NCBI GenBank assembly: GCA_902787365.1
Contig: CADAGC010000003.1
Coordinates: 1 to 45,982 of the forward strand
DNA length: 45,982 nucleotides
Reading direction: 5' to 3'
Origin: an uncultured Ruminococcus sp.
GTDB lineage: Bacteria; Bacillota; Clostridia; Oscillospirales; Ruminococcaceae
Part shown: one piece after another, positions 1 through 45,982 of the stretch
Layout: every line of letters begins with the position of its first letter
How positions within the stretch are numbered: the first letter of the stretch is position 1
Position numbers and translations under genes: made by a program
Notes under the pieces: generated by a model
Databases searched by the model: none
The model's input: only the letters and a program-made list of their open reading frames with translations
What the model was told of the DNA's origin: nothing

Positions 1-1
1 A

Positions 2-1246
2 ATGGCAATGAGCGCAAACAGTGCACTCAACAAGAACAACTCAACAGTAGCAGGTAACCTGCAGAAGCTTTCCACAGGCTTCAGAATCAACCGTGCAGCT
101 GACGACGCTTCGGGTCTGGCAGTTTCAGAGAAGATGAAGGCTCAGATCAAGGCTCTCGATCAGGCTAACAAGAACGCACAGGACGGCGCTTCCCTTATCA
201 AGACCGCTGAAGGTTACATGGGTGAGGTTCACGATATGCTTAACCGTATCGTAGAGCTCGCTGAGAAATCGGCTAACGGTACTTTTGAGACTGTTTCCGG
301 CGGTATTGATGCTGAGGATTTCGGCAAGGCAGGTACAGACCGTCAGGCTATCCAGGACGAGGTTGACCAGCTTACATCTGAAATCGACAGAATCGCTACA
401 ACAGCTAACTTTAACCAGCTTAAGCTTATGGACGGTAATCTTTCGTCCAAGATGACAGCTGACGATATCACTAAAGCTAATACAGAACTTGCAAAGCAGG
501 CAAAAACAGGCGCTGCTGCTGTTGGCGATGTAAAGAGTGTGAAGCTTTATGCAGCAACTACTGGTGCTGATGGCACAGTAAACATAACAGAATTAACTGA
601 GGCTAATTCTAAAACAGCTGATGCTATACTTGTTGGAAAAACTGTAATTACAACAGCAGCAGCGGATGCAAGTGGTGATACTCCGGCGGTTACAGAGAAA
701 ACAGCAACCACTTATGAGACATATGAGGGCGGCTCTAAGGGCGGCTTAAAGCTTCAGATAGGTGAGACATCAACATCATCTGATAGCCTTACTGTAAATG
801 TTAGAAACTTCAAGACAAGCTCACTGTTTGCAACTGTTAACAAATATGTTAACGGCGACGGTGATTCGTACAGCGCAACTAAGGCAGAAGGTAACAAGGA
901 TCTCGTTGTACACAACGACAAGTCCGAAAATGCAAAAGGTCTTACAATCAATGTTTCTAATCAGGACGCAGCCGCATTCGCAGCAGAGGCTATCCGTTCA
1001 GTAATCAACGAAGTATCCTCACAGAGAGCTACTCTCGGTGCTATGGAGAACAGACTTGATTACACAATGAACAACCTCGATACAGCATCGCAGAACATCA
1101 CAGACGCTAACTCCAGAATCCGTGACACAGATATGGCTAAGACCATGATGCAGTATACTCAGGGCAATACCCTTACACAGGCTGCTCAGGCTATGCTCGC
1201 TCAGGCAAACCAGGCTCCTTCACAGGTTCTCCAGCTGCTCCAGTAA
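2..1246 (+). CDS. Flagellin, 5' end clipped by window edge
   Basis: Structural subunit of the flagellar filament, exported through the flagellar type III apparatus. The N-terminal D0/D1 region is clear (SANSALNKNN, LSTGFRINRAADDASGLAVS) and the C-terminal D0/D1 region is equally canonical (NRLDYTMNNLDTASQNITDA, ending QAPSQVLQLLQ). Between them, residues about 150-310 form a low-similarity, Ala/Thr/Lys-rich surface domain. Flagellins normally begin about 8-10 residues before the SANSAL segment (a M..I.HN... leader), and the reading frame is open to base 1, so the true start very probably lies just outside the window. It is followed by a strong terminator and is therefore likely monocistronic at its 3' end. 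Family assignment is certain; only the start is missing. Confidence 0.96.
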   Translation: MAMSANSALNKNNSTVAGNLQKLSTGFRINRAADDASGLAVSEKMKAQIKALDQANKNAQDGASLIKTAEGYMGEVHDMLNRIVELAEKSANGTFETVSGGIDAEDFGKAGTDRQAIQDEVDQLTSEIDRIATTANFNQLKLMDGNLSSKMTADDITKANTELAKQAKTGAAAVGDVKSVKLYAATTGADGTVNITELTEANSKTADAILVGKTVITTAAADASGDTPAVTEKTATTYETYEGGSKGGLKLQIGETSTSSDSLTVNVRNFKTSSLFATVNKYVNGDGDSYSATKAEGNKDLVVHNDKSENAKGLTINVSNQDAAAFAAEAIRSVINEVSSQRATLGAMENRLDYTMNNLDTASQNITDANSRIRDTDMAKTMMQYTQGNTLTQAAQAMLAQANQAPSQVLQLLQ

Positions 1247-1312
1247 TAGTAGTTGTTCTAACATTGTCATTAACATTCGGCACTTACACGAATGCTTAAT
1301 TAAACACACAAG

Positions 1313-1345
1313 ACCCTCCCTGAGAAACGGGGAGGGTTTTTGTTT
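1313..1345 (+). terminator. Rho-independent terminator after flagellin
   Basis: ACCCTCCC (1313-1320) pairs with GGGAGGGT (1330-1337) around a 9-nt loop and is followed by a T-rich tract. It lies about 65 nt after the flagellin stop codon. Confidence 0.9.
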
Positions 1346-1368
1346 ATGCTGTTTGTAATCGCCCTCCC

Positions 1369-1397
1369 TTGACAAATCGTGCTTTTTGTGGTAAAAT
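1369..1397 (+). promoter_or_regulatory. Sigma-A type promoter for the transglutaminase/dockerin gene
   Basis: TTGACA at 1369-1374 and TAAAAT at 1392-1397 are separated by 17 bp. The gene start is 55 bp downstream, preceded by a GGGAGGGG ribosome site. Confidence 0.75.
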
Positions 1398-1451
1398 CAA
1401 TATATAATGTTGATAATTTTTGAAATATTTAACAATTCGGGAGGGGATTAA

Positions 1452-3095
1452 ATGTTTGTTAAAAAGATAGTCTCGCTGCTTGCGGCGGCGGTGATGATAA
1501 CGGGTGTGGGCGGCACGACGTGGTATCAGACACGCTCTATCGAAGCTCACGCTGTAACAGAAACAGCACAGCAGGCCGACCATAGCGAACTGCTGACTAT
1601 GTGCCGTGGCAATTATGCATATAACGACCTCGGCAAGAAATCTAACGGCAAGGCTATGCAGCAGTTCTATGATAAGCTGTTTGAAGCCTACTCTAAGGTG
1701 TGGACTGACGGCGTTGATTATAAACAATACCCGAATAGTACTGGGATATATGTTGCAGAAAAAATAAATATTAAAGAACTTGGTCTTACATCAGATGAAG
1801 CAATAGCGTGTTACTGTGCACTTAGATACGATAATCCTGCTATGTACTATCTTATTAACTCTTTTGTTCCAAGCGATACTACCTATTTCTGCCTTATAAA
1901 TAAGGAGTATATAAAAGCCTCCGTCAGAGAGACTATTCAGCAGCAGATATATGACTATGTTATCTCAATGACCTCTGCGACAGAGGGCTATACAAGGCGC
2001 TATGAGCGTGCGCTTATCCTCCACGATAAGATGCTGCCCCTTGTGACCTATAACTATGACGATATGAGTGCTGTTTATTCCCATAATATAGTGGGCACGG
2101 TGGTCAATAAGACGGGCGTTTGCGAAAGCTATGCCAAGGCCTATCAGATGCTTCTCAATTATGTGGGGATAGATAATCTTCTCGTTATCGGAACAGAAAA
2201 GGAAAGCGGCGGCGGCCACGCATGGAACGCCGTGAAAATGGATAACGGCACATACTATTTCACAGACCCTACCTGGGACGATAAGCGTAATACCCATAGA
2301 TATTTCGCAAAGGGCTATACCGTCTTTAATGAGGGACATACCGTCAATTCTGCTTCTGAAACGGGTGTGAATTACTACTACTCAATGCCCTCGGGCATAC
2401 CCACCACAGACTATAACTGCCAGTCAAATAGCCCTACTCTCTATAATCAGATGCAGGACTATTCTTTCTATATAAATGAGGATAATACCATAACGATAGT
2501 CAGCTACCTCGGCAGCGCACAGAAAGTTAATATCCCCTCGGAGATACTCGGCTTCCCTGTGACGGGTATAGGCGCAGATGCGTTCTTTAACTGCACCAAG
2601 ATCACAGAGCTGATATTGCCCGAAACCCTTAAAACTATTGAGCGTGGTGCGTTTTTCCATGCGCTGACCAAAGCTACGAGTATAACTATCCCTAAGAGCG
2701 TGACGATGGTCGATGACTACTCTATCGGCTGGAAAGTCACAACGTCGGGCGGCAGCTATTCATATGACGGCGATTACAGCGTATTCAAGCCCGGCAAGAT
2801 AAGCACCCTTACTATCTGCTGCTATAAAAACTCTGCGGCGCATAAATACGCCGTAAAGAACGGTTTTAGCTACACCTTGCTCGAAGAGCCTGCGGCGATG
2901 TTGGGTGATGTCAACGGCGATAGTGAGATAAACATCAAGGACGTAGCCTTGCTTAAGCAGTATCTTGCCAAGTGGAATGTGGATATTGATAAAGACGCTG
3001 CCGATGCTAACGGCGACGGCAAGATCAATATAAAGGATCTTGCGCTGCTTAAGCAGTATATTGCTAAATGGAACGTCAAGCTCGGTGCAGCGTGA
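1452..3095 (+). CDS. Secreted transglutaminase-like / BspA-type LRR / dockerin protein
   Basis: A secreted 547-residue protein, probably assembled on a cellulosome-like scaffold. An N-terminal signal peptide (about residues 1-34, two Lys then a hydrophobic stretch ending near EAHA) is followed by a transglutaminase-like/papain-fold domain with a complete Cys-His-Asp set: Cys224 in TGVCESY, His256 in GGHAWNA and Asp272 in FTDPTWDD. Residues about 345-440 carry BspA-like leucine-rich repeats (IPSEILGFPVTGIGADAF and ILPETLKTIERGAF). The C terminus is a type I dockerin with two Ca-binding F-hand repeats (DVNGDSEINIKD and DANGDGKINIKD). Members of the transglutaminase-like fold can be proteases or crosslinkers; which applies here is not visible. 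The gene has its own promoter and a GGGAGGGG ribosome site. No strong terminator follows. Confidence 0.93.
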   Translation: MFVKKIVSLLAAAVMITGVGGTTWYQTRSIEAHAVTETAQQADHSELLTMCRGNYAYNDLGKKSNGKAMQQFYDKLFEAYSKVWTDGVDYKQYPNSTGIYVAEKINIKELGLTSDEAIACYCALRYDNPAMYYLINSFVPSDTTYFCLINKEYIKASVRETIQQQIYDYVISMTSATEGYTRRYERALILHDKMLPLVTYNYDDMSAVYSHNIVGTVVNKTGVCESYAKAYQMLLNYVGIDNLLVIGTEKESGGGHAWNAVKMDNGTYYFTDPTWDDKRNTHRYFAKGYTVFNEGHTVNSASETGVNYYYSMPSGIPTTDYNCQSNSPTLYNQMQDYSFYINEDNTITIVSYLGSAQKVNIPSEILGFPVTGIGADAFFNCTKITELILPETLKTIERGAFFHALTKATSITIPKSVTMVDDYSIGWKVTTSGGSYSYDGDYSVFKPGKISTLTICCYKNSAAHKYAVKNGFSYTLLEEPAAMLGDVNGDSEINIKDVALLKQYLAKWNVDIDKDAADANGDGKINIKDLALLKQYIAKWNVKLGAA

Positions 3096-3153
3096 TTAGG
3101 AATGATACTTGACCCGTGCGGCCGAGCACCCCGATTTATTAATACATTTTCTA

Positions 3154-3182
3154 TTGCTTTTTGGCTTTGATAGTGATATAAT
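3154..3182 (+). promoter_or_regulatory. Promoter for the MATE transporter gene
   Basis: TTGCTT (3154-3159), 17-bp spacer, perfect TATAAT (3177-3182). It predicts a transcript start near 3189 and a 60-nt 5' UTR that contains the hairpin at 3199-3227. Confidence 0.7.
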
Positions 3183-3198
3183 ATCTTTTGTAGAAACA

Positions 3199-3227
3199 GA
3201 CCGCACGGAGCTGACCTCTGTGCGGTC
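3199..3227 (+). promoter_or_regulatory. 12-bp hairpin in the 5' UTR of the MATE gene
   Basis: GACCGCACGGAG (3199-3210) pairs with CTCTGTGCGGTC (3216-3227) with one G-U pair and a 5-nt loop. It ends 8 nt before the AAAGGAG ribosome site (3236-3242). It has no T-run after it, so it is not a standard terminator. It could stabilise the mRNA or be part of a translational switch. Confidence 0.6.
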
Positions 3228-3248
3228 GTGTCTGTAAAGGAGAAATAT

Positions 3249-4625
3249 ATGAGGTCAAAAACCAAGGAAATAAATATGCTTGAGGGGTCAATTGGCGATA
3301 AGACGCTGAAATTCGCCCTGCCCCTCGCTGCAACGGGTATACTCCAGCAGCTTTTCAATGCGGCGGATATCGCCGTGGTGGGGCGCTTTGTGGGTAAGAA
3401 TGCTATGGCGGCTGTCGGCTCTAATGCCCCGCTTATAAACCTTATAATAAGCCTGTTTATAGGCATATCAATAGGCGCAAATGTTGTTATAGCAAGCTAT
3501 ACAGGCCAGAAAAACGATAAGGCCGTCGGCCGTGCGGTGCATACGGCACTTACTGTGGCATTTATCAGCGGCGTGCTGCTCTGCCTTTTGTGTGAAGCGC
3601 TTGCCGAGCCGATTCTCGGGCTTATGTCTATCCCCGAGAATGTGTTTGATATGTCGCTGCTCTATTTCAGGGTCTATCTGCTGGGGCTGCCCGTTATACT
3701 GCTCTATGACTTTGCATCAGCAATATTCCGCAGCCGTGGCAACACCGCAACGCCCCTTATCTGCCTTACAGTTTCGGGCGTTATTAACGTGGGGCTTAAC
3801 CTTTTCTTCGTGCTCGTGCTCGGAATGACCGTAAACGGCGTGGCACTCGCTACCGCTATATCGAACTTAGTCAGCTCGGCGCTGCTTATATTCTTTCTTG
3901 CAAAGGACGAGGGCGCTGTGCATTTCTCGTTTAAAAAGCTCGGGGTGGATAAGCGCATATTCATTCAGATGATAAGCATAGGCATTCCCGCAGGTATTCA
4001 GGGTATGGTGTTCTCGCTTTCAAACCTCATACTCCAGTCGGCAGTAAACAGGCTTGGCGAGGACGTTATGGCAGGCTCGTCGGCGGCGTTCAATATCGAG
4101 ATATTCTGCTACTATGTGCTCAATTCTTTTGGGCAGGCGTGTACTACATTCATCGGGCAGAACTACGGCGCAAACAAGCCCGACAGATGCAAGCGTGTGC
4201 TTAAGATAACCTTTTTGCAGGATATGGTGTTCACTATTGCGATTGCAGGCATAATACTGCTCACAGGCAGATATCTCATAGCCCTTTTCAACTCTGACCC
4301 CGATGTTATCGCCGTGGGCAGGGTAAGGCTCAAATTCATACTCACGGCAGAATTCATAAACGTCATAATCGAGATACTATCGGGCTATATGCGGGGCTTT
4401 GGCTATTCATTCGTGCCTGCGGTGGTGTGTATGGCGGGCATATGCGGCGTGAGGATAAGCTGGATGTATGCGGTGTTTATGAGGCACCAGAGCTTTTCGA
4501 CCCTTATGATGGCATACCCCATAAGCTGGGCGGTCACGGCAATAGCGCTGTGTGCGGCGGCTGTTTATGTCAACAAGAAAAAGCTTGGAGACTTTTATTC
4601 GGGCGGCAGGAGCAAAACAGTATAA
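3249..4625 (+). CDS. MATE-family multidrug/toxin efflux transporter
   Basis: A membrane antiporter of the MATE family that exports organic cations or other small molecules using a Na+ or H+ gradient; the substrate cannot be read from the sequence. At 458 residues it has the usual length and about 12 hydrophobic segments. The N-terminal half carries the family pattern (PLAATGILQQLFNAADIAVV and GRFVGKNAMAAVGS), and the second half repeats it (IGIPAGIQGMVFSLSNLILQ). The start at 3249 is chosen over an in-frame upstream ATG because AAAGGAG sits 6 nt before it. It has its own promoter and a hairpin-containing leader, and it is followed by a perfect palindrome. Confidence 0.92.
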   Translation: MRSKTKEINMLEGSIGDKTLKFALPLAATGILQQLFNAADIAVVGRFVGKNAMAAVGSNAPLINLIISLFIGISIGANVVIASYTGQKNDKAVGRAVHTALTVAFISGVLLCLLCEALAEPILGLMSIPENVFDMSLLYFRVYLLGLPVILLYDFASAIFRSRGNTATPLICLTVSGVINVGLNLFFVLVLGMTVNGVALATAISNLVSSALLIFFLAKDEGAVHFSFKKLGVDKRIFIQMISIGIPAGIQGMVFSLSNLILQSAVNRLGEDVMAGSSAAFNIEIFCYYVLNSFGQACTTFIGQNYGANKPDRCKRVLKITFLQDMVFTIAIAGIILLTGRYLIALFNSDPDVIAVGRVRLKFILTAEFINVIIEILSGYMRGFGYSFVPAVVCMAGICGVRISWMYAVFMRHQSFSTLMMAYPISWAVTAIALCAAAVYVNKKKLGDFYSGGRSKTV

Positions 4626-4629
4626 GAAC

Positions 4630-4651
4630 AAATGTTCCATGTGGAACATTT
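4630..4651. repeat. Palindrome resembling a ParB-binding parS site
   Basis: Two perfect 10-nt arms (4630-4639 and 4642-4651) flank a central TG. The core 16-mer at 4633-4648, TGTTCCATGTGGAACA, has the layout of parS (TGTTNCACGTGNAACA) with one central substitution. The 2-nt centre makes it a poor hairpin, so a protein-binding site is more likely than a terminator. Confidence 0.5.
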
Positions 4652-4723
4652 TGAGAAAACTGCGTATTTTCAGGCGTTTACAGATGACGGATTTTTAAGG
4701 CGGCACCAAAAAGGAGTGACGTT

Positions 4724-5581
4724 ATGAACGAGATAAAAAACACAGTATTCACAGGCGAGAGAGCCGAGTTTGCGGCAAAGAACACAAAATACATATCCTG
4801 CACCTTTGAGGACGGCGAGAGCCCCTTAAAGCACAGCGAGGATATTATTGCTGAGGGCTGCGACTTCAGGTGGAAATACCCTTTCTGGTACAGCAAGGGC
4901 ATCACCGTGCATGGCTGCACCTTTCACGAAATGGGCAGAGCGGGCGTGTGGTATTCAAAAGACATAAGATTTAGTGACGTAAAATACATAGCCCCCAAGG
5001 GTTTTCGTCGCTGCGAGGGGCTGAGGCTTGAAAAAGTCTGCCTGCCCTTTGCGCAGGAAACGCTGTGGGAATGCCGTGATGTGACCCTTAAAAACGTTCA
5101 CGCCGAGGGCGACTACCTTGCCATGAACTGCGATGGCATGGACGTTGACGGGCTGACCTTAGACGGCAACTACTGCTTTGACGGCGCCAAGAACGTAACG
5201 ATAAGAAACAGCGTGCTCAACAGCAAAGACGCATTCTGGAACAGCGAGAACATCACCGCCGAAAACTGCAAAATATACGGTGAATACTTAGGCTGGAACT
5301 CAAAAAACCTACGGCTGATAAACTGCGAGATAGAGAGCCTGCAGGGGCTTTGCTTTATCGAGGGGCTTTATATGCGTGGCTGCACGCTGGGTGGCACGAC
5401 GCTTTGCTTTGAATACTGTTCGGGCATTGATGCGCAGATAACGGGGGAGATAGAGAGTGTCAAAAACCCCATATCGGGTGTTATCAGGGCGGGCAGCATA
5501 GGCGAGGTCATCGCAGAGCCTGAAAGGGTGGATGTGGGGAGGACTAAGATGATTGTCGGGGAGAGTAGTGATATAAACTGA
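4724..5581 (+). CDS. DUF3737 family protein, right-handed beta-helix
   Basis: An uncharacterised 285-residue protein of the DUF3737 family, recognised by its length, its opening (F.GERA.F..KN...I..CTFE.GESPLKHS) and its regular short repeats of the type 'NxxxxNCxI/xxGxxFW.S' that predict a pectate-lyase-like right-handed beta-helix. There is no signal peptide or membrane segment, so it is presumably cytoplasmic. No catalytic residues can be assigned. It has a good ribosome site (AAAGGAG) and stands alone, ending at a bidirectional terminator shared with the large - strand operon. Confidence 0.85.
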   Translation: MNEIKNTVFTGERAEFAAKNTKYISCTFEDGESPLKHSEDIIAEGCDFRWKYPFWYSKGITVHGCTFHEMGRAGVWYSKDIRFSDVKYIAPKGFRRCEGLRLEKVCLPFAQETLWECRDVTLKNVHAEGDYLAMNCDGMDVDGLTLDGNYCFDGAKNVTIRNSVLNSKDAFWNSENITAENCKIYGEYLGWNSKNLRLINCEIESLQGLCFIEGLYMRGCTLGGTTLCFEYCSGIDAQITGEIESVKNPISGVIRAGSIGEVIAEPERVDVGRTKMIVGESSDIN

Positions 5582-5582
5582 A

Positions 5583-5612
5583 AACAGGGGGCTGTTGTAA
5601 GCCCCCTGTTTT
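5583..5612. terminator. Bidirectional terminator between DUF3737 gene and glycan operon
   Basis: AACAGGGGGCT (5583-5593) pairs perfectly with AGCCCCCTGTT (5600-5610) around a 6-nt loop. T-runs follow on both strands, so it can end both the + strand DUF3737 transcript and the - strand operon, whose last stop codon is at 5650. Confidence 0.92.
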
Positions 5613-5649
5613 TATATTGTTACTGTTTTTATGCGCTGCTGCAAAATGG

Positions 5650-6774
5650 CTATTTCTTTCCGAGTATCTTTATCTCGCCCAGGAATGATCTTCTGTTTAT
5701 AACAAGACCTCTGAACACTCTGTAAAGCCAGCCGACGGGCAAAAGTACCTTATGTTTATATGCCCATGGTACAGATTCTTTGTAGAATTCAAGCGGCGGG
5801 AATACTCTATACAGCATATATCTTGCTTTTGAGCCTTTGCCGTGTTTTTTGATGCCGTTATTTACAGAATTCTTGAACGAACCGTATGTGCCTGAGAAGA
5901 TATAATAGTCAAGCTGTGCTTTTTCGGCTTCATCGAGCTTTTTGCCTTCAAGCACCTTAAAAGCAAGGCTGCGGCTTTGCTTTTCGTAATCGGCAATGCC
6001 GAGCTTTTCAAACTCACGGGTGATATAGTCATAGTCAAGCACATTGTTATATCTGCTGATATATATATAGCTGTCTACCAGCGAGCGTATGCCTGTGCCG
6101 CCAAGTGAATAGTGGCTGTATTCGTGAGCTATCATATAGATATAGAAATCTTCTTTGGTAAAATGGTAGCCGAAAGAATTATCTTCATCTTTTATCAGGC
6201 GGTCTTTTACCGATTCATAATAGCTGTAGAACAAATGGAAATTACGTTTATTGAACAACTCGCTGTGAAGCTCAAAGTTATATACGGGCTGTTTATAGTA
6301 TGCATCGTCCTTATGAGCGCCGAATTGCTCACTTTCATAATCAAGGCTGAGCATAATATCTCTGGCTGTTTCACGGAAGCTGCCGTCATAGAGAATGTCA
6401 TTATCAGACATCTGGCGCATACCAAGCTGAGGATAGAGATCTTTCATTATCACGCCCTTAAGCGGAATATACCATATACCCTCGTCCTCAAACCGTGAAA
6501 GGATATTTGCCCTTTCTGCATCAAAAAGTATATTCTTGCATATGGCCTTGTTTTTTGCTTCTTCAAAGGCTGCATCTTCCACTCCTGCTGACTCTAAAGC
6601 ATAAGCCGTCATAGCTGTCAGCGATTGTGACTGTGCATATTCAAAAAGCTGCTGCATATCCATTTTTGCGAGCTTTTCCTTTGAAGGTATCTTGCCTTGC
6701 AATACACATCTTATGAGATATATCATATAGAATGCATTTTGCTTGCAGTCATGTTTGTTCATCTTTATATCCAA
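5650..6774 (-). CDS. NTP_transf_5-type nucleotidyltransferase-like protein, last gene of operon
   Basis: A 374-residue protein related to the uncharacterised nucleotidyltransferase family NTP_transf_5, frequent in polysaccharide and cell-surface loci. The key block is in the first third: WYIPLKGVIMKDLYP followed by RQMSDNDIL, which matches the family's LKG...YP...R...D.D pattern, with the acidic DND as possible metal ligands. The rest is predicted helical. Family members are suspected to transfer nucleotidyl or phosphoryl groups, but no substrate is established. It begins 27 bp after phosphonopyruvate decarboxylase and ends at the terminator, so it belongs to the operon; its role in the glycan is inference only. 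Confidence 0.75.
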   Translation of the reverse strand: MDIKMNKHDCKQNAFYMIYLIRCVLQGKIPSKEKLAKMDMQQLFEYAQSQSLTAMTAYALESAGVEDAAFEEAKNKAICKNILFDAERANILSRFEDEGIWYIPLKGVIMKDLYPQLGMRQMSDNDILYDGSFRETARDIMLSLDYESEQFGAHKDDAYYKQPVYNFELHSELFNKRNFHLFYSYYESVKDRLIKDEDNSFGYHFTKEDFYIYMIAHEYSHYSLGGTGIRSLVDSYIYISRYNNVLDYDYITREFEKLGIADYEKQSRSLAFKVLEGKKLDEAEKAQLDYYIFSGTYGSFKNSVNNGIKKHGKGSKARYMLYRVFPPLEFYKESVPWAYKHKVLLPVGWLYRVFRGLVINRRSFLGEIKILGKK

Positions 6775-6800
6775 CTTTCAAATAAAATGCGAAGATCAGC

Positions 6801-7922
6801 TTATCTGCCGCTGAGGTAGTTCATAAAGTTCTGCTTGTTCTCAAGTGCGGTGGTCGTGGGTCTGCCCAGATCATCTCTTGCGCCTATCGAGCATTTTACT
6901 TCGATAAGGCTGAGTTCACTGCGGCTCTTTGCTTTTTCAAGCTCGCTGTCAAGTGCTTCAAAGCTGTCAACAGACACAGCGTTAGGGTAGCCACAGGCCT
7001 TTGCGACCGCAACAAGGTCTATATCGCCTGCGACTGTAGGCATACCGCCGACAGTTTCGTGGGCTGAGTTATTTATTATTATATGTATCATATTAGCGGG
7101 CTTGTTTGCGCCGAGCACTGCCATAGAGCCCATATGCATCAGCACAGCGCCGTCGCCGTCTATACACCATATCCTCTTTTCCGGCTGATTAATTGCAACG
7201 CCGAGAGCTATAGAGGAGCTGTGACCCATAGAGCCGACTGTAAGGAAATCATACCCATGGCTCTGAGAATTTGCCTCACGTATCTCAAAAAGCTCACGGC
7301 TCGCCTTACCGGTGGTGCTGACTATCGGGTCTTCACCGCTGAAGCTGACGATATGACGGATTATTTCTTCACGCATCATTGTATTATTATTTTTATACTC
7401 GACCTTGGGGGCATCTGTGAGCGCACCCTTACGCACAACGAACGCCACCTGTTTGCCCTTTGCAAGCAATTCTCTAAAGCCGTTCATAGCAGCTGTAAGT
7501 TCATCGGCAGTAGTATCTTTGCTTATGATAAAGGAAGCTATATCCATATCATCAAGCAGCTTTACGGTGACCTCGCCCTGATAGATATGCTGGGGCTCGT
7601 CATGTATGCCGGGCTCGCCACGCCAGCCTACAATGAATATTATAGGTATAGCATAAACCTTTTCATTGAGCAGGCTTGCTACGGGGTTTATTATATTGCC
7701 CTCGCCGGAGTTTTGCATATACACTACAGGTACTTTGCCTGTTGCAAGGTGATAGCCTGCTGCAAGTGCGGTACAGTTGCCCTCGTTGGCAGCGATAATA
7801 TGGTGATTACTGTCGATGCCGTATGTGTCCATAAGGTAGTTGCACAGTGCCTTGAGCTGTGAATCGGGAACGCCCGTATAAAAATCGGCACCTATTATTT
7901 TAACAAGCTCTTCTACTTTCAT
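6801..7922 (-). CDS. aepY: Phosphonopyruvate decarboxylase
   Basis: Thiamine-diphosphate enzyme that decarboxylates phosphonopyruvate to phosphonoacetaldehyde, pulling the unfavourable PEP mutase equilibrium towards C-P bond formation. At 373 residues it has the expected length. The N-terminal pyrimidine-binding domain shows FYTGVPDSQLK, the ThDP-activating Glu region AANEGNCTALAAGYHLATGK and QNSGEGN. The C-terminal domain has the ThDP/Mg motif GDGAVLMHMG followed after about 20 residues by INN. The family also includes sulfopyruvate decarboxylase; the PEP mutase at 11716-13014 in the same operon decides for phosphonopyruvate. It lies between the unassigned oxidoreductase (50 bp) and the NTP_transf_5 gene. 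Confidence 0.93.
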   Translation of the reverse strand: MKVEELVKIIGADFYTGVPDSQLKALCNYLMDTYGIDSNHHIIAANEGNCTALAAGYHLATGKVPVVYMQNSGEGNIINPVASLLNEKVYAIPIIFIVGWRGEPGIHDEPQHIYQGEVTVKLLDDMDIASFIISKDTTADELTAAMNGFRELLAKGKQVAFVVRKGALTDAPKVEYKNNNTMMREEIIRHIVSFSGEDPIVSTTGKASRELFEIREANSQSHGYDFLTVGSMGHSSSIALGVAINQPEKRIWCIDGDGAVLMHMGSMAVLGANKPANMIHIIINNSAHETVGGMPTVAGDIDLVAVAKACGYPNAVSVDSFEALDSELEKAKSRSELSLIEVKCSIGARDDLGRPTTTALENKQNFMNYLSGR

Positions 7923-7972
7923 TATATGACCCTTTCTATGCTGATGCTTTAAGTCTTAAGCGGAATGCATTA

Positions 7973-9157
7973 TCATTTCTTTTCAGTCTGCGGGAGTATT
8001 ATCTCATCTATGATAAACTTAGCAGTTTTGTCGATATCGTCGTAAGCAACTGTCTTGGGCAGCTCTTTACCGAATGCTGCTTTAGCTTTTTCGATAAGTG
8101 CATCTGTATAGATGAGCTTACCGTCAACGACATCTTCAACGCCGTCAAGCGCCATAGATGCACGGTCAGCCTTATTCATCTGCTCAAAGCTGAATACCGA
8201 CTCATCTATCCATGCGTCGAGCTTACCATCCTTATAGCCTACAGCAACAGGGTAGCCGCCGATATTGCCGTCAAAGCCGGGACTGAACACCTTCTGCTGA
8301 TTGCCTGTTCTTATAGCATCTATAACAGCCGAGATTATCTGATAGTTACTTGATGCGTTCATCATATTTCTTGTCTGGTCAACAGGCATAGAGATATGGC
8401 AGGCCTTGAACACCTCATCCTGCGGTATATCCTTCTGCTCGCCCTTATAGTATATTCTGAGAGGGAGTTCAACGCCCTCAGTCTGGCCTTCCTTGCTTAT
8501 ACATACATCATGGAAATGGCCTGCTGCAAACATTATATCAACGTTCCAGAAATCATCAACGCCCAGCATATTTGCAACAGCGAACTTCATACGTGGAACA
8601 AGGTGGTTGAGGTTGCCGCTGCCGAAATCGGGGTAAGCCTTGCCGGCGCTCTTGAGCCAGGGGATAACTGCATCAGAGTAAGATGTGTTTATAACAACAG
8701 CATCTGTATCAGCTTTGTCGCAGGCCTCCATAACATTTTTTGTAAAGCGTATCGCAAGCGGGCTCCATATACCGTAGGCTCTTACATTTGCCCAGGATAT
8801 GCTGCCATATTTAAGGCCGGGGTAAGCACGGCTTGAGTTTACTATGAAATTAGGCTTATACTTTTCGATAGCCGTAGTTATAGCGTCTATATCATTAAGA
8901 TCAACGCCGCCCTCGACCTGGATATCAGACTTGTTAACGCCTCTGATAAGGCCTGCAACTCTTGTTATATTTACCTTTGTCTGCATTTTCTCGGCATCTC
9001 TGCCAACTGCCACTATGCTTATTGCGGGGTCATTTCTGCTCATAAGGTAGTCAAGCAGGTATGCACCAACGCTGCCAAGGCCTATTATCATTATCTTTAT
9101 CTTGTTTTCTTTCACATGGCTCTCAACGACCTGAAGTCTCTGCTGTAAGGTTTTCAT
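7973..9157 (-). CDS. Rossmann-fold NAD(P)-dependent oxidoreductase of unknown substrate
   Basis: A 394-residue cytoplasmic protein that I cannot place in a named family. It opens with a classical dinucleotide-binding fold (IKIMIIGLGSVGAYLLDYLM, then VAVGRD). A later segment (DAVVINTSYSDAVIPWLKSA and FGSGNLNHLVPRMKFAVANM) recalls the second half of lactate/malate-type or saccharopine-type dehydrogenase Rossmann domains. The start at 9157 is chosen because GGGAGGA lies 6 nt before it and it overlaps the previous stop in an ATGA junction; a longer frame to 9220 lacks this. Its place between the LicC-like nucleotidyltransferase and phosphonopyruvate decarboxylase makes it a candidate for acting on a phosphonate intermediate such as phosphonoacetaldehyde, but that is inference. 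Confidence 0.6.
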   Translation of the reverse strand: MKTLQQRLQVVESHVKENKIKIMIIGLGSVGAYLLDYLMSRNDPAISIVAVGRDAEKMQTKVNITRVAGLIRGVNKSDIQVEGGVDLNDIDAITTAIEKYKPNFIVNSSRAYPGLKYGSISWANVRAYGIWSPLAIRFTKNVMEACDKADTDAVVINTSYSDAVIPWLKSAGKAYPDFGSGNLNHLVPRMKFAVANMLGVDDFWNVDIMFAAGHFHDVCISKEGQTEGVELPLRIYYKGEQKDIPQDEVFKACHISMPVDQTRNMMNASSNYQIISAVIDAIRTGNQQKVFSPGFDGNIGGYPVAVGYKDGKLDAWIDESVFSFEQMNKADRASMALDGVEDVVDGKLIYTDALIEKAKAAFGKELPKTVAYDDIDKTAKFIIDEIILPQTEKK

Positions 9158-9924
9158 TTTTCGTCCTCCCAATATGATAATATTTTTTTGTAGTCTGCTC
9201 TTGTGTTGCAGTTTGTCCACCTTTCGAGGGGCAACAGCTCAAACGTGCTGCTCTCGCAGGAGTTTATATAATTCTGTATGATAAGAAGGTTAGTGCCTGC
9301 CTTATCCTGTTCATAGAATTTTTCATTTGCTTCTTTTAGCTTTTTCGCATCGGTGAATTTCCAAAGCTGGCCCGAATTGAGTATAACCGAAAATGCATCA
9401 TCTATCTTCAGAAGCCCGTGGCTGCTGTTGAATGCATATTTATAGCAGCCCTCACCGTCCTTATAAAGAACTACGGCCTTGTTTGCATATATAGGCTCAT
9501 ACGAGTAGGTAAGAACATTTTTCTCAGAGGATACGACTCTTTCAAAAGATTTTTCATCAATATCAAGGTCGCCTTCGACAAATAGCACTTCATCGGGCTG
9601 TTCATATCTTTTAAACAGTTCATCAAGTCCCACATAAAGGCTGTAGCCCGAAGCAAGGTCGGCGTAATGCTCATTAAATACGAGTATTATCTTCTCTCTC
9701 ATCTGTGCGGGAAGTGCATTGCAGTATTCCTTGACGTCATCATACTTATTTCCGCCTACAAGTATTATCTTATCGGCATACATACATTTTTGCAGCAGGT
9801 GATAGAGGAGCGAGTCGTAAGGATCATTCTCATAGTAAATTATTTTATGGCGCTTTTCGTTTTCGGGTATGCCCTCATTGAACCTGCTTGATATACCCGC
9901 AATAGTTATTATAGCAGCTTTCAT
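9154..9924 (-). CDS. LicC/MobA-like nucleotidyltransferase
   Basis: A 256-residue GT-A-fold nucleotidyltransferase related to phosphocholine cytidylyltransferases (LicC) and sugar-phosphate nucleotidyltransferases. The N terminus AAIITIAGISSRFNEG is a variant of the AAGxGxR nucleotide loop, and FVEGDLDIDEKSF gives the acidic metal-binding D.D. The second half, with SSHGLLKIDDAFS and W..C.TRADY, is consistent with the LicC group. In a phosphonate operon the likely job is to make a CDP-activated head group, for example CMP-linked phosphonate, for a LicD-type transferase; inositol-phosphate or choline-phosphate are alternatives. It overlaps the next gene (ATGA) and follows the SDR gene by 9 bp. 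Confidence 0.7.
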   Translation of the reverse strand: MKAAIITIAGISSRFNEGIPENEKRHKIIYYENDPYDSLLYHLLQKCMYADKIILVGGNKYDDVKEYCNALPAQMREKIILVFNEHYADLASGYSLYVGLDELFKRYEQPDEVLFVEGDLDIDEKSFERVVSSEKNVLTYSYEPIYANKAVVLYKDGEGCYKYAFNSSHGLLKIDDAFSVILNSGQLWKFTDAKKLKEANEKFYEQDKAGTNLLIIQNYINSCESSTFELLPLERWTNCNTRADYKKILSYWEDEK

Positions 9925-9933
9925 ATATCTCCC

Positions 9934-10935
9934 TTACTTTTTCAGATAATTCGTTATACACTCATCAAGACCCTTTTCAAGCCCCACAACAGGCTTCCAG
10001 GAGGTCCTTGTGCGTATCTTTTCTGTAGAGAGAAGTCTTCTCTCGGGGTCTGATTCTCTATAGCCCTCAAATTCGATAACAGGGTCGGTGATGCCCATTT
10101 TTGCAGCACACATCTTTGCAAGGTCGATGATAGATATTTCTTCATCGGTAGCCACGTTATAAACTGTTCCGTCAAGTGCAGAGTCGGTATCAACGAGTGC
10201 GAGGACTGCGCTGCAGCTGTCGTAGTTATTAAGGAAGGTGCGTCTGTTCTTTCTTGAATTCTCAAGAAGAGTTACCTTGCCCTTATCACGGAAGCTGTTG
10301 ATTATGAAGGGGATGATATGCTTTGGGTATCTCTCATCTTTGCTGTAAACATTTGCAAAGCGTATCGAGCAGCCCTTTATCTTGCCGGTATCTACGGCAT
10401 CCTTCATAAAGAACTCGGTCAGCAGCTTACCTGTTGCATAGCTTGTACGCTGGCTGTGCTCTGCAACGGCCATTGTAAGGAAATCGCTCTCCTTTACGCC
10501 GCCGTTCTCGTTCCATGAGTTCATCGAATACACCTCAGATGTCGAGCAGTTTATATACTTGTCGGCACCAACACGCACAGCCTGCGAGAGCAGATCGTTC
10601 ATACCCTCGACGTTCGTTGCAAATGTCTCATACACGTGGTAGAAATGCTCTGTGTGCACTACTGCTGCGCAGTTTATATATATTATTTCGCTGTATGCAG
10701 GTGCGAGCTTCTTTACACGCTCTTCAATATCTTGCATCTGTGTTTTATTATTGATATCATACTCAAAGAATTCAAAGCGCTCATCGTCTATATGGTCTGC
10801 GACCGTGTCGATAGATGAAGCGAAGAAATTATCAAAGCCAAGGATATGGTCAGTACTGTCTTTGGAAAGTATCTGTCTTACCAGCTCATTTCCTGTCATA
10901 CCCGTAACACCGCTGATAACGTATAGTTTACTCAT
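9934..10935 (-). CDS. NAD-dependent epimerase/dehydratase (extended SDR)
   Basis: A 333-residue extended short-chain dehydrogenase acting on a nucleotide-activated or phosphorylated substrate. It has the GxxGxxG cofactor loop (SGVTGMTGNELV), the acidic residue after beta-2 (GFDNFF), the NVEG turn and the catalytic YxxxK in TSYATGKL, with an upstream STSEV serine. The C-terminal half (EDPERR-type RESDPERRLLSTEKI) is typical of sugar epimerases of the GalE/RmlB superfamily. It lies between the metallophosphoesterase and the LicC-like nucleotidyltransferase; which sugar or alcohol it modifies is not readable. Confidence 0.85.
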   Translation of the reverse strand: MSKLYVISGVTGMTGNELVRQILSKDSTDHILGFDNFFASSIDTVADHIDDERFEFFEYDINNKTQMQDIEERVKKLAPAYSEIIYINCAAVVHTEHFYHVYETFATNVEGMNDLLSQAVRVGADKYINCSTSEVYSMNSWNENGGVKESDFLTMAVAEHSQRTSYATGKLLTEFFMKDAVDTGKIKGCSIRFANVYSKDERYPKHIIPFIINSFRDKGKVTLLENSRKNRRTFLNNYDSCSAVLALVDTDSALDGTVYNVATDEEISIIDLAKMCAAKMGITDPVIEFEGYRESDPERRLLSTEKIRTRTSWKPVVGLEKGLDECITNYLKK

Positions 10936-10952
10936 AAATCATCACCTTTTCT

Positions 10953-11699
10953 TTATACACCGTATGTAAGTCTTGTCTTATAGAATTTATCGATCTCGTC
11001 GGGGAAGAGCGATTGTTCGTATTCCACATCGTATGGTACAGCCCGCAGTTCCACTCTCTTTGAAGGCAGCGAGAGCACAGCATACTGAGCATACGGGTTT
11101 TGGTTGCGTGGCTGCCCTACAGAGCCGGGATTGATAAAAGTCACGGCCTTTTTGTTCCTCAGTTCGGGGGCATCTGCCTTGTAAAAATGTGCAAAGCAGT
11201 GAGAATAATGAGAATGCCCGCCCATTACTATATCATAGTTGCTGTAATCTCCTCTGAGTTCATCGGGGGCAATAGCTTTCCAGTAATTATCTTCAAGTGA
11301 GCCGTGTACTGCAAGGCATCTTAGTCCGCAAAGTTCAAATTTCTGTATGCCTTTTTTGTTCATTGATACGTTTATATACTCTACTGATGTCTCTGTAAGC
11401 TGATCAGCCGTATATTTTGCCATTACACGCCCACGGTCTGATGACAGTCTTTCAAGGTCTTTATCTACCACGAGCTTTTCGTGGTTGCCCCATATATTGA
11501 CGATGAGCCTGCCTTTCCAGTCACCCTCTTCAAGTGCTATAAGGCGCTTTATCATCTCATTCGAGCGCATACCGTAATCTATACAGTCACCGAGTATTAT
11601 TATACCCGTAAAGTTTTCGTTTTCACAGTCCTTCATCACGGCATCGAATGCGCTTATATTGCCGTGTATGTCGGAGAGAATAAGATATTTATTATCCAA
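10953..11699 (-). CDS. Calcineurin-like metallophosphoesterase
   Basis: A 248-residue binuclear-metal phosphoesterase of the YfcE/diadenosine-tetraphosphatase group. The full motif set is present in order: LSDIHGN (D-x-H), LGDCIDYG (GD), WGNHEK (GNHE), then VMGGHSHYS (GHxH) and NPGSVGQPR. The YfcE-like ending (NPGSVGQPRN) usually goes with small soluble phosphodiesterases or phosphatases. It lies directly after the PEP mutase gene (16 bp), so it may dephosphorylate or hydrolyse an intermediate of the phosphonate branch; an unrelated housekeeping role is possible. Confidence 0.87.
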   Translation of the reverse strand: MDNKYLILSDIHGNISAFDAVMKDCENENFTGIIILGDCIDYGMRSNEMIKRLIALEEGDWKGRLIVNIWGNHEKLVVDKDLERLSSDRGRVMAKYTADQLTETSVEYINVSMNKKGIQKFELCGLRCLAVHGSLEDNYWKAIAPDELRGDYSNYDIVMGGHSHYSHCFAHFYKADAPELRNKKAVTFINPGSVGQPRNQNPYAQYAVLSLPSKRVELRAVPYDVEYEQSLFPDEIDKFYKTRLTYGV

Positions 11700-11715
11700 T
11701 TGTGCGGCCTCGTTT

Positions 11716-13014
11716 TCATATCTCGTCTATAAGTCTTATTATATCCTTGAAGGGCATCAGTCTTGAATCTACTTCCTTGGCTCTGTGAGCTCTGAGTATA
11801 TCCTCGGCTGTTGACTTCATAACAGGGAATGCCGCCCTCATCAGCTGGTTAGCGTAGATGACGATATTTACCCCGTGAGAAGCAAGCTCCTCCTCGGTGA
11901 CCTGATTGAAGGACGTGGGAACTACGACTATAGGTGTCTTTTTATCCTTCTCTCTGAACTTATCGCAGAATTCAAATATCTCTGCGGGGTCTTTTTTACG
12001 GCTGTGTATCATTATGCCGTCTGCGCCGGCAGCGGTGAATGCGAATGCCCTTTCAAGAGCGTCGTCCATACCACGTTCGAGAATAAGGCTCTCGATCCTT
12101 GCAATTATCATAAAGTCATCAGACAGCTGTGCTTTTTTGCCTGCGGCTATCTTTGCACTGAAATTCTCGATGCTGTCCTGAGTCTGTATTACCTCTGTAC
12201 CGAACAGGCTGTTCTTTTTAAGGCCTGTTTTATCTTCTATTATCACTGCGCTGACGCCCATGCGTTCAAGTGTGCGGACGTTATATACAAAGTGCTCGGT
12301 AAGCCCGCCTGTGTCACCATCAAGGATTATAGGCTTTGTAGTGACTTCCATTATATCGTTTATAGTGTTAAGGCGTGAGGTCATATCAACGAGTTCGATA
12401 TCGGGCTTGCCTTTGGCTGTGCTGTCGCACAGAGAAGAGACCCACATAGCATCGAACTGATCGAGCTTGCCGTCCTCACTCTCTACTACGGTCTTTTCAA
12501 CGATAAGACCTGTAATGCCCGAGTGCGCCTCCATTGTCTTTACGATAGGTGTCATATCGATGAGCTGACGCAGCCTTTTTCTTCTGTATTCGGGCATCGA
12601 CAGCTTTTCTCTAAGTCTGTCATCTACCTTTTTTACATTTTCGTTATAGGTATAGGGAACGTCTATTATCTCACCGCCGTATTCGGCAAGGAGCTTTTCT
12701 ACGTGAGTTCTTATGGTCTTTTCAGGGCCGTCCTTCCAGTTATCGCCATGCACGATAAAGTCAGGGTGCAGCTTATTTATGATATCATCGTAAAGCATAT
12801 TATCCTGAAGCACCACTTCATCTACGCCGTCAATGGAACGGTATAGCTCCATTCTCTCCTCCTCCGAGGTCGTAGGGAATTTGGTGCAGCGTATCATTTC
12901 CTTGTCACTGAGGCAGCCGACAACTACTTTGCCGTGCTGCTTTGCGTGCTCGATTATGTTTAAATGGCCGTCGTGTATCACATCGGTGCAGAAACAAACA
13001 TAAACAGTTTTCAT
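11716..13014 (-). CDS. PEP mutase fused to N-terminal cytidylyltransferase-like domain
   Basis: Makes the C-P bond by rearranging phosphoenolpyruvate to phosphonopyruvate. Residues about 1-130 are a TagD/GCT-like nucleotidyltransferase domain: CTDVIHDGHLNIIEHAK contains the HxGH signature and VVGCLSD follows. Residues about 150-430 are the isocitrate-lyase-superfamily mutase, with ILDGDTGG and the hallmark EDKTGLKKNSLFG (EDKxxxKxNS), which separates true mutases from lyases. Fusions of this kind are known in phosphonolipid and phosphonoglycan loci. Unusual here: the RTxGISTT-like motif expected near the end of the transferase domain is replaced by VPYTYNENVKKVDD, so cytidylyl transfer may be lost. 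It lies 52 bp after the sugar kinase gene. Confidence 0.93.
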   Translation of the reverse strand: MKTVYVCFCTDVIHDGHLNIIEHAKQHGKVVVGCLSDKEMIRCTKFPTTSEEERMELYRSIDGVDEVVLQDNMLYDDIINKLHPDFIVHGDNWKDGPEKTIRTHVEKLLAEYGGEIIDVPYTYNENVKKVDDRLREKLSMPEYRRKRLRQLIDMTPIVKTMEAHSGITGLIVEKTVVESEDGKLDQFDAMWVSSLCDSTAKGKPDIELVDMTSRLNTINDIMEVTTKPIILDGDTGGLTEHFVYNVRTLERMGVSAVIIEDKTGLKKNSLFGTEVIQTQDSIENFSAKIAAGKKAQLSDDFMIIARIESLILERGMDDALERAFAFTAAGADGIMIHSRKKDPAEIFEFCDKFREKDKKTPIVVVPTSFNQVTEEELASHGVNIVIYANQLMRAAFPVMKSTAEDILRAHRAKEVDSRLMPFKDIIRLIDEI

Positions 13015-13066
13015 TGATATAAACTCCTCTGATTTATTTATTCATTGTCAGCTGACGCAGTGCAGC

Positions 13067-14092
13067 TTATCTTTGTACTCTTCCGTTGCCGCCCGATTTG
13101 AGAAGTGCTTCGACATCGCTTACAGAAGTTCTGTTGAAGTCACCTTCTATCGTATGCTTCAGGCAGCTTGCAGCTGCTGCGAACTCTATGGCATCACGGC
13201 TGCTCTTACGGTTTATAAGCGAATATATAAGAGCAGCTGCAAAGCTGTCTCCGCCGCCTACACGGTCAACTATCTGTATATCATATTCAGCCGAGAAATA
13301 TGCCTGTTTCTGCTGTGCGTCATACAGCAAAGCGCTCCAGCCGTTTCGGCTTGCCGAATAGCTCTTTCTGAGCGTCGTTGCGACATAGCTGCATCCGTAA
13401 AGCTTGGCTATGGTTTCGGCTGCAGAGACATAGCCGTCATTGTTTATCTCGGCGCTATTGATATTTGTACCGATAGATTCTATGCCGAGAACTTTCTGTG
13501 CATCCTCTTCGTTGCAGATACATACGTCAACATATTTCATAAGCGGCTTCATAACGTCCTGTGCTTTTTGGGGGCTCCACAGTTTGCCACGGTAGTTGAG
13601 GTCGCAGGAAACGGTCAGCCCTTTGTTTTTTGCAGCCTTGCAGGCGTCTTCGCAGATAGCCGCAAGCTCGTCAGACAGTGCGGGGGTTATGCCTGTCCAG
13701 TGGAACCAGCTTGCACCGTCGAATATCTTATCCCAGTCAAACTCGTCTCTCTTTGCAAGTGCAACAGCGGAATATGCCCTGTCATATATCACCTTTGATG
13801 GGCGCTGTGATGCGCCTTTTTCAAGGTAGTAAAGCCCCATTCTGCCCTCGCCGAAAACTGTATCTTCGGTATTTACACCGAAATATCTGAGCGAGTTTGC
13901 AGCAGCATAGCCCACATCATTATCGGGCAGCTTTGTGACGAATGACGCATCCATCCCGAAAATGCTCAGCGATACTGCGACGTTTGCTTCGCCGCCACAG
14001 AAGGTAGCATCGAGAGAATCTTTCTGGAACAGCTTTGTATATGACGGAGATGCAAGCCTGAGCAGCAGCTCTCCAAAAGTTATTATCTTCAT
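13067..14092 (-). CDS. PfkB-family sugar kinase, 2-keto-3-deoxygluconate-kinase-like
   Basis: ATP-dependent ribokinase-family kinase of 341 residues. The start ITFGELLLRLASPSY and FCGGEANVAVSLSIFG match KdgK (GE.l.r..p and GG...N.A..l...G), and the C-terminal signature DRVGGGDSFAAALIYSL holds the anion hole and the catalytic Asp. The overall pattern is closest to 2-keto-3-deoxygluconate kinases. There is no KDPG aldolase next to it; instead it sits between a pyruvate-type aldolase and PEP mutase within a glycan operon, so a role in phosphorylating a 3-deoxy-2-ulosonic acid made by the neighbouring aldolase is a reasonable inference. A plain catabolic kinase recruited to another sugar is the alternative. 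Confidence 0.85.
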   Translation of the reverse strand: MKIITFGELLLRLASPSYTKLFQKDSLDATFCGGEANVAVSLSIFGMDASFVTKLPDNDVGYAAANSLRYFGVNTEDTVFGEGRMGLYYLEKGASQRPSKVIYDRAYSAVALAKRDEFDWDKIFDGASWFHWTGITPALSDELAAICEDACKAAKNKGLTVSCDLNYRGKLWSPQKAQDVMKPLMKYVDVCICNEEDAQKVLGIESIGTNINSAEINNDGYVSAAETIAKLYGCSYVATTLRKSYSASRNGWSALLYDAQQKQAYFSAEYDIQIVDRVGGGDSFAAALIYSLINRKSSRDAIEFAAAASCLKHTIEGDFNRTSVSDVEALLKSGGNGRVQR

Positions 14093-14119
14093 ATCTATCC
14101 CTTTTCCTTGCGTTCTTTT

Positions 14120-15703
14120 TCAGCCGTCTATATCAACATATCTGGGCGTGGTGAGCATTTTTATGTCAATATGTTTTCTGAATTCTTTCAGAACAGCAGC
14201 CATGCCTGCATTTTTCTTTTCGGCCACGTCACCTTGTGTATAGAGGTTCATCTTCTTGTCGGCATAGTTATCATCGGCGTTGGGCGAATAGCCGTCCATA
14301 CCTGCGATATATACCGACCCGGCACCGCAGTCTATCAGGAGCTTTATGAGCATAAGCCCTGCATTGTCCTGCACAGGCTCGGTGCTATTGAGAAGCTCCT
14401 TGTATCTTACCTGCAGATACACATCTACTGCGGGTATGTTTGATGTTACTATGCTCTTGGCACGTTTTACCGATTCAAGGTCTCTGTAGCGTCGAAGGTT
14501 GCTAAGGAAAATAAAATCCGTCACCTGTTCGTCGTAGTCATAGTTTATGCTTATAGTAACAGTGTTTTTATCCTTGGCGCAGTCGAGTATTCTATCTTTC
14601 TCTGTCACCGAGCTCAGGCCGGGTGCTATGATGAGCACACGCTTTTCCTTTACCGCTTGGGTGAATTCATGCAGATGAGCCTCCTGCACTCTGTCCTTTT
14701 CCTGATATTTCAGATAAAGCTCCTCGATGTAGCCTTTGTCGAATGACACCTTCTTGTCATCATCCATCATATCAAAGATATTGTTCATATCCTCATATGT
14801 TAGCGTCTTTTTGGCATCGAGATAGCCTGCATAATTCGGGTGAGAGTTATGCATGGCCGAGATATAGTTTGGCAGCGAATAGCCCCAGTAGTTCTTGTTG
14901 TAAAATGGGGTAAGGATATTATCCATTATATTCAGCAGCGGGCTTAGCCTGTAGTCTTTGCCTGCATTTTCGTTGAGATAATCAACGAAGAGCTCGGTAT
15001 TGAGGTTGCCTGCCCCTCTGCCCATTCCCATAACAGAGGAATCTATGATAAGGTTTCTGTTTGTCTGTACTGTAGTGAGTTCCTGTGCATTTGAATACGC
15101 CAGCTGCATATTGTTATGGCTGTGGAAGCCTATCCAGATATCATCATTGAGATTATGCTCAACCATATAGAAAAGGCGTGTAAGATCCTTGCTCTTCATA
15201 CGGCCGAAGCTGTCAACGATATAGAAGGCATACGGCTCTATGCGGTTTATGGAATTAATCAGCGAGAGAAACTCTTCATCTGTATAGCTGAGAGATACCA
15301 TAGCTTGAACAAAGACAAGATAGCCCTTTTGTTTTATTTTTTCGCACCATTCAAGTGCGGCTGAAAGATCTCGTTTATGGAATGCGACACGTATGCCGTC
15401 AACGGATGAGCCGTCGTGTTCGGGCAGAGCATCTATGTCGAATTCGCCGTAGTTTATCATAGCCACAAATATTTTGCCGCTGCGGTCAGCAGGTATAACA
15501 GCTGCTGCATCGTCAAATGATGTGAAACGTGTGATATCCGGGTCACGGGATACTTTATTTGTTATGAAGCCGCATTCAATGATGTCGATATTTGCTTCAA
15601 CAAGACCGGCTGTGATCTTCTTTATGTTCTGCGAACCAAAACGCCATTCGTTGCAGTAGCCGCCGTCACGCAGCGTGCAGTCAAGAACGTGAACTTTGTT
15701 CAT
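14120..15703 (-). CDS. DRE-TIM (HMGL/DmpG-like) aldolase with extra C-terminal domain
   Basis: A 527-residue protein. Residues about 1-300 form a DRE-TIM metallolyase barrel related to 4-hydroxy-2-oxovalerate aldolase: VLDCTLRDGGYCNEW (the Arg-Asp catalytic pair and first metal ligand) and GFHSHNNMQLAYSNA (the HxH metal ligands). Such enzymes join or split pyruvate and an aldehyde. Residues about 355-527 are an additional Rossmann-like domain beginning RVLIIAPGLSS and containing VYIAGMDGY, resembling MptE/DUF115-like or GT42-like folds; a single-domain aldolase would be about 340 residues. It lies 17 bp after the CMP-sugar synthetase and 27 bp before the kinase, suggesting that it builds a 2-keto-3-deoxy acid for CMP activation. 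The product is not known. Confidence 0.82.
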   Translation of the reverse strand: MNKVHVLDCTLRDGGYCNEWRFGSQNIKKITAGLVEANIDIIECGFITNKVSRDPDITRFTSFDDAAAVIPADRSGKIFVAMINYGEFDIDALPEHDGSSVDGIRVAFHKRDLSAALEWCEKIKQKGYLVFVQAMVSLSYTDEEFLSLINSINRIEPYAFYIVDSFGRMKSKDLTRLFYMVEHNLNDDIWIGFHSHNNMQLAYSNAQELTTVQTNRNLIIDSSVMGMGRGAGNLNTELFVDYLNENAGKDYRLSPLLNIMDNILTPFYNKNYWGYSLPNYISAMHNSHPNYAGYLDAKKTLTYEDMNNIFDMMDDDKKVSFDKGYIEELYLKYQEKDRVQEAHLHEFTQAVKEKRVLIIAPGLSSVTEKDRILDCAKDKNTVTISINYDYDEQVTDFIFLSNLRRYRDLESVKRAKSIVTSNIPAVDVYLQVRYKELLNSTEPVQDNAGLMLIKLLIDCGAGSVYIAGMDGYSPNADDNYADKKMNLYTQGDVAEKKNAGMAAVLKEFRKHIDIKMLTTPRYVDIDG

Positions 15704-15720
15704 ATTATTCCTCCGGGTGA

Positions 15721-16485
15721 TTATTCTATAACTATCTCACCGTTTTCTATCTTTGCCGCAACTATTGCCCTTACTTTTTCAAGATCGTTGGGCGTGTCAA
15801 CGGCAACCGTTTCGGAGTTTACCTCCATATACTGTACCTTGTAGCCGTTTTCGATAAATCTGAGTATCTCTATATCCTCAACAGCCTCGATCTTTGCCTT
15901 GCCGTATTTTATACCGTAATCGCAGTAGAACTCGAGCGCATCGGGCTTGAAGCCGTAAACGCATACCTGCTTGTAATATGAGTAATCTATACTGCCCTTG
16001 GGGAATGGTGCTGTTGCACGTGTGAGGTATATTCCTATGCCGTCTTTATTGGTGATCACCTTGGGGACAGTGGGGTTTACTACATCAACAGGGTCATGTA
16101 TCTTTGTCATAAGGTTTGTGATCTTGAGCTCAGGATCACTGTAAAACGGCTCGATAGCCTTTTTGATCGTTGCAGGCTCGAGAAGCGGCTCGTCGCCCTG
16201 TATGTTCACGATAAGGTCAGCAGGTATTTTGCGTGCGACCTCGCCTATACGGTCTGTGCCTGTTTTGTGACTGTCAGAGGTCATTATAGCTTCAACGCCA
16301 AGAGAGCGGCAGGTCTCGAATATCCTCTCATCATCGGTCGCAACATAGACCTCATCAAAGTCCTCGACCTTTTTGCACTGATTATATACCCACCATATCA
16401 TAGGCTTGCCACAGATATCGGCGAGCGGCTTGCCGGGGAAGCGGGATGATTTGTAGCGTGCAGGTATAACTCCGATTATTTTCAT
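15721..16485 (-). CDS. KdsB-like CMP-ulosonate cytidylyltransferase
   Basis: A 254-residue nucleotidyltransferase of the CMP-Kdo synthetase family, which activates 3-deoxy-2-ulosonic acids with CTP. The signature VIPARYKSSRFPGKPL and then GKPMIWWVY, VATDDERI, TGTDRIGEVA and NIQGDEPLL are all canonical. A Gram-positive organism has no Kdo lipid core, and no KdsA or KdsD/C is present in the window, so the substrate is probably a different ulosonic acid, perhaps made by the adjacent aldolase. The GT52-like transferase two genes downstream in the map (18005-19027) is the natural CMP-sugar user. The call as KdsB-like is firm; calling it kdsB would overstate it. Confidence 0.9.
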   Translation of the reverse strand: MKIIGVIPARYKSSRFPGKPLADICGKPMIWWVYNQCKKVEDFDEVYVATDDERIFETCRSLGVEAIMTSDSHKTGTDRIGEVARKIPADLIVNIQGDEPLLEPATIKKAIEPFYSDPELKITNLMTKIHDPVDVVNPTVPKVITNKDGIGIYLTRATAPFPKGSIDYSYYKQVCVYGFKPDALEFYCDYGIKYGKAKIEAVEDIEILRFIENGYKVQYMEVNSETVAVDTPNDLEKVRAIVAAKIENGEIVIE

Positions 16486-16488
16486 TTA

Positions 16489-17961
16489 TCATTTCTCCTT
16501 GTTCATAAACATTTTTATGTGACCCATAACAGTCTTTCGTTTTATTATAAGTATTGCAATGAATATCAGCAGTATACTGTATCTTATGAGCATATACGGG
16601 TAGACAAACACCATCACTACCGAAAACAGCACGAGCCCTGCTGCTGTCAGGAAAATAAACCTCGTATCAAACAGCCTTATGCCGTTAAGTTCCTCATTGC
16701 ATATCCTGCGCATAAAAATATAGTGCGCTATGCCAAAGATAATATAGCATATCAGTGTTGTGTAGCCCGGGGCAATATATCCGAACAGCTTTATGCCGAA
16801 GTAGTTGAGCACAAGATTTGTCACAGCGCCCATTACAGATGCATAGGCGATGAACTTATTGCGCTTGTAATAGAACTCGACATTTGCAAATATCTGATAC
16901 ATAAACAGGAAGTAAAGGCTCGATGTTACCGAAGGGATTATCTTTACAGCATCTGAATACTTTCTGCCTGCAAACAGGAATATGCATTCCGGTGCGAATA
17001 TTATAAGCATCATAAGCACCAGAGCAAGGCCTGCAAACATAGCGTTTCCCACAGCAGGTATCTTGTTGTATCTCTTTTTTTCGATCTCACCGTATATCCA
17101 CGGGGCGAATGACTGGTTTATTGATGTTGACAGGATATTAAGTATCATTGCGGCGGAATATGCCACGCTGTATATAGCAGCCTCACTTGAGCCTACCATT
17201 TTGCCTATCATTATCCTGTCGGAATGATTGAGTATCATAGTTGACAGATAATGCGGCAGCAGCGGAAGGTTGAAAAGGAATGCTGTTTTCCACAGCTGTG
17301 CTGAGAAAAAGTGTTTGCCCTTTATGAGGTTATGTATATACACCATACCGCATATGCATATAGTGGTGATAGCCTGCGTTATTATCCTGGCATTTGCGCC
17401 GTTGTCCTCTGTGGTGAGCAAAATAGCTATTATCGGAACAGTGGAAGCAAAAAAGGTGTTGGCCACCGTTATTATCACAAGTGTTTTGTACCTGTATTCA
17501 AACCTTTCCCTTCCGGCCCACAGCGAAAGTGCTGCCGAGCATACTATCTGTGCGAACATAAGCAGTATAATAGGTGTTTTCTGCTCAAGCAGATCGTTAA
17601 AAAACGGCCTGCCTATAAAATAGATGCATATCCACCCGACGGTCATCATAGTGATGAGCCCCTGTATCGCAGAGACATATTTGTCACGTTCGTCCTTATA
17701 GTCACGCATACCGTTATTGAAGCCGCCGTAGAAAAGGTTGAAGGTACACAGTATCGAGATGACCTCGACCCAGGTGTTATATACACTTACTATACCGAAT
17801 TGCTCAGTGGTTAGTATTCTTGTGAATATTGGTGTAGTAAGGAATGCGATGCCCTTCTGAAGAAAACCGCATATCGTGAACCACAGACCTGCTTTTGCAG
17901 GGGCAGACATTTTCCTGTATTTCTCAAAGAATACTTTTTTTAGGTGAAGAAGTCTTTCCAT
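16489..17961 (-). CDS. Wzx-type polysaccharide flippase
   Basis: A membrane protein of about 490 residues with 12-14 hydrophobic segments, of the polysaccharide-transporter branch of the MOP superfamily, which flips lipid-linked glycan units across the membrane. After a short basic start the first helix carries AGLWFTICGFLQKGIAFLTT and PIFTRILTTEQFG, the usual family opening. The start at 17961 (MERLL) is chosen because AAAGGAAC lies just upstream; the frame runs on to 18066 but that would overlap the GT52 gene. It follows the GT52 gene and precedes the KdsB-like gene by 3 bp. Confidence 0.9.
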   Translation of the reverse strand: MERLLHLKKVFFEKYRKMSAPAKAGLWFTICGFLQKGIAFLTTPIFTRILTTEQFGIVSVYNTWVEVISILCTFNLFYGGFNNGMRDYKDERDKYVSAIQGLITMMTVGWICIYFIGRPFFNDLLEQKTPIILLMFAQIVCSAALSLWAGRERFEYRYKTLVIITVANTFFASTVPIIAILLTTEDNGANARIITQAITTICICGMVYIHNLIKGKHFFSAQLWKTAFLFNLPLLPHYLSTMILNHSDRIMIGKMVGSSEAAIYSVAYSAAMILNILSTSINQSFAPWIYGEIEKKRYNKIPAVGNAMFAGLALVLMMLIIFAPECIFLFAGRKYSDAVKIIPSVTSSLYFLFMYQIFANVEFYYKRNKFIAYASVMGAVTNLVLNYFGIKLFGYIAPGYTTLICYIIFGIAHYIFMRRICNEELNGIRLFDTRFIFLTAAGLVLFSVVMVFVYPYMLIRYSILLIFIAILIIKRKTVMGHIKMFMNKEK

Positions 17962-18004
17962 TCTTTGTTCCTTTGCATATAATATAGCCCGCTTATCAGT
18001 CGGC

Positions 18005-19027
18005 TCACTTATCAAAACTCTGAGCGTAATCCATCCCCATAAAGACCTTGTTTGTAGCACAGTCAAGGAAATTTATAGAGGTAGATGTTATGGATATAGC
18101 TGCATAATACGGTCTTGCATCGGGGTCGTAATTGAGCACTTCCGATGGCAGGTTCTTGTCGATATATCCGCAGTGGTATTTTTCTATTATCTTACTGTAG
18201 TCTGCTTCATCTCTCGGGTGGGGCTTTATTACTATCTGGTAGCCTTTTTCCGAATACTCCCTGACTACTGCTTCAAAGACGTTGAGCTGCACTTCCATAG
18301 AGGAAACGTGCCTGTCCTTGAACATAGGCTGGGTGCATACGAGCACTGCATCGCCGCCCACAGAGTTTACCTTTTTATTCTCGGCAAATATCTTATAAAC
18401 CGTCTTTTTCTGATCATCTGTCAGTCTGCCGAAAAGCTCCTTGCGTGGCACTTCAAAGTATTTTTCGTTGCACATCTTCAGGTCTTTCAAACTGTTGACC
18501 TCAACATCTACACAATACTTAGAGTTGCCCCAGGCCTGTGTGCCGAGGCCTGTCAGACGCTTGAGCCTGAATTTCAGCGAGTGCGGGTCATAGCTTGTCT
18601 TTGCTATACCGTAGTATTTATCGAAATACCTGAAATAATCAAGAGCATCTTCTATGAGATGATATTTGTATTTTTTTGCTATCAGATAGTATGCGATGTA
18701 ATGTGCATCCTGATAAACGTAGATATCCGAATACTTGCCGAAATCCATATCAAGATATTTGTCAACTATCTTTTTGTTTGAATGCTGCCTCATTAGCTGG
18801 TCAAGACGCTTGTTTATCTTTTCCTGCTCGGGCAGTATCCTTTTATTGTCAAGCGCTGTTATCTTCCCGAAAAGCCCCGACTTTTCAAGTGAGGGGACGA
18901 GCTGCTCATATCCGGGTATGATATTTGAAAGCAGCAGGTCGGGCTTTTCGCCTGACAGTATGCTTTTTATCGTAGTTATCAGAACGTGATAATACGTAAC
19001 ACATATATAAAGTTTAATGCTTAACAC
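18005..19027 (-). CDS. GT52-like glycosyltransferase (sialyl/CMP-sugar transferase fold)
   Basis: A protein of about 340 residues that resembles family GT52 (Lst-type capsule and lipooligosaccharide transferases). The beginning LYICVTYYHVLITTIKSI, the LIEDALDYF segment and the IVIKPHPRDEADYS motif in the last third are the recognisable parts. The family includes CMP-Neu5Ac-dependent sialyltransferases as well as other sugar transferases, so a CMP-ulosonate donor from the KdsB-like enzyme in this operon is likely but inferred. The start is uncertain: GTG at 19027 follows AAAGGAAC closely, while an ATG at 19054 has no ribosome site. Either way it overlaps the Wzy stop region, suggesting translational coupling. 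Confidence 0.78.
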   Translation of the reverse strand: MLSIKLYICVTYYHVLITTIKSILSGEKPDLLLSNIIPGYEQLVPSLEKSGLFGKITALDNKRILPEQEKINKRLDQLMRQHSNKKIVDKYLDMDFGKYSDIYVYQDAHYIAYYLIAKKYKYHLIEDALDYFRYFDKYYGIAKTSYDPHSLKFRLKRLTGLGTQAWGNSKYCVDVEVNSLKDLKMCNEKYFEVPRKELFGRLTDDQKKTVYKIFAENKKVNSVGGDAVLVCTQPMFKDRHVSSMEVQLNVFEAVVREYSEKGYQIVIKPHPRDEADYSKIIEKYHCGYIDKNLPSEVLNYDPDARPYYAAISITSTSINFLDCATNKVFMGMDYAQSFDK

Positions 19028-20255
19028 GTTCCTTTCCGGTCTCTTTTTCGTCATTGATATTGATCTGATCGCCGACCATGCCCGAGTAGTACATCATAGC
19101 AAGAAGTATAAATATACCTACATCCTTTCTTCTTGCTTCCATGATGTAAACTATGCAGTAACCGACAAACAGAAATGCCAGTATCGCATTGAATACATTC
19201 TTCTCCTTAAGGTCTATCTTCTTTGACGAAATAAGTATGATAGCAAGGAATATTGCTGCAAGAACGACACCGCCGGTAAACAGTATGTCAAGGTAGCAGT
19301 TGTGAGCCTGATAAATATCCCAGCTCCATGAAAGGGGGATACGTGTCCAGCCTACGCCGAATTTATAGTTGGTTTTCAACACATTGACCGATGAGTGCCA
19401 TATCTCTGTTCTTCCCGTAAAGTCCTTTGAACGGTCAAGGAGCGTTTTGAAAAGGTTTGTGAAGAACGAGCCGACACCCACGTTTATGACGATATATGAT
19501 ACTGTGATGGATGTAGCAAGGCTTATTATACAGATCTTGAACTTGGACAGCTTGATGCTTCTGAACAGTGTGATAAGAATCACCATTACCAAAATAGCGA
19601 TAGTGCTCGTCGCAGAACCGCCCTTGATCTCGGAGAAAACGATCAGACCTACCAGCAAGAAGTAACTGAGCCTGAGCTTGTGGTAGTTCATAAGATTATG
19701 GAGAGTGTTGAACAGAATAGTCATAAAGTATACGAAAATAAAGATATTTCTGTTGCCGAAGAACCACATTACCCAGTTTCTGTCATCAGTATACAAGCCA
19801 TTGGGGTAGTATACCTGAGTGAAAATATTAATAAGAGTAAACGTTACGAGCCAGAAATTGAATACCTCAACGTATTCTCTGAGGTGGCCTGTCTGCATAA
19901 AGTAGCGCAGTATTATAAGCGTTGAAAATATTTTTATTGCGTACAGCACGGGTTCCTCCATAGAGAAACCGTTTAGCATATTTACCGCTGTCAGCCATAG
20001 CATATACAGCAAAACAAAGACTGTAAACGCATCAGGCTTCTTTTTGCCGGTGGTCAGAAATACCATTGCCGCAAAGAAATACGAAAAATATGTAAACATT
20101 AAAAACAGTATATGCACATATCTCCACACGCCGCCGAAAAGTCTTGCCATTTCAGAAATGCCGGATGGCTCTATCGCCCCGAGTATCAGCACACTCAGAA
20201 AAAACGGGTTATAGACATTCAGCCCGAAGTTTATCTTGATGGTTTTATTCTCCAT
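19014..20255 (-). CDS. O-antigen ligase/polymerase (Wzy-like) membrane protein
   Basis: A 413-residue polytopic membrane protein with about ten hydrophobic helices. The large loop near residues 260-310 (TGRTEIWHSSVNVLKTNYKF, then GVGWTRIPLSWSW and QAHNCYLDILFTGG) matches the Wzy_C/O-antigen ligase signature, in which Arg and His residues of the extracytoplasmic loop are functional. It would polymerise the flipped lipid-linked units outside the membrane. It is 8 bp downstream of a LicD gene and overlaps the GT52 gene. Confidence 0.87.
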   Translation of the reverse strand: MENKTIKINFGLNVYNPFFLSVLILGAIEPSGISEMARLFGGVWRYVHILFLMFTYFSYFFAAMVFLTTGKKKPDAFTVFVLLYMLWLTAVNMLNGFSMEEPVLYAIKIFSTLIILRYFMQTGHLREYVEVFNFWLVTFTLINIFTQVYYPNGLYTDDRNWVMWFFGNRNIFIFVYFMTILFNTLHNLMNYHKLRLSYFLLVGLIVFSEIKGGSATSTIAILVMVILITLFRSIKLSKFKICIISLATSITVSYIVINVGVGSFFTNLFKTLLDRSKDFTGRTEIWHSSVNVLKTNYKFGVGWTRIPLSWSWDIYQAHNCYLDILFTGGVVLAAIFLAIILISSKKIDLKEKNVFNAILAFLFVGYCIVYIMEARRKDVGIFILLAMMYYSGMVGDQININDEKETGKERVKH

Positions 20256-20263
20256 GGTTATCC

Positions 20264-21121
20264 TTATTCCTCAAATCTCTTTCTTTGTTCATTGGCAGAT
20301 CCTTTTTTCCTGAAATATACTGACCAGGCATCAAGGTGTGTGCCGTCCTCCGGAGGGTCGGGTATTTTCATATAGTCCTTGCCATAAAGGTTTGTAAGGT
20401 ATCTGTCATATCCCGAGGGTACGCAGAATACCGAGCCTTCAAACGGCATATCCACAGGCTCGCACATATACTTTTTCTCTATGGTCTCACGTTCGCCGTA
20501 ATGTGCGGGCAGACTGCACGCTACATACTCCGATGTGTTGTAATCGGTACGCTTTGACAGCGAATTCATGAGTTTTCCGAAGAAATGCGGTCCTATGGGC
20601 TTTGCAAAAAAGCTGACGATCTTTCTCGGGAATATGAATCTGTTTTTGCTTAAGTATTTTTTTCTTATTGCCTCGGCGCAGAAAGTGTCAAGTATCTTTA
20701 TAACGTTGTAATACACTCTGCGCTTTGTGCGGCTCGGTGATATGCCGTCGATAGGGAATATATCAACGCTTACGCCTATTTTAGGCGCATATATGGCCTT
20801 GTGTACTATTCTTGAATCGCTGTCCCATATCCTTGTGTATGAAAGGTGCCATTTCTTGTCATTATAGGGGCTGCTTATGTGGAACCTTTCCGAGTCTGAC
20901 GCTTTGAAACCCCTGACAAATCTTTCGTAATCGTCACGTGGCATCATAACATCTCCGTCATCATCCCAAGGGATAAAGCCGTGGTGGCGCACTGCCCCCA
21001 GGCAAGTGCCGCCCGAAAGAAAATACGTTATATTATTCTCTCTGCAGTATTTATCTATCTCACAAAGAATGTCATATACGATTGATTGCATTCTTTTTAC
21101 AGTGTTATCTGTTTCACTCAT
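20264..21121 (-). CDS. LicD family phosphotransferase (first of two)
   Basis: A 285-residue cytoplasmic LicD/fukutin-family protein, which transfers a CDP-linked alcohol phosphate (for example phosphocholine or ribitol phosphate) to a sugar. The signature is complete: NITYFLSGGTCLGAVRHHGF followed by IPWDDDGDVMMPRDDY, giving the nucleotidyltransferase-type GG...R and DDD metal site. A Tyr-rich C-terminal half with GKDYMKIPDP and HLDAWSVY is usual for the family. It differs clearly from the second LicD at 22992-23735, so the two probably use different donors or acceptors. It is between the SDR gene (50 bp) and wzy (8 bp). Confidence 0.9.
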   Translation of the reverse strand: MSETDNTVKRMQSIVYDILCEIDKYCRENNITYFLSGGTCLGAVRHHGFIPWDDDGDVMMPRDDYERFVRGFKASDSERFHISSPYNDKKWHLSYTRIWDSDSRIVHKAIYAPKIGVSVDIFPIDGISPSRTKRRVYYNVIKILDTFCAEAIRKKYLSKNRFIFPRKIVSFFAKPIGPHFFGKLMNSLSKRTDYNTSEYVACSLPAHYGERETIEKKYMCEPVDMPFEGSVFCVPSGYDRYLTNLYGKDYMKIPDPPEDGTHLDAWSVYFRKKGSANEQRKRFEE

Positions 21122-21171
21122 TATCTATCATTCCTAACATAATAATCGGTAAACAAGTAAAAAAAGCGATG

Positions 21172-22233
21172 TCAGTCCCCACCGATCAGCGCTTTTAATA
21201 TTTTGACTGTATGGTCAAAGCCCTCTCGTGCATCAAAGCAGCCCTTCCAGCCAAGGCCGATAAGGCCTGTGCTTTCAAGTGAGGAGTTGCTCATGGGGTT
21301 GAAGCCCTTTCGCTCGGCATCGGTGGGCAGTTCAGTCTTTAAGGTGGTTTTTGCGCTTTCGGCCAGCAGCTGTGCCATCTGCTTTATGCTTATTATCGAA
21401 TCGGGGTTAGAGATATTGTAGGCACGGCAGTTTTGCCCGCATAACAGCACTTTCAGTATGGCTGATGCACAGTCAAGGCAGTAGCAGTAGCTGCGTATCT
21501 GTGCCCCGTCGCTTTTCATGACTATATCTTCACCACGTGCGGCGGAATATGCCCACGCCGAAGATACTCTGTTGTCATTCGGTGATGCGGTAGGGCCGTA
21601 TATGTGTCCGGGACGTATTATGACGCTTTCGACACCGTATTCATCGGCATATGAGGCGCACAATGTTTCTGCGGCTCTTTTGCCTACCGAGTACGAATTC
21701 CTTGCATTGAGAAGGTCGATGTAGCCGTACTGGTCTTCCTTGTAGGGCTCGTTTCCGTCCTTTTTGCCATACACCTCGCTTGAACTGATGTAAAGTATCC
21801 TTTTTGTACCATGATCCTTTGCATAATCGAGGAGATATTTCATCCCGAGGAAATTGCTCAACATCGTTTCGACAGGCTCTTTCACTATCATACCGGGGAA
21901 GGCGTTGCTTGCTCCGTGTATGATGTAGTCAGCCTTTACATTTATTACGTTGTCTGTTCTTGAGGCATCATATGACACAAAGTGAAAATCAGGCCTGTCC
22001 ACTTGCTTGCCGAAGCGGGTCTGCATCTCTTCTATCCAGCGGCCTGCTGCAAGTATCTCTATCTTTTGCCTGTGGGTGTCGTTATATCTGAATAGTATAT
22101 CGACCACAGACGAGCATATAAGACCTGCTGCACCCGTTATCATAACAGAATGCCCCGCAAGTTCGTCAAGCTCGGGTATAACTGACGAGACTCTGTCTAT
22201 ATCCTCAAGCCATAGTGAGTTGTCGTATAGCAT
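21172..22233 (-). CDS. NAD-dependent epimerase/dehydratase (SDR) next to IspD-like gene
   Basis: A 353-residue extended SDR enzyme. VMITGAAGLICSSVVDILF is the cofactor loop; its third glycine, normally TGxxGxxG, is replaced (GLICSS). The catalytic set is present (YISSSEVYG Ser and NSYSVGKRAAE YxxxK), and IIRPGHIYGP is the usual substrate-binding turn. It lies 10 bp after the IspD-like cytidylyltransferase and 50 bp before a LicD gene, an arrangement that suggests modification of the same CDP-linked unit. The exact reaction (reduction, epimerisation or decarboxylation) cannot be read. Confidence 0.85.
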   Translation of the reverse strand: MLYDNSLWLEDIDRVSSVIPELDELAGHSVMITGAAGLICSSVVDILFRYNDTHRQKIEILAAGRWIEEMQTRFGKQVDRPDFHFVSYDASRTDNVINVKADYIIHGASNAFPGMIVKEPVETMLSNFLGMKYLLDYAKDHGTKRILYISSSEVYGKKDGNEPYKEDQYGYIDLLNARNSYSVGKRAAETLCASYADEYGVESVIIRPGHIYGPTASPNDNRVSSAWAYSAARGEDIVMKSDGAQIRSYCYCLDCASAILKVLLCGQNCRAYNISNPDSIISIKQMAQLLAESAKTTLKTELPTDAERKGFNPMSNSSLESTGLIGLGWKGCFDAREGFDHTVKILKALIGGD

Positions 22234-22243
22234 AGCTTTCTCC

Positions 22244-22957
22244 TTATTTCAGCCAGTCGGAACGCTTTGCTGCCAGCAGCGCTTTGAATATGTCAATATC
22301 CTCAACCGTGGTCAGCTTGATGTTCTTTTCAGAGCCGGCAGAAAAATACACCTGCTCGCCCATTTCTATTTTCAGTGTGCAGGAAGCAACTGAATTGGTT
22401 ATCCCTGCTTCAAGTGCTCTTCTGTGAAGATCGCATATATCCTTTATCCTGAATGCCTGCGGGGTCTGTGTTCTCTTAAGGCGGTCACGAGGATAGCTGC
22501 CGACTGACACCTTGCCGTCCTCTGTCTGCATCATAGCCTCGGCACAGGGGATGACCGTTATAGCGTTGCCGAACTCACGTGCCACACGTATGTTGTCAGA
22601 AATAATCTCTGCGCTTACCATAGGACGTATAGCATCGTGTATCAGCACAAGGTCGTCGCCGTCAAAATGCTTCTCAAGCTCGTATACGCCGTTTCTTATC
22701 GAGTCCTGCCCGTTCTTTCCGCCGGGTATGACATATTTGAGCTTTGATATGTTGAACTGCTTGGAATATGCCCACAGTACCTGCTCCCAGCCGTCGATGC
22801 ACACAACTGCTATCGCATCTATCTCGGGGTGGCGCTCAAAGGCTTCGAGCGTATATACTATCACAGGGCGCTCATTTACAGTGATGAACTGTTTGGGAAT
22901 ATCCTGATTCATCCTGTTTCCCGAGCCGCCTGCTATCAAAAGTCCTATATTAGCCAT
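22244..22957 (-). CDS. IspD/TarI-like cytidylyltransferase
   Basis: A 237-residue CTP-dependent nucleotidyltransferase of the IspD family. The nucleotide loop LLIAGGSGNRMNQDIPKQF, the GGKNGQDSIRNG block and VLIHDAIRPMVS are all canonical, and KRTQTPQAFR is the late signature. In surface-glycan loci such proteins are usually alditol-phosphate cytidylyltransferases (TarI, Bcs1 type) rather than the isoprenoid enzyme. Its neighbours, a LicD protein 34 bp upstream and an SDR 10 bp downstream, favour CDP-ribitol or a related CDP-alditol, a pairing that parallels ISPD and FKTN/FKRP in animals. The precise substrate is inferred. Confidence 0.88.
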   Translation of the reverse strand: MANIGLLIAGGSGNRMNQDIPKQFITVNERPVIVYTLEAFERHPEIDAIAVVCIDGWEQVLWAYSKQFNISKLKYVIPGGKNGQDSIRNGVYELEKHFDGDDLVLIHDAIRPMVSAEIISDNIRVAREFGNAITVIPCAEAMMQTEDGKVSVGSYPRDRLKRTQTPQAFRIKDICDLHRRALEAGITNSVASCTLKIEMGEQVYFSAGSEKNIKLTTVEDIDIFKALLAAKRSDWLK

Positions 22958-22991
22958 AGATAATACCTTCTTTTATCTTTTTTGTGTGCCG

Positions 22992-23735
22992 TCAGTGTTC
23001 CGTGCGCACGGGGGTCATATAATCGCCGTACTGTTCGGTCAGATAGTTGTCCCAGCTTTTTATTGCCATAAGCTGTGTCTGCTCAAAGTTAACAAGCTCA
23101 TAATTGTCCATCATAGCCGCATCGTATATGCAGCCGAGACTCTGGAAAATGTCGTTGCATATCATAAGAGGCTGTGTCTTATTTTTGTTGCCCCATTTTG
23201 AAACGTGGGTATACATCTTCTTTTTAGTCTTTGCTGAGAATACCCTGCCGAGCAGACCAGTTACCGCAAGTGCTGCTTTGTAAAATAGCGAGAACTGCTT
23301 TTTCTGGTTTGTACGCTCTTTCATCATTCCCTGCAGAGTTTTCAGGCACAGCACCTTCACTCTGTGCCCGAGTGATGATGCAGGCACTCTGTCTGCTATG
23401 AATATATCAAGAACAGGTGTGCTGTCCTTGATACCTTCCTTCCTGAAGGTATCCTTTCTTACTATCTTGAACACCCACAGCTGCTCTTTTATGCAGTATT
23501 TGCCGAGCTCACGGCGCTTTGAGAGCAGCTTTTCAAAGTTTGCCCTGTCGAGTATGATATCTATATCATCATCCCAGGGGATAAAGCCCTTGTCTCTTAT
23601 CGCACCGAGCAGCGTGCCGCCGATGATCGAATACTTTATGTCGTTCTTGACACAGAAGCTGTGAAGATCACACATCATAGCCAGCAGCTCACGCTGTTTG
23701 TCGGCCACCTTGTAGGAATCATTTGCATCTATCAC
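22992..23735 (-). CDS. LicD family phosphotransferase (second)
   Basis: A 247-residue LicD/fukutin-family protein. The motif NDIKYSIIGGTLLGAIRDKG then FIPWDDDIDIILDRANFE carries the GG...R and DDDID metal-binding residues. Towards the C terminus, YGDYMTPVRTEH matches the usual family ending. It is shorter than the first LicD and lies 34 bp before the IspD-like gene, so it is the likely user of that enzyme's CDP-product. The donor (CDP-alditol, CDP-choline or CMP-phosphonate) cannot be chosen from the sequence. Confidence 0.9.
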   Translation of the reverse strand: MIDANDSYKVADKQRELLAMMCDLHSFCVKNDIKYSIIGGTLLGAIRDKGFIPWDDDIDIILDRANFEKLLSKRRELGKYCIKEQLWVFKIVRKDTFRKEGIKDSTPVLDIFIADRVPASSLGHRVKVLCLKTLQGMMKERTNQKKQFSLFYKAALAVTGLLGRVFSAKTKKKMYTHVSKWGNKNKTQPLMICNDIFQSLGCIYDAAMMDNYELVNFEQTQLMAIKSWDNYLTEQYGDYMTPVRTEH

Positions 23736-23762
23736 GTTTCATACCGCCAATCTTAGATTTAA

Positions 23763-24815
23763 TCAGGCTCTGTATTCGGGGAAGAAGCCGCTGTTGTCTG
23801 TCTGACCTCTTAACTCGGTAAGGCGCTTGTATGCTTCTTCGTCTGTTATCTTTTTGCCTATGTAGAACTGCTTGTCCTCGCCCTTTTTGTAGAAGCTCTT
23901 TTTGAAATCGTAAAGAGGGCCTTCCTTTGCGCCGAGGCCGCCGCCGAGATGAAGCCACTCGCAGCCATGCTCGCAGCCCCATTTTGCCGCCTCGTAGAGT
24001 ATCATATTGGTGCCGGCATATCTTCTGTATTCAAAAAGCTGGCCGCTGAGGTGGTAATTCATATACCTGTCTGTATATATCATTATCGAGGAAGAAATGG
24101 GTATATCGCCAAGATATGCTGTAAACAGCGTGAAGCTGCCCTCAAGGTCGTTTCTTATGCTCTCGAAAAACTCGTTGTCAAAGTAATAATACGAATTGGC
24201 ATCATCGTGATCCATTGTGGTCTCATATATTTTGCAGAAAATATCAAAGGCCTCTTTGGAAGTTTCTTTTCTTACGGTAACGCCCTCTTTCATCGCAACA
24301 CGGATGTGACCTCTGTTCTTTGAGCTGAATCGTTCCCAGATCTTCTCTTCATCATCAAGCTCTATGGCTACGGTGTTTCCGAGAAACACCTTTTCGTAGA
24401 AATCGTTGAATTTTTCCTGTGCGTTGTTTATCACCGGGTGAAAACGTACAAATTCGCTGACGATGCGGTTTTGTTTGCACCATGCGGTGTATTCTTTGCA
24501 GAATGTCTCAAACCCCTCATCAGTCTGCTCTCCCTCAAAGTGCCAGCCGCCGTAGCCGTAGGGGGTCGCAAGGTCGAAGTATTCGCCGTGCGAGAGCTTA
24601 CCCTCAAAGTTCTTGTCATCAGCGATGTCACGCTTCATAACTACGTTGATGCCACGCAGCCCGTCGCCCTCGTAGATGATAAGCATAGGCTCGCCGTCGC
24701 CGTGCAGCTTGAAAGCTCTTACATATCCACTGAGGTGGTAAACATCACACTCGCTGAATGATCTTGCAGCCGCATCCCATTCTTCGCTTTGGTTGAGGTC
24801 ATAAATTGTCAGCAT
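23763..24815 (-). CDS. FemAB-like GNAT-fold aminoacyl/acyl transferase
   Basis: A protein of about 350 residues with a tandem GNAT fold of the FemAB/Acetyltransf_6 type. The N-terminal part has VYHLSGYVRAFKLHGDGEP, a typical opening, and the second domain shows YMNYHLSGQLFEYRRYAGTN and HLGGGLGAKEGPLYDFKKSF, the FemAB-like ending with the GG and FK elements. Such proteins attach amino acids or acyl groups to peptidoglycan precursors or glycans. The start at 24815 is chosen because AAGGAG lies 8 nt upstream. It follows the small GNAT gene immediately. A glycan amino-sugar acceptor is likely given the operon, but is inferred. Confidence 0.8.
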   Translation of the reverse strand: MLTIYDLNQSEEWDAAARSFSECDVYHLSGYVRAFKLHGDGEPMLIIYEGDGLRGINVVMKRDIADDKNFEGKLSHGEYFDLATPYGYGGWHFEGEQTDEGFETFCKEYTAWCKQNRIVSEFVRFHPVINNAQEKFNDFYEKVFLGNTVAIELDDEEKIWERFSSKNRGHIRVAMKEGVTVRKETSKEAFDIFCKIYETTMDHDDANSYYYFDNEFFESIRNDLEGSFTLFTAYLGDIPISSSIMIYTDRYMNYHLSGQLFEYRRYAGTNMILYEAAKWGCEHGCEWLHLGGGLGAKEGPLYDFKKSFYKKGEDKQFYIGKKITDEEAYKRLTELRGQTDNSGFFPEYRA

Positions 24816-24816
24816 T

Positions 24817-25302
24817 TTATTTCTCCTTAGGTCGGGGGTCATTCCCCTTTAAGTGTTTTTTCATAAGCAGACGCTCTGTTGTGAAATCTGCATTCTCGTA
24901 AAATGACACGGCATTTTTGTTGCTTGCCGTCACCATTAGATCTATCTCATCATAGCCGTTGCTGCAGGCATATTCTTCTGCTGTGGCAAGCAGCTTTGAG
25001 CCTATGCCTTCGTGCTGATGCGTGCTGCTCACGGCTATCTCAGCTATATGCAGACGTTTTTTGTTCAGCCTGTTTATGCGGTGTATCCATATAAAGCCGT
25101 AAAGCTCATCCTGTTCGACTGCTGCGAGCACAACGGCACTTAGATCTTTCAGGTGCTCGTGTATGATACAGCATCTGTCATCGCCGTAGCTCTTGCCTGC
25201 ATCAAAGTCTTTGAAATTGAGCTTTACCGAACTGTCGAGCAGCTCGGCTATCTGTCTGCGCCATTTATCAAAGCTTACATCATTTATCCTTATCAGTTCC
25301 AC
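24817..25302 (-). CDS. GNAT family N-acetyltransferase
   Basis: A single-domain GNAT acetyltransferase of about 161 residues with the acetyl-CoA loop AVSSTHQHEGIGSKLLATAE (Q.xGxG/A type) and the late SFYENADFTTERLLMKK segment. The start is taken as GTG at 25302, because AGGAAAGGAAAG lies just upstream; it then overlaps the sugar transferase stop by 23 bp, a sign of translational coupling. A longer frame to 25353 lacks a ribosome site. It probably acetylates an amine of the glycan or one of its precursors; the acceptor is unknown. Confidence 0.82.
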   Translation of the reverse strand: MELIRINDVSFDKWRRQIAELLDSSVKLNFKDFDAGKSYGDDRCCIIHEHLKDLSAVVLAAVEQDELYGFIWIHRINRLNKKRLHIAEIAVSSTHQHEGIGSKLLATAEEYACSNGYDEIDLMVTASNKNAVSFYENADFTTERLLMKKHLKGNDPRPKEK

Positions 25303-25918
25303 GCTTTGCTTTCCTTTCCTCATCAAGGTCAAGCATATCAAAACTGCCGGCATCGACGATGTCTTTGTGGCTGATGACCTTCATCACGGTCTTTAGGATT
25401 ATGCTAAGATCGCCCTTGAAAGTAATATTCTTGACATATTCAACATCCATACCGAGTCTTTGATCCCATTTGACGGCGTTTCTGCCGTTTACCTGCGCAA
25501 AACCTGTAAGACCAGGCCTTACCGAGTGCCTTTTGCGCTCTTTGTCGGTGTAATATGGTAAATATCTTTCGAGCAGCGGCCTGGGACCCACTATCGCCAT
25601 ATCGCCCTTGGCTATGTTTATAAGTTCGGGCAGCTCGTCGAGAGAGGTCTTGCGAAGAAAGCGCCCGTAGGCTATCAGCCGCTTTTCATCGGGGAGAAGC
25701 TCACCGTTTTTGTCCTTCTCATTTGTCATTGTGCGAAACTTTATCAGTTTGAATATCTTTTCATTGCGCCCGGGTCTGTTCTGTGTGAAGAAGGGGTTGC
25801 CCTTCATAGCGCAGGTGCCTGCTGCCGAAAGAACAACGAGCACAGGGCTAAGCGCAGCAAGGGCAGTTACCGATAAAAAGCAGTCCAGCGGTCTTTTGAC
25901 ATATTTCTCGTATATCAT
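25280..25918 (-). CDS. PglC-type initiating sugar-phosphate transferase
   Basis: A 212-residue monotopic phosphoglycosyl transferase that starts glycan synthesis by moving a sugar 1-phosphate from a nucleotide sugar to undecaprenyl phosphate. There is one N-terminal re-entrant/hydrophobic segment (residues about 10-35), then the family block FTQNRPGRNEKIFKLIKFRT, DELPELINIAKGDMAIVGPR (with the catalytic Asp-Glu dyad region) and VRPGLTGFAQVNGRN. The short, PglC-like length (no extra transmembrane domain) suggests a diacetamido or N-acetyl amino sugar as substrate, in line with the adjacent DegT aminotransferase and acetyltransferase. UDP- versus dTDP-donor cannot be decided. Confidence 0.92.
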   Translation of the reverse strand: MIYEKYVKRPLDCFLSVTALAALSPVLVVLSAAGTCAMKGNPFFTQNRPGRNEKIFKLIKFRTMTNEKDKNGELLPDEKRLIAYGRFLRKTSLDELPELINIAKGDMAIVGPRPLLERYLPYYTDKERKRHSVRPGLTGFAQVNGRNAVKWDQRLGMDVEYVKNITFKGDLSIILKTVMKVISHKDIVDAGSFDMLDLDEERKAKRGTDKDK

Positions 25919-25941
25919 AAATTCTCATCCACCTAATCTTT

Positions 25942-26481
25942 TCAGTATTTGCCGTGAGCTTTGTAGAACTCTTTCCAGCACCATTTTGCGGCCGCATCGC
26001 TCAACTGCTCGCCACTTGGGCTCAGTTCATCGGGATAGCTGTTTTCGCCTGCTCTCTTTGAGAGATAGTCGTCAAAGCTTCCGATGACCCTTGCGGGAAC
26101 ACCTGCAACAACGGAATTGGGTGGGACATCCTTATTGACAAGGCTTCCCGCACCTATAATTACATTTGAACCTATAAGGACCCCATACAGTATGGTAGAG
26201 CCCGCACCGACGAATACATTATCCTGTATCTCGATGCAGCCTATCTTCTCTTTGAAGCCCTTTTTACTTACATTCGGGTTATGATTGAGCATAACGTGGG
26301 TGACATCGTGTGTTATAAAGGTCACCTTTGACGCAAGACGGACGTTATTGCCGAGCTTGATGAGGTTGGCATATAACGGCACAGTTCTGTTCATTATGCT
26401 GCAATTCTTGCCTATAGACGCAAAAACGCCTTTTTTCTGAGGTATTCTGTGCGCTTTTGGCTTGAAAGTATGGTGTAGCAT
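25942..26481 (-). CDS. Left-handed beta-helix (hexapeptide) acetyltransferase
   Basis: A 179-residue acyl-CoA-dependent transferase with hexapeptide repeats: IGKNCSIMNRTVPLYANLIK leads into IEIQDNVFVGAGSTILYGV, LIGSNVIIGAGSLVNKDVPP and NSVVAGVPARVIG, the standard CatB/NodL/WbbJ-type ending. His in the IGFITHDVTH-like loop (FITHDVTHVMLNH) is the likely catalytic base. It lies between the DegT aminotransferase (72 bp) and the sugar transferase (24 bp), so N-acetylation of a newly aminated sugar is likely; O-acetylation of the glycan is the alternative. It lacks the N-terminal Rossmann part of PglD. Confidence 0.85.
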   Translation of the reverse strand: MLHHTFKPKAHRIPQKKGVFASIGKNCSIMNRTVPLYANLIKLGNNVRLASKVTFITHDVTHVMLNHNPNVSKKGFKEKIGCIEIQDNVFVGAGSTILYGVLIGSNVIIGAGSLVNKDVPPNSVVAGVPARVIGSFDDYLSKRAGENSYPDELSPSGEQLSDAAAKWCWKEFYKAHGKY

Positions 26482-26552
26482 CTAAGTGTATGCCATAATC
26501 TTTTACTGTGCATAGTCTCACTCCTTGGCGTAAAGGTCTTGCCGTGTGCTCT

Positions 26553-27866
26553 TTATCTGAAGCACCTGTGTATTATCTCTATCACCTTGTCCTGCTGCTG
26601 CTGCGTCATTTTGTTGTCGCTCGGCAGACAAAGGCCTCTTGCGAATATATCGGCACCAACATCTATGCCGCTGCCTGCGATGTATGCGTTGCTCCTGCCC
26701 CTGCCGCTGCCTTCAGCGGTTATGAAGGCATTTGAGCGGTATATGGGCTGCATATGCATAGGTTTCCATATCGGCCTGCCCTCTGCATTGAATGCCGCAA
26801 GTGCTTCAAGTATCTCCTGCGGCGAGCTTTTGCCGCTTTCGCTCTTGTATAAGTAATCCTGCTCGCCCCTTACCATAGGCGCCAAAGCTTCTTTGTTTAT
26901 TATCATGCAGCTGAGCCAGAAGTTTGGTATGGAATTCTCTCTGTCCCAGGGGTTCATCTTTACGGGAAGGTCTGCAAGACCCTTTTCGTATCTTTCATAG
27001 ATAGCCTTTTTCTGAGCGATGTGCTCATCGAGGAAAGGTATCTGCCCACGTACTACGCCTGCAACTATGTTGCTCATACGGTAGTTGTATCCAAGCTCCT
27101 CATGCTGGTACCAGGGGGCAGCCTCACGGCTCTGTGTGCTCCATTTTCTTACCTTGTCGGCATCTTCCTTGGAGTTTGTCAGAAACATACCGCCTGCGCT
27201 GCCTGTTATTATCTTGTTTCCGTTAAAGCTGATAGCGTTGTAATTGCCAAGAGCACCGGTCTCTACCCATTTCCCACCGAGCTTGTATTTAGCGCCGAGG
27301 CTCTCCGCTGCATCCTCAACGATAAGTGCGCCGTGCCTGTCACATATTTCCTTTATCCTGTCCATCTTTCCGGGTGTGCCGTAAAGATGCGCAACTATCA
27401 CGAGCCTTACGTCAGGGTACATCTCAAAGGCCTTCTCAAGTGCTCCGGGGCTCATGTTCCATGTGTCATATTCGGTGTCTATGAATACTGCCTCGCCGTC
27501 CTCATAGCCGACGGGGTTTATGCTTGCATCGAAGGTACAGTCTGAGCAGAATACCTTTTTGCCGCTGAGCGTGCCCTTGTCGGGTCTTGCCTGCCCATAG
27601 AGCTTCTCGCCTGCGAGCTTTGTTGCAAGGTGCAGCGAAGCTGTGCCTGCACTCAAAGCGACTGCGTGCTTTACGCCTACATACTCAGCAATGAGCTTTT
27701 CTGTCTCATTAATGTTTGCGCCTACTGTAGACACCCAGTTTGTCTGTATGGCTTCATCCACCCACTTTTGCTCGTCGCCGTGCATAGTGGGGCTGGCAAG
27801 CCACAGCTTTGCCTTGAAAGGCTCGATACCCTCAAAACGGGGGTCGGTCAAAAAATCATTCATCAT
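26553..27866 (-). CDS. DegT/DnrJ/EryC1/StrS aminotransferase, first gene of operon
   Basis: A 437-residue PLP-dependent sugar aminotransferase. Key parts are LSAGTASLHLATKLAG (phosphate-binding), DAAESLGAKY (the PLP-ring Asp) and AISFNGNKIITGSAGG, where Lys is the PLP Schiff-base residue. It converts a 4-keto (or 3-keto) nucleotide sugar to an amino sugar with glutamate. It is first in the operon and next to the acetyltransferase and the PglC-like transferase, so it should make the initiating amino sugar. No UDP-GlcNAc dehydratase is in the window, but rfbA-rfbB diverge from it and could supply dTDP-4-keto-6-deoxyglucose. It is slightly long for the family (usually about 370-400). Confidence 0.92.
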   Translation of the reverse strand: MMNDFLTDPRFEGIEPFKAKLWLASPTMHGDEQKWVDEAIQTNWVSTVGANINETEKLIAEYVGVKHAVALSAGTASLHLATKLAGEKLYGQARPDKGTLSGKKVFCSDCTFDASINPVGYEDGEAVFIDTEYDTWNMSPGALEKAFEMYPDVRLVIVAHLYGTPGKMDRIKEICDRHGALIVEDAAESLGAKYKLGGKWVETGALGNYNAISFNGNKIITGSAGGMFLTNSKEDADKVRKWSTQSREAAPWYQHEELGYNYRMSNIVAGVVRGQIPFLDEHIAQKKAIYERYEKGLADLPVKMNPWDRENSIPNFWLSCMIINKEALAPMVRGEQDYLYKSESGKSSPQEILEALAAFNAEGRPIWKPMHMQPIYRSNAFITAEGSGRGRSNAYIAGSGIDVGADIFARGLCLPSDNKMTQQQQDKVIEIIHRCFR

Positions 27867-28036
27867 ATATTTTCCTTCATCATTAATTATATTAAAAACG
27901 TATAATTTCCATTAATTCCTTGTCTATCGGAGTCAAAGCCGGACGTGTCAGATAATGCCGTTTATGCCCGAAAACACAGGGCTTTACGGCATCGGCACGA
28001 ACGCTTTCGTCAAATAGACACACTTATAACCTTAAC
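27867..28036 (-). promoter_or_regulatory. Structured 5' leader of the glycan operon
   Basis: About 170 nt lie between the predicted start of transcription and the first gene. In the - strand RNA, TGTCTAT near the 5' end can pair with ATAGACA near 27925, closing a domain. Inside it ATGCCGT pairs with ACGGCAT, with a nested GCCC/GGGC pair, and CGAA pairs with TTCG. I do not recognise a known riboswitch. A processive-antitermination element, as found before some exopolysaccharide operons, would suit a 22-kb transcription unit. Confidence 0.5.
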
Positions 28037-28042
28037 ATATCA

Positions 28043-28071
28043 ATTATATCAAACCATAATAGCTTTGTCAA
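28043..28071 (-). promoter_or_regulatory. Perfect consensus promoter of the 22-kb glycan operon
   Basis: On the - strand TTGACA (28066-28071), a 17-bp spacer and TATAAT (28043-28048). All twelve consensus bases match. It would drive the whole array of - strand genes to the terminator at 5.6 kb. Confidence 0.88.
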
Positions 28072-28164
28072 GCGTGTGACATTGTTTTTATATATTTGTA
28101 TAAATATAGCTGTCTTTTTATCAATGTATGTTGTTAATTCCCATAACTGCCCGTTTTACAGCGC

Positions 28165-28193
28165 TTGACAACCCGTGTGTTATGTGCCATAAT
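28165..28193 (+). promoter_or_regulatory. Promoter for rfbA-rfbB
   Basis: TTGACA (28165-28170), 17-bp spacer, CATAAT (28188-28193). The leader to rfbA would be about 195 nt, AT-rich, with a near-direct repeat AATAAACTAAAAAA just before the ribosome site. The 27867-28394 gap contains only these two promoters and their leaders; no gene is apparent in it. Confidence 0.7.
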
Positions 28194-28394
28194 AATAACA
28201 GAGATAAATGTTTTTGGGGTGAAAAGTGGTGTGTTATATAATTTAAGCTTTTAATATGCAAAAATGGCTTTTTGCTATTGCAATATAGACATTTGGCTGC
28301 ACTTTGTGTGTATTTTAAAGACCAGTATAGTTCCGCTTTTGACGGGAATAACCAATAAACTAAAAAACAATAAACTAAAAAAGAGGCGATCTGA

Positions 28395-29282
28395 ATGAAA
28401 GGCATAATCCTCGCCGGAGGTGCCGGCACAAGACTTTATCCGCTGACAATGGTAACGAGCAAGCAGCTGCTGCCCGTGTATGATAAGCCGATGATATACT
28501 ATCCCTTAAGCACGCTGATGCTTGCGGGGATAAAGGAGATACTCATAATCAGTACCCCCGAGGATACCTCTCGCTTTGAGGAATTGCTGGGCGACGGGTC
28601 GCAGTTCGGCGTCAAGCTCAGCTATAAGGTGCAGCCCTCGCCCGACGGGCTTGCACAGGCCTTTATTCTCGGTAAGGAGTTTATAGGCGATGATGCCTGT
28701 GCTATGGTGCTGGGCGATAATATATTCTACGGCAACGGTTTTATCCGTGTTCTGCGTGAAGCGGTGAAAGATGCCGAGGAGAGTGCAAGAGCTACCGTCT
28801 TCGGCCACTATGTAAATGACCCTGAGCGCTTCGGCGTTGTGGCATTCGATGAGAACGGCAGGGCTACAAGTATCGAGGAAAAGCCCGCACAGCCTAAGTC
28901 AAACTACGCCGTTACAGGCCTCTATTTCTATCCTAAGGGCGTGTCGGCAAGGGCTGAACAGGTCAAGCCCTCGGCAAGAGGCGAGCTTGAGATAACTACA
29001 CTTAATGAGATGTATCTTGATGACGGCCTGCTTGATGTTCAGCTGCTCGGCCGTGGCTTTGCATGGCTCGATACGGGTACTATGGATAGCCTTGTTGAAG
29101 CGGCAGAGTTTGTGCAGATGATAGCCAAAAGACAGGGCATAACTATCTCAGCCCCCGAGGAGATAGCATATATAAATAACTGGATATCAAAGGAAAAGCT
29201 GACCGAGTCGGCGCAGAAGTACGGCAAATCGCCCTACGGCGCACATCTTATGGCGGTTGCACAGGGAAAAGTGAGGTATTGA
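28395..29282 (+). CDS. rfbA: Glucose-1-phosphate thymidylyltransferase
   Basis: Makes dTDP-glucose from dTTP and glucose 1-phosphate, first step of dTDP-6-deoxysugar synthesis. At 295 residues it is the normal length. [20 protein letters not shown] and [20 protein letters not shown] form the nucleotide and substrate loops; VLGDNIFYG carries the metal-binding Asp, and [10 protein letters not shown] is another family constant. The gene starts 7 nt after an AGAGGCG ribosome site and is followed after one base by rfbB. rfbC and rfbD are not in the window, so rhamnose synthesis is not demonstrated here. Confidence 0.97.
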
Positions 29283-29283
29283 T

Positions 29284-30306
29284 ATGACGATAATAGTTAC
29301 CGGCGGCGCCGGATTTATAGGCTCAAATTTTGTTTTCTATATGCTGAAAAAATATCCCGACTATAGGATAATATGCCTTGATAAGCTTACCTATGCGGGC
29401 AACTTATCGACCCTTGCACCGGTTATGGATAATGCGAACTTCCGCTTTGTAAAGGCAGATATCTGCGACAGAGAAGCAGTAAATAAACTCTTTGAGGAGG
29501 AGCACCCCGACATCGTGGTCAACTTCGCCGCCGAGAGCCATGTTGACCGCAGTATAGAAGACCCCGGTATATTCCTTCAGACAAATATCATGGGCACGCA
29601 GACTCTTATGGACGCCTGCCGCAAGTACGGCATAAAGCGCTACCACCAGGTGTCTACCGATGAGGTATACGGCGACCTGCCCCTTGACAGACCCGACCTC
29701 TTCTTCACAGAAGATACGCCCATTCATACTTCAAGCCCCTACAGCAGCTCAAAGGCTGGCGCAGACCTGCTCGTGCTTGCATACTACAGGACATACGGCC
29801 TGCCCGTGACAATAAGCCGCTGCTCCAACAACTACGGCCCTTATCACTTCCCTGAGAAGCTGATACCCCTTATGATAGCTAACTGCTTGAACGACAAGCC
29901 GCTGCCCGTATACGGCGAGGGGCTGAATGTTCGTGACTGGCTGTATGTGGAGGATCACTGCCGTGCGATAGATCTTATCATTCACAATGGCAGAGTAGGC
30001 GAGGTCTACAACGTAGGCGGCCACAACGAGATGAAGAATATCGACATAGTAAAGCTCATATGCAAAGCCCTCGGCAAGCCCGAGAGCCTCATCACATATG
30101 TTGCCGACAGAAAGGGTCACGATATGCGCTACGCTATCGACCCCACAAAGATACACAACGAGCTTGGCTGGCTGCCCGAGACTAAATTCGAGGACGGCAT
30201 AAAGAAAACCATAGACTGGTATCTTGACAACCGCAAGTGGTGGGAGACTATCATCTCGGGTGAGTATCAGAACTATTATGAGAAGATGTACGGCAACCGT
30301 GAGTAG
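29284..30306 (+). CDS. rfbB: dTDP-glucose 4,6-dehydratase
   Basis: NAD-dependent SDR enzyme converting dTDP-glucose to dTDP-4-keto-6-deoxyglucose. The 340-residue protein has IIVTGGAGFIGSNFVFYMLK (cofactor loop), FAAESHVDRSI, STDEVYGD with the catalytic Thr-Asp-Glu, SPYSSSKAGADLL with YxxxK, and NNYGPYHFPEKLIP. Its product can go to rhamnose (RfbC/D, not seen) or to an amino sugar through a DegT aminotransferase such as the divergently transcribed gene at 26553-27866. It is one base from the rfbA stop. Confidence 0.97.
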   Translation: MTIIVTGGAGFIGSNFVFYMLKKYPDYRIICLDKLTYAGNLSTLAPVMDNANFRFVKADICDREAVNKLFEEEHPDIVVNFAAESHVDRSIEDPGIFLQTNIMGTQTLMDACRKYGIKRYHQVSTDEVYGDLPLDRPDLFFTEDTPIHTSSPYSSSKAGADLLVLAYYRTYGLPVTISRCSNNYGPYHFPEKLIPLMIANCLNDKPLPVYGEGLNVRDWLYVEDHCRAIDLIIHNGRVGEVYNVGGHNEMKNIDIVKLICKALGKPESLITYVADRKGHDMRYAIDPTKIHNELGWLPETKFEDGIKKTIDWYLDNRKWWETIISGEYQNYYEKMYGNRE

Positions 30307-30370
30307 GATATGAGCGGTGCCGAAAACAGCGCGTCTGATAAAGCGCTGACATCAAAAACAATATCCATTC

Positions 30371-30404
30371 AGCCGCCCGCTGTTATGCATAGGGCGGCTT
30401 TTTA
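30371..30404 (+). terminator. Terminator after rfbB
   Basis: AGCCGCCC (30371-30378) pairs with GGGCGGCT (30392-30399) and is followed by TTTTTAT. It ends the rfbAB transcript. Confidence 0.9.
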
Positions 30405-30438
30405 TATACAAAAAAATGTACATATGACCAAGCCGCTA

Positions 30439-30467
30439 TTGACTTTTTCTCAAAAACTTGCTATACT
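30439..30467 (+). promoter_or_regulatory. Promoter for the YhaM-like gene
   Basis: TTGACT (30439-30444), 17-bp spacer, TATACT (30462-30467), 40 bp before the gene. Confidence 0.75.
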
Positions 30468-30506
30468 TAAAGCATATATGATATCCCTAAAAAGGAGAGA
30501 TGCCAA

Positions 30507-31523
30507 ATGCCGCAAAACGACTACAAAAACTTTTCACGCACAAAAGTGGGCGATTCGTTCAAGCGCCCTGTGTTTATAAAAGCGATAGAGGAAAAGCCCA
30601 CCAAAACCGGTGACCTTTACCTTACATTTACCCTGCTTGACGGCGAGAGCGAGATAAGCGCCAATTATTTCGGCAAGAATGCGGCGCAGGCGGCACAGGA
30701 CGGGCTTAAAGCAGGAGTCATAGCCGATGCCGATATAAAGGTCGCAGACTATAAGGGTAAGAAGAGCTTTACCGTAACCGATATGACACCTTATCAGGGC
30801 AGCGAATTCAAGGAAAGCGATTTTATCATCACAGCGCCTATAGATGCTGATGTGATGTTTGATGAGATAATACAAACACTCCGCTCGGCAGGAGATGATG
30901 TGGGAGGAACAGTCACCCCCGTGTCAGAGCTTGCGGTTATGATACTTGAAAGCTTTAAGAAAGATTTTACCACATCATCGGCGGCTAAGAGTATGCACCA
31001 TAACTTCAAGAGCGGGCTTATTTACCACACCTATAGAATGGTAAAGGCTGCCGAGGTAATGTGCGGTGTATACCACGAGCTTGATAAAGAGCTTCTGATA
31101 TCGTCTGCGGCGATTCACGATATAGGCAAGATATGGGAATATAAGACCGACCCGCTGGGCAGCGCCGAGCTGACAAGCAACGGTGTGCTTTTCGGGCACC
31201 TTTATCTTGGGGCTAACCTTGTGAGCCAGTATAAGGATAAGTACCCCGCAGTTCACCCCGATGCACCTGCATTTGACCCCGAAAAGGTCAAGCTTTTGAC
31301 CCATATAATTCTTGCACACCACGGCATACGTGAATGGGGCGCAGTCGCTACCCCCGCAATACCCGAGGCCTGCGTGCTGTTTCATATCGACAGTATCGAC
31401 GCAAAGATAAATTCCTATGAAAAGGAATACGCTAAACTCCGCCCCGGCGATGTTACGCAAAACACGCCCTTCGGCTTTGACGGCAAGATCTATAAGCCCG
31501 TGTATAAGTATTCCGATAAATAA
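30507..31523 (+). CDS. yhaM: YhaM-like 3'-5' exoribonuclease, OB fold plus HD domain
   Basis: A 338-residue cytoplasmic protein with the YhaM layout. Residues about 10-110 form an OB-fold nucleic-acid-binding domain (GDLYLTFTLLDGESEISANY). Residues about 150-300 hold an HD phosphohydrolase domain: HHNFKSGLIYHTYRMVKAA, AAIHDIGKIWEY (the HD metal ligands) and ILAHHGIREWGA. In Bacillus such proteins trim RNA and DNA from the 3' end. It has its own promoter and terminator, with no link to the glycan operon. Confidence 0.88.
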   Translation: MPQNDYKNFSRTKVGDSFKRPVFIKAIEEKPTKTGDLYLTFTLLDGESEISANYFGKNAAQAAQDGLKAGVIADADIKVADYKGKKSFTVTDMTPYQGSEFKESDFIITAPIDADVMFDEIIQTLRSAGDDVGGTVTPVSELAVMILESFKKDFTTSSAAKSMHHNFKSGLIYHTYRMVKAAEVMCGVYHELDKELLISSAAIHDIGKIWEYKTDPLGSAELTSNGVLFGHLYLGANLVSQYKDKYPAVHPDAPAFDPEKVKLLTHIILAHHGIREWGAVATPAIPEACVLFHIDSIDAKINSYEKEYAKLRPGDVTQNTPFGFDGKIYKPVYKYSDK

Positions 31524-31533
31524 TGACACCTAT

Positions 31534-31565
31534 CACCCCTCTGCTGCGGCAGGGGGTGTTGTTAT
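31534..31565 (+). terminator. Terminator after the YhaM-like gene
   Basis: CACCCC-CTGC (from 31534) pairs imperfectly with GCAG-GGGGTG (to 31558) around a short loop, then TTGTTAT. A second inverted repeat (ACGCCCTC near 31580, GAGGGCGT near 31620) follows. Confidence 0.7.
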
Positions 31566-31653
31566 ATTCACCAAACAAACACGCCCTCTATTGGGCAATA
31601 TGGAAATTTTGAGATTTTGAGGGCGTTAAAACGTACACCACCCCAAAACGCTG

Positions 31654-31683
31654 TTGACAGCCCTTTTATAAAAATGTTATAAT
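31654..31683 (+). promoter_or_regulatory. Promoter for the serine hydrolase gene
   Basis: TTGACA (31654-31659), 18-bp spacer, TATAAT (31678-31683); the gene starts 29 bp later with an AAAGGAGG ribosome site. Confidence 0.85.
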
Positions 31684-31712
31684 TATACCATGAAACCCAA
31701 AGGAGGAGCTTT

Positions 31713-32858
31713 ATGGAACTGGAAACTGTAAAATTGATAATGGATAAAACTATAGCCGACCACGCCGAGAACGGCGCTGCGGCTGTTATGACAAAAGACG
31801 GCAGCGAGGTGTATTCCTGCGCTGCGGGGCTTGCAGATGTTGAGGGCGGTGTGCCCTTTACCGAGGAAACTATATGCAGGGCGTTCTCCTGCTCGAAGAT
31901 AGTAACAGCCACGGCGGCAATACAGCTTATCGAGCGGGGGCTGCTCGATACAAGCTGGGAGCTTGGCTGGATAATCCCCGAATTCTCGGAAGCTTTCTAT
32001 ATAAGAGAGGGCAAGAAAATACCAAGCCCCAAGATAAGGATAAGAGACCTGTTCAATATGACATCGGGTATCGCATACCCCGGCGACCCACACGAGGGTA
32101 TTGAGGGAATGAACGATCTATGGGGCGAGCTTGATAAGAGCATAAAGGACGGCAAGAGCATGACTACCGCCGAGTTTGCGGCAAAGGCAGGCAGGCAGCC
32201 GCTTATGTTCGCCGCAGGCGATGAGTGGATGTACGGCACGTCTGCCGATATAATGGGCGCCGTTATAGAAAAGGTGTCGGGTCAGCGTTTTGGCGACTAC
32301 CTTAAGGAGAATATCTTCGACCCGCTGGGTATGAACGATACGGCGTTCTATGTTCCAAAGGACAAGCGTGACAGACTTGCGGTGCTTTATGAGAATACTG
32401 CCACGCCACCCAAGCGCCCCGACTGGGTGAATCTGTGCATCTACGACTACGATAAGCCCCCCGCTTTTGAGTCGGGCGGCGCAGGGCTGTTCACTACGGC
32501 GAGAGACCTCTCAAAGCTCGGCGCAGAGCTTTCCTGCGGCGGCAAGGGCGTTGTGAGCAGGAGCGCTGTTCGCTTTATGCAGCAAAACGGCCTTTCCGAT
32601 GAGCAGAAGCGCACCTTTAACTGGGATTCCTGCCGTGGCTTTGGCTATGCAAACTTTATGAGAATACACGAAGACCCCAACGTTTCGGGGCTTATGGCAT
32701 CAAAGGGTGCTTTCGGCTGGGACGGCTGGACGGGCACTTTCCTGCTCAATGACCCGCAGGATAAGATATCCGTAACTGTGTTCGTTCAAAGAACAGGCGC
32801 AGGCACTACACAGCTTGCAAGAAGTATCGTAAATGCGGCGTATGCGGCACTTGTATAG
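31713..32858 (+). CDS. Serine hydrolase of the class C beta-lactamase/esterase family
   Basis: A 381-residue serine hydrolase with the beta-lactamase (PF00144) fold. CRAFSCSKIVTATAAIQLIE contains the SxxK motif (nucleophile Ser and general-base Lys), and GDEWMYGTSADIMGAVIEKV supplies the Tyr of the YxN-type motif (here Y-G-T). GAFGWDGWTGTFLLNDP takes the place of the KTG box. There is no signal peptide, so it probably works in the cytoplasm as an esterase or peptidase on small substrates rather than as an antibiotic-resistance enzyme. The substrate is unknown. Confidence 0.88.
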   Translation: MELETVKLIMDKTIADHAENGAAAVMTKDGSEVYSCAAGLADVEGGVPFTEETICRAFSCSKIVTATAAIQLIERGLLDTSWELGWIIPEFSEAFYIREGKKIPSPKIRIRDLFNMTSGIAYPGDPHEGIEGMNDLWGELDKSIKDGKSMTTAEFAAKAGRQPLMFAAGDEWMYGTSADIMGAVIEKVSGQRFGDYLKENIFDPLGMNDTAFYVPKDKRDRLAVLYENTATPPKRPDWVNLCIYDYDKPPAFESGGAGLFTTARDLSKLGAELSCGGKGVVSRSAVRFMQQNGLSDEQKRTFNWDSCRGFGYANFMRIHEDPNVSGLMASKGAFGWDGWTGTFLLNDPQDKISVTVFVQRTGAGTTQLARSIVNAAYAALV

Positions 32859-32931
32859 GAAAAGAAAAGAATAAAAAAGCTTTCACCCTTGCTGCCAACA
32901 AAACGAAAAGACAAAAAGAAAGGAGCCCTCT

Positions 32932-34050
32932 ATGAAATTTATCCACGTAGCCGACCTTCACCTCGGCAAAAAGCTTAAGGAATTCAGCTTTCTTGACGAC
33001 CAGAAAGTGGTGCTCGGGCAGATAGTCGAGGCAGTAAAAAAGCATAAGCCCGAGGCCGTGTTTATCGCAGGCGATGTGTATGACAGGTCTGTGCCCTCCG
33101 AGGAGGCGGTGGTGATGTTTGATGAATTTCTCTGCTCGCTGGCAAGGCTTGATACCGAGGTCTTCATCATAAGCGGCAACCACGACTCCGCCGAGCGTAT
33201 GGGCTTCGGCTCGGCGCTTATGGATATGAGCGGTGTTCATATCTCGCCCGTGTATAACGGCACACTCACCAAGCATACCGTTAAGGACGAATACGGCGAG
33301 GTCGATGTCTATATGCTGCCCTTTGTGCGCCCCGCTGCCGTGAGGGCATTCTTTGAGGACGAGGAGATAGTCACCTATACCGATGCTGTTAGAGTGGCTC
33401 TGTCTGCTGCCGATATCGACTTTGAAAACAGGCGTAATGTGCTGCTGAGCCACCAGTTCGTGACGGGCGGCAGTGTATGCGAGTCTGAAATGCTCGTGGG
33501 CGGCCTTGAAAATGTTGACGGGAGCGTGTATGACGGCTTTGATTATGTGGCACTCGGGCACCTGCACCGCTCGCAGTCTGTGGGCACGCAGAGGATAAGC
33601 TATAGCGGCACACCGCTTAAATACTCACTCTCGGAAGAAAAGCATATAAAGAAAATGACCGTAGGCACTCTCGGCAAGGACGGCGAGCTGACCCTTGAAT
33701 ATGAGGAGTATAAGCCTATAAGAGACCTGCGTATCATCACCGATACATTTGAAAACGCAGTAAACGCCCCCTCTGATGACTATGTGCATATATCCCTTAC
33801 CGATAAAGAGCGTATCCCGCAGGCGGGCGATAAGCTCAAGGTGAGCTTTCCAAATATGTTATCGTGGAACTATGAGAGCCTTGAAAAGCAGCACGATTCC
33901 CATATGCCCATGCTCAAAAGCCATGAGGGGCGTGACCCCGAAGAGGTTTTCGCAGAGCTGTTTTTAACAGTTAACGGCAAGACCATGAGCAGCGAGCAGG
34001 CGGCAATAGTCACATCGCTTGTAAGAGACATCTGGAGGGACAGCCAATGA
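32932..34050 (+). CDS. sbcD: Exonuclease subunit SbcD (Mre11-type nuclease)
   Basis: Nuclease subunit of the SbcCD complex, which opens DNA hairpins and trims double-strand ends. The 372-residue protein has all calcineurin-type phosphodiesterase motifs in order: FIHVADLHLGKKL, FIAGDVYDRS, IISGNHDSAER, LLSHQFV and ALGHLHRSQ. The C-terminal cap domain follows. It has an AAAGGAG ribosome site and overlaps sbcC in an ATGA junction, so the two subunits are translationally coupled. Confidence 0.96.
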   Translation: MKFIHVADLHLGKKLKEFSFLDDQKVVLGQIVEAVKKHKPEAVFIAGDVYDRSVPSEEAVVMFDEFLCSLARLDTEVFIISGNHDSAERMGFGSALMDMSGVHISPVYNGTLTKHTVKDEYGEVDVYMLPFVRPAAVRAFFEDEEIVTYTDAVRVALSAADIDFENRRNVLLSHQFVTGGSVCESEMLVGGLENVDGSVYDGFDYVALGHLHRSQSVGTQRISYSGTPLKYSLSEEKHIKKMTVGTLGKDGELTLEYEEYKPIRDLRIITDTFENAVNAPSDDYVHISLTDKERIPQAGDKLKVSFPNMLSWNYESLEKQHDSHMPMLKSHEGRDPEEVFAELFLTVNGKTMSSEQAAIVTSLVRDIWRDSQ

Positions 34051-37000
34051 GAATACTGCGACTTGAATTTGCACATATCGGCTCATACAAGGAAAAGACC
34101 GAGATAGACTTTGAGCAGTTTCATAATGATATGTTCCTTATATGCGGCGAGACAGGTGCGGGCAAGACCATAATATTCGATGCGATAACCTATGCATTCT
34201 ACGGCAGAGCAAGCGGCGAATACAGAGATGCCGAAATGCTTCGTGCAAGAAGCGCATCAACTACCGATAAGCCCTACGTGACCCTTGATTTTATGCAAAG
34301 GGGCAAGAAATACACCGTTACACGCACCTACAGCTATGAGCGTGAGGCTAAAAGGGGCAGCGGCACTACTATGGAGGGCGCATCAGTTGAGCTGATAACT
34401 CCCGACAGGAAAGACCCCATAAAGGGCGAAGCCGCAAAAACCACCCTTAAAGAGCTTACAGGCCTTGACTACGACCAGTTCACCAAGACTGTGATGATAG
34501 CGCAGGGCGGCTTTATAAAGCTCATAAACGAAAACACGGCCAAAAGAGAGCCGCTTTTCAGCAAACTGTTCGGCGTGGATAAATATACGGTCTTTTCTGA
34601 TAAGATAGATAAGCTCTGCGGCGAGGAGGAGAAAAAGCTTGACGCCGTAAGAGAGCATATAAAGGAAAACTACGCAAGTATCAAGCTTGATGAGCAAAGC
34701 GAGCACTATGAGAGATTTGTTACCCTTAAGGAGCAGGGGAGTGCTGCACTTTCTCAGATGCGAGAGCTTGTAGGGGCGCTTATCACCTCAGACAGCGAGC
34801 AGGCAGAGCAAAAGGATAAGCAGCTTGCAGAACTTGAAGAAAAGCTTAAGGCTTCTAACCTTGTTATTAAAAGCATAGAAGAGCGCAGAGACTATGTCAA
34901 AAAGCTTGAAGCCGAGCAGGCAAACAATAAGACCCTTGCCGAGAAGCTCATGCAGGCAAACAACAGCCTTGAAAAAGCCAAGGCACGCCTGCCCGAAGCG
35001 CAGAAGCTTGATAAGGAATCGGCGCAGCTTGAATCGCAGCTTGACGTTTATGCCGAGCTTGATGATGTAAGAAACAAGGCGCAGCAGCAAAAGCAGCAGC
35101 TTGAAACTGCCGCCGCAGGCAAGGCAAAAACTGCCGCCGAGAGAGATGCCGCCGCCGCCGAGCTTGAAAGCCTTAACAACGAGCATAAAGTGCTTTCTGA
35201 TGCGGCGCTTAAGCTTGAAGTTGCAGGGGCGAATATAAACAAGGCAGCCGACGAGGGCGAAAATGTAAAAATGCTCTCAAAAAGGCTTGCTGATGTGCTC
35301 GAACTTGAATCAAACCGCACAGTCAAGAAAAAACAGCGTGACGGCCTTGAAGCCAAGACCGCCGACCTGACAAGCGAGATAGAAAAACGAGAGAGCGAGC
35401 TTGCTGATTATGAGCGCCGTGTCAAAGATTATTCAGACCTGCCGAGACAGCACCAGCAGCTGCTAGGCGATAAGGAGAACACCCTAAAGCAGCTTGCCGA
35501 TATATCAAGGCTCACAGCCGACAAGGCAGCCCTTGATAAGCTGCGTGAGCAGCATAAAACGGCGGCGCAGCGCTTTGAAAGGGCAGAGAATGAAAAGCAA
35601 AGGGCAAGAGCCGCCTGCGAGCAGCTTGAAAGCATTTTAAGAAAAGAGCGTGCGGGGATTCTTGCGCTGGGGCTTGTTGATAACGAGCCCTGCCCCGTCT
35701 GCGGCTCGCTTCATCACCCGAACCCTGCGGTGACTACCCTCGAAAACGGCGTTAAGATACCTTCTGAAGACGAGGTCGAAGCGGCGAAAGAAGCTGCCGA
35801 GAGGGCGTCGGAAAGCGCAGACAAGGCATTCCGTGAAACGAATGACCTTAACAACAAAGCGGCGGCTATGGAGAATTCGCTGCTTGCGAGCGCACATACG
35901 CTGCTTGGCAAAGAGTGTACTGCCGACGAGGTCACTGTTCTTGTGCAGGACAGGACGAATGCCCTTAACAACGAGCTCTGGGCGCTCGAAGCCCGTGAGA
36001 AAGAGCTTACGCAGAAGATAGACGAGGGCAGAGCGCTTGCAAGGAGCATAGAGGATAAAAAGGCCGAGCTTTCGGGCAAGAGAGATGTTCTTACCCGCAC
36101 GGGGCAGAATCTCTCTGACGTTACCTCACAGCTTGGCACCCTTGACGGGCAGGCAAAGACTTTGGGCGATGAGCTTGACAGGCAGCTTGCCGAGACTTTC
36201 GGTGACAGCGACCGTGCAAAAGCCGACAGCAGGATAAGAGAGCGCCTTGCTAAAATCGACGGCGAGATGAAAGCGCTTGGTGAGACCAAGGCCGCAGAGC
36301 AAAAGCGCCTTGACCGCTATAACGAGCTTACATCGCTTATCCCCGAAGAGGAGAAGCGCATATCCGAGCTTGTCAGCACCATTTCAGCACTCGAAAAGCA
36401 GGAAGCCTCGGCGGCGAGCCTGTCAGCGGAGCTTTCGCAAAGGGCGCAAAAGCTTGCGCAGGGGCTGCGGTTTGATAGCCTTGAAAAGGCAAAGGCACAG
36501 CTTGAAGCAGCACGGCTCGAAGCTGCAAAACTGCGTGAAGATGCCGAAAGGCTTCAGAAGAATGTCAGCAGTCTTGACAAGGCAGCCGCTGAAAGTGAGG
36601 GGCGCATAAAGAGCCTTGAAGAGACGATCTCCCGCTATGAGGATATCGACCCTGCCAAGGCGGAAGCCGAGCATGGGCAGCTTGAAGCGGTGATAGCTGC
36701 ATCAAGAGCCGCCAAGAGCGATGCTGACGCAAGGGTGAGAATGAACAAAAACGTCCTTGAAAGGCTTGAAGAGGGCGCCAAGGAGCTTGAAGCGGCCGAG
36801 CATATGACTGCTATGATGTCAGAGCTTGCCGACACGGCCTGCGGCAGGGTAAAGACCAACAAGATGACGATAACCAGCTTTGCTTTAAGCTCGTATTTCG
36901 AGAACGTGCTCGCAAGGGCTAACGAGCGCATGATAATCATGTCAGACGGGCGATACAACCTCATGCACAGCGCCGACAAAATGGGCAACAACAAGATAGG

Positions 37001-37346
37001 CCTTGACATCGACATATACGACCGTGACGAGGAAACAAGGCGTGATGTGCGCACCCTTTCGGGCGGCGAGGGCTTTATGGCTTCTCTTTCGCTGGCACTG
37101 GGGCTTGCCGAGGAGATACAGTCCTGCGTGGGCGGCATTGAGCTTGATTCGATGTTCATTGACGAGGGCTTCGGCACGCTTGACGTTTCGTCGCTTGAAT
37201 CGGTCATGAAGGCTCTCGACTGCGGCAAGGAAGGCACCCGCAGCGTAGGCCTTATATCCCATGTTCCCGACATCAAGAGCGCCGTGCCCCACATAATTGA
37301 GGTCACAAACACCCACACAAACGGCAGCAAGCTTACCATAAAATGA
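34047..37346 (+). CDS. sbcC: Exonuclease subunit SbcC (Rad50-type ATPase)
   Basis: SMC-like ATPase partner of SbcD, 1099 residues. The N-terminal Walker A is ICGETGAGKTIIFDAITYAF, with the family Q-loop at MIAQGGFIKL. Two long coiled coils rich in Glu, Lys, Ala and Leu (about residues 190-530 and 580-950) flank the zinc hook, Cys549-Pro-Val-Cys552 in NEPCPVCGSLHHP. The C-terminal domain has RTLSGGEGFMASLSLALGLA (ABC signature) and DSMFIDEGFGTLDV (Walker B and D-loop). Usual length for Clostridia. It is followed by a strong terminator. Confidence 0.96.
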   Translation: MRILRLEFAHIGSYKEKTEIDFEQFHNDMFLICGETGAGKTIIFDAITYAFYGRASGEYRDAEMLRARSASTTDKPYVTLDFMQRGKKYTVTRTYSYEREAKRGSGTTMEGASVELITPDRKDPIKGEAAKTTLKELTGLDYDQFTKTVMIAQGGFIKLINENTAKREPLFSKLFGVDKYTVFSDKIDKLCGEEEKKLDAVREHIKENYASIKLDEQSEHYERFVTLKEQGSAALSQMRELVGALITSDSEQAEQKDKQLAELEEKLKASNLVIKSIEERRDYVKKLEAEQANNKTLAEKLMQANNSLEKAKARLPEAQKLDKESAQLESQLDVYAELDDVRNKAQQQKQQLETAAAGKAKTAAERDAAAAELESLNNEHKVLSDAALKLEVAGANINKAADEGENVKMLSKRLADVLELESNRTVKKKQRDGLEAKTADLTSEIEKRESELADYERRVKDYSDLPRQHQQLLGDKENTLKQLADISRLTADKAALDKLREQHKTAAQRFERAENEKQRARAACEQLESILRKERAGILALGLVDNEPCPVCGSLHHPNPAVTTLENGVKIPSEDEVEAAKEAAERASESADKAFRETNDLNNKAAAMENSLLASAHTLLGKECTADEVTVLVQDRTNALNNELWALEAREKELTQKIDEGRALARSIEDKKAELSGKRDVLTRTGQNLSDVTSQLGTLDGQAKTLGDELDRQLAETFGDSDRAKADSRIRERLAKIDGEMKALGETKAAEQKRLDRYNELTSLIPEEEKRISELVSTISALEKQEASAASLSAELSQRAQKLAQGLRFDSLEKAKAQLEAARLEAAKLREDAERLQKNVSSLDKAAAESEGRIKSLEETISRYEDIDPAKAEAEHGQLEAVIAASRAAKSDADARVRMNKNVLERLEEGAKELEAAEHMTAMMSELADTACGRVKTNKMTITSFALSSYFENVLARANERMIIMSDGRYNLMHSADKMGNNKIGLDIDIYDRDEETRRDVRTLSGGEGFMASLSLALGLAEEIQSCVGGIELDSMFIDEGFGTLDVSSLESVMKALDCGKEGTRSVGLISHVPDIKSAVPHIIEVTNTHTNGSKLTIK

Positions 37347-37351
37347 TGACA

Positions 37352-37384
37352 CCCCCGCAGGAACTTTTTCTGCGGGGGCTTTTG
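37352..37384 (+). terminator. Terminator after sbcC
   Basis: CCCCCGCAG (37352-37360) pairs perfectly with CTGCGGGGG (37370-37378), then a T-run. Confidence 0.92.
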
Positions 37385-37428
37385 TCGAAAGCGAAATTAT
37401 CAATACATAAAAAATTTTCATTTTCCTA

Positions 37429-37457
37429 TTGACAAGAGGAATGAAAAGTGATATAAT
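37429..37457 (+). promoter_or_regulatory. Consensus promoter of the tRNA gene
   Basis: TTGACA (37429-37434), 17-bp spacer, TATAAT (37452-37457): every base matches, as is common for stable-RNA genes. The tRNA begins 33 bp later. Confidence 0.88.
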
Positions 37458-37490
37458 ATATTAGTACCAAAAAGGAACACATAAAAATAT

Positions 37491-37567
<77 letters not shown>

Positions 37568-37574
37568 CCTAAAT

Positions 37575-37609
37575 ACGCCGTTTGGAGAGATCCAAGCGGC
37601 GTTATTTTT
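37575..37609 (+). terminator. Terminator after tRNA-fMet
   Basis: ACGCCGTTTGGA (37575-37586) pairs with TCCAAGCGGCGT (37591-37602) with one G-U pair and a GAGA loop; TTATTTTTG follows. Confidence 0.9.
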
Positions 37610-37624
37610 GTCTTAAAAAGCTGT

Positions 37625-37646
37625 TTTGTGGACTATTTGTGGACTA
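37625..37646 (+). repeat. Tandem 11-bp repeat downstream of the tRNA gene
   Basis: TTTGTGGACTA occurs twice head to tail (37625-37635 and 37636-37646), between the tRNA terminator and the toxin gene. It could be a recombination-site remnant or simply chance. Confidence 0.6.
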
Positions 37647-37658
37647 CAGCCGTTTTTT

Positions 37659-37997
37659 TTAGTTCATCGGCATATCAGCCATAGCCTTCATCTGGTCTCT
37701 GCGGGCGTAGATCACATCGGTCACTATAACCTTGTGCTCAGGCTCGTTGATCCAGAAATAAACGTAATAGTTGCCGACAATTAGCTGGTGTATGCCCTCG
37801 GTGCGCCAAGGTTCGTCCTCGGTCAGCTTCACCTTGTTAGGGAATGTGTCAAGCCCGAATATAGCGTCAAAGATCATTTTGACTGTGTTTCGGGCAGCTT
37901 GCGGAGCTTTCAGCTTGTTCCTGATGTAGAAAGCGATCCCTCTTATTGACGCTTCGGCAAAGGCTGTGACCTCAACTTCGTATTTAGTCATCGCCAA
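37659..37997 (-). CDS. RelE/ParE-family toxin
   Basis: A 112-residue type II toxin of the RelE/ParE superfamily: YEVEVTAFAEASIRGIAFYI opens the fold with its two helices, and the basic middle and late strands (WRTEGIHQLIVGNYYVYFWI, then VIVTDVIYARRDQMKAM) match the family, which cuts mRNA on the ribosome or poisons gyrase. It is downstream of and overlaps the antitoxin gene by 14 bp, the usual order. RelE versus ParE activity cannot be told apart by eye. Confidence 0.87.
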   Translation of the reverse strand: MAMTKYEVEVTAFAEASIRGIAFYIRNKLKAPQAARNTVKMIFDAIFGLDTFPNKVKLTEDEPWRTEGIHQLIVGNYYVYFWINEPEHKVIVTDVIYARRDQMKAMADMPMN

Positions 37998-38295
37998 GCT
38001 CTCCCATCAGCCTCTCATAGACCTTTCCGGCAGGAGTATACATCCCATCTTTAGCCTGAGCAAGACCCACAGCCATTCTCTGATCAAACTCTTCCTTGGT
38101 CAGTTCGTCCCTTGCTTTCGGCTCGTTTACCGGCACAGACGGTCTAAACGGCAGACCGTTCCAGAGAATGATCTCACGGTAAAACATATTTATAGCCGTA
38201 GATACGGGAATCCCCAGCTTTGCCATTACAGCCTCGGCTTGCTCCTTGATCTCGGGTTCGACTCTTGCGGTTACATTTGCAGTTCTTGCTGCCAT
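37984..38295 (-). CDS. RelB/DinJ-family antitoxin
   Basis: A 103-residue antitoxin with an N-terminal ribbon-helix-helix DNA-binding domain (ANVTARVEPEIKEQAEAVMA, then LGIPVSTAINMFYREI) and an acidic toxin-binding tail. The ATG at 38295 is preferred over an in-frame GTG at 38307 because AAAGGTGG lies about 8 nt before the ATG. It would bind the palindrome in its own promoter and repress the pair together with the toxin. The start codon of the toxin lies inside the last codons of this gene. Confidence 0.9.
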   Translation of the reverse strand: MAARTANVTARVEPEIKEQAEAVMAKLGIPVSTAINMFYREIILWNGLPFRPSVPVNEPKARDELTKEEFDQRMAVGLAQAKDGMYTPAGKVYERLMGELGDD

Positions 38296-38319
38296 AGTAT
38301 CGACCACCTTTCTGATTCT

Positions 38320-38353
38320 ATTATATCACATTGTATCGCAAATTGCAATACAA
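38320..38353 (-). promoter_or_regulatory. Promoter with palindromic operator for the toxin-antitoxin pair
   Basis: On the - strand TTGCAA (38343-38348), 17-bp spacer and TATAAT (38320-38325). A 23-bp imperfect palindrome, TTGTATCGC-AAATT-GCAATACAA (38331-38353), covers the -35 box and spacer, as expected for autoregulation by a ribbon-helix-helix antitoxin. Confidence 0.75.
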
Positions 38354-38402
38354 TTTCAGATTAAATTTCGTAGATAGAAAAGATGTATACAATATTTAAA
38401 AG

Positions 38403-38437
38403 AAAAAGGACTACTGCGATCTGCAATAGTCCTTTTA
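38403..38437. terminator. Terminator hairpin between lipoprotein and toxin-antitoxin genes
   Basis: AAAAGGACTA-TGC pairs with GCA-TAGTCCTTTT, giving a stem of more than 12 bp with T-runs on both strands. It lies downstream of the lipoprotein gene on the - strand (which ends at 38580). The remaining bases of 38308-38579 show no gene. Confidence 0.75.
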
Positions 38438-38579
38438 TCTTATTTCTAATGTGCCTTTTTCAAAGCATCTCTTATTCGATCAGTTTTTTATATTTGTTTC
38501 GCAGCACCATAATCAACGACATCACCGTCAGCAATTTGATTACGCATTTTTTGCAAAATATAATTATTTCTTCCTTAAC

Positions 38580-39671
38580 TTAATTCCAATAAGTGTATTC
38601 GTATGTCTCATTGCCTTTTAGTTTGTCTCCGTCGTAGCTCTCATATCTCACCACATTTCCGTACTGGTCATACTCGTGGGTAGAGTATCTGTCCACCTTA
38701 TCCTCAGAGCGTTTCTTGTAGTGAGTCTGCTTGGTCTCATTTCCCATATCATCATACTCGTAGGTGGTAAGATTAAAGTAATCGTTGACTTCCTCAACAC
38801 GGTCTCTTGTCAGATTGCCCTTGTCATCATACTCACATTCCTCAATGGTCTTTTCTTCGCCCTTGTCATTATAGGTGATGCTCTTTATCATGTTTTTGTT
38901 GGTATCATACTCATATTTGGTGGTCGTATTTATCATTTTGTTTCCCACAGGTGCATTATCAGATGAGTGCATCACTGCCACTGTACCGTCGGCATTGTAC
39001 TCATAGGTGAGCTCAACATAATCGCCGCTTCCCTTCTTTTGTATCTCAGACGCTTTGGTGCCGTCAGCGTTATACTCATATGTATACTCGTCATGATTGG
39101 GATCGTTATCGTCTTCAATAAGATCCTTGGTGAGTATATTTCCGTGGTCGTCATAGGTATACTTTTCTATATGGCTCTTATCATAACCGGAGCCATCTCC
39201 CACGCAATTGTACTCCAGTATATTGCCGTTTTCGTCATAGGTGGTGGTCTCGCAATATACCTGTTTGCCGTCACCGTCAGTCTTGACCTCTTTTATAAGG
39301 CGGTCTTCACTGTCATACTCATAATCAATGTGATAATCCCCGTTCTTGCCGTCAAGAGAGATCCTGTTGCCGTGCTCATCGTGGGTGGTGACGTAGATCA
39401 GCTCGCCTTCTCTTGAATAAGATGTGGTCTTGATAGTGCCCTCAGCCACGTTTTCGTTATCCTCGGAGGGCTCATTGCTTTCCGGTGTGTCTTCCTTGGA
39501 TCCATCAGCGGTGCTGTCCTGAGCCTTTTCTTCGTTCTTTTCCTCCCTGCTCTCAGTGCTTACCGATGAGCTTTTTGTGTTCTCAGAGCTATCTGAGGCG
39601 CTTCCGCAACCTGCAAGAATAAGCATAGCTGCAAGTGCTGCTGTTAATAATTTTGTTTTTTTCATTTTCAT
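38580..39671 (-). CDS. Lipoprotein with YD/RHS-like repeats
   Basis: A 363-residue predicted lipoprotein. The signal peptide ends in a clear lipobox (ILAGCGSASDSS, Cys about residue 22), followed by a Ser/Glu-rich acidic linker to about residue 85. The rest consists of roughly a dozen short repeats of the type YxYDxxGN (YEYDSEDRLIKE, TTYDENGNILEYN, YTYDDHGNILTKD, YEYDTNKNMIKS), related to YD/RHS repeats that fold as beta-strands. There is no toxin or core domain as in full RHS proteins. It is probably exposed on the outer face of the membrane; function is unknown. Ribosome site AAAGGAGC. Confidence 0.88.
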   Translation of the reverse strand: MKMKKTKLLTAALAAMLILAGCGSASDSSENTKSSSVSTESREEKNEEKAQDSTADGSKEDTPESNEPSEDNENVAEGTIKTTSYSREGELIYVTTHDEHGNRISLDGKNGDYHIDYEYDSEDRLIKEVKTDGDGKQVYCETTTYDENGNILEYNCVGDGSGYDKSHIEKYTYDDHGNILTKDLIEDDNDPNHDEYTYEYNADGTKASEIQKKGSGDYVELTYEYNADGTVAVMHSSDNAPVGNKMINTTTKYEYDTNKNMIKSITYNDKGEEKTIEECEYDDKGNLTRDRVEEVNDYFNLTTYEYDDMGNETKQTHYKKRSEDKVDRYSTHEYDQYGNVVRYESYDGDKLKGNETYEYTYWN

Positions 39672-39822
39672 TTGCTCCTTTGTTTTAATATTTTAGCCTT
39701 TCGGCATAAATAATAATGTTTTTTGATCATATTCAAATGATCGTTTTTATTACCTCTGACTAATGCATTGCTCTGCGTAAATAAAACGTATAGGGTCAAA
39801 ACCGTTTTCTTTAACCAGGTAG

Positions 39823-41049
39823 TTAATCATCATCCTTAACACACTGAAAGCCCAGCAGTATCCTTATAGGATCGATCAGCATATATAACCAGCCTAACAG
39901 CACACTGCCCATAAAGCCTATTATAATTGCAATAATGCTTGGAAAGCATATGATCACAAAAAGAGGCGGTATAAATATAAAGATCAAACGTTCAAGAATT
40001 GAATCTATAGCATTGCGTATCCAATTAATATGATACATATGAAATAAACCAAGTGGTATACCGCCAAGCATCGCACCTATAGCATAGTGTAAAAAGTAAC
40101 TGCTATCTCTTTTTACCGTTGTTACGAGATAGATGAATAATAGCCAGCTGATAACTGTAAAAAACAGACAATGCTTATTGCCATGACTGAACCTTGTTCC
40201 CGAGGAGTCTTTTTTATACCCGGGGACACTGACCTTATTGAATGCTTTCATATAGACCTTTGTGTCAAAATCGTATGACATCATACATCTTGCCAGTTTA
40301 TTCTCTGCCATAGCTATTGAGTTTATCGCAGTTATGATCTTGCTGTGTAAAGCATCAAACTGCTGTTTTCTGTACTGACACTCGCTGCTGCCCAGTGGAC
40401 CCATCTTAAAAAGCGGAATGATTTCATTTATTGCATTATCAAGATCCTGATACAGTTTATCGTACTCTTTCCATATGCTATCAACATTATCAAGCAAAAG
40501 CTTGCTTTCCCCGCCAAAGCTGCCAAGCATCTGTTCAAGTGACTTCATTGTGCCAACCGACACAGCTATCGTCTTTTTTAGAGCATCATGTGTTTTCTTG
40601 AGCTCTTTTCGCAAATTACTTGAAAGCTTTTTGCTCTCTGCTCTGGTCAAGCCTTTATCAACGGTATTAAAATCAGAGTTTAATGAACTTAGCACATTGT
40701 CCATAAGAACCTTTAGTTTATCAAGCGTATTGCTTACCGTTATACGCTTTTCAGACTCGCTGTTGTGCTTTATCTTACTTGTGTCCTTGACATATGCATT
40801 CGCATTGATCGGTGGCATTTTGACAAAGCTTATATGAACCGGTTGACTGTCTGTATTAACAGCTCTACTTTGAGCGGAAGATACGTCAGACCCGAGCTTT
40901 ATACCGTTTACAGGAACTGATTTATTAAAGCTTTTAAAAAGCCTTGCGACCGCCTCGCTGCCCTCTGCCGAAGATTCCATTTTCTTACCGCATTTAGGGC
41001 AGAAAGCGCTGTCATCATCTGTTATAAAATTACAGTTTATACAAATCAT
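39823..41049 (-). CDS. Zinc-ribbon membrane protein of unknown function
   Basis: A 408-residue protein that I do not recognise. It begins with a zinc ribbon (CINCNFITDDDSAFCPKCGK: two CxxC pairs), continues with a long, mostly helical region (about residues 70-270), and ends with three or four hydrophobic segments (about residues 290-395, for example CLFFTVISWLLFIYLVT and LIFIFIPPLFVIICFPSIIA). It would be a membrane-anchored protein with a cytoplasmic zinc ribbon. It is 18 bp downstream of another zinc-ribbon gene with a similar N-terminal layout, so the two probably act together. AT-rich compared with the glycan locus. Confidence 0.75.
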   Translation of the reverse strand: MICINCNFITDDDSAFCPKCGKKMESSAEGSEAVARLFKSFNKSVPVNGIKLGSDVSSAQSRAVNTDSQPVHISFVKMPPINANAYVKDTSKIKHNSESEKRITVSNTLDKLKVLMDNVLSSLNSDFNTVDKGLTRAESKKLSSNLRKELKKTHDALKKTIAVSVGTMKSLEQMLGSFGGESKLLLDNVDSIWKEYDKLYQDLDNAINEIIPLFKMGPLGSSECQYRKQQFDALHSKIITAINSIAMAENKLARCMMSYDFDTKVYMKAFNKVSVPGYKKDSSGTRFSHGNKHCLFFTVISWLLFIYLVTTVKRDSSYFLHYAIGAMLGGIPLGLFHMYHINWIRNAIDSILERLIFIFIPPLFVIICFPSIIAIIIGFMGSVLLGWLYMLIDPIRILLGFQCVKDDD

Positions 41050-41067
41050 TTTATCATCCTTCTATCA

Positions 41068-41772
41068 TTATACTTCGGGGGCTTGGTTTTCAAGACGAGC
41101 AGCAAGCTTGAACTGCTCGATTTTGTAACGTAATGGATCGAACGAATCATTCAGAATAAGGCGAAACAGTTTTCCTGATTTTTCTGAGGCTTCCCTCAAT
41201 AACTCTGTTCTTTTTTGAGCTTGCGTTTTATACTGACTCTTAAAGCTTTCAGCACTATTATAATCAATCGCTTGATAAGTAGCTTTATACAATAGTGAGA
41301 AGAAACTATTCTTGATAGTGTCTAAGCATTCAAAATAGCTTGACCATAAACCATTTAACTCATTATCAAGCCCGGAACTTGAGTCAAGGCATCTGACTAA
41401 AGTATGCTGCGCATCTTTTATGCAGTTGATCAAATTGATAATAACCTCAAAAATATTGATGATAGATCTTTCATATTTCTTATATTCCTCATCAGGAATA
41501 TTTGTTGACTTGACTGCACTGAGGATTGCATTTACAAAATCATCATAGCTATCAAACATTTCCTGTTCACCGCTTATGTAGTTGTTATATAACTGAACAT
41601 TAAAGTCGTACATGTCTTTGCGGCTAAGTTCATATGTATAGGTGTTTTCTTTTTCAGATATATTAGTTTGCTGTGAGAACTGGTTTTTAATATCATCACT
41701 CACGGTCGTGCCGCACTTAGGGCAGAAATTAGCATCATCGTCAAGCCTGAATCCGCATTTTTTACAAAACAT
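41068..41772 (-). CDS. Soluble zinc-ribbon protein of unknown function
   Basis: A protein of about 234 residues starting with a zinc ribbon (CKKCGFRLDDDANFCPKCGT) and otherwise predicted helical, without a membrane segment. The start at 41772 is chosen because GGAGG lies 7 nt upstream; another ATG two codons earlier is too close to it. It shares its layout with the next gene (zinc ribbon, then helices) but lacks that protein's membrane part. It forms an operon with it and diverges from the small HTH regulator at 41982, with repeats in between. No function can be assigned. Confidence 0.72.
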   Translation of the reverse strand: MFCKKCGFRLDDDANFCPKCGTTVSDDIKNQFSQQTNISEKENTYTYELSRKDMYDFNVQLYNNYISGEQEMFDSYDDFVNAILSAVKSTNIPDEEYKKYERSIINIFEVIINLINCIKDAQHTLVRCLDSSSGLDNELNGLWSSYFECLDTIKNSFFSLLYKATYQAIDYNSAESFKSQYKTQAQKRTELLREASEKSGKLFRLILNDSFDPLRYKIEQFKLAARLENQAPEV

Positions 41773-41795
41773 GATCATTCCTCCGTTATCTTTAT

Positions 41796-41967
41796 ATATG
41801 TATATATCTGCATATTACATATGCTCTCTTAAATAATTATAACAAAAACAAAATAAACAAACAATAAATCCGGCCAAAATATATGTATATTTCTACATTG
41901 CATATAAATACATCTTTATAAATGCTCCATGTCTTTGTATAATATGTATAAAGCTGCATATAATACA
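41796..41967. repeat. Three related ~25-bp repeats around the HTH regulator promoter
   Basis: Similar units ATATGTATATATCTGCATAT (from 41796), ATATGTATATTTCTACAT (from 41881) and ATATGTATAAAGCTGCATAT (from 41942) occur in the same orientation between the zinc-ribbon operon and the HTH gene. Each has a TGTATA and a (T)GCATAT part. A possible promoter for the HTH gene lies within (TATAAT 41938-41943). They look like operators for the HTH protein or its partner. Confidence 0.55.
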
Positions 41968-41981
41968 AGGAGGGAGCTTTT

Positions 41982-42221
41982 ATGCCGGGAAAGATAGTTA
42001 TAACCCTTGATGATTTCAGAAAATCAAAGGGAGTATCGAAATACAAGATATGCCGTGCCTGCAATTTGCAGCAGACGCAGCTCAATGCCTACTGCAATAA
42101 CAAAATGTCTCGTATTGATCTTGATGTTCTTACGCGCATCTGCGATTTTCTTGAATGTGATCTGACGGATATCGTGAAATATTATCCGCCCGAAAAAGAA
42201 AAAAGCAAAGACGAACGCTGA
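41982..42221 (+). CDS. Small Xre/Cro-type HTH regulator
   Basis: A 79-residue DNA-binding protein consisting of one helix-turn-helix domain: LDDFRKSKGVSKYKICRACN gives the first helices, LQQTQLNAYCNNKMSRID the turn and recognition helix, and LDVLTRICDFLECDLTDIVK the typical Cro/C1 closing part. It has a strong ribosome site (AAGGAGG) and is the only + strand gene in this part. It probably controls its own expression and the divergent zinc-ribbon genes through the three repeats upstream. It ends at a terminator shared with the TraG-like gene. Confidence 0.85.
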   Translation: MPGKIVITLDDFRKSKGVSKYKICRACNLQQTQLNAYCNNKMSRIDLDVLTRICDFLECDLTDIVKYYPPEKEKSKDER

Positions 42222-42229
42222 TATTTACG

Positions 42230-42257
42230 GGTCTGCCGGGTGTGTCCCCGGCAGACC
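42230..42257. terminator. Terminator between the HTH gene and the TraG-like gene
   Basis: GGTCTGCCGGG (42230-42240) pairs perfectly with CCCGGCAGACC (42247-42257). T-rich sequence follows on the + strand; on the - strand the TraG-like stop codon is immediately before it. Confidence 0.85.
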
Positions 42258-42264
42258 TGTTATT

Positions 42265-43530
42265 TTATTTGTCTATGCTTCTGTCTTTCCTGTCAGGATC
42301 AGCAAGCCTTGCATACCGGGGCTGCGATCCACGCCTGAACACCCAGCAGTGTCCTACGGGCATATACAGAACTTCATTCAGCGGCTTGTCGCAGCGCTCA
42401 CTGACTGCCTTTGCTGTCTGTACGTCATTGCCGCCTAAGTAGATGTAGGTGTCGCAGTTTGAGATTATCGTCTGTGCATCGTGCTCATACCCCTGCCTTA
42501 GCTGTGCTTCTGACTGTATCATAAGCATTACCGATAAAGCCCTTGATCTGATAGACGAGATCATTCTCGGAAACTCATCTATGCGGCAGTTCGTTGCGAA
42601 ATCGTCAAGGATAAACCTGACGGGTATCAGCAGTCTGCCGCCGCTGCATTTGTCGTCAGCGTAGGTACAAAGCTCGTTCATGGCCTGCGTGAAGAAGATG
42701 TTTACAAGTGGATCCATTGTCCTGTCCGTGTCGCTGACCGTAACAAAAACCGCTGTCTTTTCTCTTGCAACAGATGTAAAGTCAAAGCCGCCCTTTTTCA
42801 TCATCAGCCTCAGCTCCTCGGTGTCAAACTGCGAAAACTTAGCGGCAAGCGTGCTCCTGATACAGTCATATGTCTTGTAGGGGGCTGTATCAACCGCCTC
42901 AAACTTTTCGCACGCCCAGCTGTCGGGGTGCCTTCTCTTGTGGCTGTCAAACAGCTTTCTAAGCAACGAGCTCTTGTCATCGCTGTCCTCTCTCTCGCCA
43001 AGCCTTACAAGCCGCAGTATCTCACGAAATGTCATCTCCTTGCTGTTAGTTTCCTTCATGTAGCCGATTATCGCACATAAAAGCAGTATCGTCATTCTGT
43101 CCCAGTATGGGTCGCAGCGTGTGCCCTCTGATTCCTTGCTGTTGGTTATACCTGATGCGAGCTTTGCTATGTCCTGTGTTATTTTAAGGTAGTCCATTGG
43201 GTTGTAGCCGTCCGACATATCGGGGTGGATGAAATCTACCAGTCTTATCTTGTAGCCCTTGTCAACAAGGTACTTGCCCCACACCTTGTAAAGCTGCCCC
43301 TTCGGGTCGCATATAAAGTATGAACCCACCGCCTCTTGTATGTTCGGCGTTACTATTTTCCTTGTCTTTCCCGTTCCCGAGCCGCCGACTATCAGCACAT
43401 TGTTGTTAAGGTTCGTTTCATAGTCATCAAGGCTGTATTCGCAGCCCTCGGCGGCTCTGAAAACTCCGTTTCTGAACTCGCTTTGTGCAAATATGTTGCT
43501 TGCAAGCTTCTTTAATTCTTTTCCGTCCAT
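42265..43530 (-). CDS. VirD4/TraG-type coupling ATPase, short soluble form
   Basis: A 421-residue P-loop ATPase of the type IV coupling-protein family, which links a relaxosome to a conjugation pore. Walker A is VGGSGTGKTRKIVTPNI, the downstream FICDPKGQLY and VDFIHPDMSDGYNPMDYL match TraG, and Walker B is VRFILDDFA; QSEAQLRQGYEHDAQTIISN and CDTYIYLGGND are the late motifs. It lacks the two N-terminal membrane helices of a normal TraG (about 600 residues), starting only about 45 residues before Walker A. No relaxase or pore genes are in the window. It is coupled to the ClpP-like gene (2-bp gap). Confidence 0.9.
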   Translation of the reverse strand: MDGKELKKLASNIFAQSEFRNGVFRAAEGCEYSLDDYETNLNNNVLIVGGSGTGKTRKIVTPNIQEAVGSYFICDPKGQLYKVWGKYLVDKGYKIRLVDFIHPDMSDGYNPMDYLKITQDIAKLASGITNSKESEGTRCDPYWDRMTILLLCAIIGYMKETNSKEMTFREILRLVRLGEREDSDDKSSLLRKLFDSHKRRHPDSWACEKFEAVDTAPYKTYDCIRSTLAAKFSQFDTEELRLMMKKGGFDFTSVAREKTAVFVTVSDTDRTMDPLVNIFFTQAMNELCTYADDKCSGGRLLIPVRFILDDFATNCRIDEFPRMISSIRSRALSVMLMIQSEAQLRQGYEHDAQTIISNCDTYIYLGGNDVQTAKAVSERCDKPLNEVLYMPVGHCWVFRRGSQPRYARLADPDRKDRSIDK

Positions 43531-43532
43531 TG

Positions 43533-44130
43533 TTATACCTCCTCAAAAATGTTCGTTATTATCCTGTCGCATATACCAAACTCAACAGCCTGCTCTGCGG
43601 TCATGTAGTTGTCAAATGAGGTAGCTTCGTTGATCTCCTCGATTGTCTTGCCTGTGTGCTTGGCGAGTATGCCGTTCATGACATCACGGGTCTTGTTGAT
43701 CGACTCGGAGATCTTGGATATGCTTGTTGCCGAGCCTCCCACGCCTCCACCGATAAGGACCTCATGGATCATGACCTCTGAGTGCGGCAGAATGTACCTG
43801 TGTCCTTTCGTTCCTGCGGCAAGCAGTACCGCTGCCATACTCGCAGATCTCCCGAGGCAGTATGTATGCACCTCGTTCTTAATGCCCTGCATGATGTCGT
43901 ATATCGCCTGTCCTGCGATGACCTCACCTCCGCCCGAGCAAAGAACGACCTTGATAGGCTCGTCCGATCTTGCGAGGAAACGAACACTTTTGTAAAAGTC
44001 CACCGCTGTCTGAGAGGTTATCATATCGTCGATAATCATTCAGCAGCTCGCTGTCAAGCGGTATCACCGTGTTTCCCCGTGCTCCCTTATGCACATAAGA
44101 CGGAGCATTCATTTGCAGTATTTCTTTCAT
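43533..44130 (-). pseudogene. ClpP/SppA-like serine protease interrupted by a frameshift
   Basis: A mobile-element-type ClpP homologue. The larger part (43533-44039, 168 residues) has Ser in GRSASMAAVLLAAG, His in SEVMIHEVLIGG and Asp in TSFDNYMTAEQAVEFG, a full Ser-His-Asp set. The expected N terminus is in another frame: from ATG at 44130, right after a perfect AAGGAGG, it reads MKEILQMNAPSYVHKG and reaches IPLDSELLND, where a few codons and the frame are lost. The ATG at 44039 that would restart translation has only a weak ribosome site. A small deletion is the simplest explanation; programmed frameshifting or a sequencing error are alternatives. Confidence 0.75.
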
Positions 44131-44235
44131 GATTGACCTCCTTGGTTTTGGTTGTTGTTATTGTTGTTGCTGTGATTACATAATATCAGACAAAATACAA
44201 ACTTTGGTGGAATTCAATTCCCATAATGTTTATAA

Positions 44236-44266
44236 AGCAAAAAAGCACCGCAAAATACGGTGCTTT
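44236..44266 (-). terminator. Terminator after the macro-domain gene
   Basis: AAAGCACCG (44242-44250) pairs with CGGTGCTTT (44258-44266); on the - strand a run of six T follows. The macro-domain stop codon is at 44280. Confidence 0.88.
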
Positions 44267-44279
44267 CAGTATAATATTT

Positions 44280-45446
44280 TTATTTTTCCTTCTCTTTGTC
44301 TGGCTTTTCCTTGCTTGGAAGCAGAGTGGTTCCAACTTTATTGTAATACTCATCAGTTATTTGTTTATATCCTGCGTTTATTCCGATTTTCTCTATGATC
44401 TTCTCAAGAGTTTCTTCGTTGGCATTACTTGGGTATTCTTTTTTAGGATCCGAGTAAAGCATAAATCTCAGGCGCTTTTCTTTCGGAAGTTTCATAGCTA
44501 CCGCAACAGCAAGCAGTGTTTGTCTTTTCGGAACGCTCTTGCCAGTGGTAACTGCCATGCTTGTTAATGTCTTTTTGTCAAGACCCGTGATATCTGCAAG
44601 CATACTTGGACTGCGTTTCTCACGCTCGTATCTTCCACCTGCATATTCTTCGTTCTTTGCATCGCACCATTCATTTATGATCTTGGCGATCATCTCATGC
44701 GAAAACTCTTTATCTGTCTTTGTTTCGTCCGACAGATACCTTTTTCTTTCTTCTTTGACCTGTCTATAGATCAGTCTGGTGCTGCGGTGCTTTTCGATCT
44801 CTTTTCTCGCAGCATCATAATTAGCGAGTATCTCTTCGCCCTCGGTCAGCACTTCAGCTCGTTCTTCTAAATCGTCAAGCTCTCCCGCTGCTATCATTTC
44901 TTCCATTTTCCTGTCAACATATTCGCGAGTGAAATTAGCCAGCTTGTCATAATCATCAGCCCAGCTTCTTGACAGCTCCACGATCATGATATCCATTTTC
45001 CTGAGCTTAGGTGCGATCTCGTCTATAGCCTGCTGTGCTATATCAAATGCATCGTACATATTGAAGTTAAGAAATCCGCTTGCAAGAACAGGGAAAGCTA
45101 TCGAATTAAGCTTCAGCTCATTAGCTTTTCGCAGGCATTTCTTGTAGCACTCACACAAAATATCCTCTTCGTAATAGCTTCCGCCCATAAAAAGAGGAGT
45201 AACTACATGGAATATCCATTTGAAGTGATCTGACAGATCAAACGCTCTTGAAATATGAAGATGACCGATTTCAAATACCCGTCCGTCACGATCGGCAAAC
45301 ATATTCTTCATACCTGCTCTTTTCCAGACCTGAAGATCAAGCCCATACTCAGCCGGACAAGGCCTTGTGTTTGCAGAATACACCAAAGCGTCTGCTTTTA
45401 TATTGAATATATCGTCGTGGACGATCCTAAAAAAATGCTTTTCCAT
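44280..45446 (-). CDS. Macro-domain protein with C-terminal HTH-like domain
   Basis: A 388-residue protein. Residues about 1-165 are a macro domain, an ADP-ribose-binding or -hydrolysing fold: VHDDIFNIKADALVYSANTR, GLDLQVWKRAGM, IFHVVTPLFMGGSYYEE and LNSIAFPVLASGFLNF match its blocks, although the usual NAAN is YSAN here. A charged helical linker (about 170-270) leads to a second domain (about 280-355) with LADITGLDKKTLTSMAVTTG and KRQTLLAVAVAMKLPKEKRL, which looks like a helix-turn-helix of the Xre kind. Fusions like this suggest ADP-ribose-related signalling or a defence/toxin-neutralising role in mobile DNA; no partner toxin is visible. It follows the recombinase remnant by 3 bp. Confidence 0.78.
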   Translation of the reverse strand: MEKHFFRIVHDDIFNIKADALVYSANTRPCPAEYGLDLQVWKRAGMKNMFADRDGRVFEIGHLHISRAFDLSDHFKWIFHVVTPLFMGGSYYEEDILCECYKKCLRKANELKLNSIAFPVLASGFLNFNMYDAFDIAQQAIDEIAPKLRKMDIMIVELSRSWADDYDKLANFTREYVDRKMEEMIAAGELDDLEERAEVLTEGEEILANYDAARKEIEKHRSTRLIYRQVKEERKRYLSDETKTDKEFSHEMIAKIINEWCDAKNEEYAGGRYEREKRSPSMLADITGLDKKTLTSMAVTTGKSVPKRQTLLAVAVAMKLPKEKRLRFMLYSDPKKEYPSNANEETLEKIIEKIGINAGYKQITDEYYNKVGTTLLPSKEKPDKEKEK

Positions 45447-45449
45447 TTC

Positions 45450-45878
45450 TTATCCTCTCTTAAATCCGTATTTTTGAGCATACCTGTAAAAACGGTTGGG
45501 CTTCATATCAAGCTTTTTCATCGTCGCAACAGCTGTCTGCTCACCCTTGACCCATCTCTCACATTCCTTTTTAAAAGCCTTTTCATCAAAGGCGATAGGT
45601 CTTCTGCCCTTATACTTACCTTCAGCCTTGGCGATCTTTATGCCTTCACGCTGCCTTTCAAGGATCATCTCACGCTCAAACTCTGCAAGTCCTGCGAAAA
45701 CTGTCAGCATAAGCTTGCCCTGCGGAGTCGATGTGTCAAAGTTTTCTTTCTGAGATATTAGCTGAACGCCTTTACCTCTGAGCTCGTCGACAATGGTCAG
45801 AAGATCACGGACTGAACGGGCAAGTCTTGCGTACTCCGTGACAATGACCGTGTCACCCTCACGCACATACTCACGCAT
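45450..45878 (-). pseudogene. Serine recombinase (resolvase/invertase), N terminus missing
   Basis: The C-terminal three quarters of a small serine recombinase of the Tn3-resolvase/Hin family. VIVTEYARLARSVRDLLTIV and QGKLMLTVFAGLAEFEREMI are diagnostic, followed by the arm GIKIAKAEGKYKGRRPI and a short C-terminal HTH. The N-terminal strand with the catalytic Ser (Y.R.S, residues about 1-50) is absent: the same frame stays open upstream for about 23 codons of unrelated sequence (reading YSFGGYRSNCTA) and then meets a stop. It is therefore likely to be inactive or to be a cut remnant. It lies 3 bp before the macro-domain gene in the direction of transcription. Confidence 0.75.
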
Positions 45879-45982
45879 AGCAGTACAGTTAGATCTGTAG
45901 CCTCCAAAACTATATGCGGAACAAACACTATATTCCTATCGATTTTGATCTCATACTCAAATACAAAGCATACCCTTCGGGA

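Follow-up and report, generated by a model that had tools for sequence, protein, structure and literature searches.

A conserved four-enzyme set tied to PEP mutase in a putative surface-glycan operon of an uncultured Ruminococcus sp.

Described phosphonate clusters and the locus analysed here

PEP mutase (PepM) converts PEP into phosphonopyruvate and phosphonopyruvate decarboxylase (Ppd) converts phosphonopyruvate into phosphonoacetaldehyde, reactions established for both families. Elsewhere, phosphonoacetaldehyde is acted on either by an AEP transaminase or by an iron alcohol dehydrogenase (Fe-ADH). According to the passages of Rice et al. 2019 (PMC6697681) on which we draw throughout, the phosphonate capacity of bacteria is believed to serve mostly cell surfaces, and the steps beyond phosphonoacetaldehyde are poorly known. 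The same source describes phosphonyl tailoring (Pnt) clusters with PntC, for example in Treponema denticola and Atopobium rimae, and the Fom1 start of the fosfomycin pathway, where a PF01467 domain fused to PepM makes CMP-HEP (HEP, 2-hydroxyethylphosphonate), a nucleotide-tethered intermediate (PMC6697681). A four-gene cluster of the rumen methanogen Methanobrevibacter millerae ZA-10 has been suggested, in the portion of PMC4987999 that concerns it, to modify cell-wall polysaccharide.

The locus studied here lies in a 45,982-nucleotide stretch of contig CADAGC010000003.1 (the window) from an uncultured Ruminococcus sp. (assembly GCA_902787365.1). It shares with the Pnt clusters a PepM with the EDKx5NS motif (EDKTGLKKNS at residue 260) and a fused cytidylyltransferase domain, a Ppd, a putative PntC-like cytidylyltransferase and LicD genes nearby (PMC6697681); its likeness to the M. 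millerae cluster is drawn from two of the four genes there, those for PEP mutase and phosphonopyruvate decarboxylase (PMC4987999). An AEP transaminase, common in AEP-making Pnt clusters, is absent from the genes of the window, and the best whole-genome score is 40.7 bits against a cut-off of 360.8. Instead, compared with the Pnt clusters as presented in the passages used, the window has a metallophosphoesterase (MPE), an extended SDR (SDR_b) and a dehydrogenase of LDH/MDH-like predicted fold, and its PntC-like partner, a DUF6564 protein, stands alone (PMC6697681). Fom1 and the window have a PepM-fused PF01467 domain in common, and for the window we also propose a nucleotide-tethered phosphonate, but the operon contains neither an Fe-ADH nor fosfomycin tailoring genes and has the setting of a glycan locus.

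Organisation of the operon and its glycan-assembly genes

Twenty-two consecutive minus-strand genes run from 27866 to 5650 (Table 1), in agreement with an earlier note made from the sequence alone. Start sites were partly revised with a codon-usage gene caller and by comparison with relatives, after which the intergenic gaps, previously given as 0-75 bp, measure -41 to +71 bp. The perfect promoter claimed in that note was found as the sole 12/12 match in the stretches scanned (4500-24400 and 24300-28500), and reads TTGACA-17-TATAAT with an upstream TG. The claimed terminator is present as a strong hairpin (5612-5581), its T tail being weak on the minus strand, and within the operon, at 21184-21167, there is a second, weak one that has a T run. 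Because of this weak tail and the internal element, we consider a single transcript only likely. Profile searches confirmed the families proposed earlier (PEP mutase, phosphonopyruvate decarboxylase, KdsB, HMGL-like aldolase, PfkB/KDG-kinase-like, GT52, two LicD, IspD, Wzx, Wzy_C and Bac_transf), which supports the description of a glycan locus combining C-P synthesis, a CMP-sugar-acid branch and LicD/IspD chemistry. The dockerin-type surface mentioned in the note has a counterpart in a dockerin protein (PF00404) encoded next to the operon. A divergent rmlA-rmlB pair had escaped the earlier note.

Table 1. Features of the operon and its surroundings, with window coordinates and the evidence for each assignment.
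Feature	Position	Strand	Evidence
Divergent rmlA and rmlB, likely dTDP-keto-sugar supply	28395..30306	+	TIGR01207 460 bits, TIGR01181 501.8 bits, both over cut-off
Operon promoter, extended sigma-70-type	28043..28071	-	consensus match 12/12, spacer 17, TG before -10
DegT/LegC-like sugar aminotransferase	26553..27866	-	PF01041 E 3e-67; LegC model 272.8 bits, under cut-off 420
Hexapeptide-repeat acyltransferase	25942..26481	-	PF00132
Initiating sugar-phosphate transferase, PglC-like, short	25280..25918	-	PF02397 E 1e-56
GNAT acetyltransferase (start revised, codon-usage caller)	24817..25302	-	PF00583
FemAB-like aminoacyl/acyl transferase	23763..24842	-	PF02388 E 1e-15
LicD family phosphotransferase a	22992..23735	-	PF04991 E 3e-31
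IspD-type cytidylyltransferase, likely CDP-polyol branch	22244..22957	-	PF01128 E 2e-37
Extended SDR (SDR_a), partner of IspD	21172..22233	-	PF01370 E 3e-41
LicD family phosphotransferase b	20264..21121	-	PF04991 E 7e-45
Wzy polymerase / O-antigen ligase family	19014..20255	-	PF04932 E 3e-12
GT52/polysialyltransferase-like, likely CMP-sugar-dependent	18005..19054	-	PF07922 E 6e-14, PF07388 E 3e-11, KPHP motif
Wzx flippase (start revised, codon-usage caller)	16489..17961	-	PF01943 E 9e-24
Module U: KdsB-like CMP-ulosonate synthetase	15721..16485	-	TIGR00466 171.7 bits, cut-off 155.2; PDB KdsB matches E 4e-51
Module U: DmpG-like aldolase fused to C-terminal domain	14120..15703	-	PF00682; 3dxi and 4-hydroxy-2-oxovalerate aldolases
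Module U: PfkB kinase, KDG-kinase-like	13067..14092	-	PF00294 E 9e-30
Module P: PepM with N-terminal cytidylyltransferase domain	11716..13014	-	TIGR02320 413.6 bits, cut-off 319.55; PF01467
Module P: MPE	10953..11699	-	PF12850 E 7e-18
Module P: extended SDR (SDR_b)	9934..10935	-	PF01370 E 5e-26; profile match to 6bi4 E 6e-22
Module P: DUF6564, putative PntC/LicC-like cytidylyltransferase	9154..9924	-	PF20202 E 1e-97; model matches PntC first
Module P: dehydrogenase, LDH/MDH-like predicted fold (start revised from relatives)	7973..9157	-	predicted model and Foldseek
Module P: Ppd	6801..7922	-	TIGR03297 466.6 bits, cut-off 312.5
NTP_transf_5 nucleotidyltransferase-fold protein, possible third transferase	5650..6774	-	PF14907 E 3e-37
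Terminator-like hairpin	about 5581..5614	both strands readable	sequence

The three families that mark a Wzx/Wzy-dependent locus (PF02397, PF01943 and PF04932) all score over cut-off, and from them we infer a surface glycan of the Wzx/Wzy type as the product of the operon. Three nucleotide-activated branches would supply this glycan. In the first, the IspD-type enzyme and SDR_a would make a CDP-polyol, from which a LicD would transfer the polyol phosphate. Against the ribitol-5-P model the IspD-type enzyme scores 159 bits, just under the cut-off of 166, and an SDR_a-type gene adjoins IspD in two other loci (L067 and L136). FKTN/FKRP and LicD have their fold in common, and bacterial polyol-phosphate loci pair an IspD-type cytidylyltransferase with LicD-fold transferases. 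The same pairing is seen in the CDP-ribitol system of ISPD with FKTN and FKRP, as far as the part of PMC4873967 used here describes it, whereas the present locus is that of a bacterial glycan and the partner is an extended SDR. A 25% relative of the NTP_transf_5 protein stands after Ppd in another locus (L190).

In the second branch, module U would provide a CMP-ulosonate for the GT52 enzyme. K19, QGDEP and VDTP of the KdsB-like protein align with KpsU, but two KpsU residues that contact Kdo, a His and a Gln, are replaced by Gln and Ile, so that the sugar activated may not be Kdo. Module U has KdsB, over the family cut-off, in common with the CMP-Kdo branch of Gram-negative bacteria; it differs in its DmpG-kind aldolase and PfkB kinase, and profile searches of the 22 operon proteins detected no KdsA synthase or KdsC phosphatase. 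The kinase reaches 535.9 bits with NF041633, whose cut-off of 700 applies to the full fusion. For the C-terminal domain of the aldolase, a guess by eye at a GT42/DUF115 kind was not confirmed by a PDB profile search, which returned just two weak matches (ribosomal protein S7 and a SteA-like domain). We found no open-licence paper joining a 4-hydroxy-2-oxovalerate aldolase, a cytidylyltransferase and a glycan.

The six-gene phosphonate cassette and its distribution

The third branch would be module P, which is ordered PepM-MPE-SDR-DUF6564-dehydrogenase-Ppd (13014-6801, minus strand) and would lead to a phosphonate. The N-terminal PF01467 domain of PepM, DUF6564 as a second cytidylyltransferase and the block from MPE to the dehydrogenase (the tetrad) had all been overlooked. 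The motif residues of MPE are invariant in 21 sequences. Single-sequence PDB searches with DUF6564 and with the dehydrogenase gave nothing useful, and both are placed through predicted models. With the DUF6564 model, a structure search put PntC (6pd2/6pd1) at ranks 1-3 and LicC at rank 7, the wider sugar nucleotidyltransferase fold scoring almost as high, and the Pfam model also matches triple-fusion PepMs, in their nucleotidyltransferase domain. By its predicted fold DUF6564 is a PntC/LicC-like cytidylyltransferase of putative activity; we found it in no open-licence paper. The model of the dehydrogenase has an LDH/MDH-like fold: the 50 Foldseek matches listed of 434 (E up to 0.001) are MDH or LDH, with a TM by query of 0.42-0.55. 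A profile comparison with LDH is weak (34% probability, E 4e-4), with the GSG..R.K region in register and the LDH Asp unmatched. This fold supersedes a saccharopine dehydrogenase assignment of the 415-residue ORF, for which the match was limited to the nucleotide-binding part.

Module P is a conserved cassette. Among 80 loci fetched with the dehydrogenase, DUF6564 is found in 78, MPE in 73, SDR_b in 72, Ppd in 66 and PepM in 64; all six genes occur together in 58 and in the exact order of the window in 38. The cassette-bearing groups are Lachnospiraceae, Ruminococcus, Butyrivibrio, Treponema and Methanobrevibacter, and the cultured strain Eubacterium ruminantium ATCC 17233 (L150) has it as well. 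Sixteen loci have no PepM, and in all seven of their genomes tested a PepM over cut-off lies elsewhere (background, a full-length PepM match in 20/295 genomes of the order). Tetrad-linked PepMs occupy at least three places in the PepM tree. No open-licence paper on the tetrad was found among the matches listed.

Possible role of the tetrad and competing explanations

We favour, with modest confidence, a reading in which the tetrad starts from phosphonoacetaldehyde or phosphonopyruvate and makes a CMP-phosphonate by a path other than the AEP transaminase, and LicD-type transferases put the phosphonate on the Wzx/Wzy glycan. The following scheme, from the order of reactions and the CMP tether to the product and where it sits on the glycan, is our inference. 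PepM would make phosphonopyruvate from PEP and Ppd phosphonoacetaldehyde from this; the tetrad would then take the role filled elsewhere by AEP transaminase or Fe-ADH. Reduction or rearrangement of the phosphonate would fall to the dehydrogenase and SDR_b and probably take place on a CMP tether attached by the PF01467 domain of PepM or by DUF6564. MPE would strip a nucleotide or phosphate, and DUF6564 would form the CMP-phosphonate that a LicD-type (or NTP_transf_5) transferase finally uses.

Neither a transaminase nor an Fe-ADH of the phosphonate kind is present in 75/80 cassette loci, and a transaminase over cut-off is absent from 40/43 cassette genomes tested, a set that omitted the transaminase-holding L149 and L199 (with both, 5/45 genomes have one). 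Since the cassette recurs mostly without the enzymes that finish known surface phosphonates, its product may be a compound not yet described. The cassette has a LicD within 3 kb in 31/80 loci, against 0/20 aldolase-fetched loci. Other observations, however, run against the favoured reading: tetrad and transaminase share one locus in L149 and L199; a LicD relative is absent from the 10 kb flanks in 45/80 loci, many of them cut by contig ends; the dehydrogenase matches the LDH profile weakly, as given above; and its distant relatives, of rhizobial plasmid or phage origin, have no annotated phosphonate gene nearby. Further, of the seven genomes in which the tetrad is detached from PepM, five have a transaminase next to PepM, and two of these five an Fe-ADH too. 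The tetrad is thus not always a substitute for the transaminase, and our first idea of a simple replacement was softened. We hold only tentatively, at somewhat less than even chances, that this is a third route to surface phosphonates beside AEP and HEP, in which the tetrad reshapes a CMP-tethered phosphonate into an undescribed C-P compound, widespread in rumen and gut Clostridia, passed to Methanobrevibacter and occurring in Treponema.

A serious rival, though less likely than the favoured reading, is that the tetrad is just another way to plain HEP, the dehydrogenase reducing phosphonoacetaldehyde, free or as CMP ester, the other enzymes assisting or proofreading and the glycan bearing HEP. 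The PepM-fused domain is of the kind that makes CMP-HEP in Fom1 (PMC6697681), the predicted dehydrogenase fold is LDH/MDH-like, and within the order, loci with a triple-fusion PepM rely on an Fe-ADH for the step after phosphonoacetaldehyde; yet the three regular companions of the dehydrogenase are in excess for one reduction, and tetrad and Fe-ADH coexist in four loci.

That AEP or an imported phosphonate is the substrate, rather than phosphonoacetaldehyde or phosphonopyruvate, we regard as improbable. The five transaminase-PepM genomes agree with it, as does a permease that lies just upstream of the cassette in 8/80 loci and comes nearest to the putative AEP transporter PhnU2, but three transporter models all score under their cut-offs, PepM and Ppd would be superfluous for an imported phosphonate, and most cassette genomes, that of the window included, have no transaminase over cut-off. 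A secreted small-molecule phosphonate is very improbable: the tetrad adjoins genes without evident glycan function, as judged by eye, in some loci (L185, L188 and L189), but the proximity of LicD, the place of the window's cassette at the end of a Wzx/Wzy operon and the two CMP-forming domains, which suit transfer, argue for a surface group.

The earlier note had seen the interest of the locus in its combination of phosphonate and ulosonate genes, which the co-occurrence counts do not support. PepM is found in just 1/18 fused-aldolase loci from the order sample, and relatives of KdsB, aldolase and kinase in 1, 2 and 1 of the 80 cassette loci; modules P and U are independent and happen to share an operon. 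In the rhizocticin pathway an aldolase adds pyruvate to phosphonoacetaldehyde. A joint pathway of this kind, with KdsB activating the product, is the least probable reading and one chemistry for both gene sets was rejected on those counts, since in spite of the shared operon, a short aldolase directly after PepM in L073, fused aldolase with PepM in L067 and aldolase with cassette in the nearly identical L137 and L138, such pairings are rare and L081 keeps KdsB, aldolase and kinase together with no PepM in its 20 kb.

The locus contains a compact, conserved four-enzyme set linked to PEP mutase, beside which the enzymes known to act next are mostly missing, and the uncharacterised Pfam domain DUF6564 is now placed, by its predicted model, as PntC-like. 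As the tetrad is small enough to be rebuilt in vitro and the cultured E. ruminantium strain has the cassette, the question of the product is directly testable. The rumen is where AEP was first isolated, from protozoa (reference 1 of PMC6697681), and a product that proved new would be one more phosphonate of this habitat. If the third-route reading is true, rumen microbes may commonly bear an undescribed phosphonate as a surface group.

A 22-gene operon with separable modules

All 22 genes of the glycan operon lie on the minus strand in the window gene map, and scans with Pfam and NCBIfam models bore out the gene families named in the earlier note. The perfect promoter claimed for the operon was likewise found in a consensus scan, and the gaps given as 0-75 bp become a spacing of -41 to +71 bp once some start sites are revised. 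As for a single unit running from promoter to terminator, a strong hairpin does stand at the end, but its minus-strand T tail is weak and another hairpin, a weak one that carries a T run, is found within the operon, so one transcript is likely. The divergent rmlA-rmlB pair (both over family cut-offs) may supply a dTDP-keto-sugar to the DegT aminotransferase heading the operon. The glycan operon is real and of an ordinary kind, but the phosphonate cassette within it is out of the ordinary. What we observe is gene content and linkage; the chemistry we infer.

Features of the window, with two stretches of loci fetched from other genomes
Feature	Positions	Strand	Remark
Flagellin gene	2-1246
Multidomain protein (transglutaminase-like, leucine-rich-repeat and dockerin)	1452-3095		adjoins the flagellin gene
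Strong end hairpin	5581-5614
Glycan operon	27866-5650	minus	22 genes
Fused aldolase, C-terminal domain	14120-14671
Weak internal hairpin with T run	21184-21167
Perfect promoter	28071-28043
rmlA-rmlB	28395-30306	divergent from operon
SbcD-like and SbcC-like nuclease pair	32932-37346		past rmlAB
tRNA-Met, then A+T-rich DNA and the genes of a TraG-like coupling protein, of ClpP and of a macro-domain protein	37491-45446		perhaps belongs to an integrated mobile element
IspD and SDR_a relatives, Acidaminococcaceae-named bin	L136:16016-17846		near phosphonate cassette
Dehydrogenase relative, Vibrio phage Va2	L232:8992-10143		31% identity

The earlier note treated the phosphonate and ulosonate genes as one combination. 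We searched 295 genomes of the taxonomic order with the fused aldolase and the PEP mutase (PepM), mapped up to 20 kb around 39 of the matches, and found the two modules separable in the gene maps: PepM is present in one of 18 fused-aldolase loci (L067; window excluded from the count). The KdsB-like gene is adjacent to the fused aldolase in 16 of these 18, and in a 17th (L087) in a second gene map; 8 have a GT52-like gene no more than five genes away, and in 2 PfkB adjoins. The order KdsB-aldolase-PfkB is repeated in L081, without PepM across its 20 kb; a counter-case is L073, where a shorter aldolase directly follows PepM. The KdsB-like protein can be aligned with KpsU from end to end, with K19, QGDEP and VDTP retained; the Lys and the two Asp that correspond are named in PMC3149649. 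The aldolase retains TLRDG and HxH, and in a family-model scan the PfkB kinase corresponds to the kinase portion of a fusion between KHG/KDPG aldolase and a kinase. This branch is likely to yield a 3-deoxy-ulosonate activated with CMP, which may be other than Kdo. The domain at the C-terminus of the fused aldolase is conserved in 18 aligned homologues, with a stretch that reads NAGLMLLKLL..C...LAGxDG, and gave no match in Pfam and no convincing one in the PDB.

Composition and spread of the phosphonate cassette

Among the 295 order genomes the cassette dehydrogenase, a Rossmann ORF of 415 residues, has one strong relative, in genome G187 (456.9 bits; five others score about 20 bits), where the gene order is MPE-SDR_b-DUF6564-dehydrogenase-PepM-Ppd. 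The window and G187 dehydrogenases were then used as queries against a collection of species genomes, and the best 80 loci of 154 relatives were searched by tblastn with the 22 window proteins. The dehydrogenase was found in 80, DUF6564 in 78, the metallophosphoesterase (MPE) in 73, SDR_b in 72, Ppd in 66 and PepM in 64, counts which, as the loci were fetched via the dehydrogenase, tell how often the others accompany it and not the reverse. The remaining window genes are rarer: LicD_b 33, IspD 12, SDR_a 9, DegT 7, Wzx 4, LicD_a 3, aldolase 2, and KdsB, PfkB, PglC, Hexapep and NTP5 one each. All six cassette genes occur at more than 35% identity in 58 loci, 57 of them with the genes on a single strand, and 38 of the 80 have the exact gene order of the window. 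In the 42 loci of at least 21 kb, PepM is present in 36 and Ppd in 37. The tetrad (MPE, SDR_b, DUF6564 and dehydrogenase) is missing from most PepM loci of the order.

PepM was not seen in 16 of the 80 loci, some of them cut short. The genomes of seven of the 16 were tested (L178, L182, L185, L186, L188, L189 and L192), and all seven carry PepM elsewhere, over the TIGR02320 cut-off; for comparison, a window PepM match of at least 450 bits is found in 20 of 295 order genomes, a contrast that ignores relatedness, three of the seven being close kin in the dehydrogenase tree. In G301 the tetrad is split, with SDR_b and DUF6564 beside PepM. The EDKx5NS motif is present in 87 of the 88 rows of a quick tree built for PepM, where tetrad PepMs occupy at least three positions: a large clade, four rows that group together (L176, L184, L191, L212) and two rows from Treponema.

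A careful tree of the 80 dehydrogenases gathers the eight Methanobrevibacter rows into a single clade (100/100) surrounded by Bacillota, and two Treponema rows into another; this fits transfer from Clostridia to rumen methanogens. The M. millerae SM9 genome paper describes, in strain ZA-10, a cluster of four genes that include PEP mutase and phosphonopyruvate decarboxylase (PMC4987999); this cluster may be the cassette, and it lends weight to the reality of the methanogen rows. Binning errors may explain single rows, for example Muribaculum (L202) and Acidaminococcaceae (L136). The IspD (93%) and SDR_a (67%) relatives in L136 hint at recent transfer or mis-binning.

In 31 of the 80 loci a LicD gene is no more than 3 kb away from the cassette, as against 0 of 20 aldolase-fetched and 4 of 19 PepM-fetched comparison loci. 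A cluster of ABC transporter permeases precedes the cassette in eight of the 80 (L132, L133, L136, L139, L147, L156, L157, L195); the subunits of the one transporter scanned, that of L136, are nearest to putative AEP transporter models, below cut-offs.

Predicted activities of the tetrad proteins

The Pfam model of DUF6564 scores over its cut-off in 13 of 295 order genomes, in 8 of which it hits the N-terminal portion of a triple-fusion PepM (one fusion scanned in full). LicC ranks first in the PDB for a profile of 44 relatives (E 0.0024), and for the AlphaFold model (pLDDT 94.8) PntC chains take ranks 1-3 (E 2.0e-11 to 3.6e-11) and LicC (1jyk) takes rank 7, other sugar nucleotidyltransferases following closely. 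DUF6564 is thus very likely a PntC/LicC-type nucleotidyltransferase, whose substrate we infer.

For the dehydrogenase model, built from 46 sequences (pLDDT 89.4, pTM 0.91), the 50 PDB matches listed are malate and lactate dehydrogenases (E 3.7e-10 at best, query-normalised TM 0.42-0.55). Its profile matches 14 order PF02866 proteins weakly (34% probability, E 4e-4), with the nucleotide-binding part and GSG...R.K in register. Since phosphonopyruvate is the phosphono analogue of oxaloacetate, a role as phosphonopyruvate or phosphonoacetaldehyde reductase would be attractive. Relatives at 24-31% identity occur in 11 rhizobial plasmid records and in Vibrio phage Va2 (surroundings inspected for three), and show that phosphonates are not the only setting of the wider family. 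Near the Va2 relative no phosphonate enzyme appears among the annotated products, most neighbours being hypothetical.

The motif residues of MPE, whose metal role is known from the family, are invariant in 21 sequences, and its PDB kin include 3rqz and 3qfm, the latter of which we take to be a nucleotide polyphosphate hydrolase. SDR_b has YxxxK and TSEVY motifs; its nearest PDB entries are a dTDP-glucose 4,6-dehydratase, at E 6e-22, followed at E 3e-16 by UDP-glucuronate decarboxylases. As CMP-phosphonates resemble CDP-alcohols, it is reasonable that nucleotide-sugar-type enzymes would act on CMP-phosphonates and that a phosphoesterase would remove CMP.

Transaminase, Fe-ADH and the product of the tetrad

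Among 19 PepM-fetched order stretches, which include the G187 tetrad locus, an AEP transaminase occurs in 2 (L062, L080) and an iron alcohol dehydrogenase (Fe-ADH, at least 38% identical to that of L067) in 11. The 80 tetrad loci hold a transaminase of at least 60% identity in 2 (L149, L199) and an Fe-ADH of at least 50% in 4 (L141, L153, L161, L199); 75 have neither. L141, L153 and L199 each carry at least two PEP mutase genes, with Fe-ADH in one set and the tetrad in another, and look as if they make two phosphonates side by side.

No TIGR03301 match over the cut-off was found in the window genome (93.75% complete; best 40.7 against 360.8 bits). The model exceeds its cut-off in 3 of 43 cassette genomes, a set that omitted L149, L199, L141, L153 and L161, and adding L149 (over cut-off) and L199 (75% identical to the L062 transaminase) gives 5 of 45; many of these genomes are metagenome bins, which makes the absence soft. 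A simple replacement of the transaminase by the tetrad is opposed by five of the seven genomes with tetrad and PepM apart, in which a transaminase stands beside PepM, joined in two (G296, G298) by Fe-ADH. Such cells may make AEP, 2-hydroxyethylphosphonate (HEP) and the tetrad product from one pool.

The main rival to a new phosphonate is that the product is plain HEP. The transaminase beside PepM in detached-tetrad genomes, with Fe-ADH in G296 and G298, led us to lower slightly our estimate for a new compound. Apart from the missing transaminase, membership of the phosphonyl tailoring (Pnt) kind is well supported, and we give somewhat less than an even chance to the tetrad being a third route, beside the AEP and HEP branches, to a C-P compound not yet described.
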